This document shows positions 1-64,000 of a DNA stretch of 64,000 nt, in pieces. The notes below the pieces were generated by a model, which was not told the origin of the DNA, made no database searches, and worked only from the letters and a program-made list of their open reading frames with translations. Made by a program: the position numbers and the translations under genes. The DNA lies in contig SVOY01000006.1 of the NCBI GenBank assembly GCA_015066105.1, positions 1 to 64,000 on the forward strand, read 5' to 3'. How positions within the stretch are numbered: the stretch's first letter is position 1; every line of letters starts with the position of its first letter. The stretch comes from Oscillospiraceae bacterium. GTDB taxonomy: Bacteria; Bacillota; Clostridia; Oscillospirales; Acutalibacteraceae.

Positions 1-75
1 AGATGCAGGCAATGCCTGAACAGGAAAAAACAAGGAGCGATATGAGCGCTCCAAGCGAAATAGCGCGACTATGTT

Positions 76-119
76 TTTGACCGATGGTGTCACAGGTTCG
101 AGTCCTGTTTGAGGCGCCA
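76..119 (+). tRNA. tRNA 3'-end fragment (truncated, possible att site)
   Basis: Positions 90-119 look like the T-arm and acceptor end of a tRNA: a 5-bp T stem (ACAGG/CCTGT) around TTCGAGT, then a seven-base acceptor strand, G and CCA. No matching 5' half (it should begin GCCTCAA) lies upstream. Instead there is sequence repeated at about 1698-1775, which shares the last bases GTGTCACAGGT and then diverges. A rho-independent terminator follows at 148. I read it as the displaced 3' end of a tRNA left by site-specific integration; the tRNA identity cannot be called without the anticodon. Confidence 0.45.
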
Positions 120-147
120 TCTTTAGGTGACGAAATGACACCCCATA

Positions 148-186
148 CAGAAACCCTTGATTTCTCAAGGGTTTCTGTTATTTTTA
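148..186 (+). terminator. rho-independent terminator after tRNA fragment
   Basis: A near-perfect stem (CAGAAACCCTTGA pairing with TCAAGGGTTTCTG, four-base loop) is followed by a T-rich tract. It fits the terminator of the truncated tRNA. Confidence 0.8.
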
Positions 187-260
187 TGCCTGAAATTTAT
201 GTTTGCAGTTCGTGACACCTCTTTACGGACTTGTTGGACTCGAACTTATGATCAAAGATA

Positions 261-289
261 TTGATTTTTGTTGTGCGGATGTGTATAAT
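261..289 (+). promoter_or_regulatory. sigma-A promoter of the DUF4259-like gene
   Basis: TTGATT at 261-266 and TATAAT at 284-289 are separated by exactly 17 bp. The start codon is at 346. Confidence 0.7.
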
Positions 290-345
290 TGAATTATAGA
301 TGTCAGTTTTAAAATAGGATTTCTGTTTAAGAAAGGTAAGATTTT

Positions 346-1197
346 ATGGGAGCTTGGAACACAAGTATTAACGGAAATGATACAGCACAAGATTTAAGGT
401 CTGAATATAAGGCTGCATTCTTTTACAATGATGTTGAAACTGCACTTGTGAAAATAGATGAATACATTAGACTTGAAGGATTTGATGAGTCTGATGAAGA
501 AGAGTGGTGTAATTATTACTATTCTTTAGCAGATTTCATGTGGTCTTATGGTTTATTAACAGAAGAAATCCGTAATAAAGTTATAACAATGATTGATTCA
601 GGTTTTGGTTTGGATATTTGGGAAGAATCAGGGTTAAAAGTATTAGAAAAACGAAAAAAGGTGTTGAATGAATTTGAGACAAAAATATTAAGTCAACAAC
701 CTGTTAATAAAAAAATCAGATTAGATTTTCATATGAACCCCATTTTTGAAAATGGTGATATCATTGCGATACAATTAAAGACATCTGATAAATATTATAT
801 TGAAAAAAGTTGTTTTTCAGAAGACTTTTTCAGAGATTGTGACGGTAAGTATATTGTTTTAAGGAAAGTTTGTGATGATATATCTTATGTGTCAGCTGTT
901 GAACCAAGAGTAAAAGATATTTGGGTACGCTTTCAATTGTATAAAAAGATATTTGACACTTGTCCTAGTGTTACAGATTTGAATGGTGTTGAATGGGCAA
1001 AAACTGAAAATACAAACGGTTCGTTTATTACAGAGAGCAGTATGTTTTATTTTAAGAAACGAAACTATAAAATAATTGGGTCTGATAAGAATAATTTAGA
1101 TTTTGATTTTAATAACGTAATAAATGTTTATTCTTTTGGGATAAATAAGCCGTGGTTTAATTTCGAAAGTAAAATATTAAAGGCAATATATAATTGA
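346..1197 (+). CDS. DUF4259-like hypothetical protein
   Basis: A 283-residue soluble protein. The first 16 residues (MGAWNTSINGNDTAQD) resemble the N-terminal signature of DUF4259 proteins (MGxWxxxxxxND), a family of unknown function; the remaining 250 residues are not recognised. The N-terminal third is acidic and helical with a cluster of Trp and Tyr, and the C-terminal part looks mixed alpha/beta. An AAAGG-type ribosome binding site precedes ATG 346. The gene is clearly more AT-rich than the core genes and sits between 16-bp inverted repeats, which suggests horizontal transfer. Family relatives are sometimes seen in toxin-immunity settings, but nothing next to it here supports that role. 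Confidence 0.6.
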   Translation: MGAWNTSINGNDTAQDLRSEYKAAFFYNDVETALVKIDEYIRLEGFDESDEEEWCNYYYSLADFMWSYGLLTEEIRNKVITMIDSGFGLDIWEESGLKVLEKRKKVLNEFETKILSQQPVNKKIRLDFHMNPIFENGDIIAIQLKTSDKYYIEKSCFSEDFFRDCDGKYIVLRKVCDDISYVSAVEPRVKDIWVRFQLYKKIFDTCPSVTDLNGVEWAKTENTNGSFITESSMFYFKKRNYKIIGSDKNNLDFDFNNVINVYSFGINKPWFNFESKILKAIYN

Positions 1198-1246
1198 GGT
1201 TATAATAAAAATATGCAGGGGTGTCATTCCGTCCTGTAAACACAAA

Positions 1247-1278
1247 AAATAGCGAAGCGTATGCTTCGCTATTTTTTT
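1247..1278. terminator. terminator hairpin immediately upstream of hairpin array 1
   Basis: AATAGCGAAGC pairs with GCTTCGCTATT across a four-base loop and is followed by seven T. It could serve the gene ending at 1197. The hairpin array begins three bases after the T-tract. Confidence 0.75.
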
Positions 1279-1280
1279 AT

Positions 1281-1460
1281 CCAAGCCGACAGGCTTGGTA
1301 TATCATCACGCTTAAGCGAGTATATCATCGCCGAAGGTGTATATCATCACACGAAGTGTGTATTTCTGTCGGCTTGATGATATACAAAACTTCGTTTTGA
1401 TGATATGCAATTTCTATGAAATTGATGATATACAAATCCTTCGGATTTGATAATATTTTT
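1281..1460 (+). repeat. Variable hairpin array 1
   Basis: Seven short perfect or near-perfect hairpins follow one another. They include CCAAGCC-GAC-AGGCTTGG, CACACGAAGTGTG, AAAACTTCGTTTT, AATTTCTATGAAATT and AAATCCTTCGGATTT. They are joined by constant linkers: TATATCATC in the left half and its reverse complement GATGATATA in the right half. The switch occurs at a central CTGTCGGCTT, itself the reverse complement of the AAGCCGACAG at the left end. The linkers can therefore pair across the array and present the small hairpins as side arms. Left end, centre and right-hand linker match array 4 (44165-44370), while the hairpin bodies differ. No coding function is evident. Confidence 0.85.
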
Positions 1461-1597
1461 AATAGTTTGCTTTTCGTTACATTTTTATGTTTCACATAGA
1501 TTTCAAATTTCTGAAGCTGTGTTTCCACAGACGAAACGCGAGCTGTTAACTGGTTCATCGTGCCCCGCGTCCGGTGGACGATGAAGGGGTGCGATGA

Positions 1598-1775
1598 ACA
1601 GGAAGAAATAGGGAGAGTTGCAAGCGCTCCAAGCGAAGCAAATCGACCATATTTCTGACCGACACTCACTTACCGTTGCAGAGCTGTTGCTGGCGGACGA
1701 ACAGGAAAAAACAAGGAGTATCACGAAGCGCTCCAAGCGAAATAGCGCGACTATGTTTTTGACCGAGGTGTCACA
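1598..1775. repeat. Degenerate repeat cluster (three related segments, also at 15-95)
   Basis: The segment with GAACAGGAAAAAACAAGG, GCGCTCCAAGCGAA and ATAGCGCGACTATG occurs at about 18-95 and again at 1698-1775. A more diverged version lies at 1604-1655. The two better copies share a 3' edge, GTGTCACAGGT, which in the first copy runs into the tRNA fragment. The overlapping open frames do not resemble a known protein to me. I read these as decayed ends of an integrated element. Confidence 0.5.
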
Positions 1776-1913
1776 GGTGAATAATTATCAAAATCAAAGA
1801 TTTTGCCAGCTCCACAATAAGCGCCTTTTTTGTAGTAAGTTAAGTTGTAAAGGCAATATGATTGATTTTTAAATTTTTTTATGATAGTATTTTGTCATAA
1901 AAGGAGTGATTAT

Positions 1914-2189
1914 ATGAAAATTCCTGTGTCCTACTACAAAAAATCCAGTAATGAGCTCTATTGGAATGATGGCACACTGTACATCAAAAACTCAAAGATT
2001 ATTTTGAAAAATTTGTTTAAAACAGTCGCAGTGTTTGATGCTTATATGGTTAAATTTATAACTTTAACTGATGAGCTTTTTTATAAAGCTACAGAAATTT
2101 CTGATAATAAAAAAAGCTACATATTGCTTTTTGATAAATTGAACTACAAAAAATTATGCGAATTTGCGGATATTTTACCAAATCCTTGA
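1914..2189 (+). CDS. Small hypothetical protein
   Basis: 91 residues starting MKIPVSYYKK. The ATG at 1914 is chosen over the upstream one at 1881 because AAAGGAG lies eight bases before it. The product is Lys/Tyr/Phe-rich, has no signal peptide or membrane segment, and looks like a small mixed alpha/beta domain. I do not recognise the family. The gene is AT-rich like the rest of the left edge and ends exactly where the promoter of the methyltransferase leader begins. Confidence 0.6.
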   Translation: MKIPVSYYKKSSNELYWNDGTLYIKNSKIILKNLFKTVAVFDAYMVKFITLTDELFYKATEISDNKKSYILLFDKLNYKKLCEFADILPNP

Positions 2190-2215
2190 CATCATATATT
2201 TTTATGCTATAATAA
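2187..2215 (+). promoter_or_regulatory. Consensus promoter of the methyltransferase leader
   Basis: A perfect TTGACA is followed after about 16 bp by TATAAT. It overlaps the stop codon of the preceding ORF. The start point would lie about 20 bases ahead of the leader ORF. Confidence 0.8.
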
Positions 2216-2241
2216 TCCAAACCAACAACGGAGGAATCATT

Positions 2242-2277
2242 ATGTTCTTTATCACTATTCGACGCAGACGAAGATAG
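2242..2277 (+). CDS. Arginine-rich leader peptide (11 residues)
   Basis: ATG 2242 to TAG 2277 encodes MFFITIRRRRR, preceded by a good GGAGG site. Five successive Arg codons (CGA, CGC, AGA, CGA, AGA) before the stop are a natural ribosome-stalling site. Arg-X-Arg motifs are known macrolide-dependent stalling signals in leaders such as ErmDL, so drug- or arginine-sensing is plausible. The coding sequence itself can pair with a downstream segment to form a terminator (see 2244-2353), which supports an attenuation role. Confidence 0.7.
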   Translation: MFFITIRRRRR

Positions 2278-2353
2278 CTTGTATCTGAAATTAGGGTACA
2301 GGCTTAAGTTGCTGTGTGCCCGATGAAGTGATGAAGAACTTTATTTTTTTGCA
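2244..2353 (+). promoter_or_regulatory. Leader-ORF-dependent attenuator (long-range terminator)
   Basis: Leader-ORF bases 2244-2261 (GTTCTTTATCACTATTCG) pair with 2322-2340, whose 3' half is GTGATGAAGAAC and which leads into TTTATTTTTTT. An inner hairpin (GGGTACA/TGTGCCC, 2295-2321) lies between the arms. A ribosome stalled on the Arg codons would cover the 5' arm and prevent the terminator, allowing transcription into the methyltransferase. This is read from the sequence; the inducer is unknown. Confidence 0.65.
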
Positions 2354-2356
2354 TTA

Positions 2357-2396
2357 CTGTTGACGGCATACGGCTGTTGACAGTATTTTTATTTTA
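2357..2396 (+). terminator. Second terminator-like hairpin before the methyltransferase
   Basis: Bases 2357-2385 form a 12-bp stem including G-U pairs (ACTGTTGACGGC with GGCTGTTGACAGT, loop ATACG), followed by ATTTTTATTTT. It sits just ahead of the GGAGG site of the next gene and is either a second attenuation step or the partner of an antiterminator. Confidence 0.6.
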
Positions 2397-2410
2397 CGGA
2401 GGTTATTTAA

Positions 2411-3157
2411 ATGAACAAAACAGATTATACATTATTAAATAAAGCAATATTTGAAAAAATCACACTGCCTGAAAATGCCGTTATTGCGGATTTGGGCTGT
2501 AAGGATGCAACATTTCTTCTGGCTTTTCAAGAGGCCTTTCCGAACAAAATCAAGTCAGCCATAGGTGTGGATATAACCGATAGACGGTTTAAGGATGTTA
2601 AATATAAAAATCCTATTAAGCTTAAGGTTATGGACTGTTCAAAAAAATTAAATTTTGAAGATGATACTTTTGACCTTGTTTTTTCAAAGGATATGTTTGA
2701 ATGTGTGTCGGATAAGAATTTTTTGGTCAGTGAGATTCACCGTATTTTAAAGCCGGGCGGAGCTGTAATTTGCGTAAACTGTGATTGGGACAGCGTTGCT
2801 TATAACGGTGAAGACAAGGAGCTGATTTCAAAGGCGGTTCATGCTTATGCTGTAACAAAGCAACCTTGGATGGATGACCTTGACAGCTGGATTGGCAGAA
2901 GAATGTACGGATTTTTTAACAAAACGGGCTTATTTGAAAGTGAGGTAAGCATTTGCAATATTGTTGAAACCGAGTATAAAGAGGGTAGCTTCGGTTATGA
3001 GCTGAGTAAGGATATTGCTTGGCTTTATAAAGAGAATACGGGAGCAATCAGCGAAAACGAATACGCGGAATTTATTGAAAATCTGAAGCTTGCCGACAAA
3101 AACGGCCGGTATATTTTTTCAAAGCCCTACTATGTTTACAAAGGCATAAAAAAGTAA
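2411..3157 (+). CDS. Class I SAM-dependent methyltransferase
   Basis: 248 residues with a Rossmann-type SAM fold. Motif I is VIADLGCKDA (24-33), the acidic ribose-binding residue lies in GVDI (52-55), motif IV-like DLVFSKDMFE is near 88, and LKPGG is near 114, typical of Methyltransf_11 enzymes. The substrate cannot be assigned. It has no zinc finger like RlmA and no Erm signature. The elaborate leader (promoter, Arg-rich peptide, two terminator hairpins) resembles that of inducible antibiotic-resistance genes, so a ribosome- or drug-directed methylase is an attractive but unproven idea. The ATG at 2411 follows ACGGAGG. A terminator hairpin follows the stop codon. Confidence 0.8.
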   Translation: MNKTDYTLLNKAIFEKITLPENAVIADLGCKDATFLLAFQEAFPNKIKSAIGVDITDRRFKDVKYKNPIKLKVMDCSKKLNFEDDTFDLVFSKDMFECVSDKNFLVSEIHRILKPGGAVICVNCDWDSVAYNGEDKELISKAVHAYAVTKQPWMDDLDSWIGRRMYGFFNKTGLFESEVSICNIVETEYKEGSFGYELSKDIAWLYKENTGAISENEYAEFIENLKLADKNGRYIFSKPYYVYKGIKK

Positions 3158-3164
3158 AAGAATA

Positions 3165-3198
3165 CCCCTGAAGCATTACTAAAATGTTTCAGGGGGTT
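3165..3198. terminator. Bidirectional terminator between convergent genes
   Basis: CCCCTGAA...TTCAGGGG stem lying between the methyltransferase (plus) and the esterase (minus). Confidence 0.75.
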
Positions 3199-3201
3199 AT
3201 C

Positions 3202-4518
3202 TTACTCTCCCACCGGCTTGTTAGTCAGTGTGGTTTTGATAAGCTTTGCCATATCAACCTTGCCCTGCAGGATATGGTCGTTACCGAAGCGCATTACGGT
3301 TTTGGCGTCCTTGCATTTGTCCCATCTGACGAGTCCCTCGCCGTTAGGGTCACCGTTTTTTACAAAATTGCAAAGGTAGGTGCTCATAACGTCACTGAGG
3401 AAAAAGTCGTGCTTTTCCATAGGCCGCCAGCAGTTTTTGAGGGTGCCGAACCAGTACCAGAGGTCACTGCTGTGCCAGGCTCCCTTGTCGTCACCGGGGA
3501 GCATTCTTTCAAAGTGCCACAGATAGGCACCGTTTTTCTCTGCCCATTTTTTTGTCATCGGATGAAGGACCGCGGGGGCCATATCGTGGCTTGTTGAGCC
3601 GACCATATAGGGGATTTTGTGAGGCTTCGCATCATACTTTATGAGCATACCGTCCTTTACGGGGACGGCTGACATACCCGAGCCCTTTGTGCCTTTCCAC
3701 GCCTTGAAAAGAGCCTCGGGTGAAGCCCTGCGCAGCTCATCGAGATTTTTTGCGTTTGCGTTTTTCATTACCTCTTCCCAGAAGGTGTATTTCTTTTCGG
3801 GGGTTGAGGTCATAAAGGAGCCGAGAGCAACGCCGCTTGACATAACCGCAGAGCGGAAGAGCCCTTTTGTAAGCTCACTCTGACAAAGGTGCTGAACGCT
3901 CATTGCGCCTGCGCTCTGACCCATTATTGTTATTTTTTCGCTGTCGCCGCCAAAGGCAGAGATGTTGCTTTTTACCCACTCTATTGCGGTCAGCTGGTCA
4001 TAAAGGCCGTAGTTGCCCGTGTGGCCGGCCTCTTTTTTTAATTCGGGCAGGCAGGCAAAGCCCATAGGCCCGAGACGGTAGTTGATTGTTACACATACAA
4101 CGCCCTTTTTTGCCCATACGGGGCCGTCAAAGTGCTTTTCGTGGCCGCAGCCGCCGGTAAATCCTCCGCCGTGAATGTAGATGAGAACGGGCAATTTGCT
4201 CGTTTCTGTGGCGTCGGCAGGGGTGCGGATGTTGAGGAAAAGGCAGTCCTCGCTGTAGGTGTAGCTTTCTCCCTTGCGGAATTCATTGTAATAGAAAATC
4301 TTACCGGGGTTTTCCTCTTCGTCGTAAAAGGCGCGGGGCTGATATGAGCAGCTGCCGTAGGCTGTTGCATCGTAAACTCCGTTCCAGCCCGTTACGGCAA
4401 CGGGGTATTCCCATCTGCCGGCAGTTGCATAGCGGATACCCTTGTAGTCCGTAACGCCCTCTTCTGACGAGGTTACGCCCTTTATATCTCCGCAGGGGGT
4501 AGTGATAGTTTTAAACAT
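3202..4518 (-). CDS. Carboxylesterase type B
   Basis: 438-residue alpha/beta hydrolase of the carboxylesterase/para-nitrobenzyl esterase family. Visible marks are EDCLFLN (90-96), the oxyanion-hole HGGGF (116-120), the nucleophile elbow GQSAGA with Ser202, and the AWHSSDLWY segment with the probable catalytic His349. It is somewhat shorter than the usual 480-550 residues, and I see no signal peptide, so it probably acts in the cytoplasm. The start has AGAAGGAG upstream. It follows a GPH symporter by two bases, so the pair is probably co-transcribed and may take up and deacylate a glycoside or plant ester. The substrate is inferred only from context. Confidence 0.85.
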   Translation of the reverse strand: MFKTITTPCGDIKGVTSSEEGVTDYKGIRYATAGRWEYPVAVTGWNGVYDATAYGSCSYQPRAFYDEEENPGKIFYYNEFRKGESYTYSEDCLFLNIRTPADATETSKLPVLIYIHGGGFTGGCGHEKHFDGPVWAKKGVVCVTINYRLGPMGFACLPELKKEAGHTGNYGLYDQLTAIEWVKSNISAFGGDSEKITIMGQSAGAMSVQHLCQSELTKGLFRSAVMSSGVALGSFMTSTPEKKYTFWEEVMKNANAKNLDELRRASPEALFKAWKGTKGSGMSAVPVKDGMLIKYDAKPHKIPYMVGSTSHDMAPAVLHPMTKKWAEKNGAYLWHFERMLPGDDKGAWHSSDLWYWFGTLKNCWRPMEKHDFFLSDVMSTYLCNFVKNGDPNGEGLVRWDKCKDAKTVMRFGNDHILQGKVDMAKLIKTTLTNKPVGE

Positions 4519-4520
4519 AA

Positions 4521-5921
4521 TTACTGCTCCTTCTGAGCCTTTTTGAATTCGTCAATCTTCTGCCTTGTTTCGGGGCTCATATTCCAGAGAAATTTGAAGG
4601 CTGCCCAGGAGCCGAGCACGAAAATACCGGGCAGAAGCACTGCGATAATCTTGATGCCCGAAACCGTTGTTGCCGACTGTACTGCAAGGTCTGCGTTGTA
4701 GCCGGTCCAGCCGAGCATAAGCACGGTTGCCGAGTTACCGATTGTCTGACCCACACGGCGTGAAAGATTGAAGGTGCCGTAAATTGAGCCTTCGGTTCTT
4801 TTGCCGGTAAGCATTTCGTTGTAGTCAATAGCCTCGCTGACAAGACCCCACTGCATATAAATGGATACGCTTGCAAGACCCATTGCACAGTTGCTTATTA
4901 TCATATGCACATAGGGGTTGACATCCGTAACCATATGAAGACCGAAAAGACCTATGTACATAACCGCACCAATAAGCAGGCCGAAGCGGATGAACTTTTC
5001 AAGGCCGAACTTTTTAGCAAAATAGGGGCCGCCCAAAAGTGTTACCATCATAAAGGGCGCGGAAACTATTGAGCCGTAGGTAACAAGCTTGAGGTCGTCG
5101 TAAACGGCTGAGAACATATAGTTTGTAATTGTGTTGTTTACATACTGCATTGTGCAGATGCAAAGGCCGTGTATGCAAAGAGCGAGGAAGGGTCTGTTGA
5201 CACGGAAAACATTGAGAATATCCGTAACCTTTATGCTCTGCTGCTCTGCTTCCGGCTGTGCGGTGACATTTCTTTCCTCGGTGAATGCGTAGTGGCCAAG
5301 GCACATTGCAAAGCCTATAAGGGCACAGATAATTGCACCTAAGGCATAGCCCTTTGAATTTGTCTGACCGTATTTGTCAATAAGCATGGGCATAAGCACA
5401 ACGGGAATGGCATTACCAACGGCTGAGCCGAAGCCTCTTGCAGAGGAGAGGGTGGCTCTTTCCTTGTCATCGTCTGCCATAGCTGAGAGAAGTGAGCCCA
5501 TGGGAATGTTGAACATTGTATATGCGCCCTCGTAAAGTATCTTAAGGCCGAAAAGAACGCAGATAAGTGAAAGGCCTTCAAAAAGTGAGGGTACCGACCA
5601 CAGGGCGATAAAGCTTACGCAGATAAGCGGTGAGCTTCGGAGAAGCCAGGGACGGAATTTACCCTTGGGATTATGCTTTTTGGAAAAAGCCTTATCCATA
5701 AAAGCGCCCATCAGAGGGTCGTTGATGAAATCCCACACATTCCAGATTGCAAGCAGTACGGCAAGCAGCTCCGTGTCGATTTTAAGGGCATCGGTACAGT
5801 ACATTGCAAAGGTACTGCCCATAATTGCAAAGGTCATACAGCCGCCCGCATCGCCGAGACCGTAGCCGATTTTATGCTTGAGGGTGAGGGATGATTTGCT
5901 CTTTTTTGCTGTTTCGTTCAT
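4521..5921 (-). CDS. GPH-family sugar:cation symporter (MFS, MelB-like)
   Basis: 466 residues with about 12 hydrophobic segments. The N-terminal signature KIGYGLGDAGG and the D-x-x-N-D-P segment (WDFINDPLMG, where MelB has its cation-binding Asp cluster) place it in the glycoside-pentoside-hexuronide family. The cytoplasmic loop KHNPKGKFRPWLL is also typical. It precedes the esterase in the same direction with a two-base gap and lies 29 bp after the SDR gene. The substrate is unknown. It is one of three GPH symporters in this window, with those at 45808 and 61592. Confidence 0.88.
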   Translation of the reverse strand: MNETAKKSKSSLTLKHKIGYGLGDAGGCMTFAIMGSTFAMYCTDALKIDTELLAVLLAIWNVWDFINDPLMGAFMDKAFSKKHNPKGKFRPWLLRSSPLICVSFIALWSVPSLFEGLSLICVLFGLKILYEGAYTMFNIPMGSLLSAMADDDKERATLSSARGFGSAVGNAIPVVLMPMLIDKYGQTNSKGYALGAIICALIGFAMCLGHYAFTEERNVTAQPEAEQQSIKVTDILNVFRVNRPFLALCIHGLCICTMQYVNNTITNYMFSAVYDDLKLVTYGSIVSAPFMMVTLLGGPYFAKKFGLEKFIRFGLLIGAVMYIGLFGLHMVTDVNPYVHMIISNCAMGLASVSIYMQWGLVSEAIDYNEMLTGKRTEGSIYGTFNLSRRVGQTIGNSATVLMLGWTGYNADLAVQSATTVSGIKIIAVLLPGIFVLGSWAAFKFLWNMSPETRQKIDEFKKAQKEQ

Positions 5922-5950
5922 TTCGTTTTCTCCTTTTTTTATTTGCTTTT

Positions 5951-6688
5951 TTATATTCCGAGTCCGCCGTCAATGCCGATTGTCTGACCCGTTATAAAAC
6001 CTGATTTTTCACCCGCAAGGAAGGAAACAAGCTCTGCCACATCCTCGGGACTGCCCGTGCGGCAAAGGGGTGTTTCTTCAACAACGCCCCGTACCGCTTC
6101 TTCGTCAAAGCGGGCGTTCATTGCAGTTTCAATAAAGCCGGGGGCAATGCAGTTTACCCTTATACCGCTTGCGCCTGCTTCCTTTGCAAGTGCCCTTGTA
6201 AAGCCGATAAGCCCGGCCTTTGAAGCGCTGTAATGTACCTCGCAGGAGCCGCCGACAACGCCCCATACAGATGAAATGTTGATTATACTGCCGCTTTTTT
6301 TGTTTATCATCAGCGGCAGAAGCTCGGCTGTAAGCGACATTGCATTTGCAAGGTTTACATTAAGCAGCCTTCTTACGCTTTCACTGTCAAGGCACTGAAA
6401 AACGCCGACGAGTGAAAGCCCCGCATTGTTGACTAAAACATCAACCCCGTTTGTTACGCTTTTTATTTTTTCACCGAGCAGCCGTCCGCCCTCGTCGGCA
6501 GAAAGGTCTTCGCCGAGGATAAATACCTCTGTGCCGTAGGTGTTTTTTAGCTGCAGGGCTGTTTTTTCTGCTTCAGCCTTGTTTTTGTTGTAGTGGAGAA
6601 TTATATTGTAGCCGTCACGGGCGAGGGCGTAGCATATGGCCTTGCCTATTCCGCCCGAGGCACCTGTAATTACTGCTGTTTTTTTCAC
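5951..6688 (-). CDS. Short-chain dehydrogenase/reductase (FabG-like)
   Basis: 245-residue classical SDR. It has the nucleotide-binding TGASGGIG (8-15), NNAG (87-90) and a catalytic Ser140-Tyr153-Lys157 triad (YSASK), ending in the usual GQTIGIDGGLGI tail. NADPH-dependent 3-oxoacyl reductase-like activity is typical of close families, but the substrate is not determined by sequence. It starts nine bases after the end of mnmE and is probably in the same transcript. Unlike the broken SDR at 26315-27110, all catalytic residues are present. Confidence 0.85.
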   Translation of the reverse strand: MKKTAVITGASGGIGKAICYALARDGYNIILHYNKNKAEAEKTALQLKNTYGTEVFILGEDLSADEGGRLLGEKIKSVTNGVDVLVNNAGLSLVGVFQCLDSESVRRLLNVNLANAMSLTAELLPLMINKKSGSIINISSVWGVVGGSCEVHYSASKAGLIGFTRALAKEAGASGIRVNCIAPGFIETAMNARFDEEAVRGVVEETPLCRTGSPEDVAELVSFLAGEKSGFITGQTIGIDGGLGI

Positions 6689-6697
6689 ATCATCACC

Positions 6698-8062
6698 CTA
6701 TTTACCCACACAGAATCTTGAAAATACTTCGTCAACAACGGCCTCACGGGCCTTTTTGCCCGTCAGCTCTAGCAAATCCTCAATTGCCGAGTCAATGCAC
6801 ACATTTATTGCATCCATCGTCATTCCCATATTGACGGCATCGATTGCCTCCTTTATTGAAGCAAGAGCCTTTTCTGCACTTCTTCTCTGCCTTTCTGTTG
6901 TGAGCATTGCCTGAGAGGTATCAATTCTGTCTGTTCCGAGGGCTCTTTCAATAGCCGCCGAAAGCTCTTTTTCGCCGTCACCGCTGAGGGCACTTATGAA
7001 AATTACCTCGCCGAGGGCGGCTTTGATTTTTTCAATATCCGCCATATGAGGAAGGTCTGTTTTGTTGATTATGCCTATTACCTCGCGACCCTTGCAAAGC
7101 TCAAGAATTTCCTCATCGCTTTCGTCAAGGCCCCTTGAAACGTCAAACACGGCAAGAATAAGGCCGGCTCTTTCAATCTTTTCCTTTGCCATTTCAACAC
7201 CGATGCTTTCAACGGTGTCCTCGCTTTCGCGTATGCCTGCCGTATCGGCAAGGTTGAGTATAACCCTGCCTACACGCACCGTTTCTTCAACAATGTCGCG
7301 TGTTGTACCTGCAATATCCGTTACAATGGAGCGTCTGAAGCCTGAAAGCATATTCATCAGCGCGGATTTGCCCACGTTGGGCTTGCCGACAATGGCGGTG
7401 TCAACTCCGTCGGTAATGGCCTTGCCTGCATCAAATTTGCAAAGCAGACCTTCAAGTCTGCCGTAAACCTCTTCAAGGCTTGCTCTGAGCACATCAAGGT
7501 CAAGGTCGGGAATTTCGTCATCGGGGTAGTCTACCCAGGCGGCCATATTAGCCGCCGCGGCAACAAGAGTATTGCAGTAGGAATCAATTTTTTTGCTCAG
7601 TGCTCCGTCAAGCGCGGTGAGTGCCGCCTTCATTCCGCCCTCGCCGCGGGCACTTATGAGGCTCATTACCGCCTCAGCCTCGGAAAGGTCCATTTTGCCG
7701 TTGAGAAAGGCTCTTTTTGTGAATTCACCGCCCTCGGCAGCTCTTGCTCCTGCACCGAGCACGGCACGAAGCACCTGGCTTGTAACATATACACCGCCGT
7801 GACAGCTGATTTCTACCGTATCCTCACCGGTGTAGCTTCTGGGCGCACGGAAAACAAGGGCAACGCACTCGTCAAGAAGCTCATTGCCGTTGTACGCCTT
7901 GCCGTGGGCGGCGGTATAGCCCTTGAGGACAGATAAAGGCTTGCCCGAGGTTGTTCTGATAACCCTGTCGGCAATTTTAATTGCACTGTCGCCCGAAATT
8001 CTGATAACACCTATTCCGCCGGGGGCAAGGGGGGTGGAAAGTGCCGCTATTGTATCGCTCAT
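6698..8062 (-). CDS. mnmE: tRNA modification GTPase MnmE
   Basis: 454-residue GTPase that with MnmG installs the (carboxymethyl)aminomethyl group on wobble U34 of tRNAs, using a folate one-carbon unit. The N-terminal folate-binding domain begins TIAALSTPLAPGGIGVIRISG. The G domain shows GKPNVGKS (about 226-233), DTAG (about 273-276) and NKTD. The protein ends in the conserved FCVGK Cys motif. I place the start at 8062 (MSDTIAAL) rather than 8071, because the earlier ATG overlaps the AAGGA ribosome binding site. MnmG is not in the window. It follows the PBP gene by about 20 bases. Confidence 0.95.
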   Translation of the reverse strand: MSDTIAALSTPLAPGGIGVIRISGDSAIKIADRVIRTTSGKPLSVLKGYTAAHGKAYNGNELLDECVALVFRAPRSYTGEDTVEISCHGGVYVTSQVLRAVLGAGARAAEGGEFTKRAFLNGKMDLSEAEAVMSLISARGEGGMKAALTALDGALSKKIDSYCNTLVAAAANMAAWVDYPDDEIPDLDLDVLRASLEEVYGRLEGLLCKFDAGKAITDGVDTAIVGKPNVGKSALMNMLSGFRRSIVTDIAGTTRDIVEETVRVGRVILNLADTAGIRESEDTVESIGVEMAKEKIERAGLILAVFDVSRGLDESDEEILELCKGREVIGIINKTDLPHMADIEKIKAALGEVIFISALSGDGEKELSAAIERALGTDRIDTSQAMLTTERQRRSAEKALASIKEAIDAVNMGMTMDAINVCIDSAIEDLLELTGKKAREAVVDEVFSRFCVGK

Positions 8063-8083
8063 ATTATACATCCTTTTAATTGC

Positions 8084-9460
8084 TTAGTCTTCGTCAAGTG
8101 CCTGCAAAACTGCGTTTGCAACGGGGATTGCATCGTAGTAGCCCGAGCCGCCGTTTTCAAGGCAGACAACAACTGCGTATGGAAAATCCTCCCTTTGTGA
8201 AAAGCCGACAAACCAGGCGTGGTCGTCGCCGGTTGTAACCTCGGCAGTGCCGGTTTTGCCGCACATTTCAAGGCCGGGAAACTTCTCGTCGCCGTAATAG
8301 TTTTCAACGTTGGAGCGAAGAAGCTTTTTAACCTTATCGGCTGTTTCTGCCGAGAGAATAAAATCAGTGTTAACCTTGCCCTTTACGTCAACAAGCTCTG
8401 AGGAATCCTCAACAAGATAGGGAATCATAGCCTTGCCGCCGTTGGCGATGCCGCCCATAAGCATAAGCATCTGGCAGGGATTTACGAGGGTGGTGTACTG
8501 ACCTATGCCTGCCCAGCCAAGGTCGAGCCTTGTGGCATCCGTAACATCAAAGGTGCTTCTTACTGCATCGGCCTTGCTGATTGTAACATTTTTGCCGAAG
8601 CCGAGATTTCTCACGGTTTCCGTCAGCTTTTCAGCACCGATTTCATTTGCAAGGGTGCCGAAAACAACGTTGCAGGAGTAGTTGAGTCCGCGCTCAAAAT
8701 CTATATCGTGGTGAACACCGAAGCAGATAACGTCACCGTTACCGCTGCCCTTACCCGTGGTATATTTGCCGGTGCAGTAAAACTCCTTTTCATATACGTC
8801 GGGCAGGTTTTCAATTGCCGCAATGGCGGTGACAACCTTGAAGGTTGAGCCGGGGGTGAAAACACCGGAGATTGCTCTGTTGAGATAAATGCCGTCGTAG
8901 TAGCCGCTTGTGTCGGAGTCGATATCCTCGGGCTTGTTAAGCGGGTCGTAGTTGGGTGCAGAAACCATACATACGGTTTCACCCGTCTTGTAGTTGTATA
9001 CCACAACTGTACCCTTGTCGCCGTCCATTGCGCGGTAGGCGGCGGCTGAAACGTCGGCATCTACGGTGAGCTTTATGTCACAGCCCTTATCGGAGCTGAG
9101 AATATTATAAATGCCGTTTGCAAAGTTATAGCCCACAAGGTTTGAGCGGTAAAGATTCTGCACACCCGTTGAAATATATCCCTCGGGGTCGCCCACAACG
9201 TGCTGGGTGGAGCGTCTTACGGCCTCGCTTTCGTGATATATTCTTTCGCCGTCGGCGGTGGAAACAAGCTCTTCGCCGTCACGGTCATAAATAGTGCCTG
9301 CAACGGTGAGACTGCCGTAGGAATAAATGTGCTCGTTGCCTCTGTCTGCAACCCAGGTGGGACCGTCGGTTATAAAGGTGTAAAGCATAAAGCCGAGACC
9401 GCCCAAAAATGCAACAAGCAAAAGAAGAACGATGTAAACTCTTTTTGTGGTATTTTTCAA
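8084..9460 (-). CDS. Penicillin-binding protein, class B-like transpeptidase (PbpA/FtsI type)
   Basis: 458 residues. One N-terminal membrane segment (about 9-30) anchors a periplasm-facing transpeptidase that cross-links peptidoglycan. The three active-site motifs are intact: STFK (205-208, acylated Ser), SCN (262-264) and KTGT (402-405). The dimerisation part is short, so the protein resembles the compact PbpA group found beside RodA/FtsW genes. It directly follows the FtsW-like gene (13-bp gap) and the FHA gene, a glycosyltransferase-transpeptidase-FHA arrangement also known from actinobacterial PknB loci. No Ser/Thr kinase is in view. Confidence 0.9.
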   Translation of the reverse strand: MKNTTKRVYIVLLLLVAFLGGLGFMLYTFITDGPTWVADRGNEHIYSYGSLTVAGTIYDRDGEELVSTADGERIYHESEAVRRSTQHVVGDPEGYISTGVQNLYRSNLVGYNFANGIYNILSSDKGCDIKLTVDADVSAAAYRAMDGDKGTVVVYNYKTGETVCMVSAPNYDPLNKPEDIDSDTSGYYDGIYLNRAISGVFTPGSTFKVVTAIAAIENLPDVYEKEFYCTGKYTTGKGSGNGDVICFGVHHDIDFERGLNYSCNVVFGTLANEIGAEKLTETVRNLGFGKNVTISKADAVRSTFDVTDATRLDLGWAGIGQYTTLVNPCQMLMLMGGIANGGKAMIPYLVEDSSELVDVKGKVNTDFILSAETADKVKKLLRSNVENYYGDEKFPGLEMCGKTGTAEVTTGDDHAWFVGFSQREDFPYAVVVCLENGGSGYYDAIPVANAVLQALDED

Positions 9461-9473
9461 GCCCTACACCTCC

Positions 9474-10757
9474 TTATGCTGTTTTGTATAAATTGGGATA
9501 AGCACGGATATCCGCGGCCTTGATGAAGGCGAAAAGTGCCCAGCAGGAAACCATGCTTGAGCCGCCCTCACTTATAAAGGGGAGAGTAACACCCGTAAGG
9601 GGAAGAATATCCGTAACGCCGAAAATATTAAGGCTTGTCTGAAAGAGAATAAGTGAGGCTGCCGCCGCCGCTGAAATTGAATAAAAGGTTGACGGTGAGC
9701 TTTTTGAGCATTTGACCGCATAAACCAACAGTATTGCAAAGGTAAGCACAACGGCAAAGGCCACAATTAGGCCAAGCTCCTCGCAGAGCATACCGAAAAC
9801 AAGGTCCGTGGTGCTTGCGTAAACGTGTCTGAGCTGACCGTTGCCTATGCCGAGACCCTGAAGGCCGCCGCTTACGGAATAAATGAGAAGCCTTGTCTGC
9901 TGAAAGCCCCTGTCATAGGGGTCGTCCCATATGTGGCGGTAGGTTGCAAAGCGGGCCGCAACGTGGGGACGGAAGTAAAGGATAATCAGCGCACCGATAA
10001 GGGCCGCAACGCAGATGAAGGCGATTGAGCGTATGTCACCCGAGCGCATAAAGGCAATCACGATAAAGGTGAAAAAGAAAATCAGCGCCGTGCCGAAGTC
10101 CTTCATAAGGAAAAGCACACCGATACATCCCATTGCAAAGGCAATGAACAAATAAATATTTTTTGAGGTGAGCATTTTGTCAAGGGTTGCCGCACCTACA
10201 AAAACAAAGGCAATTTTCACCAGCTCCGACGGCTGAAAGGATATGGGGCCAAGGCTTATCCAGTTATAGGCACCGTTGATTTCGTTGCCCGTGAGATAAA
10301 TGAAGGCAAAGCAGCCTACAAAGAAAATGATTGTAAAAACTGAAAGAGGGGCACGCATAAACATTACCCTTTTAACGTCCTTTATGAACCATAAAAGCAC
10401 GTCATAAACTATAACACCGAGCACTATTGTAAGCAGCTGCATTTTCATTGCGCCCTGCTCAACGCTTTCGGCAATGCAAAGGCCGATGCCGCTCAGGAAA
10501 AAGGCAATAAGCTCAAGCTCGAAGTTGACCTTTTTCATTACGCTTTGCATAAAGAAGACGTAAATCCATTCAAAGGCAAGATAGCCGAAGGCGAGTATTG
10601 CAGACTCAGCCGCAAAGCCGCCATTTGCGAAAACAACGGGAATGAAGCTGACAATCTGAAAAATTGTTATAAGAAAAAGAATAAAGCTGCTGTCAACATA
10701 TTTGTAGCGGCGTCTTATTCTGTCACGTCTGAGGGCTGCACCCGTACTTTGTTTCAT
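9474..10757 (-). CDS. FtsW/RodA/SpoVE-family peptidoglycan glycosyltransferase
   Basis: 427-residue SEDS protein with about ten membrane segments. The basic N-terminus is followed by hydrophobic helices and the family hallmark GAYNWISLGPISFQPSELVKIA, which is written here only for recognition and contains the conserved Gln-Pro-Ser-Glu. The C-terminal PFISEGGSSM loop is also conserved. SEDS proteins polymerise lipid II and work with a class B PBP, which is the very next gene. Whether it serves elongation, division or spore cortex cannot be read from sequence. Confidence 0.92.
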   Translation of the reverse strand: MKQSTGAALRRDRIRRRYKYVDSSFILFLITIFQIVSFIPVVFANGGFAAESAILAFGYLAFEWIYVFFMQSVMKKVNFELELIAFFLSGIGLCIAESVEQGAMKMQLLTIVLGVIVYDVLLWFIKDVKRVMFMRAPLSVFTIIFFVGCFAFIYLTGNEINGAYNWISLGPISFQPSELVKIAFVFVGAATLDKMLTSKNIYLFIAFAMGCIGVLFLMKDFGTALIFFFTFIVIAFMRSGDIRSIAFICVAALIGALIILYFRPHVAARFATYRHIWDDPYDRGFQQTRLLIYSVSGGLQGLGIGNGQLRHVYASTTDLVFGMLCEELGLIVAFAVVLTFAILLVYAVKCSKSSPSTFYSISAAAAASLILFQTSLNIFGVTDILPLTGVTLPFISEGGSSMVSCWALFAFIKAADIRAYPNLYKTA

Positions 10758-10771
10758 TTTACCCCTCCTTT

Positions 10772-11737
10772 TTAATTGTGGTAGTAAAGGCGGTCTTCAT
10801 TAAGGGCAATAATATCACCGTCAAAAAGAAGCTGAGGGCTTTTGACCTCAATGCCGTTGAGGTAGGCCTTACCCTTGCCCTTATCTATTGCCCAGCCGTC
10901 CTCATAAAGAACAAGAAGGCTGTGAAGCTTTTCTGCATTTCCGCCCGTAAGTCTTATATCACATCTTCTGCCTGAGCCTACGGTTACCTCGTTGCCGCAA
11001 AGGATAAAGACCTCTCCCGTATCCTTGTTGACAATACGGGGCTGCTTTTTTGTGCGGCGCTTGGGTGCCTGCTGCTGACGTGAGGCGGTTTCAACGGTAT
11101 AAACGTCGCCGTTTCCGCTGTAAACGGGAGGAGGCACGGGACGTGTTTTTTCAAAGTGAAGCTCCGGCTTGTTTGCTTCGCTGTAATGAGGGGCTGGTTT
11201 TGCCGTGTTCTGTGTGGCTGAGCTTCTTTTTTTCAGCTGAGCGTTATCCTCATAGCCGCCCTTTGCAGAGGGAGCCTTTTTCGGGGTGGCGGGCTGAGCC
11301 TTGGCCTTGCCGCCGTTTTTGTTTTTGCCCACATTCTGCACGGGGTCATCGGCAACCTCAAAGCGGAAGCGGTGCTTGCCGAAATAAATGATGTCTCCGT
11401 TTTTGATAAGAGCCTTTTTTTCAACGTCCTCGCCGTTGACCGTAAGCCTTGCCTTTGTAAGCAAATCGTGAACATACCAGCCGTCTATACGGCGGGTGAT
11501 AACGGCGTGAGAGCGTGCAACGGAATCGTAGGGCAGAACAACATCGCAGCTTTTGCTTCTGCCCACGGAGGTTTCCCACATATTAAGGGCGTAGCGGTTG
11601 CCGCTTTTCATATCAATTATATATCCGTAGATTTTTTCCTTGGGGTGTCCGAGCATCAGGGTAAGGATGCACTTTATAAGTATTATCACGGTGATTGCAG
11701 GTAAAATGTACCGTGATACTGCCCAGATTATATCCAT
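10772..11737 (-). CDS. Membrane-anchored protein with two FHA domains
   Basis: 321 residues from the start at 11737, which has a GGAAGG site; an in-frame ATG at 11767 lacks one. One N-terminal membrane helix (about 8-28) is followed by an FHA domain (about 45-125) with the phosphothreonine-binding pattern GRSKSCDVVL...SHAVI. A low-complexity basic, Pro/Lys-rich linker (about 130-235) leads to a second FHA-like domain at the C-terminus (VGSGRRCDIRL...LHSLLVL). FHA domains bind phosphothreonine, so this probably links Ser/Thr kinase signalling to the FtsW/PBP pair encoded next. The kinase is not in the window. A single transcript with those genes is likely (15-bp gap). Confidence 0.85.
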   Translation of the reverse strand: MDIIWAVSRYILPAITVIILIKCILTLMLGHPKEKIYGYIIDMKSGNRYALNMWETSVGRSKSCDVVLPYDSVARSHAVITRRIDGWYVHDLLTKARLTVNGEDVEKKALIKNGDIIYFGKHRFRFEVADDPVQNVGKNKNGGKAKAQPATPKKAPSAKGGYEDNAQLKKRSSATQNTAKPAPHYSEANKPELHFEKTRPVPPPVYSGNGDVYTVETASRQQQAPKRRTKKQPRIVNKDTGEVFILCGNEVTVGSGRRCDIRLTGGNAEKLHSLLVLYEDGWAIDKGKGKAYLNGIEVKSPQLLFDGDIIALNEDRLYYHN

Positions 11738-11756
11738 AAATACACCTTCCGTAAAA

Positions 11757-12695
11757 TTAGTCAGCAAAAATGCTTTTCAAAAATTCAGTGCGTTTTTTCA
11801 TACAAAGGGCATAGGTTTTGCTTTTTATTGCAATATCGTAGCCGTGCATAGTGCCCTTTGTTTCAAAAAGAACTGCCCTTGTGCCGTCTTTTTTCAGCTT
11901 TTCAAAGTATTTCACACCGCCGTCGTGAAGACAGTCGAATTCTGCAGTTTCAATATAAGCCTCAGCTAAGCCTGAATGGTCGGGAGCATCAACAGCAGAA
12001 AACCGGTAGGGCTTTTCTGTTGTGCCCTCGGGTATGTAGGCCTTGTTGTAATGCACTGCCGCCTTACTGTTGCACATGGGTGTGTCGGTGAATTCCTTCA
12101 TTGAGGGGCTTTGGGCATCACCGTCAACAAAGGGATATAAAAGCAGCTGTGCCGCCGGCTGAGGGATGCCCCTTTCTTTTGCAATGAGGCAGGTTACTGC
12201 CGAAAGGTTGCCGCCTGCGCTGTCGCCGCAAAGGGCAATTTTATTTTCGTCAATGCCGAGAGTGGCGGCATTTTTTCTTACAAAAAGATAGGTGTCAAGG
12301 GCATCGTTGACTGCGGCGGGGAAGGGGTGCTTCGGGGCAAGGCGGTAATCGGGAAGAATCACCCTTGCACCCACGGCTTTTGCAAGATTTTTTGCAAGAG
12401 TAAAGTGGTGAGGAGCCGCGTTATATACAAAGCCGCCGCCGTGGTAAAAAATAATGCAGGGAAGCCTTTCACCCTCTTTTTCCTTGGGTGAATAAATGCG
12501 CACGGGGATTTTTCCGCAGCCTTCTGAGGGGAAGCTCGTATTTTTTACCGAAAGAGCCTTATCCGCAAAATCCGTATAATAAAACGCCTTCATAAAAAAC
12601 TGCATCAGGGGAAGAAGCGGGAGCACAACGGGAGGATTTATAAGCGAAAAAATCTTCAAATCCTTTTCATAAGTGTATTTTCTGCTTTTTTTCAT
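11757..12695 (-). CDS. Alpha/beta hydrolase, HSL/Aes-like esterase
   Basis: 312 residues of the hormone-sensitive-lipase family (Abhydrolase_3). The oxyanion motif HGGG is at 85-88 and the nucleophile GDSAGG has Ser159. A probable acid lies in DCLHDGG (about 262), and the His in GTMHGY near 285 completes the triad. An N-terminal hydrophobic stretch (about 20-40) could form the cap or a membrane-associating helix. The gene lies 20 bp before the FHA gene in the same direction. A TATAAT element at about 12728-12745 on the minus strand probably marks its promoter. The substrate is likely a short acyl ester; nothing narrows it further. Confidence 0.85.
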   Translation of the reverse strand: MKKSRKYTYEKDLKIFSLINPPVVLPLLPLMQFFMKAFYYTDFADKALSVKNTSFPSEGCGKIPVRIYSPKEKEGERLPCIIFYHGGGFVYNAAPHHFTLAKNLAKAVGARVILPDYRLAPKHPFPAAVNDALDTYLFVRKNAATLGIDENKIALCGDSAGGNLSAVTCLIAKERGIPQPAAQLLLYPFVDGDAQSPSMKEFTDTPMCNSKAAVHYNKAYIPEGTTEKPYRFSAVDAPDHSGLAEAYIETAEFDCLHDGGVKYFEKLKKDGTRAVLFETKGTMHGYDIAIKSKTYALCMKKRTEFLKSIFAD

Positions 12696-12769
12696 TTGTG
12701 GCCCTCCCTTTAAGGTATAATTAAATATATTATAACATATATCCTTGAAAATTAAAAGTAACTTAAAAC

Positions 12770-12808
12770 AAAAATGACTGCCGAATATGAATTTCAGCAG
12801 TCATTTTT
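12770..12808. terminator. Terminator of the acyltransferase gene
   Basis: AAAAATGACTGC/GCAGTCATTTTT stem with A- and T-tracts on both sides, just beyond the minus-strand stop codon at 12825. Confidence 0.8.
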
Positions 12809-12824
12809 TATGATAACGGAAGAA

Positions 12825-13961
12825 TTATACCACGTATTTTTTCAGAACGGGAATTTTGGAGACAATCCACGAAACCCCAAAGGAGCCGATGAGCACAAGC
12901 AGTGTCAGCAGAGGAATGGTGATAAGGGGCGGAAAATCAATGTAGGGGATGTGGGTAAGATCCACACGGGCGATTTTCGGGTCAAAGTGAATAACCTGTA
13001 TGCCGAAATACTGGAAGGCTCTCATAATAAACACGTGGCACAGATATACGCCGAAGGAGCGTGCCGAAAGCCATTTAATTGCTTTTACTGCCTTTTCACG
13101 GAAATTGACCTTGGAAATAACATTCTGGAAGAAGGTGAACACAGCGTAGGCAATCATTACGCTGAAGGCGTTGTCGGCATCAAGAAAAGCCTTTGTGGGC
13201 TCATCGTTCCTTACGGAAAGCCAGAGGTTCAAGCCCGACATAAGCGCGTAGCCGAGGATACCCATGGCGTAGATGAAAATGCGCACCTTTTTTCTGAAGG
13301 GGTATCTTACCATATACTGTCCGCCGACGTAAAGGCCTGCGTAGCCGCCGATAAAGGCAATGTGAAGATAGTTGTATGCGTTGTTAAACTCAAACTGTTT
13401 GATAAAGGGGAAGTTGAGAAGGGTGGGAATAAGATTTGTGAAAACAAAGGAAAGGACTATAAAGGCCTCAAGCTGTTTTTTTGTTGCGTTATCGGTGAAA
13501 ACCCTGATAAAGGGAGTTACGAGATAAAGCGCGGCAATCATATAAAGATACCACATATGATATTCGCCCGAAATAAAGTCGTTGATAAACGCCTTTTCGG
13601 AAAAGGCGGGTATTTCTTTTCCGACACCGATGGCGGGGAAGAAGCTTTGCTGAAGAGCATAAAGAAAGGACCAGAAGAGAAAGGCCGTTGCCATTCTTAC
13701 AATGTTTTTTGTGAAAAGCTTTTTCGGGTCACATTCCTTATCCTTGTTGAGAAAAAATATTCCGCTTATCATTACAAAGGCGGGCACAACCCAGCGGCAC
13801 ATTGAGTTGAAAAAGTTAAGGGCAAGATAATCTGACGAAAGAACGCCGGGGGTCTGATTGATTACGTTTGAGCATAAGTGAGCCATAGGTACACAGCACG
13901 TTGCGAAAATTCGCAGAAGGTCTATCCAGACAACCCGCTTTTTGTTTTCCTGTAATGCCAT
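12825..13961 (-). CDS. Membrane acyltransferase (acyltransferase 3, OafA-like)
   Basis: 378-residue integral membrane protein with about ten helices. It has the acyltransferase_3 opening: RVVWIDLLRIFATCCVPMAH carries the Asp and the His corresponding to the conserved R/D...H motif. Related enzymes O-acetylate cell-surface polysaccharides, peptidoglycan or secreted compounds. The gene is preceded by AAAGGAG and follows the GH43-like gene by about 30 bp, so the two may form an operon acting on a surface glycan. The large open frame on the opposite strand (12774-13805) is a shadow. Confidence 0.85.
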   Translation of the reverse strand: MALQENKKRVVWIDLLRIFATCCVPMAHLCSNVINQTPGVLSSDYLALNFFNSMCRWVVPAFVMISGIFFLNKDKECDPKKLFTKNIVRMATAFLFWSFLYALQQSFFPAIGVGKEIPAFSEKAFINDFISGEYHMWYLYMIAALYLVTPFIRVFTDNATKKQLEAFIVLSFVFTNLIPTLLNFPFIKQFEFNNAYNYLHIAFIGGYAGLYVGGQYMVRYPFRKKVRIFIYAMGILGYALMSGLNLWLSVRNDEPTKAFLDADNAFSVMIAYAVFTFFQNVISKVNFREKAVKAIKWLSARSFGVYLCHVFIMRAFQYFGIQVIHFDPKIARVDLTHIPYIDFPPLITIPLLTLLVLIGSFGVSWIVSKIPVLKKYVV

Positions 13962-13990
13962 ATGAGCACTCCTTTTAACTTATTTCCTTT

Positions 13991-15061
13991 TTATTTTATG
14001 TCCTGCAGGCCGTAGGCCCTTGCAAGGCGGTAGTATTCCTTTTCGCTGACAGAAACAACACTGCCGTGGCGGGGGTTAAGGTGGTTTACGGAGTATCTTG
14101 CCCTCTGTACCTGACGGAAGGAGTCGAAGTCTCTTGTCATCTGTGCAAAAAAGGTGCCCTCGCCGTATTCGTCCATAATCATCATCCAGGCGTTTGTGCC
14201 GTTGATGCGGTACATTGTACTGCCCTCAACGCCGTACCAGTTGAGCGAGCAGATTGTGTAATCCTCATTGAAGGGACCCGAAGCGTTTTTTGATTTTACG
14301 TAGGCAATCTTCTGGGTAAGGTCCTCCTTGAAGTAGAGGTAGTAGTATCCGTCCTTTTCGTTGTAAATCATATCGCCGTCAATGCACTGAACGCCGTTAT
14401 AGCTGTAGCCGTCCTCTCTTGTGCCCGATTCGTTGCGTCTGCCGTAAAGATATTCGGGGTCGGTGAAGCTTTTGAAGTCGGTTGTGTAGAGGTAATAATG
14501 CTGGGCGGCATCCTCGTTTTCCGCGGTTTCGGGGTCATCCCATTCCGAAAGGGCGAGGTAGAGCATATACTTTTCCTCTTTTTCGTCCCATATAACCTGA
14601 GGTGCCCAGGCTCTGTTGCAATTCTCAAAGCCCTCAAACTGACGGAAATCGAGAAGGTACTCGTCCTCCCAGCTGATAAGGTCATAGGATTTCCAGAAAA
14701 TGATTCTGTGGTTTGAGGTCCAGCCCTCAAGGGCGTTCATATCTGTTGCAACAATGTAGTAGCAGTCCTTGCCCTTTTCGTCAACGGCCTTGAAGATGTA
14801 GGGGTCACGCACACAACCGGTGCCCTTGGTCTGCTCAATAATCGGCTCGTTGTTGTTGAGTGCCTTGAAGTTGTAGCCGTCGGTGCTTACTGCAAGGTGA
14901 ATTGTCTGCTCTGATACCTCGTTGCCCGTAAAGTAGCAGAAAAGGTAGGCACCGTGGGTGCTGTGAGCAGGGAATGCGTAATCGTTGAAGGCGTAATTGA
15001 AAAGATTTACACCTACCATAAGTATCGACACAAGTAATCTCGTAAAGGACATTAAGGTCAT
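13991..15061 (-). CDS. Glycoside hydrolase family 43-like protein
   Basis: 356 residues with an N-terminal hydrophobic segment (about 5-24) that could be an uncleaved anchor or signal peptide. The remainder looks like a five-bladed beta-propeller of the GH43 / beta-fructosidase superfamily. HLAVSTDGYNF, CVRDPYIFKA (Asp86), WKSYDLISWE and RAWAPQVIWD are recurring blade motifs of this group, where the Asp in RDP and a downstream Glu act in catalysis. Substrates in the family include arabinosides and xylosides; the specificity here is unknown. It has an AAAGGAG site and a TATAAT box around 15095 on the minus strand. Confidence 0.8.
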   Translation of the reverse strand: MTLMSFTRLLVSILMVGVNLFNYAFNDYAFPAHSTHGAYLFCYFTGNEVSEQTIHLAVSTDGYNFKALNNNEPIIEQTKGTGCVRDPYIFKAVDEKGKDCYYIVATDMNALEGWTSNHRIIFWKSYDLISWEDEYLLDFRQFEGFENCNRAWAPQVIWDEKEEKYMLYLALSEWDDPETAENEDAAQHYYLYTTDFKSFTDPEYLYGRRNESGTREDGYSYNGVQCIDGDMIYNEKDGYYYLYFKEDLTQKIAYVKSKNASGPFNEDYTICSLNWYGVEGSTMYRINGTNAWMMIMDEYGEGTFFAQMTRDFDSFRQVQRARYSVNHLNPRHGSVVSVSEKEYYRLARAYGLQDIK

Positions 15062-15206
15062 AGTGCTTTCTCCTTTGATTTTTAATAATGATATTATAGC
15101 ATTAAAAGAGAAAAAATGAAACAGTTTTAAGAAAGGTTTTTATAATTAAAGGGCTGAAAAGTATCCTTTTGCATACTTTTTCACTGCTGAAGTATTAAAA
15201 TTGATA

Positions 15207-15235
15207 TTCACACGGCTTAACTTTTGTGGTATAAT
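15207..15235 (+). promoter_or_regulatory. Promoter of the membrane protein at 15266
   Basis: TTCACA (15207-15212) and TATAAT (15230-15235) are separated by 17 bp. Confidence 0.65.
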
Positions 15236-15265
15236 CTAACCACAAGAAAAAAGGAGGAAAGAAAA

Positions 15266-16276
15266 ATGGAAGAAAATTCAAGCTGCCGGAAAAGAGTGAA
15301 AAGCTTTATTGCCGCTTCGGTTATTGTAAACACCCTTGTTAATTCTGTGCTCAATATGCTTACAGAAAACTTTGAAGCCGAAGTGCCTACATTTTCATCG
15401 GAGCTTATGCTGCGTCTGCCAGGTATAGCGGCTACGGTTATTATTCTCGCCGCGATGTATCTTGCGGGCAAAGGGCTTACGGGTGAAAAAAGAAAAGCAA
15501 TTATTCTTATGTCGAGTGTTTTTTTTGCTCAGAGTGCGACAGATGCCTTGGCGGAGATTTTTTCCTGCACGGCTGAAGTGCTGACAACCCTGAAATACAT
15601 CACTCCCCAGGTGTTTTCCGTTATAGCAACGGCTGTTTCCCTTATTGAAATACCCTTTGTTATAATTGCGGCTTACTACATCTTTACAGCATTTGAGGGT
15701 GTCAACCCACGCTTTAACGGTCAGTGTCTTATTGATTCGCAGATGCCGTTGTCAAGAGCGAGAACGAGATTTTTTGCATATCAGCTCATAGGCGGTTTTG
15801 TTTTAGGCACGGCTGCAAGCCTGCCTGCAATCCTTATCGGCTTGCTTACGCTGCAGGAGTTTTACGATGTTGATACTCTGATGATAATCTCTTCACAGGT
15901 GGCTACTGTATTTTTAGGCATAGCAGGCTTGTTGTTGAATTGCGTTGCAGGCTACAGAGCATATAAAAGCCGAACCGATGCAATGGCTTTTGTTGCCTGC
16001 TCGGCTTTATCCGGCAGAATCTCCAATATTTTTATAAACCTTCTGCTTATCCCTCAGAGCCTCAGCCTTGGTAATTTTGTTGAAAGCGCAACGCAGGGTG
16101 CAATGGATTATACCGGTGCAATGATATCAGCGGGCACCACGGGAATTTTCGGTATTCTTACAATGGCAGTTTCGATAGTCGTGCCCCTTGTTATGCTGCA
16201 ATACTTCTTCTCGCAGGCGAAAATCACCCTTTTCAATGAGGAACAGGGTGGCGAGTGTAATCCGAGCCTCGGCTGA
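15266..16276 (+). CDS. Multi-pass membrane protein of unknown function
   Basis: 336 residues from MEENSSCRKR. The ATG at 15266 is chosen because AAGGAGG lies nine bases before it; the open frame extends upstream without a site. Six to seven hydrophobic segments are spread through the protein and no enzymatic motif is visible. It stands alone on the plus strand between minus-strand genes, has its own promoter and is closed by a strong bidirectional terminator. I do not recognise the family. Confidence 0.7.
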   Translation: MEENSSCRKRVKSFIAASVIVNTLVNSVLNMLTENFEAEVPTFSSELMLRLPGIAATVIILAAMYLAGKGLTGEKRKAIILMSSVFFAQSATDALAEIFSCTAEVLTTLKYITPQVFSVIATAVSLIEIPFVIIAAYYIFTAFEGVNPRFNGQCLIDSQMPLSRARTRFFAYQLIGGFVLGTAASLPAILIGLLTLQEFYDVDTLMIISSQVATVFLGIAGLLLNCVAGYRAYKSRTDAMAFVACSALSGRISNIFINLLLIPQSLSLGNFVESATQGAMDYTGAMISAGTTGIFGILTMAVSIVVPLVMLQYFFSQAKITLFNEEQGGECNPSLG

Positions 16277-16307
16277 AAGCGTGAATTTTAGCGGCTTAAC
16301 CAAAAAG

Positions 16308-16356
16308 CAGATGTATTTTCAGGTGAGCTATCACCTTGAAAATACATCTGTTTCAT
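16308..16356. terminator. Long bidirectional terminator
   Basis: CAGATGTATTTTCA pairs with TGAAAATACATCTG, extended by GTGA/TCAC around a short loop. It separates the plus-strand membrane gene from tspO. Confidence 0.8.
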
Positions 16357-16377
16357 TTTTGCTTTGATATACAAAGC

Positions 16378-16857
16378 TTATTTGTTAAGCATCCATACCA
16401 TATAGTTAAGGTAGCCTGCAAAGCTTACCCATAAAAGGTAGGGTATCTGCAACAGCCCCGCAATTCTGTCGCTTTTTGAAAACTGAACTATCATCAGAAG
16501 TATCAGCACCCAAAGCACAACAAGCCAAACAAGGGCGAGGCCGTAGGCTTCAAAATTAAAGAAAAGCACGCTCCAGAAAAAGTTGAAAAACAGCTGCAGA
16601 GCATAGATAATCATACTGCGGTTGCGCATACGTGAGTTATCTGTCAGCCACACCCGTGCGGCACTTATTGCCATAAGTGTATAAAGTATGCTCCAGACTA
16701 TTGGGAAAACAATATCGGGAGGAGTAAGGGGAGGCTTTTCCGCCGCCTTGTAGCTTTCCATTCCCATATTTGTCAAAAGGGCGGAAAGGCCGCCCACGGC
16801 TCCGGTTATAAGCAGGAAGATGCCGTAAATTTTAAGCTTGCTTTTGTCGAGCTTCAT
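16378..16857 (-). CDS. tspO: TspO/MBR family tryptophan-rich membrane protein
   Basis: 159 residues and five membrane helices, the normal length for TspO/MBR. Typical marks are GGLSALLTN, KPPLTPPDIVFPIVW (the P-P-x-x-F-x-x-V-W motif) and NFFWSVLFF, with many Trp residues. Bacterial TspO binds porphyrins and can modulate tetrapyrrole or stress responses. No haem genes are nearby. The gene follows the HTH-membrane regulator (16886-18361) with no clear terminator between, so that protein may control it. Confidence 0.9.
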   Translation of the reverse strand: MKLDKSKLKIYGIFLLITGAVGGLSALLTNMGMESYKAAEKPPLTPPDIVFPIVWSILYTLMAISAARVWLTDNSRMRNRSMIIYALQLFFNFFWSVLFFNFEAYGLALVWLVVLWVLILLMIVQFSKSDRIAGLLQIPYLLWVSFAGYLNYMVWMLNK

Positions 16858-16885
16858 ATTATCACCGATAATATGTTATGCCTTT

Positions 16886-18361
16886 TTAATCGGTATTATT
16901 CCCGGTTTCAGAGATATCTGCCGCTGTAGCTTCAGCTTTTTTTACCTTTTCTTTTTTTCTTGTGATTTTCAGATTCATAAACATCAGTATGCCGCCCATC
17001 AGAAGAAGCACACAGCCCTTTACAAGCATATCCGTTTCAAAGGCGGTAAGCAATATAATTGCGAGTGCGGCAATTGAAACAAAGCCGAGATTAAGGGGAT
17101 AGAGTCGGTTTTCCTTTAAGCCTTGCATTAAATAAACAACAGCAAGTGCAAAAATGCAGGCTGCAAATGCAAAAACGGCAAAGGAAGAAAATTTAATTGT
17201 AAGGGGTCCTTCCTCCTGGGCTATTATCCATATAACCGAATGAATTATTGAAAGAAGGGCACCTGCGGCAATTATGATAATGTGAAGTCTTTTGAAGGTA
17301 TTTTCTTTCAGAGAAGCCTTGTTTTTTAACACGGCCATAACAAAGGCGGCTAAGGCTGTTGAAATAAAGGTTATTTCACTTTTGGTATATCCGCACAGGA
17401 AATCAGAGCCCGATAAAAGGCAATCGTGCAGAAACAGCATACTGCCTGCGGTACCGAACAGATACAGCGGTGATGTCAGGTCATTTTCTTTTTCATACAG
17501 ATAACAAATCGCCGAAGCAATCAGAAGTGCAACATAAGGATTGGCACAGCAGTAATCGCAGATTACTTCATATATATAATACAAAGCTGATAAAATTGTT
17601 ATAAGCTGTGCGTATCTGTGGCGGGCATAGTCAATTTTATTTCTGTAAAGGTGTACAAACAGTATGCCTGCAATAAGGGCTATACTCAGCACGGATATGG
17701 CAACTGATTCCCTTACACTTGAAAAATACCAGAAATCACTCATTGCGTAAGCCATTGCTCCGTAGAAAACGGTAAGTGAGGATACACTTTTCATTATAAG
17801 CATTACGGGCAGAGTAAGTGCAAGAGATATGAGGGCAATATGAATTCCCGTAAGATTATGCTCAAACAGCTCGTTAATAAAAATCAGAGAAATAATATTG
17901 CCTGCTGCCCAGGATACCGCACCGATTTCAGTCATAAAGGAGTCGTTTTTCATTTTGTTGAGAGTATATACCGCAAAGCCCGCACCGAGTGCCATAGGCA
18001 CAAGAGCAAAGAGCGTTTTTGCAACCACGGGAATATGCTCCCAGCTCCACACAAGTATCAGTATTGCACCTGCAAGCAGCATAAAGCCGCCGAGTATTGA
18101 AAGCACAATGGTTGCGGTGCTGACATAGTTTTTTTCCGTGTTATCAATTTTTATGTTTCTTTTTTCTCCGTAAATAAGCTCCTCTATTGATACACCGAGT
18201 GCATCGGCAAGGGTGCCTATCATTTCAATGTCGGGCTGTGTTCTGCCAGTTTCCCAGCTTGAAATTGCCTGGCGGCTTACGTTTACGGTTTTTGCAAAGG
18301 CCTCCTGGGTTATACCCTTTTGTAAGCGGAGCTTTTTTATGTTTACTGCAATGTTAGCCAT
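16886..18361 (-). CDS. XRE-family HTH regulator fused to a large membrane domain (DUF2157-like)
   Basis: 491 residues from MANIAVN, since the ATG at 18376 forms part of its GGAGGTG ribosome binding site. Residues 5-60 are an XRE/Cro helix-turn-helix (LQKGITQEAFAKTVNVSRQAI). After a short linker, at least ten hydrophobic helices follow, resembling DUF2157 membrane domains. An HTH attached to a polytopic membrane domain suggests a membrane-tethered regulator that responds to an envelope or redox cue. The probable downstream target is tspO (28 bp away). The C-terminus is Lys-rich and cytoplasmic. Confidence 0.8.
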   Translation of the reverse strand: MANIAVNIKKLRLQKGITQEAFAKTVNVSRQAISSWETGRTQPDIEMIGTLADALGVSIEELIYGEKRNIKIDNTEKNYVSTATIVLSILGGFMLLAGAILILVWSWEHIPVVAKTLFALVPMALGAGFAVYTLNKMKNDSFMTEIGAVSWAAGNIISLIFINELFEHNLTGIHIALISLALTLPVMLIMKSVSSLTVFYGAMAYAMSDFWYFSSVRESVAISVLSIALIAGILFVHLYRNKIDYARHRYAQLITILSALYYIYEVICDYCCANPYVALLIASAICYLYEKENDLTSPLYLFGTAGSMLFLHDCLLSGSDFLCGYTKSEITFISTALAAFVMAVLKNKASLKENTFKRLHIIIIAAGALLSIIHSVIWIIAQEEGPLTIKFSSFAVFAFAACIFALAVVYLMQGLKENRLYPLNLGFVSIAALAIILLTAFETDMLVKGCVLLLMGGILMFMNLKITRKKEKVKKAEATAADISETGNNTD

Positions 18362-18477
18362 AAGTAACACCTCCATGCTATTTATAGCACATAAGCAATG
18401 CTTTGTCTACGCTTTTGGGGAAATACAGCGCTCTACAATTTGTGGCAGAGCCGTTTTTAAGTGTGGCAAGGGCTTTT

Positions 18478-18867
18478 TCACCCGTCGGCACACCTTTTGC
18501 AGGGGGTAAGGCCTGTGGCAGCGGCATCCTCGAGGCTGCATTCAATTCTGTTTACACCTGCGCAGTCGGGGCTCAGGTGGTACCTTTCACCCGTGGGCGT
18601 TATGTAAACGGTGAAGGAAAACTCCCTTGTTGTTGTAGGCGTTGCAGAAGCTGAAACCGTGTCCGTTTCTTTTCCGGTAATTTCCTGTGATTTTTTGTCT
18701 GCCGTTTCTTCGGTTATCAGCCTGCTGCCCGATGTACTGCGGTTGCTTGCGGCTAAACGAAGGCTGTCGGTGTCAATATTACCCACGGTAAGACCTATTA
18801 AAAAAGCGAGCAGTACGGCAATTATATTGATTGCGCAAGTCTTTTTTTCCTTGGTGTTGTTTTCCAT
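18478..18867 (-). CDS. Membrane-anchored protein with C-terminal YHxxxxC...CxxC motif
   Basis: 129 residues. One N-terminal helix (about 12-29) and a Ser/Thr-rich spacer precede a 45-residue C-terminal domain reading YITPTGERYHLSPDCAGV and ending PCKRCADG. The His, Cys and C-x-x-C set is typical of small metal-binding modules attached to secreted or nuclease-like proteins in Firmicutes. The domain would lie outside the cell. Function unknown; zinc binding is inferred from the residues only. Confidence 0.65.
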   Translation of the reverse strand: MENNTKEKKTCAINIIAVLLAFLIGLTVGNIDTDSLRLAASNRSTSGSRLITEETADKKSQEITGKETDTVSASATPTTTREFSFTVYITPTGERYHLSPDCAGVNRIECSLEDAAATGLTPCKRCADG

Positions 18868-18977
18868 AGCTTTTACCTCATGCTTTGATGAGTATATTTT
18901 ATCTTAAAGCAACTGCCTTGTCAAACTGTCCGGGCAAAAAAATAACGCCCTTCGGGACGAAAGCTCTTTATAAAATG

Positions 18978-19040
18978 AAATAACCCCCGGGCACCGATGT
19001 TTCTTTACACATCATTTTGGTGCGGGGGGTTATTTCTGTT
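18978..19040. terminator. Strong bidirectional terminator in a 700-bp gene-free stretch
   Basis: AAATAACCCCC...GGGGGTTATTT flanking GGCACC/GGTGC, with a 20-base interior. The gene-free stretch 18868-19578 holds this hairpin, the orphan promoter and terminator at 19351-19414, and the sialidase terminator. The 78-residue frame at 19017-19253 has no support. Confidence 0.7.
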
Positions 19041-19350
19041 CTGTCTTGTTATCTAACTTCATTTGGTCAACCTCTCTTTCTGCAGAATGGTTGTCTTCTT
19101 TTTTCATTTTGCACTTCTGTTATAAGTTTTTTGGCTTGTAAATTTGTTTTATTGTTTGTAATCTATTTCTTCATGCAAAATGCTTTATTGAAGACTTTTT
19201 GGTTTTTACCTGTACATCGGTATCACCTTTCCCTTTCTGTGTCTATAATATAACATAAAAAATTCCACATTTCAATATCTTTTTTGTACAAAGTTAACTA
19301 TGAGATTTTTATGCAAGAGGGAGAAATTAGACTTAAATGGGTTAAAAGTA

Positions 19351-19379
19351 TTGACATCAGCGGTGAGGTTTGATATTAT
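19351..19379 (+). promoter_or_regulatory. Orphan consensus promoter
   Basis: TTGACA (19351-19356), 17-bp spacer, TATTAT (19374-19379). A GC-rich hairpin with seven T follows within about 30 bases, and no plus-strand gene lies downstream. Confidence 0.55.
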
Positions 19380-19390
19380 AGATTTGTTGG

Positions 19391-19414
19391 GGCGCTCAGC
19401 GCGCGCCTTTTTTT
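19391..19414 (+). terminator. Terminator directly after the orphan promoter
   Basis: GGCGC pairs with GCGCC around a seven-base loop, then TTTTTTT. The predicted transcript would be only about 30 nt. Confidence 0.55.
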
Positions 19415-19462
19415 ATTGCAAAAACAAAAAAGGCTTCGGTCAAGCTTTTTATTCTTAATATC

Positions 19463-19496
19463 AAAGGACACGGATTTTTCTTCCGTGTCCCTTTTT
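19463..19496 (-). terminator. Terminator of the sialidase gene
   Basis: GGACACGGA...TCCGTGTCC stem bounded by A- and T-tracts. It lies about 80 bp beyond the sialidase stop codon. Confidence 0.65.
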
Positions 19497-19578
19497 GATG
19501 CTGTTAAGCTGAAAGCCTTATTTCTTCGTCGCGGGGCATTCTTTCCTGTAAGAAAGAATCAAACAACTTTTGATTTTA

Positions 19579-21054
19579 TTACATCAGGCCGAGTGCAAAC
19601 TTAAGGCGTGTGGAAAGGCTGTTGTTTGTTGCAACAGTGCCCGTGAATTCGGGATTCTCGCCGTTGACTTCGCTGATTTCACCCGTGTCCGAAACGGAGA
19701 AAACCATATAGGTGATGTGTGCGGGCTCGTCCTCATAGTAAACGGCAAAGTTGCCGTCAGGAAGCTCCGTAAGGCAGGAATAGGCGAAGAAGCCCTTTTT
19801 ATGGTGATAATTGCTTATCCAGTTCACCTTTCCGTTTTCTTCCGTAACACCAACGCGCAGAATACCGTCGGCACGCTCCTTGATGTTGCCGCCCTGGGAG
19901 CAGATAATAACCTGCTTGCCGTCAATTTTTTTGCTTGTGTCAATGAGTGAAACCATACAGTTTCTTGTGCCCTCAAGGCCTCTGTCTGCTCTGAAGGTTG
20001 TCCAGGTTTCGCCGCCGTCGGTGCTGTCAGCGTAGGCTATGTAATTTGAAAGGTTTCTTGCATAAATGCGAAGTGCCTTGTAGTCGCCGCTTTCAATTTT
20101 CACAAGCTGAGCCTCACTTGTCTTTTTCAGGCCCCTTCTTATGCGGATTTTGTTGCTGCGGTGCCAGGTTTTGCCGTTGTCGTCAGAATAAATAACACTC
20201 GCATTTTCAAAAATCGGGTCCTTGAAAAGCCCGTCATTATCATAAACGCAGAAAAGAATGCGCTCCTTGCCGTTGTGCCTGATTGCCATACCTCTGCCGG
20301 GGCCGGCACCGAGGAAGCCCTCGCTTTCATTTTTGACCATGGGAGTGATAATTTCGGGCTCACTCCAGGTTTTGCCGTTGTCGTCGCTGTATTTAAGCCA
20401 GAGATAGGTTGTTCTGTAGCACTTGAGCTCGGCTTCGGCATAAAAAACATTCTGCTGAACGCTTACGCCCTCTGAGCCTCTTTGCTGGCAGTAAATGGGC
20501 TCGCCGTTTTTGTAAAGGCGGAAGCTTCTGTCAATGGAGTATCCGGTTGCCTCTGAGGCCTTTCTTGTAAGCACAGGAGCTTTGTAGCCGTCAAAATCAC
20601 CTACATAGTAGCCGAAGCTGTTCAATTTATCTGCGTGCTTGCCCGTGGTGAGAAGCATACGCTTTTTTCCGTTGATTTCAGCGTAGCCGGTACCTACCTT
20701 TGACTGAAGGTAGCCGCCGCCGGCGGGATAAGCATCGGCAAGCAGGAAAATTCTGCCCGTTTCCGACTGCACAAGGATGGAGTCGATAAAGGATGCGCTT
20801 TCCTTTTCGGTTACGGTGTCGGCATAATCGTCAAAGTGATTTACCATCACATAGTCCCAGTCGGTATATCCGTCCTTTGAAAGGGCAATGGCAATGTCAA
20901 TGTTATTGGGTGAGTCTGAGCCGTGGCCGTAGCGCATATCTGCACCGGCAATAACGGTGCCGTCACGGAGAGTATAAAGGGAGGGAATGCGGTTTCTTTC
21001 TGATTTGAACTGCTTATCGTTAAAGGGCTGCTCATAAAATTTTTTCTGTTCCAT
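19579..21054 (-). CDS. Sialidase/neuraminidase-like protein (GH33, BNR repeats)
   Basis: 491 residues. The N-terminal R-I-P motif (22-24, in ERNRIPSLYTLRDG) and three Asp-box repeats identify the six-bladed sialidase fold: SDDNGKTW at 223-230, SDDNGKTW at 290-297 and STDGGETW at 344-351. Sialidases release terminal sialic acid from glycans. EAQLVKIESGD (about 314) probably supplies the glutamate that activates the Tyr nucleophile. No signal peptide is visible; the N-terminus is charged (MEQKKFYEQP). The enzyme is therefore either cytoplasmic, acting on imported sialosides, or exported by another route. It follows a consensus promoter and has AAGGAGG. Confidence 0.88.
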   Translation of the reverse strand: MEQKKFYEQPFNDKQFKSERNRIPSLYTLRDGTVIAGADMRYGHGSDSPNNIDIAIALSKDGYTDWDYVMVNHFDDYADTVTEKESASFIDSILVQSETGRIFLLADAYPAGGGYLQSKVGTGYAEINGKKRMLLTTGKHADKLNSFGYYVGDFDGYKAPVLTRKASEATGYSIDRSFRLYKNGEPIYCQQRGSEGVSVQQNVFYAEAELKCYRTTYLWLKYSDDNGKTWSEPEIITPMVKNESEGFLGAGPGRGMAIRHNGKERILFCVYDNDGLFKDPIFENASVIYSDDNGKTWHRSNKIRIRRGLKKTSEAQLVKIESGDYKALRIYARNLSNYIAYADSTDGGETWTTFRADRGLEGTRNCMVSLIDTSKKIDGKQVIICSQGGNIKERADGILRVGVTEENGKVNWISNYHHKKGFFAYSCLTELPDGNFAVYYEDEPAHITYMVFSVSDTGEISEVNGENPEFTGTVATNNSLSTRLKFALGLM

Positions 21055-21084
21055 AAATTTCCTCCTTAAGGATTATTCTGTTAG

Positions 21085-21113
21085 ATTATAGCATTGAGTG
21101 TAAAAAAAATCAA
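21085..21113 (-). promoter_or_regulatory. Promoter of the sialidase gene
   Basis: On the minus strand TTGATT (21113-21108), 17-bp spacer, TATAAT (21090-21085). Confidence 0.7.
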
Positions 21114-21142
21114 GGTCACACCGGTAATACAGTGTGACCTTG
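21111..21142. terminator. Terminator between NhaC gene and sialidase
   Basis: CAAGGTCACA...TGTGACCTTG stem. It closes the minus-strand NhaC gene just upstream of the sialidase promoter, so the two genes are separate transcripts. Confidence 0.7.
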
Positions 21143-21151
21143 CAGATTTGC

Positions 21152-22465
21152 TTATTTCGCCTTTTTTTCGGGGATGAGGAATATAAACACAAGTGAGCTT
21201 ATGAGAAGAAGCATGGGGTAGTAAAGATTTCTGATAATTTCAAAGGCTGAAAGCTCAAAGCCGAGAGTGCTTGCGGCGGAAAGAGCAACGAGAATCTGTG
21301 CGCCGTAGGGGAGCACGCCCTGGAAAATGCAGGAGTAGGTATCAAGGATTGAAGCGGTTTTTCTGCTTGAGATGCCGTAATCCTTTGCCATTTCGCTTGC
21401 AATGGGGTTAGCCATAACGATTGCGACGGTGTTGTTTGCCGTTGCAATATCCATAAGGCCTACAAGCAGGCCGATGCCGAGCTGACCGCCCTTTTTGCCC
21501 TTGAAAATGCGGCGGATGCCTGAAAGCAGAGCCTCAAAGCCGCCGTTATGCTTGATGAGTGCACCCAGGGCGGCAACAAGCACGGCCACCATTGAGGTTT
21601 CAAACATACCCGAGGCACCTGTGCCCATGCCTGAAAGCAGGGTCGGGAAGTCAACCGAGCCCGTAACAAGCATAATTGCACTGCCCGAAAGGATGCCGAT
21701 AAGAAGTGTTACAAAAACATTCACACCGATAATGCCGCTTATAAGAACAAGCACATAAGGTACAATCAGAAGCATATCGTATTCTTTTATGATATTGTCT
21801 GAAATATCGGCGTTCATTGAAAGGATGAAGATGAGAACAAGGGTAACCGCGGCGGCGGGAACGACAACCGCAAGGTTTGTGCGGAACTTATCCTTCATCT
21901 GACAGCCCTGGCCGTTACAGGCGGCTATGGTTGTGTCTGAAATAAAGGAAAGGTTATCACCGAACATTGCACCGCCTACAACCGTGCCCACGCAAAGAGG
22001 AACGGAGAAGCCCGAGCCCTCTGCAATGGCAAGGGCGATGGGTGTAAGCAGAGTGATTGTACCGACGGATGTGCCCATAGCCGTTGAAACAAAGCAGGCA
22101 ACAACGAAGATAACAACAACCGCCATTCTCGGGGGAGTTACGGAAAGCATAAAGTATGCAACGCTTTCAGCTGAGCTTCTGCCCACAACACCCACAAAAA
22201 TGCCTGCCAGCATAAAAATGAGAAGCATAGTGATAATGTTCTTGTCACCGACACCTGTTCCCATAATTTCAAATTTTTCCTCAAGCCTTTTGCCCTTTGT
22301 CTGAAGCACGGCAACAAAAAGAGCCACAAGGAAGGCCACCACAACGGGCACGCTGTAAAAGCCCATGGGAATTTTCATAACATACTCAAAAATAATGCCG
22401 AGGGAAAGGTAAAACACGACGAACACGCCTATTGGTATGAGGGCAAGTGGATTTGATTTTTTCAT
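21152..22465 (-). CDS. NhaC-family Na+/H+ antiporter
   Basis: 437 residues with 11-12 membrane segments. STAMGTSVGTITLLTPIA, GTVVGGAMFGDNLSFISDT and ATANNTVAIV are typical of the NhaC/ion-transporter family, where the paired GDN and TANNT segments form the discontinuous transport site. It would exchange Na+ (or a small metabolite) for H+ across the membrane. It lies beside a sialidase but has its own promoter and terminator, so a functional link is not established. NhaC relatives also include arginine/ornithine- and lactate-type exchangers. Confidence 0.85.
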   Translation of the reverse strand: MKKSNPLALIPIGVFVVFYLSLGIIFEYVMKIPMGFYSVPVVVAFLVALFVAVLQTKGKRLEEKFEIMGTGVGDKNIITMLLIFMLAGIFVGVVGRSSAESVAYFMLSVTPPRMAVVVIFVVACFVSTAMGTSVGTITLLTPIALAIAEGSGFSVPLCVGTVVGGAMFGDNLSFISDTTIAACNGQGCQMKDKFRTNLAVVVPAAAVTLVLIFILSMNADISDNIIKEYDMLLIVPYVLVLISGIIGVNVFVTLLIGILSGSAIMLVTGSVDFPTLLSGMGTGASGMFETSMVAVLVAALGALIKHNGGFEALLSGIRRIFKGKKGGQLGIGLLVGLMDIATANNTVAIVMANPIASEMAKDYGISSRKTASILDTYSCIFQGVLPYGAQILVALSAASTLGFELSAFEIIRNLYYPMLLLISSLVFIFLIPEKKAK

Positions 22466-22503
22466 TCTTTTACTCTCTTTTCTTTTGTTTTTCTGTTCGG
22501 GGA

Positions 22504-22532
22504 ATTATAGCACAGATTTTGTAAAAAAACAA
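22504..22532 (-). promoter_or_regulatory. Promoter of the NhaC-family gene
   Basis: On the minus strand TTGTTT (22532-22527), 17-bp spacer, TATAAT (22509-22504). Confidence 0.6.
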
Positions 22533-22545
22533 CAGTTGAAAATAT

Positions 22546-22588
22546 AAAAGGAGCAGAGAAAACGAAAATTCCGTTTCTTCGGCTCCTT
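22546..22588. terminator. Terminator-like hairpin downstream of trmO
   Basis: AAAGGAGC...GCTCCTTT outer stem with an inner GAAAACG/CGTTTC pairing. Confidence 0.6.
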
Positions 22589-22657
22589 TGCTTGAATTTT
22601 ATTATGACCCAGTCTCGGTCATTGTTTTCCCCGGGGAGGGAAGAGGCTAAAAGAATT

Positions 22658-23326
22658 TTAATTGTTTACACTCGTTACCCTAAGGGTTTTGCCCTCAACC
22701 TTAAACCTTACCTCATACTCTGCAAAGCTCATACCGTAAACTCTTTCCGGGTCATTCTGATAGGACGGCCTCGGGTCAGCGGCTAAAACAGCAATAAGCG
22801 AATCGCGCTTTTCCTCTGCAACCGCATTGAGCAAGCCGTCGGGAAAATCCACCTCAAGCCGTCTTTCCTCAAGGGCTTCGGTAAAGCCGCCCACCGCATC
22901 GCGTATACTGTCGGCATAGGGCAGGTAGGGCTTTATATCGTAAATAGGGGTGCCGTTCATCAAATCCGCACCGCTTACATAAAGCACCACGCCTTCCTTT
23001 TCTGTTATTTCAACCCTGTCAAGCTTAAGCGCGGAAAGGCCTATATTATTCGGCCTGAAGGGAGAGCGGGTTGCAAAAACACCCATTCTTCTGTTGCCGC
23101 CCAGAAGGGGCGGTCTCACCGTGGGCGACCAGCTTTCTCTCACTGCCTTTGAAAACTGCCACAGCACCCATATGTGCGAAAAATCCTCAAGTCCGCGAAA
23201 GGCCTCGGCTACATTGTACTGCTTTTCAAAAACTATTCTTCCCTTGCTCTCCTTAACAAGGCCGCTTTGCCTCGGTATGCCGAATTTTTCCTTGAAATCC
23301 GTTTCAATGTGTCCTATTATCTTCAT
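22658..23326 (-). CDS. trmO: tRNA m6t6A37 methyltransferase TrmO (TsaA/YaeB family)
   Basis: 222 residues. The beta-barrel TsaA-type domain is marked by GIPRQSGL, HIWVLWQF and the signature MGVFATRSPFRPNNIGLS, which forms the SAM site. The C-terminal extension GTPIYDIKPYLPYAD is also conserved. TrmO N6-methylates t6A at position 37 of ANN-decoding tRNAs, fine-tuning decoding. It abuts the SdpI-like gene (four-base overlap at the ends), so it may be transcribed from the sdpR promoter. Confidence 0.92.
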   Translation of the reverse strand: MKIIGHIETDFKEKFGIPRQSGLVKESKGRIVFEKQYNVAEAFRGLEDFSHIWVLWQFSKAVRESWSPTVRPPLLGGNRRMGVFATRSPFRPNNIGLSALKLDRVEITEKEGVVLYVSGADLMNGTPIYDIKPYLPYADSIRDAVGGFTEALEERRLEVDFPDGLLNAVAEEKRDSLIAVLAADPRPSYQNDPERVYGMSFAEYEVRFKVEGKTLRVTSVNN

Positions 23327-23967
23327 TCTGTTTTATCCTTTTTGTTTTTGAAAAGTAAATAGCTGTAAACGGTGGGCACAAGCACCATAACAAGAACAAC
23401 CGCAAAGAAAACAAAGGGGTTTTCAAAAAATGCCGTTGCAATAATCAGAAGTCCGCCCGCAACCCAGAGCTTACCTGCCAGAGCGTGGGTTTTGTTCCAG
23501 TTTTCGGAATCGTCAAGGGTCCAGGGCAGCTTGATTCCCACGGTATAGGAGGGCTTGCACTTTGGCAGATAGTTACCCGTTACGGTGAAAACAAGGCCCA
23601 TAAACAGCATGGCAATAAGGCCCACACGCATTTCCTCGCCCAGGGCGGCAGGGTAAATCATTGTGCAGACAAGAAGACTTACGGCGGGGATGATATAAAG
23701 CACCAAGGTGAAAACCTTATCGTTTATGCCCTTCATTTTGGGGTCAGCCTTTGTTGCAAGGATACAGATAATATGCATTGCAAGCATAAAAAGCGGCAGA
23801 CCGAAAACGGCAAAGGCCTTACTGCTGTAGCCGTCGGGTGTGTTGTTTATGCCGAAATGGGTGGGTATTTCAGCCGGGAGCTTATCCCACAGGATTATAC
23901 CGACAAGCATTGGTGCAAGGGTGAGAATTGAAGTGATAATTATTGTTTTCTTATGCTTTTTAATCAT
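23323..23967 (-). CDS. SdpI-like membrane protein (DUF1648/SdpI)
   Basis: 214 residues from MIKKHKKTII, giving a nine-base spacing from the AAAGGAG in the end of the upstream gene. Upstream ATGs at 23976 and 24066 fit worse. Six or so helices and the DKLPAEIPTHFGINNTPDGYSSK segment mark DUF1648; the second half matches SdpI, the immunity protein against the SdpC toxin of Bacillus subtilis. The start overlaps the 3' end of the ArsR-type gene, recreating the sdpR-sdpI pair. No sdpC toxin gene is here, so it may protect against neighbours' toxins or do something else. Confidence 0.85.
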   Translation of the reverse strand: MIKKHKKTIIITSILTLAPMLVGIILWDKLPAEIPTHFGINNTPDGYSSKAFAVFGLPLFMLAMHIICILATKADPKMKGINDKVFTLVLYIIPAVSLLVCTMIYPAALGEEMRVGLIAMLFMGLVFTVTGNYLPKCKPSYTVGIKLPWTLDDSENWNKTHALAGKLWVAGGLLIIATAFFENPFVFFAVVLVMVLVPTVYSYLLFKNKKDKTE

Positions 23968-24229
23968 CAGTATCATCTCCTTTAAGTTGTTTAATCCAAA
24001 GCATAATTTCTTCAAGCACGGATACGTTGAGCTCATAGTAAATATATTTGCCCTCACGGGTGTCACATATGAGGTCTGCGTCCTTTAAAACGGAAAGGTG
24101 GCGCGAAATTGCGGCACCCGATACGGGAAAAGCATCGGAAATTTCGCCTGCGGATTTTCGCCCTTGCTTCAAGAGGGTGAGAATGTCACGCCTTGTTTTG
24201 TCTGAGAGTGCCTTAAGGGTGTTTTGCAT
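23960..24229 (-). CDS. ArsR-family repressor (SdpR-like)
   Basis: 89-residue winged-helix protein; the helix-turn-helix is SAGEISDAFPVSGAAISRHLSVLKDADLI. No ArsR metal-binding Cys pattern is seen, consistent with SdpR, which senses membrane-bound SdpI-SdpC rather than metal. It overlaps the sdpI-like gene by eight bases. A 29-bp perfect palindrome lies between its -10 box and start codon, so it probably represses itself and the membrane gene. Confidence 0.85.
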   Translation of the reverse strand: MQNTLKALSDKTRRDILTLLKQGRKSAGEISDAFPVSGAAISRHLSVLKDADLICDTREGKYIYYELNVSVLEEIMLWIKQLKGDDTDD

Positions 24230-24257
24230 ACTTATTGTAATTACCTCCTTACAACAT

Positions 24258-24316
24258 CATTTAACATTTAACTTAAATGTTAAATGTATTATAGCATACG
24301 CTGAAGTGCTTGTCAA
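24258..24316 (-). promoter_or_regulatory. sdpR-like promoter with palindromic operator
   Basis: The minus-strand promoter is a perfect consensus: TTGACA (24316-24311), 17 bp, TATAAT (24293-24288). Immediately downstream, 24258-24286 is a 29-bp perfect inverted repeat, two 14-bp arms CATTTAACATTTAA and their complement around one base. Each arm carries CATTTAA twice. This is a convincing operator for the ArsR-type protein. Confidence 0.85.
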
Positions 24317-24349
24317 GTGTTTTTTGAGAAGTGAGAGGTGGATGTTGTT

Positions 24350-26179
24350 GAAACGGCAAGGTTGTGCTTTTGTTTTTTATGTTCTGTAATGTTTTTATCA
24401 ACACTTCGGACGCTCCTTTTACAAGGCGGCTTTTAACAGCCATAGCTTCCCGGACGCTCCGAAGGCGCTAGGCCTTGTTACTTTGCCCGAAGCGGCAAAG
24501 TAACCAAAGTGCTTTTTGTGGTTACAGGAAGTCAGCACTATTTTAATCAAGGGCCATAAATGGCTTTCAAAGCCATAAGGCTCCAAGGCTCCGGACTTCG
24601 CCGTCGCATGACCCACTCACACCAGGGAATAAACGTCATCTTTACCGAAAGGAAATACTTCGCTTGTATAAATAAAGGCAATCTGTACAACCTTGGCGTA
24701 AAATATAGCTTAAAAGCCCACGGAGCGGTCTGCGACTGTCGGGTACACGGTGACAAAACTGCTGACCGTAAAGCCAGACGAGCAGTAACCTTAATAAAAG
24801 CGACGGATTGAGCGGACTCATTGGTAGGATGTGACTTTAAACAGAGCTGTCCGTGAGCTTTTTCGGTAAAGCAGACGAGTAGTAAATGAAAATTTTCCGT
24901 AGAGCAGATGAGTTGTTTATATAACACACCTATAATAATGTAACTCAGCTTGTTTTTACTTGAAGTGTACAAGCGGAAAATTTTCCTCTGCACGGCTTAT
25001 TTCATCCCAAAAGCGTGCTTTTGGTTACTTTTGTCACAAGCGACAAAAGTAACACCTCTTGCGGTCCCCAAAATTCATAACGGCTTGGAGCGCCTATGAA
25101 TTTTGACCGCTACGCCATCCTCACCTCGCTGTATCCGCCACCGGCGGCGCTTCGGTGACGATGCCTCGCCGGCCTGAGGCGGTAGAACCTTAAATTCACA
25201 TCCGCGAAGAAACAAAAGCACAGCCTTGCAGTTTCGATAATCTGCTCCATCAGTGCGTTCTGCTACTATCGGGCGCACAGAGACAAAACTGATATATATA
25301 ATGTCAGAGAGTTCGTGATAAAGTTTTTTATCAACACTTCGGTCGCCCCTTTTACAAGGCGGTATTTAAGAGCCGTTGTTCCCCGGACGCTCCGAAGGCG
25401 CTAGGCCTTGTTACTTTGCCCGAAGCGGCAAAGTAACCAAAACGCTTTTTCGGTTGCAGGAAGTCAGCACTATTTTTAATCAAGGGCCATAAATGGCTTT
25501 CAAAGCCGTAAGGCTCCAAGGCTCCGGACTTCGCCGTCGCATGATCCACTCACACCAGGGAATAAACGTCATCTTTACCGAAAGGAAATACTTCGCTTGT
25601 ATAAACATTTTCAATAATAAAAAAATCGTACAACCTTGGCGTAAAACATAACTTAAAAAGCCTACGGAGCGGTCTGCGACTGTCGGGTACACGGTGACAA
25701 AACTGCTGAGCGTAAAGCCAGACGAGCAGTGACCTTAATAAAAGCGACGGATTGAGCGGACTCATTGGTAGGATGTGACTTTAAACAGAGCTGTCCGTGA
25801 GCTTTTTCGGTAAAGCAGACGAGTAGTAAATGAAAATTTTCCGTAGAGCAGATGAGTTGTTTATATAACACACCTATAATAATGTAACTCAGCTTGTTTT
25901 TACTTGAAGTGTACAAGCGGAAAATTTTCCTCTGCACGGCTTGTTTCATCCCAAAAGCGTGCTTTTGGTTACTTTTGTCACAAGCGACAAAAGTAACACC
26001 TCTTGCGGTTCCCAAAATTCATAACGGCTTGGAGAGCCTATGAATTTTGACCGCTACGCCATCCTCACCTCGCTGTATCCGCCACCGGCGGCGCTTCGGT
26101 GACGATGCCTCGCCGGCCTGAGGCGGTAGAACCTTAAATCCACATCCACAAAGAAACAAAAGCACAGCCTTGCCGTTTC
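24350..26179. repeat. Tandem noncoding repeat pair bounded by 26-bp inverted repeats
   Basis: Two nearly identical noncoding copies (24392-25235 and 25325-26179) lie in direct orientation. The left boundary 24350-24375 is the inverted complement of 26154-26179 (25 of 26 bases match), and copy 1 ends in the same right-terminal sequence at 25210-25235. Internal palindromes include one around 24478-24506 (GTTACTTTGCC...GGCAAAGTAAC) and one around 25023-25050 (TTACTTTTGTC...GACAAAAGTAA). Open frames through it are short and disagree between copies. A diverged partial copy lies at 54240-54375. It looks like a nonautonomous mobile element or a structured RNA locus. Confidence 0.8.
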
Positions 26180-26260
26180 GAAAATACATCGCCTACGTAG
26201 CACACAAGGAAAACAAGCTGAGAAAAAACAAACCGAGCACTAAATAGCAACAAGCATAAA

Positions 26261-26292
26261 AAACCGCCCCGAAAATCGGGACGGTTTACTTG
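26261..26292. terminator. Terminator after the SDR pseudogene
   Basis: AAACCGCCCCGA...TCGGGACGGTTT stem downstream of the minus-strand pseudogene. Confidence 0.7.
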
Positions 26293-26314
26293 TTGTTGTG
26301 AAGCTTCTCCTGCC

Positions 26315-27110
26315 TTATCTCTTGAGCACAAGACCGATAGCAAACACCTGAAGATGTGCGGGTAACATATTAAGAAGCAGTAAAAGAGGATTGCGGTTGA
26401 TGTTGTAGATGTACTTGGGCTTTTTTGATTCAAGTGCCTCAAGTGCAAGCTCGGCAATTTTTTTCCGCAGGAACATGCTTTGCTTCAACGCTGTCAACAA
26501 TATTCTTGAAATTGCCGGCAGTGCTTTTGTAAAGCTCTGTTTTAGCGTGGAAGCGTTCAAGTGCAATGTTGGAAATGTTGAGAAGACCCGTTTTTACCGC
26601 ACCGGGACGGATGACCGAAACGGGGATGTCAAGAAGCTGAGCCTCCTGACGAAGGGAGAAGGCATATTTTTCAAGGGTTGTTTTTGTAATGCCGTAAATT
26701 CCCGTGAAGGGAAGAGGGTCAAGAGGGGCAAGCTCGCTTGTGGTGATGATAATGCGGCTGCCGGTGAAAAGGAGAGGCTTGAAAACCTTGTTGATACGGT
26801 AAACACCGAAAACGTTTACATCAAAAATCCTGACAAAACGCGCTTCGTCCATTTCAATAAGTGAGTCAAGGTCATAAATGCCTGCAGTATGTATGATTGC
26901 GGCAAGCTCCTTCGCTTAGCCCTTGATTTTTTCATAAACCTCTGTAACAGAGTCCATGCTGGTTACATCACATTTGTAAAGGCTTACGTTGCCGTAGTCC
27001 TCGCCCTCGTTGTAGTCAAGGCCGAAAACACGGTAGCCCTTTTCGTTGAGAAGGCTGCAGATTGCCTTGCCCATTCCGCCGGTTGCGCCGGTTACAAGCA
27101 CGTTCTTCAT
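26315..27110 (-). pseudogene. Short-chain dehydrogenase pseudogene (one stop, one frameshift)
   Basis: The reading frame starts at 27110 (MKNVLVTGATGGMGK, an SDR nucleotide-binding motif) and meets an in-frame TAA at 26916-26918. It continues in the same frame (AKELAAIIHTAGIYD, then the rest with Y-G-I-T-K as the catalytic Tyr-Lys pair) to a poly-A run near 26455-26462, where one extra base shifts it. The remaining frame runs to 26315. Restored, it would be about 264 residues, the usual SDR length. The start overlaps the stop of the DtxR-type gene (ATGA), so it was the second gene of that operon. Both lesions could be sequencing errors, but two together suggest real decay. Confidence 0.8.
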
Positions 27111-27496
27111 TTCGTTCCTCCTGTAATTTTTTTGTGATTTAAAAAGCTTTCTTTTATCGCTTCAAAGCTCTCCTTTGAAATTACGTGCTCAATTCTGCAG
27201 GCATCCTCTGAGGCAATCTCCTCGGGCACACCTATTGCAACAAGGCAGCTTGTGAGCATTGTGTGCCTTTCAAAAAGCTCCTCGGCAATTTTTCTGCCCG
27301 GCTCAAGCAGGGTGATGTTTCCGTCGCCCATTACCTCAATATAGCCGTTTTCTCTGAGGTTTTTCATTGCAACGCTTACGCTCGGCTTGGAAAATCCGAG
27401 CTCGTTTGCAATGTCTATTGAACGGCAGGAGCCTTTGTTTTTATGCAGAATATATATTGTTTCAAGATAATTTTCCTGAGACTGTTGAATTTTCAT
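27107..27496 (-). CDS. DtxR/MntR-family metal-dependent regulator
   Basis: 129 residues. The winged helix is at about 5-60 (SIDIANELGFSKPSVSVAMKNL), followed by a metal-binding and dimerisation region with candidate ligands E8, E12, H78, E/H near EHVIS and downstream Glu residues. No SH3-like third domain, so it is of the short MntR type. It would repress Mn or Fe uptake when metal is bound. Its operon partner is the broken SDR rather than a transporter, which leaves its targets open. Confidence 0.85.
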   Translation of the reverse strand: MKIQQSQENYLETIYILHKNKGSCRSIDIANELGFSKPSVSVAMKNLRENGYIEVMGDGNITLLEPGRKIAEELFERHTMLTSCLVAIGVPEEIASEDACRIEHVISKESFEAIKESFLNHKKITGGTK

Positions 27497-27568
27497 TTTC
27501 TTCAGCCTTTCAATTTATTTTGTGAAATTTGTCGGCCCTTCGGCCCTTGTAAAGCTCTGCTTCGCCGC

Positions 27569-28546
27569 TTACTGCTTTATCTGTCTTATATCCTTGCCGC
27601 AGAAGGCGAGGGGGAAGCTGCTGCCGAAAAGGCGTGAAGCAATGCGCTGAGTATATTTTTCGTAAATTTCGTCCATTTCAAGGTTGGTGCTGATTATGGT
27701 GGGCAGACCCTTGAGCATTCTTGAATTGAGTATATCGTGAAGTGCGGCGGTTGTGAACTGGGTTGTGAATTCAACTCCGAGGTCGTCAATGATAAGAAGG
27801 TCTGCGTTTATTATTGCATCCTTTTCGCTTTCCTCTGTGCTTCTTCTGCCAAAGTGCTCTCTTTCAAGCTTTTCCATTATGCTCTGAATACTGCCGTAGT
27901 AAACGTCGTAGCCGCGTTCAATTACCACGTTTGCAATGGCGAGGGAGAGGTGGGTTTTGCCGAGTCCCGTGCCGCCGTACATGGTGAGACCCTGAGCTTT
28001 TTTGGTAAAATGGTTTGCGTAGTCCTTGCAGAAGTTGAAAACGCTTGCCATATGCTCACGCTGACTCACACCGAGCACGGGGTCAATAACATCAGGATAA
28101 AACTCGAGTGAAAACTTTTCAAAGGTGCTCTTTTTCACGGGGGTTGCTTCGCCCAAAAGAGCCTTGGCCTGGGCTATTACCTCTTTTTTCTGACATTCGC
28201 AGAAGTAGCCGTCGTGGGAGCCCGTATCCTTACAGATGGGGCAGGTGTATTTTATTTCAAGGTAATCCTCGGGCAGACCCGCCGCTTTAAGAAGCACCTT
28301 TTTTCTTTCCTGGGCCGCAAGGCTTTTTACGGAAAGGTTACGGATAAAGCTCTCTGCGTCTGCACCCATACCGAGAGCCTTGACGGCATCAAGACCGTAG
28401 GAGGCTATTTCGTCTTCAATTTGTGCAATTTCGGGGCAAAGTGAAATTGCCTTGAGCCGGCGGGCGTCATTTTCGCTTTCTGCCCTTTTTTTGCGGCCTT
28501 CAAGCTCCGCCTTGGCTCGCTGATAAACTATCTGCTTGTATGCCAT
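27569..28546 (-). CDS. DnaC-like ATPase / helicase loader with zinc ribbon
   Basis: 325 residues. The N-terminal helical part and a zinc-ribbon-like CPICKDTG...CEC (about 118-135) precede an AAA+ domain with Walker A GGTGLGKTHL and Walker B LLIIDDLG, then a sensor-type GLPTIISTN. It belongs to the DnaC/DnaI/IstB group that loads the replicative helicase. The next gene upstream encodes a DnaD-domain protein, the usual Firmicute primosome pair. The absence of an adjacent transposase argues against IstB. Confidence 0.9.
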   Translation of the reverse strand: MAYKQIVYQRAKAELEGRKKRAESENDARRLKAISLCPEIAQIEDEIASYGLDAVKALGMGADAESFIRNLSVKSLAAQERKKVLLKAAGLPEDYLEIKYTCPICKDTGSHDGYFCECQKKEVIAQAKALLGEATPVKKSTFEKFSLEFYPDVIDPVLGVSQREHMASVFNFCKDYANHFTKKAQGLTMYGGTGLGKTHLSLAIANVVIERGYDVYYGSIQSIMEKLEREHFGRRSTEESEKDAIINADLLIIDDLGVEFTTQFTTAALHDILNSRMLKGLPTIISTNLEMDEIYEKYTQRIASRLFGSSFPLAFCGKDIRQIKQ

Positions 28547-28561
28547 TTCGTCTCACTTCCT

Positions 28562-29620
28562 TCAATCCTCCTCTGAGGGGGGAACATATTTGATGTTGGT
28601 AGCCTTTTTTGTGAATGCGCTTACGTCAAAGGTGGGCTCGCGTCTTTCACCGGGAGGCTTCTGCTTAATGCTTTTTGCGGGTGCGGCCTTAGCCTTCTGC
28701 TGCTGCCACTTTATTTTTTCTCGCTGAATATCCTGCGGTGTTTTAACTGCGTTTCTGTGCCAGCTTGAAAGCACCTTATCCATATATTCAAAGCTGATTT
28801 TTCCCGTGTTGTCGATTGCCTCCTCATAGGCAAAGTAAATCATATCGGTGCTGAAGCCGTATTCCTTTGTCCACGCGGTGAGCATACGCCTTTGCTTTTG
28901 GGTGGGGTTTTTGTTGGTGATTTCCGTCATTGAACGGAGCTTCTGCCAGGCCTCGTCAACAACATTGTGGCTTTCGATATATTCTATGGCGCCCTCAATG
29001 CTGTCAATCTCAAGCTCGCTCCATTCTCTGCCCGTTTTTGAAATTGCGGCAAAGCCCGTTTTTCCCTTGTTTTTGTTATACTCAATAGCCATAAGTATAA
29101 CCTCAACGGGCAGGCCGTAGCTGTCGTGCATCATAATGAGGGTTGACTGACCGTCATAGCCCACGGTTTTGCCGAGAATGTTCTGCGCCTCGGCAAAAAG
29201 CAGTCGCAGCTGCTCGCTTTCCTGAAGCCTTGCGGCAACCTGCTCGTGGCTCGGCTTTGTTACGGGTATTTCCTCAACCCTTTTAACTGTTTGTGCGGGT
29301 GAGGGTGCTGCGGGTGCGGCTGTTGCCGGAGAAGCCTCTGCCTGTTTGGGTGCCGTTACGGGCACTACGGGGGCTGAGTCGCCCTTTACAAGCAGGCCCC
29401 TTTCAGCCCAGAAAATAAGCGCATCGTCAATATCCGCCTCGTCGTAGCCTGTTGCCCGTGAAATATCGGCAAGGGTTATGTCGGTATCCGTGGCGTGCCT
29501 GAGCATATACAAAAGTGTTTTCAGCTGAAGTGCCGAGGCAAGGCGGAGATTATCGTCAACAACGGCAGTGGGTACTGCAAAAATCCCCGTAAAGGCAAGG
29601 GGGTTGATTTTATAATTCAT
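28562..29620 (-). CDS. DnaD-domain replication initiation protein
   Basis: 352 residues. An N-terminal winged-helix-like part (1-80) is followed by an Ala/Pro-rich linker (about 85-120) and two DnaD-type helical modules (about 130-205 and 225-300). The YxxxIxxW-like motif appears as FEYMDKVLSSWHRNAVKTPQ. DnaD proteins help open origins and recruit the helicase loader, here encoded 15 bp downstream. The C-terminus is basic. It follows glnA by 17 bp in the same direction. Confidence 0.88.
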   Translation of the reverse strand: MNYKINPLAFTGIFAVPTAVVDDNLRLASALQLKTLLYMLRHATDTDITLADISRATGYDEADIDDALIFWAERGLLVKGDSAPVVPVTAPKQAEASPATAAPAAPSPAQTVKRVEEIPVTKPSHEQVAARLQESEQLRLLFAEAQNILGKTVGYDGQSTLIMMHDSYGLPVEVILMAIEYNKNKGKTGFAAISKTGREWSELEIDSIEGAIEYIESHNVVDEAWQKLRSMTEITNKNPTQKQRRMLTAWTKEYGFSTDMIYFAYEEAIDNTGKISFEYMDKVLSSWHRNAVKTPQDIQREKIKWQQQKAKAAPAKSIKQKPPGERREPTFDVSAFTKKATNIKYVPPSEED

Positions 29621-29637
29621 TGTGATTTCTCTTTCGA

Positions 29638-30969
29638 TTAGTATTTACCGAGGTACTTGTCGATTTCCCACTGTGAAACGCGGGTGGAGTATTCCCTCCA
29701 TTCCTCCTGCTTTGCCTCGATATATTTTTTATGTACGTGCTCACCCATGGCTTCTTTTGCAAAGTCGCTTGCAATGAATTCCTTTGTTGCCTCGCGGAGG
29801 GTTTTGGGCAGTGAGTGGATGCCTGCGGCCTTTCTCTCCTCGGGGGTGAGGTCAAAGATGTTTGAATCCTTGGGCGGGGGAGGAAGCATACCCTTTTCCA
29901 CGCCGTCAAGGCCTGCCTGAAGCACTGCGGCCATGGCAAGGTAGGGGTTTGCGGCAGGGTCGGGGTTACGAAGCTCAATTCTTGTGCCCGTGCCTCTTGC
30001 GGTGGGAATACGGATGAGGGGACTTCTGTTCTTTGCCGACCAGGCAATGTAAACGGGAGCCTCGTAGCCGGGAACAAGTCTCTTATATGAGTTGACTATG
30101 GGGTTTGTAAGGATGGTGATTGCCTTGATGTGGTGCATAACACCTGCAATGAAGCTGTAGGCAACCTCTGAAAGGCCTGCGCTGTCGCTCTCGTCACAGA
30201 AAACATTTTTGCCGTTTTTGAAAAGTGAAAGGTTGATGTGCATACCGCTGCCGCAGATGCCGTAAATGGGCTTGGGCATAAAGGTTGCGTAAAGACCGTG
30301 ACGGTTTGCAAGGTTTTTAACAACATACTTGAAGGTCATAACGTTGTCGGCCGTGCGCAGAATTTCGTCATACTTGAAGTCGATTTCGTGCTGTGCCGTT
30401 GCATTTTCGTGGTGAGAGGCTTCAATTTCAAAGCCCATCTTTTCAAGGCAAAGGCAGATTTCCTTGCGGCAGCCCTCGCCTCTGTCAACGGGGCCGAGGT
30501 CAAAGTAGCCGCCCATATCGTAGGATTTTGTGGTTGCCTTGCCGTGCTCGTCAAGGTGGAAGAGAAAGAATTCACATTCGGGGCCTACATAGCAGTCAAA
30601 GCCCATATCTGCCGCCTTTTTGATTGCACGGCGGAGAATGTAACGGGGGTCGCCCTCAAAGGGAGTACCGTCTGATTTGTAAACATCGCAGATAAGTCTT
30701 GCGGTTTTACCCGATTCACAGTCCCAGGGGAGAATTACAAAGGAGTCAAGGTCGGGATGAAGCTGCATATCGCTTTCTTCAATACGCACAAAGCCGTCGA
30801 TTGATGAGCCGTCAAACATACATTTGTTGTCAAGGGCCTTTTCAAGCTGACTTACGGTGAGGCAAACGCTTTTGAGTGTGCCCATAATATCGGTAAACTG
30901 AAGATTGATGAAGCTTACTTTTTCCTCTTCGCAGATTCTTACAATATCTTCTTTTGTGTAATTTCTCAT
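29638..30969 (-). CDS. glnA: Glutamine synthetase, type I
   Basis: 443 residues from MRNYTKED. AAAAGGAG precedes 30969, while the in-frame ATG at 30993 lies inside the previous gene. The beta-grasp N-domain (FINLQFTDIMG, MFDGSSIDGF) and catalytic domain (GPECEFFLF, GSGMHINLSL, NRSPLIRIP) are complete. It condenses glutamate and ammonia with ATP. Length and lack of an obvious adenylylation-loop Tyr fit the GlnA group of Gram-positives (GSI-alpha), which is feedback-controlled rather than adenylylated. It is preceded by a CofE-like ligase gene with a 14-bp gap. Confidence 0.93.
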   Translation of the reverse strand: MRNYTKEDIVRICEEEKVSFINLQFTDIMGTLKSVCLTVSQLEKALDNKCMFDGSSIDGFVRIEESDMQLHPDLDSFVILPWDCESGKTARLICDVYKSDGTPFEGDPRYILRRAIKKAADMGFDCYVGPECEFFLFHLDEHGKATTKSYDMGGYFDLGPVDRGEGCRKEICLCLEKMGFEIEASHHENATAQHEIDFKYDEILRTADNVMTFKYVVKNLANRHGLYATFMPKPIYGICGSGMHINLSLFKNGKNVFCDESDSAGLSEVAYSFIAGVMHHIKAITILTNPIVNSYKRLVPGYEAPVYIAWSAKNRSPLIRIPTARGTGTRIELRNPDPAANPYLAMAAVLQAGLDGVEKGMLPPPPKDSNIFDLTPEERKAAGIHSLPKTLREATKEFIASDFAKEAMGEHVHKKYIEAKQEEWREYSTRVSQWEIDKYLGKY

Positions 30970-30983
30970 TTTTCTACTCCTTT

Positions 30984-31682
30984 TCAGTTGCATTTGCGGA
31001 TAATGCCCATAGGTGTCTGCTCGCTGGATTGACCGAGAGGATTGTCCTTGAGAATTTTAACATAAAGGTCTCTGTCCGCAGAGGGTGAGGATGCGCCGAG
31101 AATGTTGCCGCCGAGGTCGTTGATATCGGTTACTATTACCTCGGCACCGACTGCATCGCTTACCTTTTTTGAAACCTCATCGGGGTTGAGGGGGGCAAGG
31201 GATACACATTCGTTATACGGGGGGAGTGTGCAGTCGCAGGGGCCGTCGATGCTTCTTGCCTTTTCGCCTGCAATCATATAGAACCAGCCGCGCTTGCCGA
31301 GCACCTTGCCTATTGCGGAAACACCTGCGGCAAAAAGGATACGGGGAACACCGCATTCCTGAAGGGCCATTTCCATTGTTTCGGGCATTGCAAGACCGAT
31401 GCCGTAGGGAGTTTTAAGCACGAATTTTGAAAGGAAGGTTGCAAGCTTCCTGGGGTGAATTTCCGAAAGGGGAATTGCACGGCCCTGGGTACAGCCTACA
31501 ATTTTTTCCGTTATGAAAAGCACATCGCCCTGCTGAAGGTGGGGCTTTGCGTATTTTACGGCAACATCAACGATGTCGTCCTTATCTGTGATAACATGGG
31601 TGCGAAGGCAGAGTCTGCTGTATTTTACGCCGTCTACCTCAATAACCTCGTTTTTACCGTCATTAACAATATAGTTATCCAT
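30984..31682 (-). CDS. CofE-like gamma-glutamyl ligase domain protein
   Basis: 232 residues related to F420-0:gamma-glutamyl ligase (PF01996). Recognisable parts are LQQGDVLFITEKIVG near 51, PRKLATFLSKFV near 82 and VIVTDINDLGGNILGASS near 180, which carries the metal-binding Asp residues. Firmicutes without F420 carry this family, so the substrate here is probably not F420. Its position directly before glnA points to a glutamate- or glutamine-linked role, for example a gamma-glutamyl transfer; that is inference. Confidence 0.75.
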   Translation of the reverse strand: MDNYIVNDGKNEVIEVDGVKYSRLCLRTHVITDKDDIVDVAVKYAKPHLQQGDVLFITEKIVGCTQGRAIPLSEIHPRKLATFLSKFVLKTPYGIGLAMPETMEMALQECGVPRILFAAGVSAIGKVLGKRGWFYMIAGEKARSIDGPCDCTLPPYNECVSLAPLNPDEVSKKVSDAVGAEVIVTDINDLGGNILGASSPSADRDLYVKILKDNPLGQSSEQTPMGIIRKCN

Positions 31683-31733
31683 TATTTATCCTCCGTAAAG
31701 TTTTTTACTTTAGGTTTTGTTTTTCCGTGATTA

Positions 31734-33233
31734 TTATGCGTTGACCGCATCAACAAAGCGAAGGAAGGCGTTCATACCCTTTTCGCTTCTTTCGTAAACG
31801 CCTGCGTGCTCAAGCACCTTTGCAAACACCTTACCGGTTTCTGCTTTAAGGATTTCCGCCGTGTTTTCTGCCGTGAAGCTGTAGCTGCTTCTGAAGGAGT
31901 CTACCCAGGCGCTGTGCTTTGCGGTTTCTTCACATTGGTTAAGGTCTTCGCCTGAAAGAATGGCTTCTTCAACAAGCTTAAGCTCCTTTTTGAGCCTTGA
32001 GGGAAGCACGGCAAGACCCATTACCTCGATAAGGCCGATGTTTTCCTTTTTGATGTTGTGAAGCTCCTTGTGGGGGTGGTATACACCGTCGGGATGCTCC
32101 TCGGTTGTGATGTTGTTGCGAAGCACAAGGTCAAGCTCAAAAAGCTCACCGCGCTTTCTTGCAATGGGGGTGATTGTGTTGTGGGGTGTGCCCTCGGTTT
32201 CGGCAAAGATGAAGGCATCCTTGTCGGTATAGGCTCTCCATGCACCGAGAATCTTATCGCCCAGCTCAACGAGTCTGTCGCTGTTTTCACAGCTTATTCT
32301 GATAACGGACATGGGCCACTTCACAATGCCTGCCTTAACATCCTCAAAGCCCTTGAAGACAATCTCTTTTTCAACGGGAGATTTTGCCATGGGAAATTCG
32401 TAGTTGCCGCCCTGAAAATGCTCATGTGAAAGGATTGAGCCGCCCACAATGGGAAGGTCGGCGTTTGAGCCTACAAAGTAGTGGGGGAAGAGCTTTACAA
32501 AATCGAAAAGCTTTCTGAAGGCGGAGGCATCGATTTTCATCGGTGTGTGAAGTGAGTTGAAAACAATGCAGTGCTCGTTATAGTAAACATAGGGGGAATA
32601 CTGGAAGCCCCACTGTGTGCCGTCAATGGTGATGGGGATTATTCTGTGATTCTGCCTTGCAGGGTGATTCATTCTGCCGGCATAGCCTTCGTTTTCAATG
32701 CAAAGAAGGCATTTGGGATATGAGCTCTGGGGAGCATTCTTTGCCGCCGCAATAGCCTTGGGGTCTTTTTCGGGCTTTGAAAGGTTAACGGTAACGTCAA
32801 GCTCACCGTATTCGGTTTCGGTTTTCCACTTCATATCCTTTACAATGCGGTATCTTCTTATGTAATCCGTGTCGCGGCTTAATTTGTAGTAGTAATCCGT
32901 TGCTGCCTCGGGTGAAAGCTCGTCATAAAGCTCATAGAAGGTGTCAATAACCTCAGAGGGGCGGGGTACAAGTGCACTCATAAGCTTTGTGTCGAAAAGG
33001 TCGCGGCTTGTAATATCGTCGCCGATAAGGCCCTTTTGCACCGCATAGTCAAGAAGCTCGGCAAGGGTATCCTCAAGGCTTTCGCACACAAGGTCCTCTT
33101 CGGGTGCAGTGTATTCGTCAAGCTGAAGAATTTCCAGAAGGCGGTTGGTTGTATAAATCTTATCGCTTTCTTCAATAAGACCGCAGGAAAGGCCGTAGGA
33201 AACAAGCTTGTTTATTGAACTGTAAATTTTCAT
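31734..33233 (-). CDS. galT: Galactose-1-phosphate uridylyltransferase, class 2
   Basis: 499 residues of the Firmicute-type GalT, longer than the Escherichia coli class. Key segments are CLLCIENEGYAGRMNHPARQN, NSLHTPM, GSNADLPIVGGSILSHEHFQGG (the H-E-H active site, with the uridylylated His) and the C-terminal HPHKELHNIKKENIGLIEVMG. It exchanges UMP between UDP-glucose and galactose-1-phosphate in the Leloir pathway. I start it at 33233 (MKIYSSINKL) because GGGGG lies upstream. galK and galE are not adjacent. A TTGATT/TACAAT promoter lies on the minus strand around 33275-33310. Confidence 0.92.
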   Translation of the reverse strand: MKIYSSINKLVSYGLSCGLIEESDKIYTTNRLLEILQLDEYTAPEEDLVCESLEDTLAELLDYAVQKGLIGDDITSRDLFDTKLMSALVPRPSEVIDTFYELYDELSPEAATDYYYKLSRDTDYIRRYRIVKDMKWKTETEYGELDVTVNLSKPEKDPKAIAAAKNAPQSSYPKCLLCIENEGYAGRMNHPARQNHRIIPITIDGTQWGFQYSPYVYYNEHCIVFNSLHTPMKIDASAFRKLFDFVKLFPHYFVGSNADLPIVGGSILSHEHFQGGNYEFPMAKSPVEKEIVFKGFEDVKAGIVKWPMSVIRISCENSDRLVELGDKILGAWRAYTDKDAFIFAETEGTPHNTITPIARKRGELFELDLVLRNNITTEEHPDGVYHPHKELHNIKKENIGLIEVMGLAVLPSRLKKELKLVEEAILSGEDLNQCEETAKHSAWVDSFRSSYSFTAENTAEILKAETGKVFAKVLEHAGVYERSEKGMNAFLRFVDAVNA

Positions 33234-33380
33234 CTTTAAAACCCCCGTATTAAAATTGAACATAAAAACCTATTCATCATATTGTACACCAAAATAACAT
33301 TAAAAATCAACACATATTTGTGACAAAAACGGCAGAATAAGAATAATATATTAGTGAAAAACCATAACGGAGGTAATTTT

Positions 33381-34451
33381 ATGGCAAAGAAAAGTGCATC
33401 CTTCCTCGGCGCAAACACTCCGAAGGGCTTTGTTTCATTTTTTGATGAGCTTTATAATCCTTATGACGATACCGATGCATATATAATAAAGGGCGGCCCC
33501 GGCACGGGAAAATCCACATTTATGAAAAGAATTGCCGACGAGTTTGAGAAAAGGGACTTTTATACCGAAAGGGTCTACTGCTCCTCTGACCCGTCAAGCC
33601 TTGACGCCCTTATTGTGCCGCAGAGAAGCTTTTCAATCTGTGACGGCACTGCGCCGCACGTAATGGAGCCCCGCTTTCCCGGAGTGTCGGAGAATATTAT
33701 AAACCTCGGTCAGTTCTGGGACGAAAAAAAGCTGAGGAAAAACAGCGGCGAGATAAAGCGGCTCTTTTTCGAAAACTCCCTTTGTCACCGAAGAAGCTCG
33801 AGGTACCTTGCGGCGGCAGGTCAGGTTGACGCACAAAGCAGAATACTTACGGAAAAATATATAAAGCACGATAAAATTGACAGCTTCTGCTCGAGATTTA
33901 TTCACCGTGAGCTCAGAGGGGATAAGAACAGCACTCCCGGAGAAAAAAAGCGACGCTTTATAAGTGCAATTACCCCTAAGGGTAACCTTATACTTGCCGA
34001 CACGGTGAGAAGCCTCTGCCCGCGGGTGATAGGTATTGATGACAGGCAGGGTGTTGTCTCGTCGCTTATCACAAGCCGTATAGGCGAGGGTGCGGTGAAA
34101 AACGGCCTTGACGTAATTTACTGTCACTGTCCCGTGAAGCCTGAGGAAAGCGAGCATCTGCTGATACCCGAAAGGGGCCTTGCAATTATAAGGGTAAACG
34201 GTGCGGCCGGCGAAATAGCCTCGGACAGAGTTGTACACACGGGCAGATTTATGCATGAGGGCTTTAAGGAAAACCGACTGCTTCTCAGATTCAACGAAAA
34301 AATCAAGCAGGAGCTTATAAACGAGAGCATAGCCTGCCTTAAAAAAGCAAAGTCGGTTCACGATGAGCTTGAGGCACTTTACATTGACGCCATGAATTTT
34401 GACAGCCTTAACGCATACTGCGATGAATTTATAGGTAAACTTTTCACTTGA
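33381..34451 (+). CDS. Duplicated P-loop ATPase-like protein (PRK06851 type)
   Basis: 356 residues from MAKKSASF (ACGGAGG upstream). The protein is an internal duplication. The first half has NTPKGFVSF, a Walker A GGPGTGKST (38-46) and YCSSDPSSLDALIVPQRSFSI. The second half has ITPKGNLIL, a degenerate P-loop position GIDDRQGVVSSL and YCHCPVKPEESEHLLIPERGLAI. The family is widespread in spore-forming Firmicutes and has no established function. It is the first gene of a plus-strand run with the ArsC/Spx-like and TIGR04076-like genes. Confidence 0.75.
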   Translation: MAKKSASFLGANTPKGFVSFFDELYNPYDDTDAYIIKGGPGTGKSTFMKRIADEFEKRDFYTERVYCSSDPSSLDALIVPQRSFSICDGTAPHVMEPRFPGVSENIINLGQFWDEKKLRKNSGEIKRLFFENSLCHRRSSRYLAAAGQVDAQSRILTEKYIKHDKIDSFCSRFIHRELRGDKNSTPGEKKRRFISAITPKGNLILADTVRSLCPRVIGIDDRQGVVSSLITSRIGEGAVKNGLDVIYCHCPVKPEESEHLLIPERGLAIIRVNGAAGEIASDRVVHTGRFMHEGFKENRLLLRFNEKIKQELINESIACLKKAKSVHDELEALYIDAMNFDSLNAYCDEFIGKLFT

Positions 34452-34510
34452 AGAACGGAAGCTCCCGTGATATAATAACGGTAACAAGTTATCAACACGG
34501 GAGTGATTTT

Positions 34511-34861
34511 ATGTTGAAATTCATCTGTTACCCCGGGTGCACCACCTGTCAGAGGGCACAGAAGTACCTTGACGAAAAGGGTGTGAGCTATGAGCTTCGC
34601 AACATCAGGGAGGAAAACCCTGCCTTTGACGAGCTTGAAGAATGGTACAGAGTGAGCGGTCTGCCGTTGAAAAAATTCTTCAACACAAGCGGACTTCTGT
34701 ATAAATCAATGGTGCTTAAGGACAAGCTGCCCGCAATGAGCGAGGAGGAACAGCTGAAGCTGCTTGCAACCGACGGTATGCTCGTTAAAAGACCGCTTCT
34801 TATAGGTGATGATTTTGTGCTTACGGGCTTTCGCGAAAAGGAATGGGCAGAGAAGGTGTGA
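34511..34861 (+). CDS. ArsC/Spx-family thioredoxin-fold protein
   Basis: 116 residues with the CTTC redox motif near the N-terminus (YPGCTTCQRA, Cys 9 and 12) and the family C-terminus KRPLLIGDDFVLTGF. The CxxC matches the Spx/MgsR/YffB side of the family rather than the arsenate reductase triad. It may be a regulator or a glutathione-independent reductase. The start is set at 34511, after GGGAGTG. It lies about 60 bp from the preceding gene and is followed within three bases by the next. Confidence 0.85.
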   Translation: MLKFICYPGCTTCQRAQKYLDEKGVSYELRNIREENPAFDELEEWYRVSGLPLKKFFNTSGLLYKSMVLKDKLPAMSEEEQLKLLATDGMLVKRPLLIGDDFVLTGFREKEWAEKV

Positions 34862-34863
34862 AA

Positions 34864-35169
34864 ATGAAAAGGATTAAAATTACTGTAATGCGTAAGGCAC
34901 GTTACGACGACCTTATTGAAAAGTATGAAAACCCCATTGAGCACGCCTGCGACCTTGAAGAGGGTATGGTGTTTATTGCCGACGGCTGGCAGAGGCCCGA
35001 GGGCTTTTGCCTGAGCGCGTGGGAAACAATTTCACCCTTTGTTATGGCACTTGCTCACGGCGGTGAGGATTTTTATGACGGCTGGATGAAAAACAAAAAA
35101 TCCGCCATGCTCTCCTGCAATGACGGCTTCAGACCGGTAAGCTTTTATATTGAGGTTATAGGAGAATAA
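34864..35169 (+). CDS. TIGR04076-family small protein
   Basis: 101 residues from MKRIKITVM. It matches the TIGR04076 pattern: IKITVMRK...GMVFIADGWQRPEGFCLSAW near the middle and GFRPVSFYIEVI at the end. The domain is a compact beta-rich fold often attached to oxidoreductases; its function is unknown. It starts two bases after the ArsC-like stop codon and is clearly in the same operon. Confidence 0.8.
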   Translation: MKRIKITVMRKARYDDLIEKYENPIEHACDLEEGMVFIADGWQRPEGFCLSAWETISPFVMALAHGGEDFYDGWMKNKKSAMLSCNDGFRPVSFYIEVIGE

Positions 35170-35199
35170 GAGCCACATATTGACAAGCAAGCGACAAAA

Positions 35200-35320
35200 A
35201 TTCTGTGATGGATTTTTTTTCTTTGAAAACAAGAAGCTGAATGACAACGAGTCGGAAAGCCTTGTAAAAAAAGTCTTAACTGAGTTCAAGCCCGCAGAAA
35301 ATAGAATTGCAGCTACCCGT
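35200..35320 (+). pseudogene. Decayed 3' gene remnant before hairpin array 3
   Basis: An open stretch reads DGFFFFENKKLNDNESESL and continues with VKKVLTEFKPAENRIAATRL before merging into the array. It has no start codon with a ribosome binding site, and I do not recognise it. It looks like the end of an accessory gene cut by rearrangement. Confidence 0.3.
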
Positions 35321-35475
35321 TTGCGCGAAGCGCAACATCATTGGGTGTAAGCCCACACCGTTGATGCGAAGCATCACATCATTTGTGCAAAGCACAACAT
35401 TGTTCATTTGTGTCCGCAAGCGGACAATGATGTATTCGCTACGCTCATAATGATGTTGTGTCCTGTGGACATAAA
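35321..35475 (-). repeat. Variable hairpin array 3
   Basis: Read on the minus strand it starts right after the terminator at 35509-35480. Hairpins include TGTCC-ACA-GGACA, TGTCCGCTTGCGGACA, TTGTGCTTTGCACAA, TGATGCTTCGCATCA, TGTGGGCTTACACCCA and TTGCGCTTCGCGCAA. The linkers are CATCAT-type in the first half and ATGATG-type in the second, so the array is again mirror-symmetric in its linkers. The linker sequence differs from arrays 1 and 4 (no TATA part). It lies downstream of the displaced tRNA-Arg 3' half, i.e. originally downstream of the intact tRNA gene. Confidence 0.8.
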
Positions 35476-35479
35476 TGAA

Positions 35480-35509
35480 AAAATCCAAGTCGAAAGACTT
35501 GGATTTTTT
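35480..35509 (-). terminator. Original tRNA-Arg terminator, displaced by the island
   Basis: AAATCCAAGT/ACTTGGATTT stem with T-tract on the minus strand, immediately after the tRNA 3' half in the repeat at 35504-35552. Confidence 0.75.
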
Positions 35510-35552
35510 GGCACCCCCTGCGGGAATCGAACCCACAACTAACCCTTAGGAG
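35504..35552 (-). other. attachment-site repeat (displaced tRNA-Arg 3' half)
   Basis: 49 bases identical to 38402-38450. It covers the 3' half of tRNA-Arg from the anticodon region to CCA plus a few terminator bases. The true tRNA remains complete at the other end, so this is the copy pushed away by integration. Confidence 0.88.
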
Positions 35553-35734
35553 TTTGCCCGAAAGGGTGTTATTATGTTCACTTTTCGTCACTTAAAAAAC
35601 CTCATAAACCCTTATTTTACTAGGGTTAGCGAGTGTTAACAGAGTCATTCTTGGTTTTTCTGATAATTAGCAGAATATTAGCGAGTGGGCGACAAACAGG
35701 TGAATGATAAATTATTGTCGCTCGCCTGTATTAT

Positions 35735-36454
35735 TCACTTTTTTGATTTTTTTATAATAGCTGATAAAATATCTCGAACGCCTACTTCATATTCATTAAA
35801 ATCGGCTATGTTGGATTCTTTTAACCACAATTGGCCCTCGCCAATATTTCCTCTGTGTTGACCAGCCGAATAATATTTATTATTCGTTACTTCATCACTA
35901 GAAAGAACCCAATATCTAATCTTATCTCTCCATACGGCAATCCATACAAATACATCGCAACAAGCAGGTTTTATTTGTTGGAAATTCATATCAAAACCTG
36001 ATGTGGAATCACTGGAAAGAGCTTTCAAAATTAGTGAATCTCCGCTTTTTCTTTTAACGGCACGTGAAGCTTTTACCTCTATCTTTATACCTTCATACCA
36101 AAAATCATATTCACCAGAATATGATGAATCTAAAAGAGTAGAAGGCGTTTTCAATTCAGGAACAACCTCATTAAGATGTCTTTGAGCCCATGTTTCACCG
36201 AAGGTTCTAGGTGCAGTTATTTCAAAAACATAAAGATACTTGTTTCTTTCTATATATGATGTACGAATGTTTAAATATTCACTTAAGGATATTGTCTTCG
36301 TTGCAATTAAGTGACTTATTACATATTCGAATTTATTGAATGGATATACTGAATATAAATCATCTAAACACTCATCTGCCAAATCGATGCTTCCATTTGT
36401 TTTTTCTTTCATCTGTGATATTTTGATTTTCAAATCGTCAATTAAACGTTCCAT
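35735..36454 (-). CDS. Probable type II restriction endonuclease (PD-(D/E)XK)
   Basis: 239 residues. The segment SGEYDFWYEGIKIEVKASRA contains Asp117 and the E126-V-K128 pair, the D...ExK arrangement of PD-(D/E)XK nucleases. The protein has no membrane segment and no similarity I can name beyond this. Its gene overlaps the end of the methyltransferase gene by 17 bp and is transcribed after it, which lets the host become methylated before cutting begins. The recognition sequence cannot be read from the sequence. Confidence 0.7.
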   Translation of the reverse strand: MERLIDDLKIKISQMKEKTNGSIDLADECLDDLYSVYPFNKFEYVISHLIATKTISLSEYLNIRTSYIERNKYLYVFEITAPRTFGETWAQRHLNEVVPELKTPSTLLDSSYSGEYDFWYEGIKIEVKASRAVKRKSGDSLILKALSSDSTSGFDMNFQQIKPACCDVFVWIAVWRDKIRYWVLSSDEVTNNKYYSAGQHRGNIGEGQLWLKESNIADFNEYEVGVRDILSAIIKKSKK

Positions 36455-38165
36455 TTAATTTCTCCTTAATGTGTTTTCTTTGAGTTTTATTTATTTCAAA
36501 TATGTCGTATATTATATCTTGAACATTGCTATGGCCAGAATAATCACCTGCTATGATTCTATCCACATAAAAAGATATTTCTTCATTTTTTTCAGATGAA
36601 ATTTTAGCAAAAGGAAGCTCAAGCAAATTCCCTTTGAGTATTTTTATTTCTGAAAACAAAACCAAATATAAGTATTGGTAAAGTTCAGAATTCAAAAAAG
36701 CCATTACGGTTTTAATCGACATATTAGGTATTTTAGGAATTAGAATGTTGGCACTATTTAAAAACAAAGATTGATTATTATCATATGCAAACACTAACTT
36801 ATTTGATATAAATTTGTATACTAGTTTTTCTTCTGCTCTATAAATTTCTTCTTTCGCTACTTGCTGAAACTCATTCCTATTATATTCAATGTGTTTTACA
36901 GGTTTTTTTAAAACATATGGCAAAATTTCTTTTCCAGTATAGATTGCTTCACTCGTTTTGCTGTTTTCAATCAATAATTTTTCTTTGTTATTACCAGTAA
37001 CAACACCCAATGCCCATATACTGTTTTTTAGTGTGTATGCGCCTTTTTGTTTTACTTGGCTTATTATTTCAGAGTCTGTGTCGTCTTGAAAATTAAAAAC
37101 CCGGTTTTCTGTGTTATAAAAATTTTTTCGATCAATGCAAAATAAACTTTCAGCTGAATAAATGTTTATTTTTTCTGTTGGATTGTTTTTTGATGCTTCT
37201 ATATCTATATATTTGGTAGTTACTCCTGAAAACATTCCAGTATACAGAGTTATCGAATCTAAGCTACCATGTGACAATATAAACTCTCTTATATCTCTAT
37301 GTGCTTTAACATTCAATATTGATTCAGGAAAAAGGAATCTAATACATCCTTTTTCTTTCAATAAACCAAAAGCTTTTACATAAAAACACGAAAAAGACTC
37401 TTTCGATGTTATTTCAAAAATTGAATTGTTTACACAAACGGCCCCCCATGGTGGATTTGTTATAATATATTCGAATTGTTCATGGAAAATTGGTATATTC
37501 ATATTGAATATATCGTCTTGTAAAAAATCACCGCAATAAATTTGAGGAATAAAAACCTCTTCACTATACTTAAGCAATAAATTGATTTTACATATAAAAA
37601 CAGCTAAAAAATCATTATCCATACCATATATTTGGCTTGGATTGCCTTGAGCTGATAACAAAAACGAACCACTTCCACAACAAGGATCTAAAAGTTTTTG
37701 TTCATTTTCAAGAAAAACGCAAGACATCATATTTTGAACAACTTTTTTTGGAGTATAATATGAGCCTTTTTGGTTTTTTTCACCTTCTAAAGACAAGCTT
37801 TGATAAACAACTCCCAGTAGATCTCTCTCGTCTGTTGGAATCTGTATGTTGTATAAAAAATCGTCAATTTTATATTCGTATTCAGAAAGGACTTTTTGCA
37901 CGTGAGGTAATTGATATATATTAGCTTGAATTAATTGCTTTACCGCAATTGTATACAATGCCGAATAAGTATCAATTCCATTATTAAAAATAGCATTAAC
38001 AATATCAGTTATTATTTGTATGTTTTTTCGATTTTCGATATATTCCAAAGGAAAAAAATGCTTTTGTGACATTTGTTTGTTTGCTCGCTTTGTAAGCTTT
38101 TTAGAAATATCCACGTGCAATCTTTCCCAATTTCTTGCAGTAGCAATAGAAACATTTGCGTTCAT
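36438..38165 (-). CDS. N6-adenine DNA methyltransferase (type II R-M)
   Basis: 575 residues. The N-terminal 45 residues look like a DNA-binding helix-turn-helix (SIATARNWERLH). YYTP (136-139), SAM motif I DPCCGSGSF (160-168), the acidic GMDND (181-185) and the catalytic NPPW (237-240) follow. The C-terminal 300 residues resemble a target-recognition domain of TaqI/Eco57I-like gamma-class enzymes. It methylates adenine and protects DNA from the nuclease encoded next. The coding sequence is far more AT-rich than the core genes. AGGTG precedes the ATG, and a promoter is at 38196-38224. Confidence 0.9.
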   Translation of the reverse strand: MNANVSIATARNWERLHVDISKKLTKRANKQMSQKHFFPLEYIENRKNIQIITDIVNAIFNNGIDTYSALYTIAVKQLIQANIYQLPHVQKVLSEYEYKIDDFLYNIQIPTDERDLLGVVYQSLSLEGEKNQKGSYYTPKKVVQNMMSCVFLENEQKLLDPCCGSGSFLLSAQGNPSQIYGMDNDFLAVFICKINLLLKYSEEVFIPQIYCGDFLQDDIFNMNIPIFHEQFEYIITNPPWGAVCVNNSIFEITSKESFSCFYVKAFGLLKEKGCIRFLFPESILNVKAHRDIREFILSHGSLDSITLYTGMFSGVTTKYIDIEASKNNPTEKINIYSAESLFCIDRKNFYNTENRVFNFQDDTDSEIISQVKQKGAYTLKNSIWALGVVTGNNKEKLLIENSKTSEAIYTGKEILPYVLKKPVKHIEYNRNEFQQVAKEEIYRAEEKLVYKFISNKLVFAYDNNQSLFLNSANILIPKIPNMSIKTVMAFLNSELYQYLYLVLFSEIKILKGNLLELPFAKISSEKNEEISFYVDRIIAGDYSGHSNVQDIIYDIFEINKTQRKHIKEKLNGTFN

Positions 38166-38195
38166 TTTTTCACCTCACATTACCTATTTATCTGT

Positions 38196-38224
38196 ATTAT
38201 ATCATAATATGTTATAATCTTCAA
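38196..38224 (-). promoter_or_regulatory. Promoter of the R-M operon
   Basis: On the minus strand TTGAAG (38224-38219), 17-bp spacer, TATAAT (38201-38196). Confidence 0.7.
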
Positions 38225-38330
38225 GCAAATATAAAATCATTATCAAAACATATCACACAAGTACAGTTCGTCATTTTATTAGCAGAGTATATTTTTTAGC
38301 TTGTTCCAAGAAAATAAAAGAGCCGGAAAA

Positions 38331-38374
38331 ATCAATGCGAAGCATTGCATATCACCAAGCCTGTCGACTTGGAT
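38331..38374 (-). repeat. Miniature hairpin array (two hairpins)
   Basis: On the minus strand, right after the tRNA-Arg terminator, CCAAGTCGACAGGCTTGG is followed by linker TGATATGC and the hairpin AATGCTTCGCATT. This is the left-end hairpin and right-half linker of arrays 1 and 4 with everything between missing. It sits inside the R-M island, so it arrived with it. Confidence 0.75.
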
Positions 38375-38376
38375 AG

Positions 38377-38406
38377 AAAAAGACGAAGCAGTTGCTTCGT
38401 CTTTTT
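38377..38406 (-). terminator. tRNA-Arg terminator
   Basis: AAAGACGAAGCA/TGCTTCGTCTTT stem with T-tract on the minus strand directly after the CCA end. Confidence 0.8.
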
Positions 38407-38450
38407 TGGCACCCCCTGCGGGAATCGAACCCACAACTAACCCTTAGGAG
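38402..38450 (-). other. attachment-site repeat inside tRNA-Arg
   Basis: 49 bases identical to 35504-35552. The repeats diverge exactly in the anticodon stem (GGAGGGG here, GGAGTTT there), placing the crossover in the 3' half of the tRNA. Confidence 0.88.
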
Positions 38451-38481
38451 GGGTTTATTATATCCATTTAACTAAGGAGGC
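38407..38481 (-). tRNA. tRNA-Arg(CCU)
   Basis: 75 nt with encoded CCA. The anticodon stem AACCC/GGGUU encloses loop CUCCUAA, giving anticodon CCU. The acceptor GCCUCCU pairs with AGGGGGU allowing G-U pairs, and the T-loop is UUCGAUU. A consensus promoter lies at 38502-38530. The 3' half is also repeated at 35504-35552, so this gene is the integration site of the R-M island. Confidence 0.93.
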
Positions 38482-38501
38482 GTATTGATTTTTGCTTACA
38501 T

Positions 38502-38530
38502 ATTTTATCATCCTTTTTTGCACTTGTCAA
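38502..38530 (-). promoter_or_regulatory. Promoter of tRNA-Arg
   Basis: Minus strand: TTGACA (38530-38525), 17 bp, TAAAAT (38507-38502), about 20 bp upstream of the mature tRNA 5' end. Confidence 0.75.
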
Positions 38531-38631
38531 CTCGTTTTAGTCCATATAATTCCTTATACATTATAATATTATTAAAATTTTTACATATTTTATGCCGTAT
38601 TGCAACAGTTTGCAGAGCCGATATATTGACT

Positions 38632-38889
38632 TTGACATTTATAAATGTTAAAATTTATTCTATGTGTAATTTACAATAGGGCATTGTGCGATGCTTTGCG
38701 CCCGGGATAAAATACACAAATAAAATGAGAGGTTGTGAAGCCTATAAGTCCTGAAAACTGCAGAGAAAATGAAAGAAAGCATTCCGGAGACAGAAAACAT
38801 TATTTAAAAATTTTATTCAACTGAATCAGTTTAACTGTTTATATATTATCAAATCATAAACTATCCGCAATACGGAGGAAAAAACAAAA
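38632..38889 (+). promoter_or_regulatory. Promoter and long leader of the acyl-CoA synthetase operon
   Basis: TTGACA at 38632 and TATTCT at 38656 (18-bp spacing) give a leader of about 220 nt. It contains a GC-rich hairpin GGGC...GCGCCC at 38680-38704, a nine-codon ORF (ATGAGAGGTTGT...TGA) without a good ribosome binding site, and an AT-rich stretch. No known riboswitch is recognised. Confidence 0.4.
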
Positions 38890-40593
38890 ATGAAATTACC
38901 TAAGATAGATATGACACCGGTTAAGGGTACGCCTTATCCTCAGACCACAATGTTCGGTGTTATTGCCGAAAGCGCAAAAAGAACACCCAACGCTCCTGCC
39001 CTCGACTTTATGGGCAAAATCACTACATATTCACAGTTTGTTGAAAAAATCGAGCTCGTTGCCGGCGCATTCCTCAGCTACGGCATCAAGGAGGGCGACA
39101 AGGTAACAATCTGTATGCCCAACACACCTCAGGGCGTCATCTGCCTTTATGCACTCAACCGTATCGGGGCGGTAGCCAACATGGTGCACCCCCTTTCATC
39201 AAAAAAGAACATCACCTTTTACCTTGATTATTCGCAAAGCAAGATGATTCTTACCCTTGACCAGTTTTACGAAAAGGTCAAGGCTGCCGTTAACGAGAGC
39301 GAGGGCAATGCCGATATTCTCGTTGCGAGAATTCAGGACGAGCTTCCTGCTGTAAAGGCGATTGCCTATAAGTACCTTAAAAACAGGGAAAACCTTAAAT
39401 ACCCCACAGACAGAAAAAAGGACCTTGTGTGGACAGAGTTTATCAGAACGGGAAAGGGCGTAAAGCTCCCCGAGGTAAAGTTTGATATGAACAAGGGCGC
39501 CGCCATCCTTTATTCGGGAGGCACAAGCGGCACTCCCAAGGGCATCCTTCTTTCGGATTACAACTTCAACGCCCTCGGTGTGCAGATTTCTGAAATTGCA
39601 GGCTGCAGACTTGACTACGGCTGCAAGTTCCTTTCCGTTATGCCTATTTTCCACGGCTTCGGTCTGGGTATCGGTATCCACACCGTGCTTCAGAACAGTG
39701 CAATGTGCATCCTTATTCCTCAGTTTACAAAGGAAACCTACGCAAAGGCCGTTATCAAGAACAAGCCTAACTTCATTGCAGGCGTTCCCACTCTCTATGA
39801 GGCACTTTTGAAGGTTGACCTTTTTGAGGGCAAGGACCTTTCCTTCCTCATAGGCGTATTCAGCGGCGGCGACTCCTTGAGCCCCGAGCTTAAAAAGAGA
39901 GCAGACAAGTTCTTTAAGGAGCACAACGCTCCCGTGCAAATCCGTGAGGGCTACGGCCTTACGGAGTGCGTTACCGCATCCTGCGTAACCCCCGTTGACA
40001 GAGCAAAGGAGGGCAGCATCGGTCTTCCCCTTCGCGATATGGAATACAGGGTTGTTGAGCCGGGCACCTTCAACGAGGCGAAGCGCGGCGAAATGGGCGA
40101 AATCATTATTTCGGGCCCCACTCTTATGCTCGGCTATATTGATGCACCTGAGGAAAATGCAAAAACTCTCCGCACCGACGATAACGGAACAACCTGGATG
40201 TTCTCGGGCGATATGGGTTATATGGACGAGGAGGGCTTTGTATACTTCAAGCAGAGAATCAAGCGCCTCATCGTTACAAGCGGCTACAATGTTTATCCCA
40301 CCCACGTTGAAAATATTCTTGACAAGCATCCGTCAGTTGATTACAGCTGTGTAATCGGCGTTAAGGACAGCTACAAAATGCAGAGAGTAAGGGCCTACAT
40401 TGTGCTCAAAAAGGGCGAAGAGGCAAGTGAGGAAACCAAGAAGAAAATCCTTGAATACAGCAAGGAATATCTTGATGTTTTTGAAAGACCCAAGGAGATT
40501 ATCTTCAAGGATGAGCTTCCCAAGACCCTTGTCGGTAAGGTTGCTTACCGCCTGCTTGAGGAAGAGGCGAAAAAGGAGGTTGCTGCACAGTGA
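38890..40593 (+). CDS. AMP-forming acyl-CoA synthetase/ligase
   Basis: 567 residues of the ANL superfamily. The P-loop-like A3 motif is YSGGTSGTPKG (about 198-208), the A5 motif is EGYGLTECVT, the A7/A8 region is SGDMGYMDEEGFVYFKQRIKR, and the conserved Lys near the C-terminus is in LPKTLVGKVAYR. It adenylates a carboxylate, most likely a fatty acid, and transfers it to CoA. The gene shares GTGA with the next gene, a PlsC-like acyltransferase, so the pair probably incorporates free fatty acids into lipid. AACGGAGG-type site present. The long frame on the minus strand (39199-40329) is a shadow. Confidence 0.9.
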   Translation: MKLPKIDMTPVKGTPYPQTTMFGVIAESAKRTPNAPALDFMGKITTYSQFVEKIELVAGAFLSYGIKEGDKVTICMPNTPQGVICLYALNRIGAVANMVHPLSSKKNITFYLDYSQSKMILTLDQFYEKVKAAVNESEGNADILVARIQDELPAVKAIAYKYLKNRENLKYPTDRKKDLVWTEFIRTGKGVKLPEVKFDMNKGAAILYSGGTSGTPKGILLSDYNFNALGVQISEIAGCRLDYGCKFLSVMPIFHGFGLGIGIHTVLQNSAMCILIPQFTKETYAKAVIKNKPNFIAGVPTLYEALLKVDLFEGKDLSFLIGVFSGGDSLSPELKKRADKFFKEHNAPVQIREGYGLTECVTASCVTPVDRAKEGSIGLPLRDMEYRVVEPGTFNEAKRGEMGEIIISGPTLMLGYIDAPEENAKTLRTDDNGTTWMFSGDMGYMDEEGFVYFKQRIKRLIVTSGYNVYPTHVENILDKHPSVDYSCVIGVKDSYKMQRVRAYIVLKKGEEASEETKKKILEYSKEYLDVFERPKEIIFKDELPKTLVGKVAYRLLEEEAKKEVAAQ

Positions 40594-41795
40594 ATATTAC
40601 GGAAAGACTTAAGGTAAGAAGAGGTTATCACTTCAACTGCTTTGCAACAAAGACTATTTTTGCAATACTCAAAAACAAGGTTATCAAGGAGAACAATGTT
40701 CATCTTGATTATCATAAGCCCAAGGCAAAAAGCTTTATTCTTATCTCAAACCATACCGACGCTATGGACCCGGGCTTTGAAATGGTTGCCCTTGACAGAT
40801 ACATAAGATACGTTGCAAGTGACCATACCGCAAGAATGAAGCTCGGCTGGGTGTTCAAATATGTCGGAGGCGTTATTATCAAGTACAGAGACCGCCCCTC
40901 CTCGGAGCTTACAAACGAAATTATCCGCAATGTGCAGGCAGGAATTCCCGTGGGTCTTCACGCCGAGGGCGCAATGAGCGTCAACGGTCAGACCGGCTTC
41001 ATCTCCTCAAATACGGGCAAGCTCGTAAAGGATTCCGGTGTTGCACTTGTTACCTACAGATTTGTAGGCGGTTATCTCAGAAAGCCCCGCTGGGCAAACG
41101 AAAAAAGAAGCGGCCCCATTGTCGGCCACTTTGTGAATGAATATTCTGCAGAAGAGCTCAGTAAGCTCTCCGTTGATGAAATCAACGAAATTATCCGCCG
41201 CGACACCTATGTCAACGCTTACGCTGAGCAGAGAAAGGAAATGCACGACTATGAGGGTGAAAACCTTGCAGAGTGCGTTGAAAGAATTCTTTACCTCTGC
41301 CCCAAATGCGGCAAGGTGGGCACACTCCACAGCAAGGGCAACTTCCTGGGCTGTGACTGCGGATACAAGGTTGAGATGAAAAAGGACGGCTTCTTCCACG
41401 ATTGCGGCGAGGGCCTTGAGCACGACAACGTGCTTGACTGGGACCTCTGGCAGAGAGATATCTGGAAGGAAAGAGTGCTTTCAGCCGAAAAGGGTAGCCT
41501 CATCTTCTCAGAGGGCGGCCAGAAGGTTAAGCGGGTTGACGGCGAAAACGAGGAAGTTCTTTCTGAAAATGCAACAATCAGCCTTTATCCCGAAAGGTTT
41601 ACCGTAAGCCTTGACGGCTCAAAGGAAGATATTGTAATGGAAATGCCGAAAATCAAGCAGCTTTCCCTTGCAGGTAAGGATACTATTCTTGTTGTTGATG
41701 ATAAGATTTTCCTTGATATAGGAAGCGAAATCCCCCGTTCATCAACAAAATACATTGCCGCGTGGAGATATCTCACGGGCAAGGAATACAAGTAA
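40590..41795 (+). CDS. PlsC-like 1-acylglycerol-phosphate acyltransferase with zinc ribbon
   Basis: 401 residues starting with GTG at 40590, overlapping the stop of the synthetase gene and preceded by AAGGAGG. The acyltransferase motif N54-H-TDAM-D60 (HX4D) is present, and motif III-like GLHAEGAMS carries a Glu. After the acyltransferase domain there is an unusual C-terminal extension with a zinc ribbon, CPKCGKVG...GCDCG (about 235-256), and a beta-rich tail (about 300-401). Typical PlsC proteins are about 240 residues. The extension may bind a partner or the membrane surface. Confidence 0.82.
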   Translation: MNITERLKVRRGYHFNCFATKTIFAILKNKVIKENNVHLDYHKPKAKSFILISNHTDAMDPGFEMVALDRYIRYVASDHTARMKLGWVFKYVGGVIIKYRDRPSSELTNEIIRNVQAGIPVGLHAEGAMSVNGQTGFISSNTGKLVKDSGVALVTYRFVGGYLRKPRWANEKRSGPIVGHFVNEYSAEELSKLSVDEINEIIRRDTYVNAYAEQRKEMHDYEGENLAECVERILYLCPKCGKVGTLHSKGNFLGCDCGYKVEMKKDGFFHDCGEGLEHDNVLDWDLWQRDIWKERVLSAEKGSLIFSEGGQKVKRVDGENEEVLSENATISLYPERFTVSLDGSKEDIVMEMPKIKQLSLAGKDTILVVDDKIFLDIGSEIPRSSTKYIAAWRYLTGKEYK

Positions 41796-41837
41796 GAAAC
41801 AAATAAATTTGCCCTTTGTGAAAGGCAAAGCAAAAAA

Positions 41838-41876
41838 GGAGCTGTAAAAAACGAAGGTTTTTTTACAGCCCCTTTT
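41838..41876 (+). terminator. Terminator of the lipid operon
   Basis: GGAGCTGTAAAAAA/TTTTTTTACAGCCCC stem followed by T-rich sequence, between convergent genes. Confidence 0.75.
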
Positions 41877-41893
41877 TCTATATTTTTTTCAGC

Positions 41894-42919
41894 TTACTGT
41901 CCGCTTACCATATTCATAAGCCATGAGATGTCCCACTTGGCATAGCCGGCGGGAATTTCAAAAATGCTTTCGTCAAATTCTGCGGTGATTTCCTGGAATT
42001 CCGTTGTGGAAACCTCGCCCGAGGGGCTGATGGAATCGCTTCTTACAAGCTGGTCACCCTTGAAGTAATACTTGGTGAGGTTGCCGTTTTCGTCTGTAAA
42101 GCTTTCACATTCATAAACCTCGCCGTTCAGGGTTTCGGTGCTTTTGGCGTATACCGTTGTGCCGTCGCCCTTGGCAATATCCTTGGTAAGCTCTTCAACG
42201 TTCATATCGCCTATCATATCTGAGGATATGGGAGAATACTTTTTGAATTTGTCAATCAGAATGAACCAGGTGCCCTGCTGAGGGTTGTCCTCGTCGGGCT
42301 TGTCGCCGTCGTAAAGCATTTTGAGTGAAAGACCCTCCATGGAGGCCTCAATGAACATTTTGTTTCCGCTCATTGCCATTGTTACGGGGCCGAGGTCGGG
42401 GTCGTTGACCTTCATAAGGAATTTGCCGCCCTTGAAAATGTTCTGATAAACGTCAATCTTGTTTGCCTGCTGAATCTGCTGAGGATTGGTGGGAGCGAGT
42501 GTGCTCTGCTGAACATCGCCGCCGTTTTGCTGATTCTGTGAAGGCTGAATGTTCTGTGAGGTGCCCTGCTGAACATCGGAGCCGCCGTTGGGAGCAGTTG
42601 TATCCGTACCGCCCTGAGAGGGAGCCGTGCTCTGTGTGCCTGAGGGCTGCTGAACGGAGGAGCCGTTATCGGTGCTCTGCTGAACGCCGCCGTCTGAGGT
42701 TGACTGTGTGCCATCCTGATTTGTTGTTGCGTCAGCGTTTACGGTTGAGTCTGAGCCTGAGGGAGCCGTGGAGCCCGTGTCTGAGCCTGTTGTGCTCGTC
42801 TGCGAGGTTGAGGGGTCGGGCGTAACGGTGGGGTCATCGCCCGTAAGGGAGAAGACCGCAACGCCTATTGCAATTACAACTACAACGGCTATTACTATTT
42901 TTTTGATAATATCCTTCAT
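41894..42919 (-). CDS. Membrane-anchored extracellular protein with S/T/Q-rich linker
   Basis: 341 residues. One N-terminal helix (about 7-25) precedes a low-complexity linker (about 28-155) rich in Ser, Thr, Gln, Gly and Asp, with repeated QQST/VQQ/TAPS units. The C-terminal domain (about 155-340) is beta-rich (KFLMKVNDPDLGPVTMAMSG, TEFQEITAEFDESIFEIPAGY) and resembles the LolA/LppX-like lipoprotein fold in its alternation. That resemblance is weak. There is no lipobox and no sortase signal. It probably sits on the cell surface; the function is unknown. Confidence 0.7.
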   Translation of the reverse strand: MKDIIKKIVIAVVVVIAIGVAVFSLTGDDPTVTPDPSTSQTSTTGSDTGSTAPSGSDSTVNADATTNQDGTQSTSDGGVQQSTDNGSSVQQPSGTQSTAPSQGGTDTTAPNGGSDVQQGTSQNIQPSQNQQNGGDVQQSTLAPTNPQQIQQANKIDVYQNIFKGGKFLMKVNDPDLGPVTMAMSGNKMFIEASMEGLSLKMLYDGDKPDEDNPQQGTWFILIDKFKKYSPISSDMIGDMNVEELTKDIAKGDGTTVYAKSTETLNGEVYECESFTDENGNLTKYYFKGDQLVRSDSISPSGEVSTTEFQEITAEFDESIFEIPAGYAKWDISWLMNMVSGQ

Positions 42920-43074
42920 TGAAGAAAATACCTCCTTGAACTGTACTTCATTCTTATTACTGATAAAATATTACAATAAATTGTTTTTTAAAATCAAGTA
43001 AAAGCTGTTAAACTTGTGTTAACTGACTTTTTGTACTGCGTTAAAGTTAACCTTTGTGTTAATAAATTTAAAAC

Positions 43075-43884
43075 TCAGAGCTTTTTTGCAATTTCGATAA
43101 AAGCATCTGTATCGCAAAGCTCAACGGCACCCTTGTCTGCAAGGGCGGGTGTTCTTGTGTCAATGGGGAGCTTTGCAAGCACGGGGAGATTATACTCTGC
43201 GGCAATTTCGTCAATTCTGCTTTCGCCGAAGATGCTGTGCTTTTTGCCGCAGTCGGGACATTCAAAGTAGCTCATATTTTCAATGAGACCAACTATGGGA
43301 ATGTTCATCATATTAGCCATATTGATAGCCTTTTTAACAATGAGACCTACAAGGTCCTGAGGGGTTGCAACAACAATTATGCCGTCAACCTTGAGCTGCT
43401 GGAAAACGGTGAGGGGAACATCGCCTGTTCCGGGAGGCATATCGACGAACATATAGTCAACATCACCCCAGGCAACATCGGTGAAGAACTGCTGAATAAC
43501 GCCGCTGATAACGGGACCTCTCCACACAACGGGTGAAGCCTCGTCGGGGAGGAGAAGATTGACACTCATTACGCGGATACCCGTGCTTGTTTCCTTGGGA
43601 AGGAGACCGGAGGCATCAGCCTCAGCTCTGCCCTTTATGCCGAACATTTTGGGAATTGAGGGGCCGGTTACGTCGGCATCAAGCACTGCAACCTGCTTGC
43701 CGAGGGACTGAGTTGCCGTTGCAAGCATTGCGGTAACGCTTGATTTGCCTACGCCGCCCTTACCGCTTACTACGGCATAGATTTTTTTGATGTTACTGTA
43801 TTCGTTCTGCTTAAGGTGCATATCCTTATCCTTGCAACCCTCAGCTGAGGAGCAGGAGGAGCAATTACCTGAACATGAGCTCAT
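43075..43884 (-). CDS. mrp: Mrp/NBP35-family Fe-S cluster carrier ATPase
   Basis: 269 residues. A Cys-rich N-terminus (SSCSGNCSSCSSAEGC) as in Nbp35 precedes the deviant Walker A GKGGVGKSS (41-49) and DADVTGPSIPKMFG. The C-terminal CPDC (in YFECPDCGKKH) is the bridging-cluster CxxC. These P-loop ATPases assemble and transfer 4Fe-4S clusters. The gene stands alone with a TTGACA-17-TATTAT promoter (43947-43975). Confidence 0.93.
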   Translation of the reverse strand: MSSCSGNCSSCSSAEGCKDKDMHLKQNEYSNIKKIYAVVSGKGGVGKSSVTAMLATATQSLGKQVAVLDADVTGPSIPKMFGIKGRAEADASGLLPKETSTGIRVMSVNLLLPDEASPVVWRGPVISGVIQQFFTDVAWGDVDYMFVDMPPGTGDVPLTVFQQLKVDGIIVVATPQDLVGLIVKKAINMANMMNIPIVGLIENMSYFECPDCGKKHSIFGESRIDEIAAEYNLPVLAKLPIDTRTPALADKGAVELCDTDAFIEIAKKL

Positions 43885-43946
43885 TTAAAACACGCCTTTC
43901 TGATATTTATATTACAACATAATCTTATTATAACAGATTAACTTAT

Positions 43947-43975
43947 ATAATAATACAAATTTGAAGATATGTCAA
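43947..43975 (-). promoter_or_regulatory. Promoter of mrp
   Basis: Minus strand: TTGACA (43975-43970), 17 bp, TATTAT (43952-43947). Confidence 0.7.
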
Positions 43976-43994
43976 ATCTTTGAGACGATTTTTC

Positions 43995-44023
43995 TTGACA
44001 AATCCGTTAAGTTTTGGTAGAAT
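43995..44023 (+). promoter_or_regulatory. Promoter of tRNA-Ser
   Basis: TTGACA (43995-44000), 17 bp, TAGAAT (44018-44023), about 15 bp before the mature tRNA. Confidence 0.8.
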
Positions 44024-44038
44024 GGCAAATGCAAACAG

Positions 44039-44126
44039 GGAGAGTTGTCCGAGTGGTCGAAGGTGCAGCACTCGAAATGCTGTGTGGGGAAACTCACCCA
44101 GGGTTCGAATCCCTGACTCTCCGCCA
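44039..44126 (+). tRNA. tRNA-Ser(CGA)
   Basis: 88 nt with a long variable arm and encoded CCA. The acceptor GGAGAGU pairs with ACUCUCC, followed by discriminator G. The anticodon stem CAGCA/UGCUG encloses loop CUCGAAA, giving anticodon CGA. A terminator follows immediately, and hairpin array 4 begins three bases after its T-tract. Confidence 0.95.
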
Positions 44127-44161
44127 AAAAATCCGACAAGTTTCGACTTGTCGGATTTTTT
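44127..44161 (+). terminator. tRNA-Ser terminator
   Basis: ATCCGACAAG/CTTGTCGGAT stem with six-base loop and T-tract. Confidence 0.88.
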
Positions 44162-44164
44162 TAT

Positions 44165-44370
44165 CCAAGCCGACAGGCTTGGTATATCATCAGCCCGACA
44201 GGGCTGTATATCATTGAATGTATATCTCGCCTTTGGCGAGGTATACATTCGTATATCATCACACCTTTAGGTGTGTATATCTGTCGGCTTGATGATATAC
44301 AACCTCTTGCGAGGTTGATGATATGCAATTCCTTGCGGAATTGATGATATACAAGGCTTCGCCTTGATTT
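44165..44370 (+). repeat. Variable hairpin array 4
   Basis: Starts TTATCCAAGCCGACAGGCTTGG like array 1. Hairpins in order are CCAAGCC-GAC-AGGCTTGG, AGCCC-GACA-GGGCT, a long one at 44215-44250 (GAATGTATA...TATACATTC with CTCGCC/GGCGAG), CACACCTTTAGGTGTG, then the centre CTGTCGGCTT, AACCTCTTGCGAGGTT, AATTCCTTGCGGAATT and AAGGCTTCGCCTT. Linkers are TATATCATC on the left and GATGATATAC/GATGATATGC on the right, mirror-symmetric. The four-helix-bundle gene starts 45 bp downstream. Confidence 0.88.
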
Positions 44371-44413
44371 TATTGCTAATTTGCAGTGTAATCTGTTAAA
44401 AGGAAGTGATGGT

Positions 44414-44754
44414 ATGCCTAAAAATTATTTGCTGATTTATGCTGAACAATTAGCAACCGATATTGAATTGCTTTGCCAAAATATAAAAGCTCCTTCAAAT
44501 ACACTGTTTCAAATTCGCAAAAGTTCAAGCAGTGTTTATGCAAATATCCGTGAAGCAAATTATGGACAGAGCAGGGCAGATATGCTTTCTAAATTTGAAA
44601 TCGCATTAAAAGAATGTAGTGAAACAGAAGGTTGGTTGCAACTTTTGTTTAATACAAAATCTATTACTGAAGCTACATACAAAAACAGCTGAAACTTTGC
44701 GGACGAATAAGAAGGATGTTAATTTCAAGTTGTAAAACTCTTAGAGATAAATAA
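44414..44754 (+). pseudogene. Four-helix-bundle protein, S23/IVP and Avd-like (frameshifted)
   Basis: ATG 44414 follows AAGGAAG. The uninterrupted frame gives 92 residues (MPKNYLLIYAEQLA...) and stops at 44692. The motif run IRKSSSSVYANIREAN and SKFEIALKECSETEGWLQLL is typical of the family first seen in 23S rRNA intervening sequences (TIGR02436), related to Avd of diversity-generating retroelements. The last helix is missing, but it is encoded in another frame: after the A5 run at 44681-44685, adding one A gives KKQLKLCGRIRRMLISSCK to a stop at 44752-44754, about 113 residues and the expected length. So it is frameshifted by mutation, by error, or by slippage on the A run. It lies between two hairpin arrays. 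Confidence 0.75.
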
Positions 44755-44771
44755 AAGGAGTGTTATATTTA

Positions 44772-44846
44772 ATGGACACAAAACGAAGTTGCCTTGCGGC
44801 AAATGAAGTGATGCCTTGCATCAATGAAGCTACGGCTTTGCCGTAA
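44772..44846 (+). CDS. Short ORF reading into hairpin array 5
   Basis: ATG 44772 after AAAGGAG (44754-44760), 24 residues beginning MDTKRSCLAANEV. The coding sequence consists mostly of hairpin and linker repeats. It could be chance, but a proper ribosome binding site sits right after the four-helix-bundle stop. Confidence 0.35.
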   Translation: MDTKRSCLAANEVMPCINEATALP

Positions 44847-44892
44847 ATGAAGTGGCTTTGCCAATGAAGTGTGCCTACGGCACGATGTATTG
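44778..44892 (+). repeat. Variable hairpin array 5
   Basis: Five hairpins: TTGCC-TTGC-GGCAA, GATGCCTTGCATC, TACGGCTTTGCCGTA, GGCTTTGCC and GTGCCTACGGCAC. They are separated by a constant linker AATGAAGT (AATGAAGC once). Unlike arrays 1, 3 and 4, the linker keeps one orientation, and there is no terminator at its left end. It follows the four-helix-bundle gene directly. Confidence 0.82.
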
Positions 44893-44934
44893 ACTTTTTA
44901 GGTTTGTTCTTATAAAATGGTTTTGGGTGATAAT

Positions 44935-45192
44935 ATGAAAGATAAGCACACTGAAGAAAAATGGAATTGTCTTAATAATAAAATGAGTAAGGCTCTGAAA
45001 ATCATCGGTATTGTCGGCGTTGCTCTTTTTGCTGTCAGTTTGATTACGGCTTTTTCAGGCTTTTTAACGGGCAGTGAGCTTCTGTTTAACACCGGCGTTT
45101 CTCTTTTTGTTTTTGCGCTTCCGGCGTATTTTGCTGTTTTTATGCTGATTTTTTTAATAGCGGTAATTATAGAAGAAAAAAGCAAAAAGTAA
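44935..45192 (+). CDS. Small membrane protein with two helices
   Basis: 85 residues from MKDKHTEEKW. A hydrophilic N-terminus (about 25 residues) precedes two membrane helices (about 26-48 and 55-80) and a charged tail EEKSKK. GGTGAT is a weak ribosome binding site. I do not recognise the family. A terminator follows at 45236. Confidence 0.55.
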   Translation: MKDKHTEEKWNCLNNKMSKALKIIGIVGVALFAVSLITAFSGFLTGSELLFNTGVSLFVFALPAYFAVFMLIFLIAVIIEEKSKK

Positions 45193-45235
45193 AAAACGGT
45201 TATACCGGCTTGTTACCTTTTTAACCCGTAAACAT

Positions 45236-45268
45236 AAAAAAACGGCTTGCTTCTGCAAGTCGTTTTTT
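45236..45268. terminator. Bidirectional terminator
   Basis: AAAAAACGGCTTGC/GCAAGTCGTTTTTT stem between convergent genes. Confidence 0.8.
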
Positions 45269-45280
45269 GTTTGTAAGCCT

Positions 45281-45610
45281 TTATTCTGCCGCACCTGCGG
45301 TTGTGGTTGCCGCGTCTGCGGTCTCGGTTGTTTTATCCGCTGCATCGCTGCTTCCCTCTGCCTTGTCTGAGGTCATATCCTCAAAAAGGCCCGTGGAGCT
45401 GTTTTCGTCGGTTACGTTGCCGCCCTCGGTGAGGTCGTCGCCGAGCTCGTCAAGAGCATTACTCATATCGTCCATCATATCCTCGCTGTCGTCCTTGAGG
45501 GTGGTTATTTCATCCCTTACATCGTTTGCGGTGTTGTCGCCGCAGGCGGCAAAGGTGAAGATTACCGCAATGACTGCGAGAATTGCAATAAGTGAAATTA
45601 TTTTTTTCAT
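45281..45610 (-). CDS. Putative lipoprotein
   Basis: 109 residues. A signal peptide ends in a lipobox (TFAAC, Cys about residue 23), so it is probably a lipid-anchored surface protein. The mature part is very acidic, with Asp/Glu-rich helix-like sequence (DEITTLKDDSEDMMDDMSNAL) and an Ala/Thr-rich tail. It has no enzymatic motif and no neighbour that explains it. Confidence 0.7.
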   Translation of the reverse strand: MKKIISLIAILAVIAVIFTFAACGDNTANDVRDEITTLKDDSEDMMDDMSNALDELGDDLTEGGNVTDENSSTGLFEDMTSDKAEGSSDAADKTTETADAATTTAGAAE

Positions 45611-45721
45611 AGTGTATACTCCTTTTTGCTTAATGCTTTGTTCTTATTATATTGCTTTACGGCTCTGTTTATTCGTAAAACAAAAAAAGGATTAAATTAA
45701 AGTAAAAAAAGCTTTATTTCA

Positions 45722-45750
45722 TTGACTAAACAGGCAGTTAATGGTAAAAT
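45722..45750 (+). promoter_or_regulatory. Promoter of the second GPH symporter operon
   Basis: TTGACT (45722-45727), 17-bp spacer, TAAAAT (45745-45750). Confidence 0.7.
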
Positions 45751-45807
45751 AAACTGAATAATTATTTTTGCCTTGCTTTGCGGCAGGGCGGAAAAGGAGA
45801 GTAAAAT

Positions 45808-47250
45808 ATGAAACCAAACAAAAACCCGCTGTGGCAGACCGATTCTGTCGAAAGAAAAAGCTACTATTCCTACTTCTTCGGTCAGAACATGATTTACAAC
45901 ATGCTCGCCGCCTATCTGACAACCTTCCTTGTTTTTCAGGGCATTGACCCCGTTAAATCCGGTGTTGTTGTAATGGCCGTTAAGGTATGGGATGCAGTGA
46001 ATGACGCTATCTTCGGTGTTATTTTTGACAAAATTCAGTTTAAAAACAAGCAGAAATATATTCCCTGGCTTAAAATAGCCTGTGTGCTTACACCCATTTC
46101 AACCGTTGCGGTGTTTATTATGCCTAATGCCGCAAGTGAAACAGTCAAGCTTATCTGGTTTGCCGTTGCTTATATCTTATGGGATACAGCCTATACTATC
46201 TGTGACGTGCCCGCCTTCGGTATTATTACCTCAATGACAAGCAATGTTGAGGAAAGAAATACAATCCTTTCACTCAAGGGCATCAGCGGCGGTGCAGGCT
46301 CTGCCATTACAACCGTGCTTGTAACTGTTTTCATCGGTCAGAAAATCAATATCGGCTACGGCCCCACATCCATCATCGTGGCAGTTGTTGCAGCCGCAAC
46401 AATGTTCCCCGTATGCTTCAAGTGTAAGGAAAGAAACAAGTCTATTGACGAGGAGCAGTTTACCGTTAGAAGAATGCTTAAATATGTTGTAAGCAACAAG
46501 TATCTTCTTATCTATTATCTCGGCTACATCTTCTATTCCGGTGCACAGACCTATAACTCACTTCACCTTCTTACCGCATATTACATCTTCGGTAACGAGC
46601 AGCTTTCACTTATCGTTGGCGCAATCGCAATAGTACCTCAGCTTGTAATGGCTCTTTGCGTGCCCAAGCTTATCAGAAGAATGGACAAGACAAAGCTGTT
46701 TATGATTTCGGCACTTGCCGCAACAGTTCTTTCACTTCTTGTTGTTCCCACTCAGAACAGCCTTGTGCTCTTTATCATTACCTTTACTCTGCGTTCAATT
46801 CCTCTGGGTGTTATCGGCGTTCTTTCCTTCACCTTTACTCCCGACTGTGCAGAGTACGGCCAGTACACAACGGGCACGGATGCAAAGGGCATCACCTTTG
46901 CCATCCAGACCTTTGCAGTTAAGCTTGCAGCTGCAATTTCCGGCTCACTCGGTCTTATTCTTCTCGGCTTCTTCAGCTTTAAGACAAAGTTTATTATTGA
47001 CGGCGTTGAGGCTGAGGTCAGCACCTTTGCCGACCTTCAGGCGATTGATGCTATTTCACAGCAGTCAGCCGAGGCTCTCAAGGGTCTCTGGTTCACCTAC
47101 AATGTTGTGCCCATCATCGGTCTTGCAATCGCTCTTATTCTCTGGGCCTTCTACAAGCTCAACGATAAGGACGTTCAGATTATGGCAGACTACAACGTAG
47201 GTAAAATTACCAGAGAAGAGGCTGAAAGCAAGCTTTCAAGAAAATATTAA
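45808..47250 (+). CDS. GPH-family sugar:cation symporter (MFS)
   Basis: 480 residues with 12 predicted helices. SYYSYFFGQNMIYNMLAAYL and the DAVNDAIFGVIFD segment (the Asp-rich cation site of MelB relatives) place it in the same family as the symporters at 4521 and 61592. It is closer to the latter: both begin with the ...GQNMIYN/GQNMTYN pattern. Substrate unknown. GAAAAGGAG precedes the ATG. The next gene, 24 bp away, encodes a large membrane protein; co-transcription is likely. Confidence 0.85.
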   Translation: MKPNKNPLWQTDSVERKSYYSYFFGQNMIYNMLAAYLTTFLVFQGIDPVKSGVVVMAVKVWDAVNDAIFGVIFDKIQFKNKQKYIPWLKIACVLTPISTVAVFIMPNAASETVKLIWFAVAYILWDTAYTICDVPAFGIITSMTSNVEERNTILSLKGISGGAGSAITTVLVTVFIGQKINIGYGPTSIIVAVVAAATMFPVCFKCKERNKSIDEEQFTVRRMLKYVVSNKYLLIYYLGYIFYSGAQTYNSLHLLTAYYIFGNEQLSLIVGAIAIVPQLVMALCVPKLIRRMDKTKLFMISALAATVLSLLVVPTQNSLVLFIITFTLRSIPLGVIGVLSFTFTPDCAEYGQYTTGTDAKGITFAIQTFAVKLAAAISGSLGLILLGFFSFKTKFIIDGVEAEVSTFADLQAIDAISQQSAEALKGLWFTYNVVPIIGLAIALILWAFYKLNDKDVQIMADYNVGKITREEAESKLSRKY

Positions 47251-47273
47251 GCAAAAATCAAAGGAGACACACT

Positions 47274-49046
47274 ATGGAACCCATTAAAGTAGATTTTACA
47301 GGTAACGGCGGCAACGGCAAGGGTAACGGCAAAAATGCTTACCTTGTGCCCTCAAAGGCCGGACTCAGAATGCTTATAAGCATTATCGGAACAATCATCG
47401 GCGGAGCAATAGCATATTACTTTATGCTTCCTCCCCTTAATTTCAAAAGCACCGATACCTATATGTTCATAGGCACCGTCATTGCTATTTTCATTGCATT
47501 GCTTTTTGTTACAAGCTCTGCATACGCAAAGCCCGAATACACTCCGTATGTAAGAAAAAAGTCAATCATTCCCCTTGCCCTTGCGGCTGTGCTTGTTGTG
47601 GTTGTGGGCATCGGCTTTGTGGTTTCCTCTGTTTTCTTCAGAGCCAAGACCTACAGCAACATTATTGATGTTGATGAAAGCAAGAGCTTTGCAAGCGATA
47701 TCGCTGAGGCGGATTTCTCAAATGTTCCCGTTCTTGACAACGATTCGGCAAAGGCACTTGCAAACCGTACCCTCGGTGACCTTGCGGCAATCGGCAAGGT
47801 TTCGCAGTTTGAAATTTCAACCGCCTTCACACAGATTAACTATAAGAACAATCCCGTCAAGCTTACAACTCTTGCTTACGGCGACGTTTTCAAATGGCTC
47901 AAAAACACAAAAAGCGGTCTTCCCGGCTATGTTGTTGTAAATATGGTTACGCAGAAGGCTGAGCTTGTTACTCTCCCCGAGGGAGAATATATAAGGTATG
48001 CAACAACCGAACACTTCGGCAAGTATCTTATGCGTCACGTACGCTTCAGCTACCCTACCCATATTTTTGACACTCCCCGCTTTGAAATTGACGAAAACGG
48101 CAGACCCTACTGGCTTTGCACCGTGCTTGACAAGACAATCGGTCTTTTCGGCGGTACAGATGTAAAGGGTGTTGTTATTGTTGATGCCATCACCGGTGAA
48201 ATGACAGAGTATACCGTTGACGAGGTTAAGACAAGCAAGGAGCTTCAGTGGATTGACGGTATTTACTCCGAGGCGCTTCTCGTTGAGCAGTTTAACTACT
48301 ACGGCCGCTACAAGAACGGCTTCATCAACTCCGTTCTCGGCCAGGAGGGCGTAAGGGTTGCAACCGAAGGAACAAACTTCATTGCAAAGGATGATGACGT
48401 TTACGCTTACACAGGTGTAACCTCAGCAGGTAACGACCAGGCTATCATCGGCTTCGTTCTTATGAATATGAGAACAAAGGCGGCAAACTTCTATGAGGTT
48501 TCCGGCGCAAAGGAAATGTCGGCACAGTCCTCCGCACAGGGTGAGGTGCAGGACTACAAGTATAAGGCAACCTTCCCCATTCTCCTTAACATCAGCGGCG
48601 AGCCCACCTACTTTATGTCACTTAAGGACAGCGACAACCTTGTTAAGCGTTACGCAATGGTTAACGTTGAAAACTATCAGGTTGTTTCAACGGGCACAAC
48701 CATTGCCGAATGTACAAAGGATTATGTTGATACCTTAAAGCAGAATAACATCAAGATTGATGTTGACATTGACGAAATTGAAAACGCAACAAACAGCACC
48801 GAGCAGGCGGATAAGCCCGAGACAGTGCTTGAAAAGAAGAAGGGCGTAATCGACGATATCCGTACAGCCGTAATTGACGGCAACAGCGTTTACTATATCA
48901 GCCTTGAGGGTGACGGCAGATACTTCTCGGTAAAGGCAAGTGATGCAGAGGGTGTTGTAATCCTCAATGAGGGCGACACCGTTACCGTAAGCTATGATAA
49001 GGCAAAGGCAGACAACAAAATTATTGAGGCAGACAGTATAAAATAA
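47274..49046 (+). CDS. Large membrane-anchored protein of unknown function
   Basis: 590 residues. A Gly/Asn-rich N-terminal tail (about 10-21) is followed by three hydrophobic helices (about 32-52, 63-84 and 100-122) and an outward-facing domain of about 460 residues. That domain shows conserved-looking stretches such as RFEIDENGRPYWLCTVLDKT, GVVIVDAITGEM and ATFPILLNISGEPTY. It may contain repeated PepSY-like or beta-sandwich units; I cannot name the family. The tail (about 530-590) resembles a small OB-like beta-domain. It is followed by zapA and a U32 protein on the same strand. Confidence 0.7.
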   Translation: MEPIKVDFTGNGGNGKGNGKNAYLVPSKAGLRMLISIIGTIIGGAIAYYFMLPPLNFKSTDTYMFIGTVIAIFIALLFVTSSAYAKPEYTPYVRKKSIIPLALAAVLVVVVGIGFVVSSVFFRAKTYSNIIDVDESKSFASDIAEADFSNVPVLDNDSAKALANRTLGDLAAIGKVSQFEISTAFTQINYKNNPVKLTTLAYGDVFKWLKNTKSGLPGYVVVNMVTQKAELVTLPEGEYIRYATTEHFGKYLMRHVRFSYPTHIFDTPRFEIDENGRPYWLCTVLDKTIGLFGGTDVKGVVIVDAITGEMTEYTVDEVKTSKELQWIDGIYSEALLVEQFNYYGRYKNGFINSVLGQEGVRVATEGTNFIAKDDDVYAYTGVTSAGNDQAIIGFVLMNMRTKAANFYEVSGAKEMSAQSSAQGEVQDYKYKATFPILLNISGEPTYFMSLKDSDNLVKRYAMVNVENYQVVSTGTTIAECTKDYVDTLKQNNIKIDVDIDEIENATNSTEQADKPETVLEKKKGVIDDIRTAVIDGNSVYYISLEGDGRYFSVKASDAEGVVILNEGDTVTVSYDKAKADNKIIEADSIK

Positions 49047-49082
49047 AGGATAAGACAAATCACTGAGAAAGGGTGATAATTC

Positions 49083-49469
49083 ATGGCAGCTAACAAAGTA
49101 AAACTTACAATCGTGGGCTCAGACTATTCAATTCTTGCAGAGGATGACCCGAGATATGTTCAGCTTCTCGGTAAGGAGCTTGACACAAAAATGGCAGGCA
49201 TTATGAAGGTCAACAACAGACTTTCCGTAACTCAGGCGGCAGTTCTTGCTGCTCTGGATTACGCTGACGAAAGCAAAAAGGCAACAGCTACCGCTGACAG
49301 ACTCCGCGAGCAGATTAAGGATTATCTTGACGATGCCTCTGCGGCAAAGAGCAAGGCAGACCTTGCAAGACACGACAGCGAAAGGCTTAAGAAGGAAGCT
49401 GAGACCCTTAAGGCTGAAAACGAGAGACTGCACAAGGAGCTTGAGGCAGTGCTCAAAAGACTCGGCTGA
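49083..49469 (+). CDS. zapA: Cell division protein ZapA
   Basis: 128 residues. The N-terminal domain (KVKLTIVGSDYSILAEDDPRYVQLLGKELD) is the ZapA FtsZ-binding fold, and a long coiled coil (about 65-125) follows. ZapA bundles FtsZ filaments at midcell. The stop codon overlaps the start of the U32 gene (TGATG), so the two are translationally coupled, a pairing seen in many Firmicutes. Confidence 0.9.
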   Translation: MAANKVKLTIVGSDYSILAEDDPRYVQLLGKELDTKMAGIMKVNNRLSVTQAAVLAALDYADESKKATATADRLREQIKDYLDDASAAKSKADLARHDSERLKKEAETLKAENERLHKELEAVLKRLG

Positions 49470-51556
49470 TGAAAATGAAAAACAAAATTGAAATTCTTGC
49501 GCCCGCGGGCTCCTTTGAGTCCGTTGTGGCTGCCGTGCGCTGTAAGGCCGACGCAGTGTATATGGGTGCCAAGGCCTTCAACGCCCGTATTAAGGCGGAT
49601 AACTTTGAGGGTGACCTTCTCAGTGAGGCTGTGCAGCTTTGTCACGCCCACGGCATGAAGGTTCACGTAACAATGAACACACTTATAAGCGACGGTGAAA
49701 TATCCGCCGCTTTAGATGTTTTGAAAGAGGTTTGCGCCTCGGGTGCGGATGCGGTTATATTGCAGGATGTGGGCTTTGCCTCGCTTGTGAAAGAGGCCTG
49801 CCCCGACCTTGAACGCCACGCCTCAACACAGATGTCGGTGCAGACCGTTGCCGGTGTGAAGCTGCTTGAAGAAGCGGGCTTTAAACGGGTCGTTCTCCCG
49901 AGGGAGATGAACAAGGCGGAGATTAAAAAAATCAAGGACAGCACCGACCTTGAAATTGAAATGTTTGTCCACGGCGCGCATTGTATGTCTGTTTCGGGTC
50001 AGTGCTATATGAGCAGTATGTTCGGCGGCAGAAGCGGCAACAGAGGCCTTTGCGCTCAGCCCTGCCGTTTGCCCTTTGCGGCAAAAAACGGAACGGGCTT
50101 TGACCTGAGCTTAAAGGATTTGTCCCTTGCTCATAAGCTTGATGAGATTAAGGCGCTCGGCATTGACTCGGTTAAAATTGAAGGCAGGATGAAGCGCCCC
50201 GAATACGTTGCGGCGGCGGTCACTGCGATACGTCAGAGCCGTGACGGCGAGGACAACGGAGAGATGCTTAAAAAGCTCAGAGGGGTATTTTCACGCTCGG
50301 GCTTTACTGACGGATATTTTGAAAACAACCGTGGCAGAGATATGTTCGGCATAAGGCAGAAGGAGGATGTAACCTCCGCCACCAACGAGCTTTTGAAGGA
50401 CCTTGCAAGGCTCTATGAAAAGGAGTCGCCGCGCTTCGGTGTCGATTTTTATCTGAGTGTTACCGAGGGTGAAAGGGTAAGCCTTTCGGCGGCCTCTGAG
50501 GGCAAAAGAGTTTTTGTTGAGGCTGATGCTGTTCCCGAAAAGGCACTCAACAGACCGCTCACAAAAGAGGGACTTGCGGAAAGACTTTCAAAATGCGGCG
50601 GCACACAGTTTTACGCCGGAAAAATTGAAATTGACCTTGATGAGGGCCTGATTGTGCCCGCAAGCGTCATAAATGAGCTGAGAAGAAGAGCCCTTGAGGA
50701 GCTTGAAAATAAGCTCAAAGCTGTAAAGGTAAAGAGCTTTACGGATATAAGCGGAAAAATTAAAAACGTCGAGCTTACGGCACCGCCGAAAAGGCTTGAG
50801 GGTAAGCCGAAATTCAACATCAGAGTGGCTTCAATAAGTCAGATTCCCGACAATCTTGAAAATGTGGAAAACTTATACATTCCGCTTATGACTGCGGAAA
50901 ACTCGGTGGAAAAGGTTAAAAACCTGCCCGTTTCTGTAGGAATTGAGGTGCCGAGAGGCATTTTCGGCGCAGAAGAGCTTGTAGAAAAAAGGCTTGCAAT
51001 GTTTAAAACTCACGGCTTTAAAGTGGCATATTGCTCAACCCTTGATGCCGTTGCCATTGCGAAAAAAGCGGGTTTTGAAATTCACGGCGGCTTTTCTCTC
51101 AACGTGTTCAACAGCCATTCGGTGCGTTTTTTTGAGTCGCTTGGTGTAAAGGTTTTAACCTTGTCGCCTGAGCTTACTCTTTCACAGCTTGAAAAAATCA
51201 CCTCGGCGGCTGAGAGGGGCATAATCGCCTACGGCAGACTGCCGCTTATGCTTACAAGAAACTGTCCTGTCAGAAACGGAACGGACTGTGAGACCTGCAA
51301 GGGCAGGGGATTACTCACCGACAGAATGAATAAAAGCTTCCCCGTTGTATGCTACTTTGGCTGCAGTGAGGTGCTTAACAGTCAGCCGATTTATATGGCG
51401 GACAGACTGCACGAAATCAGGAATGTCGATTTTCTCACCCTTTATTTTACGCGTGAAAAAAAGGAAATCGCCGAAGCAATTCTTGATGCCTATCGCAAGG
51501 GCAAGGCCGTCAGAGGCGACTACACAAGAGGCCTTTATTACCGCGGCGCGGAGTGA
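49469..51556 (+). CDS. U32-family protein (RlhA/peptidase U32-like)
   Basis: 695 residues. The N-terminal U32 domain carries EILAPAGS...DAVYMGAKAFNAR, FVHGAHCMSVSGQCYMS and GGRSGNRGLCAQPCR, whose Cys residues fit an Fe-S or metal site. A DUF3656-like middle part and a C-terminal region with CPVRNG...CETCKGRG follow. Relatives include RlhA, which hydroxylates C2501 of 23S rRNA, TrhP, which hydroxylates tRNA U34, and collagenase-like peptidases. An RNA hydroxylase role is more likely for this long form. Translationally coupled to zapA. Confidence 0.85.
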   Translation: MKMKNKIEILAPAGSFESVVAAVRCKADAVYMGAKAFNARIKADNFEGDLLSEAVQLCHAHGMKVHVTMNTLISDGEISAALDVLKEVCASGADAVILQDVGFASLVKEACPDLERHASTQMSVQTVAGVKLLEEAGFKRVVLPREMNKAEIKKIKDSTDLEIEMFVHGAHCMSVSGQCYMSSMFGGRSGNRGLCAQPCRLPFAAKNGTGFDLSLKDLSLAHKLDEIKALGIDSVKIEGRMKRPEYVAAAVTAIRQSRDGEDNGEMLKKLRGVFSRSGFTDGYFENNRGRDMFGIRQKEDVTSATNELLKDLARLYEKESPRFGVDFYLSVTEGERVSLSAASEGKRVFVEADAVPEKALNRPLTKEGLAERLSKCGGTQFYAGKIEIDLDEGLIVPASVINELRRRALEELENKLKAVKVKSFTDISGKIKNVELTAPPKRLEGKPKFNIRVASISQIPDNLENVENLYIPLMTAENSVEKVKNLPVSVGIEVPRGIFGAEELVEKRLAMFKTHGFKVAYCSTLDAVAIAKKAGFEIHGGFSLNVFNSHSVRFFESLGVKVLTLSPELTLSQLEKITSAAERGIIAYGRLPLMLTRNCPVRNGTDCETCKGRGLLTDRMNKSFPVVCYFGCSEVLNSQPIYMADRLHEIRNVDFLTLYFTREKKEIAEAILDAYRKGKAVRGDYTRGLYYRGAE

Positions 51557-51592
51557 TTAGTAGTCAGTAGTCAGTAGTCAGTAGGCAGGGTG
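51557..51592. repeat. AGTAGTCAGT tandem repeat, copy 1
   Basis: Four units of TAGTCAG/TAGGCAG just after the U32 stop codon. Related clusters occur at 52143-52172, 52397-52428 and, inverted and short, at 54228-54248. Confidence 0.75.
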
Positions 51593-51642
51593 CCTTCGGC
51601 ATTATCGGATAAAGAAAACAAAAAAAGAACAGGAGAAATAAA

Positions 51643-52140
51643 ATGGCAAAGAGAGAAGATTACTTATCGTGGGACGAATACTTTATGGGTATTGCGGTGC
51701 TTTCGTCCTACAGAAGCAAGGACCCCAACACACAGGTAGGTGCCTGCATTGTAAACGAAAACAACAGAATTATGTCAATGGGCTATAACGGCTTCCCTGC
51801 AGGCTGTGACGATGATGAGTTCCCCTGGGAGAGAGAGGGCGACAGCTACGACACAAAGTACCCCTATGTGTGCCACGCTGAGCTTAACGCCATACTCAAC
51901 AACCGCGGTGCAAACCTTGAGGGCTGTCGCATTTATGTTGCACTTTTCCCCTGCAACGAGTGCGCAAAGGCAATTATCCAGAGCGGTATAAAGGAGGTTG
52001 TTTACCTTTCAAACAAGTATGAAACAACCACCACCGTGCGAGCTTCAAGAAGAATGTTTGAGGCGGCAGGTGTTAAGCTTACAAAGCTTACACCCAAGCG
52101 TGACAGCATCACTCTGAGCCTTGACCCGAGCAAGGTGTAA
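51643..52140 (+). CDS. dCMP deaminase (ComEB family)
   Basis: 165 residues. Zinc motifs HAE (78-80) and PCNEC (103-107) identify the cytidine/deoxycytidylate deaminase family. Length and WDEYFMGIAVLSSYRSKDPNTQVG are characteristic of dCMP deaminases, which supply dUMP for thymidylate synthesis. GGAG site upstream. It is separated from the U32 gene by a tandem repeat and followed by another. Confidence 0.92.
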   Translation: MAKREDYLSWDEYFMGIAVLSSYRSKDPNTQVGACIVNENNRIMSMGYNGFPAGCDDDEFPWEREGDSYDTKYPYVCHAELNAILNNRGANLEGCRIYVALFPCNECAKAIIQSGIKEVVYLSNKYETTTTVRASRRMFEAAGVKLTKLTPKRDSITLSLDPSKV

Positions 52141-52142
52141 AC

Positions 52143-52172
52143 AGTAGTCAGTAGTAAGTAGTAAGTAGTAAG
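52143..52172. repeat. AGTAGTCAGT tandem repeat, copy 2
   Basis: Five units of AGTAGT(C/A)AGT just after the deaminase stop, followed immediately by a terminator. Confidence 0.75.
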
Positions 52173-52173
52173 G

Positions 52174-52202
52174 AAACCGCCCGATTCCGGGCGGTTTTTT
52201 TC
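52174..52202 (+). terminator. Terminator of the dCMP deaminase gene
   Basis: AAACCGCCCG/CGGGCGGTTT stem with T-tract. Confidence 0.85.
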
Positions 52203-52261
52203 AAAAATTTGCTTTTAATTTTTAAGCTTAGGTTTTCGTAAAATAAGTAAGGGTGAATAAA

Positions 52262-52408
52262 ATGAAAAGCAACGAAAAGGACCCGTACAACTTTGAAAAA
52301 ACGGGCGACTTTATCCGCGAGTACAATCTGAAGACCAACGGCAAAAAGGAGCACAAGGGTAAGATCTATCAGAAAGGGCCGAGGGCCGAGGATAAAAGTA
52401 GTCAGTAG
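52262..52408 (+). CDS. Small conserved-looking basic protein (48 residues)
   Basis: ATG 52262 after GGGTG, encoding MKSNEKDPYNFEKTGD... with the last residues KSSQ and the stop contributed by the third tandem repeat (52397-52428). The composition (Lys, Glu, Asn, Gly) and codon usage look like a real short protein with no membrane segment. Function unknown. Its original C-terminus has probably been replaced by the repeat. Confidence 0.55.
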   Translation: MKSNEKDPYNFEKTGDFIREYNLKTNGKKEHKGKIYQKGPRAEDKSSQ

Positions 52409-52428
52409 GCAGTAGTCAGTAGGCAGGA
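52397..52428. repeat. AGTAGTCAGT tandem repeat, copy 3
   Basis: Four units (AGTAGTCAGTAGGCAG twice) overlapping the end of the small ORF and abutting a terminator. Confidence 0.75.
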
Positions 52429-52429
52429 A

Positions 52430-52457
52430 ACCCGCCCCGATTTCGGGGCGGGTTTGG
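52430..52457. terminator. Bidirectional terminator
   Basis: AAACCCGCCCCGA/CGGGGCGGGTTT stem between the small ORF (plus) and the membrane-protein gene (minus). Confidence 0.75.
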
Positions 52458-52459
52458 CG

Positions 52460-53236
52460 TTATATTCTTTTTTTACTGTGCTTAAAAACAGCGGTTATAT
52501 ATTCGTTTGAAAAATATGAAGCCTTACCCTTGAAAATACCCTCAGGCATATTATCACAGGGAAGAAATGCTTTTTCAACCTTTTGCTCTGCTTTTGCCTT
52601 GGCTTTGCTTTTAGCTTTTTTCAGTGCTTCTTCAAGAAAGCATTTCCGGATGAATAAGCCTGCAGCTGAAACCAAGCCGTAAATCAATACGGCGGTACCG
52701 AAGCCGGTGAAAACACACAAAAGGATAAAAACAACAAGTGCCACGGCACCGAGAATAAGTGCGGCAACTATATCGTCAAAGGTGTTTTTTGCTTTGATAA
52801 GCTTACCTGCAATTCCTGCGCCCTGCAAAATAACTGCTTCGTTTTTGTCGCTTCTGGCAAGCTTTTCTTTTATCTCTGCCTCATCCTTCACGGTATAATG
52901 AGGTGCAGAAAATGAACAAGCCGTACTGTGGGGATAAATGCGCGTGTAGCTTTCAAGGTTGTTGCCGTGGGCGGTTTCCTTATAAAACCTTATAGTGCAG
53001 TTATCCGTGAGAGTGACCGTATAAGCCGACACGGCAAAAAAGCGGTGAAAGCACCTTAAGCCCAGTGTGCTTGTGACAGGCTCTGAGCGGTATTTTTCGT
53101 TTGCATATACTTTAAGGGTAACTGTTGAGGCATGAGCTTCAACATATTTTCCCGTGTCGGGGATAAGGGTGATTTGCATATTGTCAAGCTCTATTATTAT
53201 GCTTTTATCACTTTCGTTTTTCAGAAAAATCTGCAT
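52460..53236 (-). CDS. Hypothetical membrane protein, paralogue A
   Basis: 258 residues. An N-terminal beta-rich soluble half (1-130) begins MQIFLKNESDKSII and contains LRCFHRFFAVS. A charged helical stretch (KDEAEIKEKLA) leads to two membrane helices (about 155-200). The Lys/Ala-rich cytoplasmic helix KKAKSKAKAKAEQKVEKAF and a C-terminal CDNMPEGIFKGKASYFSNEYI complete it. It is a diverged tandem duplicate of the next gene, 12 bp away. Unknown family. AGGAG precedes the ATG. Confidence 0.65.
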   Translation of the reverse strand: MQIFLKNESDKSIIIELDNMQITLIPDTGKYVEAHASTVTLKVYANEKYRSEPVTSTLGLRCFHRFFAVSAYTVTLTDNCTIRFYKETAHGNNLESYTRIYPHSTACSFSAPHYTVKDEAEIKEKLARSDKNEAVILQGAGIAGKLIKAKNTFDDIVAALILGAVALVVFILLCVFTGFGTAVLIYGLVSAAGLFIRKCFLEEALKKAKSKAKAKAEQKVEKAFLPCDNMPEGIFKGKASYFSNEYITAVFKHSKKRI

Positions 53237-53248
53237 TTTATTCTCCTG

Positions 53249-54058
53249 TTATATGTTTTTGTTGCTGTATTTGAAAACGGCACTTATATAATTCGGGTCA
53301 AAGAAGGAGCTTCTGTCCTTAAAAAGCTCCGTGGGCATATCCTTGCAGTATACATAATTTGCTTCAAATTTTTCATTTGCCTTGTCAACTGCTTTGTCAA
53401 ACAGTCGGCTGCTGAAGAATTTATCGGCGGTTTTGCCTATGCGGTTTATGAGCTTCTGAATTGCTTTTGAAATAAGAAACAGCATAAGGCCGATAACCGC
53501 AAGGGTTATAACTGCCGTCTTAAGTGAAAAATTCTGATATATTGCTATGAAAACAAGAGCAGCTATACCGATTGAGAGGATTATCATAACCGCATTGCTT
53601 ATTATAGTGCCTATGTTATCTGCCTTGACTATTAAATCCGCCCGTTTTTCCGCTTTTGCTTCAAGGGCCTCGTTGGCTTTAAAATTTTCTTTAATCTCTG
53701 CTTCGTTTTTGAGCGTATAAATCGGCTCGGGCAGGGTGATGCCTCTGCAATAGGGTGAAACCCTTTGATAGCTTTCAAAGTGGTCGCCCTTTTTCGTTTC
53801 AACATAAAGCTCGAGGGAGAAATCCTTTTCTGCAGTGAAATCATATTGTGAAACGGTTATAAAGCGGTGAAAGCAGTAATAGCCCATTTTTTCTGCGTGC
53901 TCTTCAGATGAATAGTTATCCTCTGTTGTAAGGCTCAGTGAAACGCGGCCGCAGTCGGCTTCAGCTGTGCCTTCAGCAAACGGATTGAGTGTTATACTCT
54001 GTCCGTTAAGGTTTATGAAAAGAGTTTTACTGCTTTTGTTTTCTAAGAATATACGCAT
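53249..54058 (-). CDS. Hypothetical membrane protein, paralogue B
   Basis: 269 residues from MRIFLENKSSK; the ATG three codons earlier at 54067 lacks the AGGTG spacing. It has the same plan as paralogue A: a beta-rich N-terminal half with YYCFHRFITVSQYDF, a KNEAEIKEN helix, two membrane helices (about 150-200), a charged helix and CKDMPTELFKDRSSFFDPNYISAVFKYS at the end. The shared C-D/K-x-M-P and F-x-x-x-YI-x-AVFK-x-S endings are the best-conserved parts. Unknown function. Confidence 0.65.
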   Translation of the reverse strand: MRIFLENKSSKTLFINLNGQSITLNPFAEGTAEADCGRVSLSLTTEDNYSSEEHAEKMGYYCFHRFITVSQYDFTAEKDFSLELYVETKKGDHFESYQRVSPYCRGITLPEPIYTLKNEAEIKENFKANEALEAKAEKRADLIVKADNIGTIISNAVMIILSIGIAALVFIAIYQNFSLKTAVITLAVIGLMLFLISKAIQKLINRIGKTADKFFSSRLFDKAVDKANEKFEANYVYCKDMPTELFKDRSSFFDPNYISAVFKYSNKNI

Positions 54059-54163
54059 TGCCGTCACCTCGTTAACTGAATTTTATCATTAAGCTATATG
54101 TTTGTCAACAAAGAACAAAAAGGGGCCGTAAAAAAGTGCAGACCGTATAAACCGAGATAAACA

Positions 54164-54203
54164 AAGGGTTTCTTCGGACTTTCAAATCCAAAGAAACCCT
54201 TAA
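54164..54203. terminator. Terminator-like hairpin downstream of secA
   Basis: AAGGGTTTCTT/AAGAAACCCTT stem with a 16-base interior. The T-tract on the minus strand is interrupted. Confidence 0.5.
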
Positions 54204-54239
54204 AATATTCTTTTGACCGAAGGGCATTCTGACTGCTGC

Positions 54240-54375
54240 CTACTGAATCAGCCTTCGGCTGCTCCTCTTGCGGTTCCCAAAATTCATTACGGCTTGGAGC
54301 GCCTATGAATTTTGACCGCTGCGCCATCCCCGCCTCGCTTAATCGTTCGCTGAACGCGCGTCGGCGGCGATGCCC
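54240..54375. repeat. Partial copy of the noncoding repeat overlapping the secA 3' end
   Basis: CTCTTGCGGTTCCCAAAATTC and the following GGCTTGGAGCGCCTATGAAT match the right-hand part of the repeat at 24392-26179. Similarity decays after TCGCT. The segment runs into the last codons of secA. Confidence 0.65.
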
Positions 54376-57110
54376 GGTCTGCCACAGCACTTTTTATACT
54401 TTTTGCCGCTTCCGCAGGGGCAGGGGTCGTTAACGCCGATTTTTTTGCCTTCGTTGCGCTTGGGCCTTGCCTTTTCGCTTCCGTCGCCGCCGGTTGAGGT
54501 TGAGGTTACCTTTGCAACCTCCTCACGCTTGATTTCCTCGTCGGTCTTGAAGCGTACTGCAAGCACGGTTTTGACTGTATCGTCACGGATTGAGGTTGTC
54601 ATCTCGTCAAACATATCGTAGCTCATCTCTCTGAAGGCTACTACAGGGTCCTTCTGACCGTAGGCGAGAAGCCCTACACTGCGTTTGAGCTCGTCCATGG
54701 CGTCAATGTAGTCCATCCACTTCATATCAACATTGCGAAGCAGCATTTCGCGCTCAATGTTACGCATCATTTCCTCGCCGTAAAGCTCCTCACGCTCATC
54801 GTGGAGCTTGTGGGCACGGTCTGTAAGGATTTCAAAGATTTCCTCAGCCTTGTATTTTCTGTCCTCGGTGAAATCGTCTTCCGTTGTCAGCCAGCCCATA
54901 TACTTTTCCTTGAGTGAGGGCAGATGCCACTCATCTGAGGGGATGTTTGCAGGGCAGAAGAACTCTACGGTGTCACCGATTGACTCGTCAATCATTTTGG
55001 TGATAACGGGCTTCATATCCTCGCCCTTGAGCACACGGTCACGCTGAGTATAAATGATTTCTCTCTGACGGTTCATAACGTCGTCAAAGGAGATAACGTG
55101 GCGGCGGGCGGCAAAGTTGTTGCCCTCAACCTTACGCTGAGCACCCTCAACCTGCTTTGAAAGCATACCGTTTTCAATGGGTGTATCCTTGTCAACGGGC
55201 ATACTGTTCATAATTGCAATCATTCTGTCACCGCCGAAAAGTCGCAGAAGGTCGTCCTGCATTGAAAGGAAGAAACGGCTTTCGCCCGGGTCGCCCTGAC
55301 GGCCGCTGCGGCCTCTGAGCTGATTGTCGATTCGCCTTGAATCGTGACGCTCGGTGCCTATGATGTAAAGACCGCCTGCCTGACGGACCTGCTCTGCTTC
55401 CTCTGCAATTTCTTCCTTATACTGTTTTTCGAGGCGCTTAAAGGTTTCGCGTGCCTCAATGATGTCCTCGTTGTCCGTGTCGCCGAAGGCAGTTGCCTCG
55501 CTGATAAGCTCCTCGGAATATTCCATTTTTCTCATCTGGCTCTTGGCAAGGAATTCGGCATTACCGCCGAGCATAATATCGGTGCCTCGGCCCGCCATAT
55601 TGGTTGCGATTGTAACCGCACCAAGCTTACCTGCCTGGGCAACGATTTCCGCTTCCTTATCGTGGTGCTTTGCGTTGAGCACGTTGTGCTTTATGCCGCG
55701 TCTTCTGAGGGCGGCGGAAAGCTTTTCGCTCTTTTCGATTGAAATTGTACCCACAAGCACGGGCTGTCCCTTTTCGTGGCACTCGAGAATCTGCTCGATA
55801 ATAGCGTTGAACTTAAACTGCTCGGTCTGGAAAATAACGTCGTTATTGTCCTTTCTGAGGAGGGGCTTGTTTGTGGGAATTTCAACGGCATCGAGGGAGT
55901 AGATTTCTCTGAACTCGTTAACCTCGGTCATTGCGGTACCCGTCATACCCGAGAGCTTGTCATAAAGGCGGAAATAATTCTGGAAGGTAATGGTTGCGAG
56001 GGTTTTGTTTTCACGGGCAACCTTTACGTTTTCCTTGGCCTCGATAGCCTGATGAAGGCCGTCGTTGTAGCGTCTGCCGAGCATAATACGGCCCGTGAAT
56101 TCGTCAACGATAAGCACCTGACCGTCTTTTACAACATAGTCGATATCCTTTGTCATAACACCGTGAGCCTTGATGGCAATGTTAAGGTGATGGGAAAGGG
56201 TAAGGTTTTCGGGGTCTGAAAGGTTTTCAACGTTGAAAAAGTGTTCAGCCTTCTGAATACCGCTTTTTGTAAGGTTACAGCTTTTTGTTTTTTCGTCAAC
56301 AATGTAGTCTGCGCCGCTTTCGGCTGCAAGGTCCTCAAGGTTGACCTTTGAGTCTGTTTCGGCAATTTTGAGACATCTGAGAGTGCTTACAAAGCTGTTT
56401 GCAACAGAATAAAGCTCAGAGGATTTGCCGCCCATACCCGAAATGATAAGGGGTGTTCTTGCCTCGTCGATAAGGATTGAGTCAACCTCGTCGACAATGG
56501 CATAGTTGTGGCCTCTCTGCACCTTGTTTTCAATGTAAAGCACCATATTGTCACGCAGATAGTCAAAGCCCATCTCGTTGTTGGTGCCGTAGGTAATATC
56601 TGCGGCGTAGGCCTTGCGGCGCTCGTCATTTTCAAGGCCGTTTACAATAAGTCCCACGGTGAGACCGAGGAAGCGGTAAACCTTGCCCATCCATTCGCTG
56701 TCTCGGCGTGCAAGATAGTCATTTACGGTAACAATGTGCACACCCTTGCCTGAAAGCGCGTTAAGGTAGGCGGGGAGAGTGGCAACAAGGGTTTTACCTT
56801 CACCGGTTTTCATTTCTGCAATTCTGCCCTGGTGAAGCACAATACCGCCCATAATCTGCACGGGGAAGTGCTTCATTCCGAGCACACGCCATGAAGCCTC
56901 GCGGCAGACGGCAAATGCCTCGGGGAGAATGCTGTCAAGAGTTTCGCCGTTTTCAAGCCTTTCCTTGAACTCGGGGGTTTTTGCCTTGAGCTCAGCATCA
57001 CTGAGCTTTGCATAGTCCTCCTCGTAGGAAAGAACCTTCTGAACAAGAGGCTTTACTCTTTTGATTTCCTTTGCGGAGTAATCTCCGAAAAGCTTTTTGA
57101 GAAAGCTCAT
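54339..57110 (-). CDS. secA: Preprotein translocase ATPase SecA
   Basis: 923 residues. The DEAD-like motor shows [11 protein letters not shown] (Walker A, about 100), [12 protein letters not shown] (Walker B) and [11 protein letters not shown]. The C-terminal zinc motif [13 protein letters not shown], which binds SecB or ribosomes, is intact. SecA drives Sec-dependent export through SecYEG. The last dozen residues ([11 protein letters not shown]) lie where the noncoding repeat overlaps and look replaced. Single gene with its own upstream region; the opposite-strand frames are shadows. Confidence 0.95.
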
Positions 57111-57208
57111 TTATTTCACCTCATTTAGAATGTTATATACATAATACTGTATTTTACCACAGAATTGAAAAGTTTTCAACTGTTTTATATTTTCCGTTAT
57201 ATTTAACA

Positions 57209-57237
57209 TTGATTTTTTTTGCGGTCGGTGATATAAT
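57209..57237 (+). promoter_or_regulatory. Promoter of the MgtC-like gene
   Basis: TTGATT (57209-57214), 17-bp spacer, TATAAT (57232-57237). Confidence 0.75.
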
Positions 57238-57274
57238 GTTCTGGTAAAAAAGAGTCAGAAAGGAGAATGTAAGT

Positions 57275-57997
57275 ATGGACGGTATAATGCAGATGCTTAA
57301 AGGCTTTTTTGAGCTGCCTCAGACAGAGTATACTCTTGAAGCAATTTTCAAAATGCTTCTCACGGTGCTTTTCAGCGGTGTAATCGGCTATGAAAGAGAA
57401 CATTCTCACAGACCTGCCGGCTTCAGAACTCACATTCTTGTTGCGGTGGGCTCAACGCTTGTTATGATGACTTCAAAGTATGTTTTTCTCGAGTATGAGG
57501 GCCTTGCAAATTTTGACCCGACGAGACTCGGTGCTCAGGTTATAAGCGGCATCGGTTTTCTCGGCGCGGGTACAATTCTCAGAGAGGGCTTTTCCGTCAA
57601 GGGTCTTACCACGGCGGCCTCACTTTGGGCGGTTTCCTGCATAGGTCTTGCAGTGGGCGGCGGATATTACGTGGGTGCACTTGTAACCACACTGTTTATT
57701 TATCTTACGCTCAACACCTTCAAGCGTTTTGTCGCAAAAGGCAATCCCTCAAAAAATATTTATATCGAGGCTGAAAATATGTCCCGTCAGGCGGCGGAAA
57801 TCGGTGCAATAGTAAAACGCTACGGCGGAAACCTGCACACCCTTGAGGTGCTTTATGCAGACTCCTCACCGACAAAGCGCAAAAGTGACTCCGTTGTTAT
57901 GAAGGCGGTAATTTTCCCGCGTGACGAGGAGGGGCTGAGCCTCACAATTTCGGCAATCCGCTCGCTTGAGGGCATAAGGGATTTGTATATTGATTAA
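57275..57997 (+). CDS. MgtC/SapB-family membrane protein
   Basis: 240 residues. Four to five N-terminal helices carry GVIGYEREHSHRPAGFRTHILVAVGS, QVISGIGFLGAGTIL and GLTTAASLWAVSCIGL, the MgtC signature. A cytoplasmic ACT-like C-terminal domain (about 155-240) follows. MgtC proteins adjust ATP synthase, Mg2+ homeostasis or membrane potential. AAAGGAG precedes the ATG and it stands alone between its promoter and a convergent terminator. Confidence 0.9.
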   Translation: MDGIMQMLKGFFELPQTEYTLEAIFKMLLTVLFSGVIGYEREHSHRPAGFRTHILVAVGSTLVMMTSKYVFLEYEGLANFDPTRLGAQVISGIGFLGAGTILREGFSVKGLTTAASLWAVSCIGLAVGGGYYVGALVTTLFIYLTLNTFKRFVAKGNPSKNIYIEAENMSRQAAEIGAIVKRYGGNLHTLEVLYADSSPTKRKSDSVVMKAVIFPRDEEGLSLTISAIRSLEGIRDLYID

Positions 57998-58018
57998 ACA
58001 GTAAAGGCTTTGTGTAAA

Positions 58019-58067
58019 AAAACAGCTGTAAAAAAACGCGACCATACGCATTTTTTACAGCTGTTTT
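58019..58067. terminator. Bidirectional terminator
   Basis: AAACAGCTGTAAAAAA/TTTTTTACAGCTGTTT stem between the MgtC-like gene and the microprotein gene. Confidence 0.85.
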
Positions 58068-58079
58068 ATGATGTTGAAA

Positions 58080-58202
58080 TTAAAGCTCGGGAATTTCGCC
58101 CTCAATCTCATCTTTTCTGCCGAGAATGAGAAGAAGATACTTTTTGATTGTGTCAAAAACCATCTGAATGATATCAAGAACTTCCTGCATGCCTTCTGCC
58201 AT
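58080..58202 (-). CDS. Microprotein, 40 residues, amphipathic
   Basis: Minus-strand ATG 58202 with AAAGGAG, encoding MAEGMQEVLDIIQMVFD followed by TIKKYLLLILGRKDE and an acidic tail to 58080. The first 30 residues form one strongly amphipathic or membrane-inserting helix. It is similar in plan to the 41-residue ORF at 61398-61523 (helix, then acidic tail). No family known; a membrane-surface or secretion-independent peptide is possible. Confidence 0.6.
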   Translation of the reverse strand: MAEGMQEVLDIIQMVFDTIKKYLLLILGRKDEIEGEIPEL

Positions 58203-58287
58203 AGTTACATCTCCTTTGTTTTATTTACAGTGTAATCATATCATTAAAAACGCAAGGTGTCAAGGTGTAGGGATATGTAAAAAAATA

Positions 58288-58316
58288 TTGCCTTTTTTGT
58301 TCAAAGGTGGTAAAAT
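58288..58316 (+). promoter_or_regulatory. Promoter of the nucleotidyltransferase gene
   Basis: TTGCCT (58288-58293), 17-bp spacer, TAAAAT (58311-58316). Confidence 0.6.
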
Positions 58317-58344
58317 AATAAAAAAACATCCGGAGGTTACGGAA

Positions 58345-59265
58345 ATGGAGAAAACAACACTTATTGTAATGGCGGCCGGTATGGGTAGCAGATACGGCGG
58401 ACTCAAGCAGATTGACCCTGTCGGACCCAATGGTGAAATCATTCTCGATTTTTCTGTTTTTGATGCCGTTGAAGCAGGCTTTGATAAGGTTATTTTTGTT
58501 ATTAAGCACGAAATTGAAGAGGATTTTAAAAAAATAACTGACGGCAGATATGACGGAAAAATAGAGGTAGGCTACGCTTTCCAAGATATAAATGACCTTC
58601 CCGAGGGCTTTACTGTACCCGAGGGCAGAGTGAAGCCCTGGGGTACGGGGCAGGCCGTGCTCTCCTGCAAGGGTATGATAGACGGTCCCTTTGCCGTTGT
58701 CAATGCCGATGACTATTACGGCAGGGAAACCTTTAAGCTTGTGCACGATGAGCTTGTAAGGGAGAAAAGCGACGACGGCAAATACAGCTTCTGTATGGTA
58801 GGCTTTAAGGTTGAAAACACCCTTACGGAAAACGGCAGTGTTGCAAGAGGTGTCTGTCAGACCGATGACAGAGGATATCTTACCGATATCGTTGAGAGAA
58901 CAAAAATTGCAATAAACGGCGATAAAATTCAGTTTACCGAGGATGACGGCGCAAGCTGGACCGATATCCCCGAGGGAACAACGGTTTCAATGAACTGCTG
59001 GGGCTTTTCAACACAGATGATGGCAGAGCTTGAAAACAGATTTGCCTCATTCCTTGAAAAGGGCATAAAAGAAAATCCCCTTAAGTGTGAGTATTTTCTC
59101 CCCTTTGTTGTTGATGCTCTTCTCAAAGAGAATAAGGCAGAGGTAAAGGTGCTTGAAACAGGCGAAAAGTGGTACGGTGTTACCTATAAGCAGGACAGAG
59201 AGCTTGTTGTTAAGGCTCTCAGCCGTAAAATTGCAGACGGCACTTATCCCGAAAGGCTTTGGTAA
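58345..59265 (+). CDS. Sugar-nucleotidyltransferase-like protein
   Basis: 306 residues from MEKTTLIVMAAGMGSRYGG. CGGAGG precedes 58345; the frame extends upstream without a site. The N-terminal GXGxRxxxxxxxK-type signature AAGMGSRYGGLKQ (about 10-22) and VNADDYYG (metal-binding Asp pair, about 115) place it in the NTP_transferase family, which couples NTP and sugar phosphate. It lacks a left-handed helix domain. The exact sugar is not evident. Confidence 0.82.
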   Translation: MEKTTLIVMAAGMGSRYGGLKQIDPVGPNGEIILDFSVFDAVEAGFDKVIFVIKHEIEEDFKKITDGRYDGKIEVGYAFQDINDLPEGFTVPEGRVKPWGTGQAVLSCKGMIDGPFAVVNADDYYGRETFKLVHDELVREKSDDGKYSFCMVGFKVENTLTENGSVARGVCQTDDRGYLTDIVERTKIAINGDKIQFTEDDGASWTDIPEGTTVSMNCWGFSTQMMAELENRFASFLEKGIKENPLKCEYFLPFVVDALLKENKAEVKVLETGEKWYGVTYKQDRELVVKALSRKIADGTYPERLW

Positions 59266-59347
59266 ATTCTGTTGCGGGGTTGATTCCGGCCCTGCAATGT
59301 ATTAAAATAATAAATGTAAATTTTAAAATCAATTGGAGGAAAAAATT

Positions 59348-59920
59348 ATGGCAAAACCTGTTTTGGTAGAAACTTCAGCAAGACACGTACACGTAAGCCG
59401 CAGAGTGCTTGACATCCTTTTCGGTGAGGGCTACGAGCTTACAAAGAAAAAGGACCTTTCACAGCCCGGTCAGTATGCCTGCGAGGAAAGAGTTCAGGTT
59501 ATCGGCGCAAAGGGCAGCTTCCCCGGTGTTTCAATTCTCGGTCCCGTGCGTCCCGAAACCCAGGTTGAGCTTTCAGCAGGTGATGCACGCTCAATCGGCG
59601 TAAAGGCTCCCATCCGTGAATCAGGCGACCTCGAGGGCAGCGGCGGCTGCAAGCTTGTGGGCCCCAAGGGTGAGGTTGAGCTCAAGGACGGCGTTATCAT
59701 CGCAAAGAGACATATCCACATGACTCCCGAGGATGCTGAAAAGTATGACCTTAAGGATAAGCAGATTGTTAACGTTAAGGTTGAAACTGACGGTCGTTCA
59801 CTTATTTTCGGCGATGTTATCGTAAGAGTCAGCCCCTCATATGCACTTGCAATGCATATCGATACCGACGAAAGCAATGCGGCCTCCTGCACAATGGGCC
59901 TTGAGGGTGATATCCTTTAA
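59348..59920 (+). CDS. pduL: Phosphate propanoyltransferase (PduL family)
   Basis: 190 residues from MAKPVLVETS, after GGAGG. The two PduL beta-barrel halves carry HVHVS (13-17) and RHIHM (121-125), whose His residues bind zinc. GPKGEVELKDGVIIAKRHIHM is the signature region. It interconverts acyl-CoA and acyl-phosphate. No microcompartment shell genes are present and there is no encapsulation peptide, so it probably works as a housekeeping phosphotransacylase for acetate or propionate formation. I see no acetate kinase beside it. Confidence 0.9.
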   Translation: MAKPVLVETSARHVHVSRRVLDILFGEGYELTKKKDLSQPGQYACEERVQVIGAKGSFPGVSILGPVRPETQVELSAGDARSIGVKAPIRESGDLEGSGGCKLVGPKGEVELKDGVIIAKRHIHMTPEDAEKYDLKDKQIVNVKVETDGRSLIFGDVIVRVSPSYALAMHIDTDESNAASCTMGLEGDIL

Positions 59921-60032
59921 TTTTAAGGCTGTATGAAATTGTGACTTGATTCGAATGCGGAATTCGGGATGCGGAAATGAAGCTGCAGACGGATTCCGTA
60001 TTTTTGTTGAATTATCCGTGAGGTGAATGAAT

Positions 60033-60614
60033 ATGGCAAACAGCTTTTTTGCAATGCATTCAAGAATGAAATACATTAACCGTTGGGCACTTATGCGTAA
60101 CACGGCAAGCGAGAATATCAGCCAGCACAGTAATGATGTTGCCGCCATTGCCCACGCTCTTGCCGTGATGAAGAATATCCGCTTCGGCGGCAGTGTGAAT
60201 GCCGAAAGAGCGGCTTTTCTCGGCCTTTATCACGATATGCCGGAGATTATCACCGGAGATATGCCGACCCCCGTGAAGTATCACAGCAAGGAAATGCGTG
60301 AGGAATTTCTTAAGGTTGAGGAAATGGCCTGTGAGAGACTTATTTCAATGCTTCCCGAGGATTTGAGGGCCTGCTACGAGTCCGCCTTCTTCCCCCGGGA
60401 GCAGGACGAATATCTTTGGAGGCTTGTCAAGGCGGCAGACAAGATATCGGCACTTATAAAATGTATTGAAGAAAAAAATGCGGGTAACCGCGAATTTGAA
60501 AAGGCTTATCAGAGCACGGAAAAGGCTATAAGAGAAATGAAGCTTCCCGAGGCGGATGCCTTTGTGGCTGAGTTTATACCGGCCTTCCACCTGAGTCTTG
60601 ACGAGCAGACATAA
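60033..60614 (+). CDS. yfbR: 5'-deoxynucleotidase YfbR-like (HD domain)
   Basis: 193 residues from MANSFFAMHS. The ATG at 60027 lies too close to the GAGGTG. HD-domain metal ligands are visible in SENISQHSNDVAAIAHA and GLYHDMPEIITGDMPTPVK, which match Escherichia coli YfbR. It dephosphorylates deoxynucleoside 5'-monophosphates. Together with the dCMP deaminase at 51643 it points to active deoxynucleotide salvage, though the genes are unlinked. Confidence 0.9.
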   Translation: MANSFFAMHSRMKYINRWALMRNTASENISQHSNDVAAIAHALAVMKNIRFGGSVNAERAAFLGLYHDMPEIITGDMPTPVKYHSKEMREEFLKVEEMACERLISMLPEDLRACYESAFFPREQDEYLWRLVKAADKISALIKCIEEKNAGNREFEKAYQSTEKAIREMKLPEADAFVAEFIPAFHLSLDEQT

Positions 60615-60615
60615 A

Positions 60616-60656
60616 AAGAGACCGCGGATTTTCATTCGGAATCCGCGGTCTTTTTA
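60616..60656. terminator. Bidirectional terminator
   Basis: AAAGAGACCGCGGATT/AATCCGCGGTCTTTTT stem between convergent genes. Confidence 0.85.
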
Positions 60657-60662
60657 TCTTGT

Positions 60663-61373
60663 TCAGCCGATTATTGAAAGAATAAAGTTGATAAAGCCTG
60701 TAACCATATCACCTAAGGTTGTGATGAATACGGCGGGAATTCTGTCTTCGTCAACGTTGAGGTCGGCAACGCCTGCGTGCTCGTAAATCCATTCTGAAAC
60801 AGGATTCCAGGAAGCAGTGTCCTTTGAGAGCTTTGCAAGAATCATATGAAGCGCAAGCTCGCCCGCAACGTGGCTGTAGCTCATTGAGCTGTAGCTGTCA
60901 GCTTCAATATCAATGCCGTTTTCAATAGCAACCTCGTCGCACTTTTGCTGAATTTTTTCAATGGCGGCAAGGAAAACTCTTGCATCGTAAATTTCGGGGA
61001 ATTTCTCGAAATCAATGCTGCAGTAAACTGTCTGCTTACCGTCGGCGATAACCTTTACGGTGTACTTTGAGTTTGCAACAACGTCTGCGGCAACCTGCTC
61101 GGCTCTGTCCTTTTCAACAAAGATAAAGTCTGAAAGGAAGCCTGCAATCTCCTTGGGAGTGTCGGCACTGTCGCAGACATCGTCGGCAAGCTCACGGTCA
61201 ACGATAACGTCTGCATCTTCGGGAGCGTCTACGAGTGCGGCAACTGCCGTGCTGAGAGCATCCTGCACCCCGGCTTCGGTAAGCTTCTGATTTTCTTCAC
61301 TTACTGCAAATGTGGGCAGTGCAAGCGAAAATGCCATCAGAAGGGCAAGTAATAATGAAATAAGCTTTTTCAT
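60663..61373 (-). CDS. Secreted protein of unknown function
   Basis: 236 residues. A classical signal peptide (MKKLISLLLALLMAFSLALPTFA) is probably cleaved after residue 23. The mature part is acidic with two helical segments, two Cys at about 68 and 139, and a hydrophobic C-terminal tail (VFITTLGDMVTGFINFILSI) that could insert in the membrane or bind a partner. Unknown family. It follows the microprotein gene by 25 bp and probably shares its transcript. Confidence 0.7.
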   Translation of the reverse strand: MKKLISLLLALLMAFSLALPTFAVSEENQKLTEAGVQDALSTAVAALVDAPEDADVIVDRELADDVCDSADTPKEIAGFLSDFIFVEKDRAEQVAADVVANSKYTVKVIADGKQTVYCSIDFEKFPEIYDARVFLAAIEKIQQKCDEVAIENGIDIEADSYSSMSYSHVAGELALHMILAKLSKDTASWNPVSEWIYEHAGVADLNVDEDRIPAVFITTLGDMVTGFINFILSIIG

Positions 61374-61397
61374 TTTTTAAACTCCTGAATTGAATTG

Positions 61398-61523
61398 TTA
61401 TGCAACGGACTCTTCTGTTTCACCTTCGGGAGCTTCTTCAGCACCGCCGAAAAGACCGCCGAGATACTGGCTGAGGAAATTAAAAATTTCTATAAGCATA
61501 TTGATAACTTCGCGGATTGACAT
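61398..61523 (-). CDS. Microprotein, 41 residues, amphipathic with acidic tail
   Basis: Minus-strand ATG 61523 with AAAGGAG, encoding MSIREVINMLIEIFNFL, then SQYLGGLFGGAEEAPEGETEE and a stop at 61398. The helical first half resembles the hydrophobic C-terminal tail of the secreted protein encoded downstream. The two could interact. Similar in plan to the 40-residue ORF at 58080. Confidence 0.6.
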   Translation of the reverse strand: MSIREVINMLIEIFNFLSQYLGGLFGGAEEAPEGETEESVA

Positions 61524-61591
61524 AGCATTTTCTCCTTTCGTAAATTTCTTTTTTTCATTCTAACACAGCATTAACAAAAAATCAATATTTT

Positions 61592-63076
61592 TTAAGCTTC
61601 AACTGCGGCGGCTTCTCTTTTTTCTCTGAGGGCGTTTTCAACCTCTGCCATATGCTCTGCATCGTCATTGTCAAGGAAAAGGATAACGATAAGGTAAAGA
61701 GCTGAGCCGATTGCGGGGCCGAGAATGAAGTGGTGCCAGCGGTACTTGAGGAAGCGGGGAGCAGTCTGGGCGTTGATTACGGTCTGGTTTGAGGCAACCT
61801 TCACATTGGCATCAAAGCCGAGCCACTTGAGGAAGTAGCCCTGAATGAACTTGGGAATTGCACCGGTGAGCTTTGAAACGAAGTTCTGCATTGAGAATAC
61901 GATACCCTCGGTACGCTTGCCGGTTTTAAGCTCAACCTCGTCAATGGAGTTTGTCAGAAGTGAGCGGTGGGCAATATCCTTCATGTTGGTGAAAATCTGT
62001 GCGGTGCCGAGAAGTGCCATAACAACAGCAAGTGCGCCGATGTTGAGGAAGCGGTCGTTTGCACCGATGAAGAAGGCGAGAAGACGTGCGATGATTGTAA
62101 TGGCCTCAGAAAAAACGAGGAGCTTTTTGTTGCCGCCGAGTCTGTTGATAAGCTTAACGGCAAAGAACATTGCAAAGGCACCGGGAATACCCATAATAAA
62201 GCCGTAAACAACCTGTGCCGTACCGCCTGAAATTTCGGTGCCGCCGAGCTTGTAGGCAAGGCCCTGAGTTTCAAAAAAGTATTCCCAGGGAAGTGCGAGA
62301 GATATGCTCTGTACGGTTCTTGCAAGGCAGACGATAATAAGAGTCTTGTTATGCCTTAAATCGAGAATATCCTGAAGAACGCTTGTTTTTCCCGGCTCCT
62401 CGGTGGGTTCAACCTTTTCCTTCATACGGTAGGCGAGCATTGCAATGAGCATACCGCCTACGGCAAAAATTGCGGCGCCGAAAACATAGGTGTTCTTTTC
62501 GCTCATTATTTCCTGCTTTACAAAAATATCCTTGATTGTGGGGAAAAGGCTTGCTATTGTTCCGCCAAGACCTGCGGCGATGGAAATCCACTGAATTACG
62601 CGCCTTCGCTCAACGGAATCGGGGCTTGACATTGCGGCAATACCCCAGATAGAAATATCCTGAAGTGAATAGAAAACGTCAAAGAGTATGTAAAGCACAA
62701 GCACAAGTGCAATGGTCTGACCTTCGGGTAAGCCGAAGTCAACGAACATAAGGAAAACAAGAATACCGATAATCAGCGGTGTCCACAAAAGGAAGGGGCG
62801 CAGCTTCTGCCCCGGCTTGTGCTTTCTGCGGTCAATGAGGCCGCCGATGAGAGGGTCGTTGACGGCATCCCACAGGGTGCTTGCGCCGGTAATCCAACCG
62901 GTCTTTTCCGAGGGGATTTTCAGAATGGTGTTCAGATAAACAAAAAGTCTGTTTGAAACAAAGTTGTAGGTCATATTCTGACCGGTGAGACCTGCAGAGT
63001 AGGAAAGCAATCGGTCGTTGGCAACCTTTGTTTCACTTTCTTCGCGTGAGAACATGAAAAGCGGATTGAACTTCAT
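61592..63076 (-). CDS. GPH-family sugar:cation symporter (MFS)
   Basis: 494 residues, 12 predicted helices. SAGLTGQNMTYNFVSNRLF, STLWDAVNDPLIGGLIDRRK (the conserved N-D-P cation-site motif) and KPGQKLRPFLLW show the family. It is the third GPH symporter here. The gene has a TTGATA-17-TATAAT promoter (63107-63135). Its C-terminus is a charged tail. Substrate unknown. Confidence 0.88.
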   Translation of the reverse strand: MKFNPLFMFSREESETKVANDRLLSYSAGLTGQNMTYNFVSNRLFVYLNTILKIPSEKTGWITGASTLWDAVNDPLIGGLIDRRKHKPGQKLRPFLLWTPLIIGILVFLMFVDFGLPEGQTIALVLVLYILFDVFYSLQDISIWGIAAMSSPDSVERRRVIQWISIAAGLGGTIASLFPTIKDIFVKQEIMSEKNTYVFGAAIFAVGGMLIAMLAYRMKEKVEPTEEPGKTSVLQDILDLRHNKTLIIVCLARTVQSISLALPWEYFFETQGLAYKLGGTEISGGTAQVVYGFIMGIPGAFAMFFAVKLINRLGGNKKLLVFSEAITIIARLLAFFIGANDRFLNIGALAVVMALLGTAQIFTNMKDIAHRSLLTNSIDEVELKTGKRTEGIVFSMQNFVSKLTGAIPKFIQGYFLKWLGFDANVKVASNQTVINAQTAPRFLKYRWHHFILGPAIGSALYLIVILFLDNDDAEHMAEVENALREKREAAAVEA

Positions 63077-63106
63077 GACATCTCTCCTTTAAATATTGAT
63101 GCTTAA

Positions 63107-63135
63107 ATTATATATTACATATGAATAATTATCAA
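63107..63135 (-). promoter_or_regulatory. Promoter of the third GPH symporter
   Basis: Minus strand: TTGATA (63135-63130), 17-bp spacer, TATAAT (63112-63107). Confidence 0.7.
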
Positions 63136-63205
63136 TAAGGGAAAATAAATTTTGGAGATTTTGTCAAAGCGGAGTATGTTTTATTGGATAATGTGTCAAC
63201 ACGCA

Positions 63206-63238
63206 AAAATACCGATACCCTTGAGGTATCGGTATTTT
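63206..63238. terminator. Terminator-like hairpin in the intergenic region
   Basis: AAATACCGATAC/GTATCGGTATTT stem of 12 bp. The rest of the 63136-63522 stretch shows no gene; it has short AT-rich repeats (ATGAAAATGAAAATG) only. Confidence 0.7.
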
Positions 63239-63522
63239 CGCAGTAATTTGAATGAGGTAACTATGAAAATGAAAATGTCAAAATGAAACAAGAAGCATTG
63301 CGCCTCTTTTTTGTATATTTATACTATCATTTCATTAACAAATAATCAATCTTATTTTTATAAAGTTTACAGACAGTTAATAAAAAATGTCGATTTCAGT
63401 ACATCCGCACCCTGAAGTGTTTTTTCATTTGCCGTTTTTAATCCGTTGTGACCGAAAACGCCATTTTTTTTACCCTCAGGGATATATAATCCCCGTGGAA
63501 TAAAAATGAAAGGATGATTTGC

Positions 63523-64000
63523 TTGACGGAGGTTAAAGAAAGGGACAAGGCGGAAAATTATCTTGACACAAGGCTCAGGGAGCTTGAAAAGGAGAGGCTT
63601 TACCGTGTGCTGCCCTTTGTTCTTTCTGCCGTGGCGGGCTTTTGTCTGAGCAAGGTTGACGTTATGGGTGAGCTTTCGCCGTTTGCGGGTGCCTTTCTTT
63701 CGGCGGTGCCCTTCAGATTCTGCGGCGGAGCCTTTATAGGCAGTGCGGCGGGCTACCTTTCCTCTTTTTCGGCACAGCACACCTTAAGGCAGGTGCTTTG
63801 CCTCGGAGCTATCGCTCTTGTAAAGCTGCTTGTTCATAAAAGATTCCGCAGACTCGGTGAGGGATATTTTTTCTGCTGGCTTGCTTTGATTTGCGTGGGC
63901 GGTGCGGCGGTGCTGCAGCAGATTTTTACGGGCGGTGAGCTTGTGGAAATGCTGCTTGCCGTTCTCGAGGGCGGTGTGGCACTTTGCAGTGCCTGGTTTT
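63523..64000 (+). CDS. spoIIE: Probable stage II sporulation protein E, N-terminal part (runs off the window)
   Basis: An open frame of 159 codons starts with TTG at 63523, eight bases after AAAGGA, and continues past the right edge. The N-terminus is charged (TEVKERDKAENYLD), followed by hydrophobic helices with the motif GELSPFAGAFLSAVPF near residue 53, typical of the polytopic N-terminal domain of SpoIIE. SpoIIE is the sporulation phosphatase that activates sigma-F in the forespore. Only the membrane part is in view, so the PP2C domain is unseen. Confidence 0.6.
   Translation, partial: MTEVKERDKAENYLDTRLRELEKERLYRVLPFVLSAVAGFCLSKVDVMGELSPFAGAFLSAVPFRFCGGAFIGSAAGYLSSFSAQHTLRQVLCLGAIALVKLLVHKRFRRLGEGYFFCWLALICVGGAAVLQQIFTGGELVEMLLAVLEGGVALCSAWF

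Follow-up and report, generated by a model that had tools for sequence, protein, structure and literature searches.

The intervening sequences (IVSs) of 23S rRNA genes are cut from the transcript by RNase III, and the attC sites of integron gene cassettes are recombined by IntI. In the parts of PMC4990558 that treat them, IVS ends are described as inverted and base-pairing, and the intervening-sequence protein as being without known function. A likeness between PF05635 and Avd of diversity-generating retroelements has been pointed out in passages of PMC10053308, and REP palindromes are described in part of PMC3733652 as adjoining a conserved GTAG or CGTC tag.

We analysed hairpin arrays in a 64,000-nt stretch of an Oscillospiraceae genome (the window) and compared them with described systems. 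Those arrays that are followed by the gene share its protein family, PF05635, with the 23S rRNA IVSs and their S23/IVP protein. Known IVSs lie within rRNA, whereas the arrays lie behind terminators, often those of tRNAs, consist of hairpins split by mirrored linkers and usually lack the PF05635 gene. Dispersed extragenic palindromes in inverted arrangement are common to the arrays and to REP, BIME and REPIN sequences with their RAYTs; unlike these, the arrays have no Y1 link, and they have long multi-hairpin units, a centre complementary to a hairpin termed H0, and a tRNA preference. They resemble MITEs in being short, dispersed and mostly gene-less with gene-bearing relatives, but no known transposase is linked to them, and target-site duplication was not noticed at the arrays. 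In contrast to Avd, no reverse transcriptase is linked to the arrays. Rfam returned only two tRNAs above thresholds in the window and only tRNA and Gut-1 in 20 array loci, with no array or rRNA family and, unlike group II introns, no intron structure in either set. Two Nostoc plasmids (L398, L399) carry tandem arrays of about 7-8 nt, which we take to be cyanobacterial short tandem repeats (STRR), flanking an annotated 'four helix bundle protein' in inverted sense; unlike the arrays here they have no hairpins, and the link between STRR and protein comes from two loci read by eye. Integron cassettes were considered as a parallel because diverse ORFs lie behind the arrays. The first-pass annotation of the window knew of no named element with this architecture, and our searches (Rfam and part of the literature) likewise gave no match; within that partial coverage, no publication was found that connects PF05635 to hairpin arrays or to the targeting of tRNAs.

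Results

Inspection of the sequence confirmed all five hairpin stretches reported for the window. They had been described as a single family, but their linkers divide them into two. Family 1 comprises arrays 1 (1280..1460, plus strand, complete), 3 (38329..38373, minus strand) and 4 (44164..44369, plus strand, complete), with linkers TATATCATC on the left and GATGATATA on the right. Family 2 comprises arrays 2 (35321..35477, minus strand, linkers ACATCATT / AATGATGT) and 5 (44774..44895, plus strand), its linkers being ACATCATT or ACTTCATT / AATGATGT or AATGAAGT. A family-1 element is mirror-built: H0 is followed by TATATCATC-separated hairpins, a centre complementary to H0, and GATGATATA-separated hairpins. 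In array 1, H0 occupies 1280-1298, left linkers begin at 1299, 1321 and 1340, the centre spans 1366-1375 and right linkers begin at 1376. Array 3 is a copy with an internal deletion, retaining H0, a partial right linker and the last hairpin. Array 5, by comparison with L236, is the centre and right half only of a family-2 array, without a preceding terminator.

The inversion of linker orientation at the midpoint, noted in the first pass, was seen in the families read. A strict parse in mirror order recovered 93 arrays with a parser that takes left-then-right strings only, so that exceptions to this order are invisible to it; in a looser listing, one of 74 clusters (L102) opened with a right linker word, which was a spurious hit lying beyond the L102 array. 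Hairpin bodies had been called perfect palindromes throughout, which overstates the case. A wobble occurs in GCCGAAGGTG of array 1, and at least 4 pairs were present in 79% of parsed left modules (n = 141) and 99% of right modules (n = 151), compared with 57% and 75% in chimeras. The hairpin loops showed a mirrored bias, with G.A or G..A on the plus strand to the left of the centre and T.C or T..C to its right.

Array 1 folded strongly relative to shuffles, both as RNA (z -7.95) and as DNA (z -8.20). Pairing between H0 and the centre is backed by covariation: a matched change was seen in 104 of the 108 arrays in which both parts could be typed. The remaining 57 of 165 arrays were untypable, 25 of them because the centre, unlike H0, could not be assigned. 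The whole array had been proposed to fold into a long stem with side hairpins. Within family 1, variants of the last left and first right linkers gave no covariation supporting pairing across the element (p = 0.09, in the wrong direction), and a stem of paired linkers in this family was rejected on this ground.

Fixed linkers with compensated hairpins had been taken to imply palindrome-preserving copying. Clean comparisons instead revealed swapping of whole hairpin modules: one hairpin differed between L065 and L078, and two hairpins stood in swapped order in L184 compared with L123 and L191. A palindrome-preserving polymerase is therefore not required. Smaller hairpin changes of 1-4 edits were also present. 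Among array pairs with at most 3 changed segments, to which the comparison was limited, 15 of 23 changed segments carried at least 5 edits, several of them parsing artefacts from missed decayed linkers.

Arrays were present in 17 of 59 genomes, the source genome included, in a patchy distribution. As the first-pass annotation stated, four of the five window arrays begin at a terminator T-tract. These terminators lie at 1244..1278 (plus strand, with A and T tracts, directly 5' of array 1), 35478..35508 (minus strand, array 2), 38377..38406 (minus strand, array 3) and 44127..44162 (plus strand, array 4). ARAGORN placed tRNA-Arg(CCT) at 38407..38481 (minus strand) before array 3 and tRNA-Ser(CGA) at 44039..44126 (plus strand) before array 4. 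Ahead of the array-2 terminator, the 3' part of tRNA-Arg(CCT) is present as a copy (35509..35550, minus strand) whose letters are identical to those at which the intact tRNA ends. Counted over linker clusters, as had been suggested as a check, T5 or more and then TCC-H0 stood directly 5' of 61 of 71, with a stem of at least 6 in 59 of those 61, a set fetched by similarity alone; in the 118 array stretches from a pattern search, closeness to a terminator was part of the pattern itself. The proposed dispersed, structure-conserving family behind terminators is supported. Its terminator preference is largely a tRNA preference, because a tRNA gene lay directly before 91 of 174 array left ends (within 80 nt).

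On the reading that the terminator is a fixed part of the element, the evidence was mixed. Some terminator cores recurred with arrays 12, 10 and 10 times, with at most one same-strand occurrence without an array, at loci chosen for their arrays. Three tRNA-Val copies had a nearly identical terminator and arrays of two H0 types; in another species, a tRNA-Val flank 91% identical had a different terminator. In related species one tRNA-Val site was occupied by different inserts, comprising different array families and also hairpin-less inserts. The suggested comparison of orthologous loci with and without an array gave no empty tRNA-Val site with a conserved right flank among the sites compared; G006 and G011 had no array behind tRNA-Val, but their right flanks differed. 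Counter to a mobile-element reading, no insertion event was observed, and arrays could spread by recombination at tRNA loci without transposition. Viral contigs gave three pattern hits, of which L395 was rejected as a chance match; L396 and L397, the same sequence, had an array behind a tRNA-Pro-like 3' part.

The only recurrent downstream gene encoded a PF05635 four-helix-bundle (4HB) protein and came first among the ORFs following 14 of 79 arrays. In the other 65 the first ORF was not PF05635, and 57 of the 79 first ORFs were singletons. The window gene (44414..44692, plus strand, Pfam E 4.8e-15) is shorter than its relatives, with an early TGA within the Pfam match. The linked protein had both the S23/IVP/Avd profile and the Avd fold. 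With tRNAs masked and terminator hairpins left unmasked, a hairpin run lay upstream of 37 of 77 PF05635 relatives found by protein sequence, compared with 20 of 496 control ORFs. Masking (166 tRNAs) changed the upstream count from 41 to 37 of 77, the count on either side from 46 to 42 of 77 (controls 38 to 36 of 496) and the number of tree changes from 12 to 16; after masking, 35 of the 77 4HB loci had no run of 3 hairpins in either flank. Of 99 loci, these 77 are the ones where the gene was located by tblastn with the protein of the window, 70 of 70 fetched from the first match list (40 hand-picked down the list) and 7 of 29 from the second, only part of the listed matches having been fetched. 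Control ORFs came from the window and pattern-search loci, with 109 ORFs flanked by family-1 linkers excluded. An upstream tRNA was found at 31 of 69 PF05635 loci and at 1 of 119 controls, which were drawn from the window, L280-L308 and L347-L354 and unmatched for gap length.

Linker words followed protein subfamilies, similar PF05635 proteins having linker words in common. Classical PF05635 genes, some in 23S rRNA, were surrounded by inverted short-repeat arrays without hairpins. Such ends were seen at L289, L293, L295, L298 and L305, loci placed in 23S rRNA genes by eye from rRNA-like flanks, two of the five being copies in one genome. Where an ORF was usable (51 of 62 loci), the median of inverted repeats around the gene was 18.5 in the classical group (28 loci) versus 12 in 338 controls; in the hairpin group (23 loci) it was 13, a weak effect, the array being mostly on one side.

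Many array sites sit between a terminator and the -35 of the next gene. Array 4 ends in TTGATT (44364-44369), 17 nt 5' of TGTAAT (44387-44392), a pairing read by eye and outside the -10 hit counts; array 5 ends in TTGACT, 17 nt 5' of TAAAAT (44913-44918), also by eye. This position, and the tRNA-Val gap common to different families and hairpin-less inserts, are consistent with passive clutter that inserts or arises anywhere, survives harmlessly between terminator and promoter and spreads by homologous recombination. We consider this unlikely, as the tRNA excess at PF05635 loci seems too strong for generic gaps, albeit with controls of unmatched gap length, and linker words track the protein subfamilies.

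The strong RNA fold, the Avd fold of the protein and the PF05635-Avd likeness (pointed out in PMC10053308, in part) would suit a retroelement in which array RNA is bound by an Avd-like protein, reverse transcribed and inserted. Reverse transcription or group-II-like insertion had been suggested in the first pass. RVT_1 was not found in the source genome (85% complete) or in array-rich G007 (96%) and G033 (98%), and its presence did not track arrays across 59 genomes (5 of 17 array-positive versus 8 of 42 others, p = 0.49). Retro-mobility by a resident reverse transcriptase was rejected on this lack of correlation. The loop bias is a mirrored one and does not keep to a single strand throughout; a retroelement is quite unlikely.

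It is very unlikely that the arrays are REP/BIME-like palindromes (REPINs) which a Y1 transposase (RAYT) mobilises. The arrays are inverted extragenic hairpins with a mirrored loop bias, as would be expected if the halves were each read on their own strand, but they have longer units and are linked to a PF05635 gene. Y1_Tnp was no commoner with arrays (10 of 17 array-positive versus 23 of 42 other genomes, p = 1.0). In 7 of the 17, among them array-rich G007 (96% complete), G033 (98%) and G058, it was not found, and a resident Y1 transposase as the source of REP-like mobility was rejected. Neither profile, tested in the 59 genomes, gave a linked catalytic gene partner. A non-mobile RNA with a cis-regulatory or processing role for the tRNA or downstream gene, switching between the H0 hairpin and H0-centre pairing, agrees with the H0-centre covariation, promoter overlap and strong fold but is highly improbable given the patchy presence, the different families at one site and the very different downstream genes.

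Discussion

In these gut bacteria the arrays probably represent the noncoding portions of PF05635 mobile elements with a preference for tRNA 3' flanks, most copies being derivatives without the gene; the association with PF05635 and the tRNA targeting are likely. As read from the sequences, the arrays have one architecture, recur at many tRNA 3' flanks and belong to different families at one orthologous site. On the same reading, protein subfamilies are coupled to their own linker words, and classical PF05635 genes have a hairpin-less counterpart around them.

We propose that the unit moves. The PF05635 protein, probably a pentamer, would bind the linker or hairpin units of the family to which it belongs, and an enzyme from the host or another element would insert the folded element immediately 3' of tRNA terminators. 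Movement in such a folded-strand mode is doubtful. Hairpins may diversify partly through whole-module exchange, plausibly where linkers are identical. Some copies have their right end TTGATT at the -35 position of the next gene, which could keep that gene expressed; this overlap could also let downstream genes travel with the array.

More broadly, and tentatively, PF05635/Avd-fold proteins may characterise a widespread class of mobile elements whose repeat ends are mirror-built. A hairpin-array branch would insert behind tRNA genes, a branch with hairpin-less ends would include the 23S rRNA IVSs, and movement would proceed via a folded single strand, an Avd-like pentamer and a borrowed enzyme.

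The PF05635 protein gains a testable substrate and target, namely a mirror-built hairpin array with subfamily-specific linkers and tRNA 3' flanks. With repeat-flanked PF05635 genes in several phyla, hairpin arrays, short tandem arrays and rRNA inserts become one question: how does an Avd-like bundle without a linked catalytic gene help a folded element to spread? If PF05635/Avd-fold proteins do characterise such a class, the answer would be a transposition route not yet described.

Architecture of the arrays

Five hairpin arrays were read from the sequence of the window and fall into two families. Family 1 comprises array 1 (1280-1460, + strand), array 4 (44164-44369, +) and array 3, a deleted copy (38373-38329, -); family 2 comprises array 2 (35477-35321, -) and array 5, a right half (44774-44895, +). 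The full family-1 plan runs from a terminator, TCC and a first hairpin (H0) through three units of linker TATATCATC plus hairpin to a midpoint element complementary to H0 (the centre), then three units of linker GATGATATA plus hairpin and a final GATT; a strict parse recognised 2 to 4 family-1 linkers in each half. Family 2 follows this plan too, using different linker words. Array 1 folded as RNA at -67 kcal/mol, compared to -36.6 kcal/mol for shuffles (z -7.95, n = 200 shuffles), and as DNA with a z of -8.20.

H0 and the centre covary. Across 165 arrays, the longest word common to H0 and the reversed centre averaged 9.3, compared to 6.0 when permuted (maximum of 200 permutations 6.5). H0 and centre types, of three forms, agreed in 104 of the 108 arrays typeable on both sides, 57 of the 165 being untypeable on one or both. 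By eye, the same rule was present in family 2 (locus L236) and L262, as well as in L247, which belongs to a third linker family, TATGTAATC/GATTACATA. Linker words were family-specific in the families read, the right word being the exact or near reverse complement of the left. The first-pass annotation noted that the linkers invert at the midpoint and that the whole can fold into a long stem. Covariation between the last left and first right linkers was tested in family 1 and none was found, which argues against a strict linker stem. Hairpin loops show a mirror bias between halves: among distinct hairpin-bearing modules (the segments between linkers), G.A or G..A loops occurred in 35 of 95 from the left half and T.C in 2, while T.C or T..C loops occurred in 37 of 68 right-half modules and G.A in 1. 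No module was common to both halves among the parsed arrays.

Natural modules paired better than those of two-array chimeras (5.19 versus 4.29 and 5.38 versus 4.38 pairs per module). The clean cases among eight near-identical array pairs were exchanges of entire modules. L065 and L078, which are orthologous arrays at tRNA-Val, differed by the replacement of a single hairpin, and two right-hand modules stood in swapped order in L184 relative to the otherwise similar L123 and L191. Another example, read by eye, is L060 and L146, in which one right-hand hairpin was replaced although the four-helix-bundle (4HB) genes are near-identical. Small changes (1-4 edits) made up 8 of 23 changed segments in near-identical pairs, several of the larger changes being parsing artefacts. 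Swapping of modules at identical linkers would account for palindromes that vary as units, and the palindrome-preserving copying proposed at first is not needed for it.

Placement at tRNAs and terminators

Arrays are often placed behind tRNAs. Of 174 left ends preceded by 150 nt of sequence or more, 91 had a same-strand tRNA ending ≤80 nt before the array; the set fetched by similarity alone contributed 33 of 67 and the pattern-fetched set 58 of 107. Several left ends without a tRNA, such as that of array 2, stand behind a bare tRNA 3' part. A T-tract adjoined the array in 61 of 71 linker clusters of the similarity-fetched set, the one set in which this closeness counts as a finding, bearing out the first-pass claim, made for four of the five arrays, of a start at terminator T-tracts. 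At the other end, 44 of 117 arrays had TTGATT 15-19 nt upstream of a hexamer resembling a -10 box (exactly 17 nt in 42), compared to 15 of 438 shifted positions.

A small minus-strand island at 35509-38481 contains an intact tRNA-Arg(CCT) (38407-38481) and a second copy of only the 3' part of this tRNA (35509-35550), with a terminator and array at each of the two tRNA ends. Between the two lie an ORF that has no Pfam match and, at 36438-38165, an N6 methylase with a TaqI-like specificity domain. By eye, another GC-rich hairpin insert, of about 150-190 bp, separates a tRNA from a copy of its own 3' end in L002 (about 1716-1900) and likewise in L086, L128, L177, L211, L220 and L221. Also by eye, tRNA-less arrays in L060, L066, L075, L077, L081, L082 and L146 often share an upstream tail ending in GCTGTAAACAC or near it, and tails in L064 and L097 resemble a tRNA T arm (GGTTCAAAATC).

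Different families occupy one site. The tRNA-Ser locus of the window has a counterpart in genome G002 (81% over 1192 positions), where a different terminator, a family-2 array and a different gene follow the tRNA. At a tRNA-Val site whose right flank is common fully or in part, family 1 was found in G005 and G007, family 2 in G002, the TATGTAATC family in G016, and inverted repeats without hairpins in G003, G008 and G014 (right flanks of G014 and G005 91% identical). G006 and G011 had no array behind tRNA-Val, and their right flanks were unlike the conserved one. The comparison of orthologous loci proposed in the first-pass annotation yielded different inserts at one site, but an insert-free site with the conserved flank was seen in none of the species compared.

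The linked PF05635 gene

A gene of PF05635, the 4HB (S23/IVP) family known from 23S rRNA intervening sequences (IVS), lies between arrays 4 and 5 and is truncated by an early stop. Among first ORFs behind arrays (n = 79), 14 were PF05635, 8 fell into four pairs and 57 were single; 7 of the 14 stood directly after a tRNA, with six tRNA specificities. Copies of the window protein at ≥80% identity occurred in 8 of 59 genomes, all 8 array-positive, and by coordinates every copy lay directly behind an array. Weaker relatives from the protein search often had hairpin arrays with different mirrored linkers (by eye). With tRNAs masked, a run of at least three hairpins, scored without counting linkers, lay upstream of 37 of 77 loci with a 4HB relative compared to 20 of 496 control ORFs (29 of 69 loci without family 1), and on either side of 42 of 77 compared to 36 of 496; masking lowered both counts somewhat, from 41 and 46 of 77, and left the proposed reading as likely as before. 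Of 69 4HB loci, 31 had a same-strand tRNA no more than 700 nt upstream, 5 of the 31 being family 1, compared to 1 of 119 controls.

Protein and linkers are coupled. On a tree of 86 proteins, with 17 of 82 inner branches open, the masked hairpin label changed 16 times compared to 29 when shuffled (0 of 500 shuffles as low; 12 changes unmasked). A repeated 7-mer, by unmasked labels, was common to 20 of 32 protein pairs at ≥75% identity, 13 of 39 at 65-75%, 15 of 124 at 55-65% and 27 of 666 below 55%.

Distribution

The window's own genome gave 7 BLAST matches at 6 places, and the linker-pair pattern matched 15 times at five places compared to 0 for the reversed control. Array matches occurred in 17 of 59 genomes (own included), which represent 5 of the 26 genera, and a single genome had as many as 16; a pattern scan of GTDB genomes gave at least 118 array stretches. 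Among the matches listed (80), assembly titles were Clostridia, Oscillospiraceae, Ruminococcus and similar, many naming animal gut samples. One and the same array occurs in two predicted viral contigs (L396, L397), where a tRNA-Pro-like 3' part precedes it; this is probably the edge of a prophage. Gut-1 RNA (RF01706) lay near arrays in 4 of 20 scanned loci (L061, L100, L115, L116).

PF05635 was present in 25 of 119 genomes. Classical PF05635 genes, from a phylum sample and the own genome, had inverted arrays of short tandem units in place of hairpin arrays in many printed loci, and five loci appear, by eye from flanking letters, to sit inside 23S rRNA genes. Inverted-sense flank matching was higher in 51 4HB loci than in 338 controls (p 3e-6), mainly from the classical group (median 18.5 compared to 12 in controls). 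In the own genome, L008, L009, L010 and L012 hold further PF05635 genes or fragments between hairpin-less inverted short-repeat arrays, with units such as GTGCAAA or GCAATTCGC. By eye, inverted short tandem arrays surround 'four helix bundle protein' genes in Nostoc, Treponema saccharophilum and Bernardetia plasmids (L398, L399, L400, L402), and a 17-kb phage-labelled human faecal record (L401, MT835815.1) has tRNA-like sequence, terminator, hairpin array and 4HB gene consecutively.

Mechanism

Reverse transcription had been suggested as a copying route; across the 59 genomes, neither reverse transcriptase nor Y1 transposase presence correlated with arrays. We therefore read the arrays as parts of a probable four-helix-protein element moved in trans. 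The array unit would be mobile, the 4HB protein may bind it, and movement would use a foreign enzyme. The PF05635 family and its rRNA elements are already known. IVS mobility is a hypothesis only in PMC4990558, PMC11270868 mentions IVP in CPR rRNA inserts, and IVP also appears in a CRISPR survey figure legend (PMC10910872). The literature searched, of partial coverage, yielded no report joining PF05635 with hairpin arrays or tRNA targeting.
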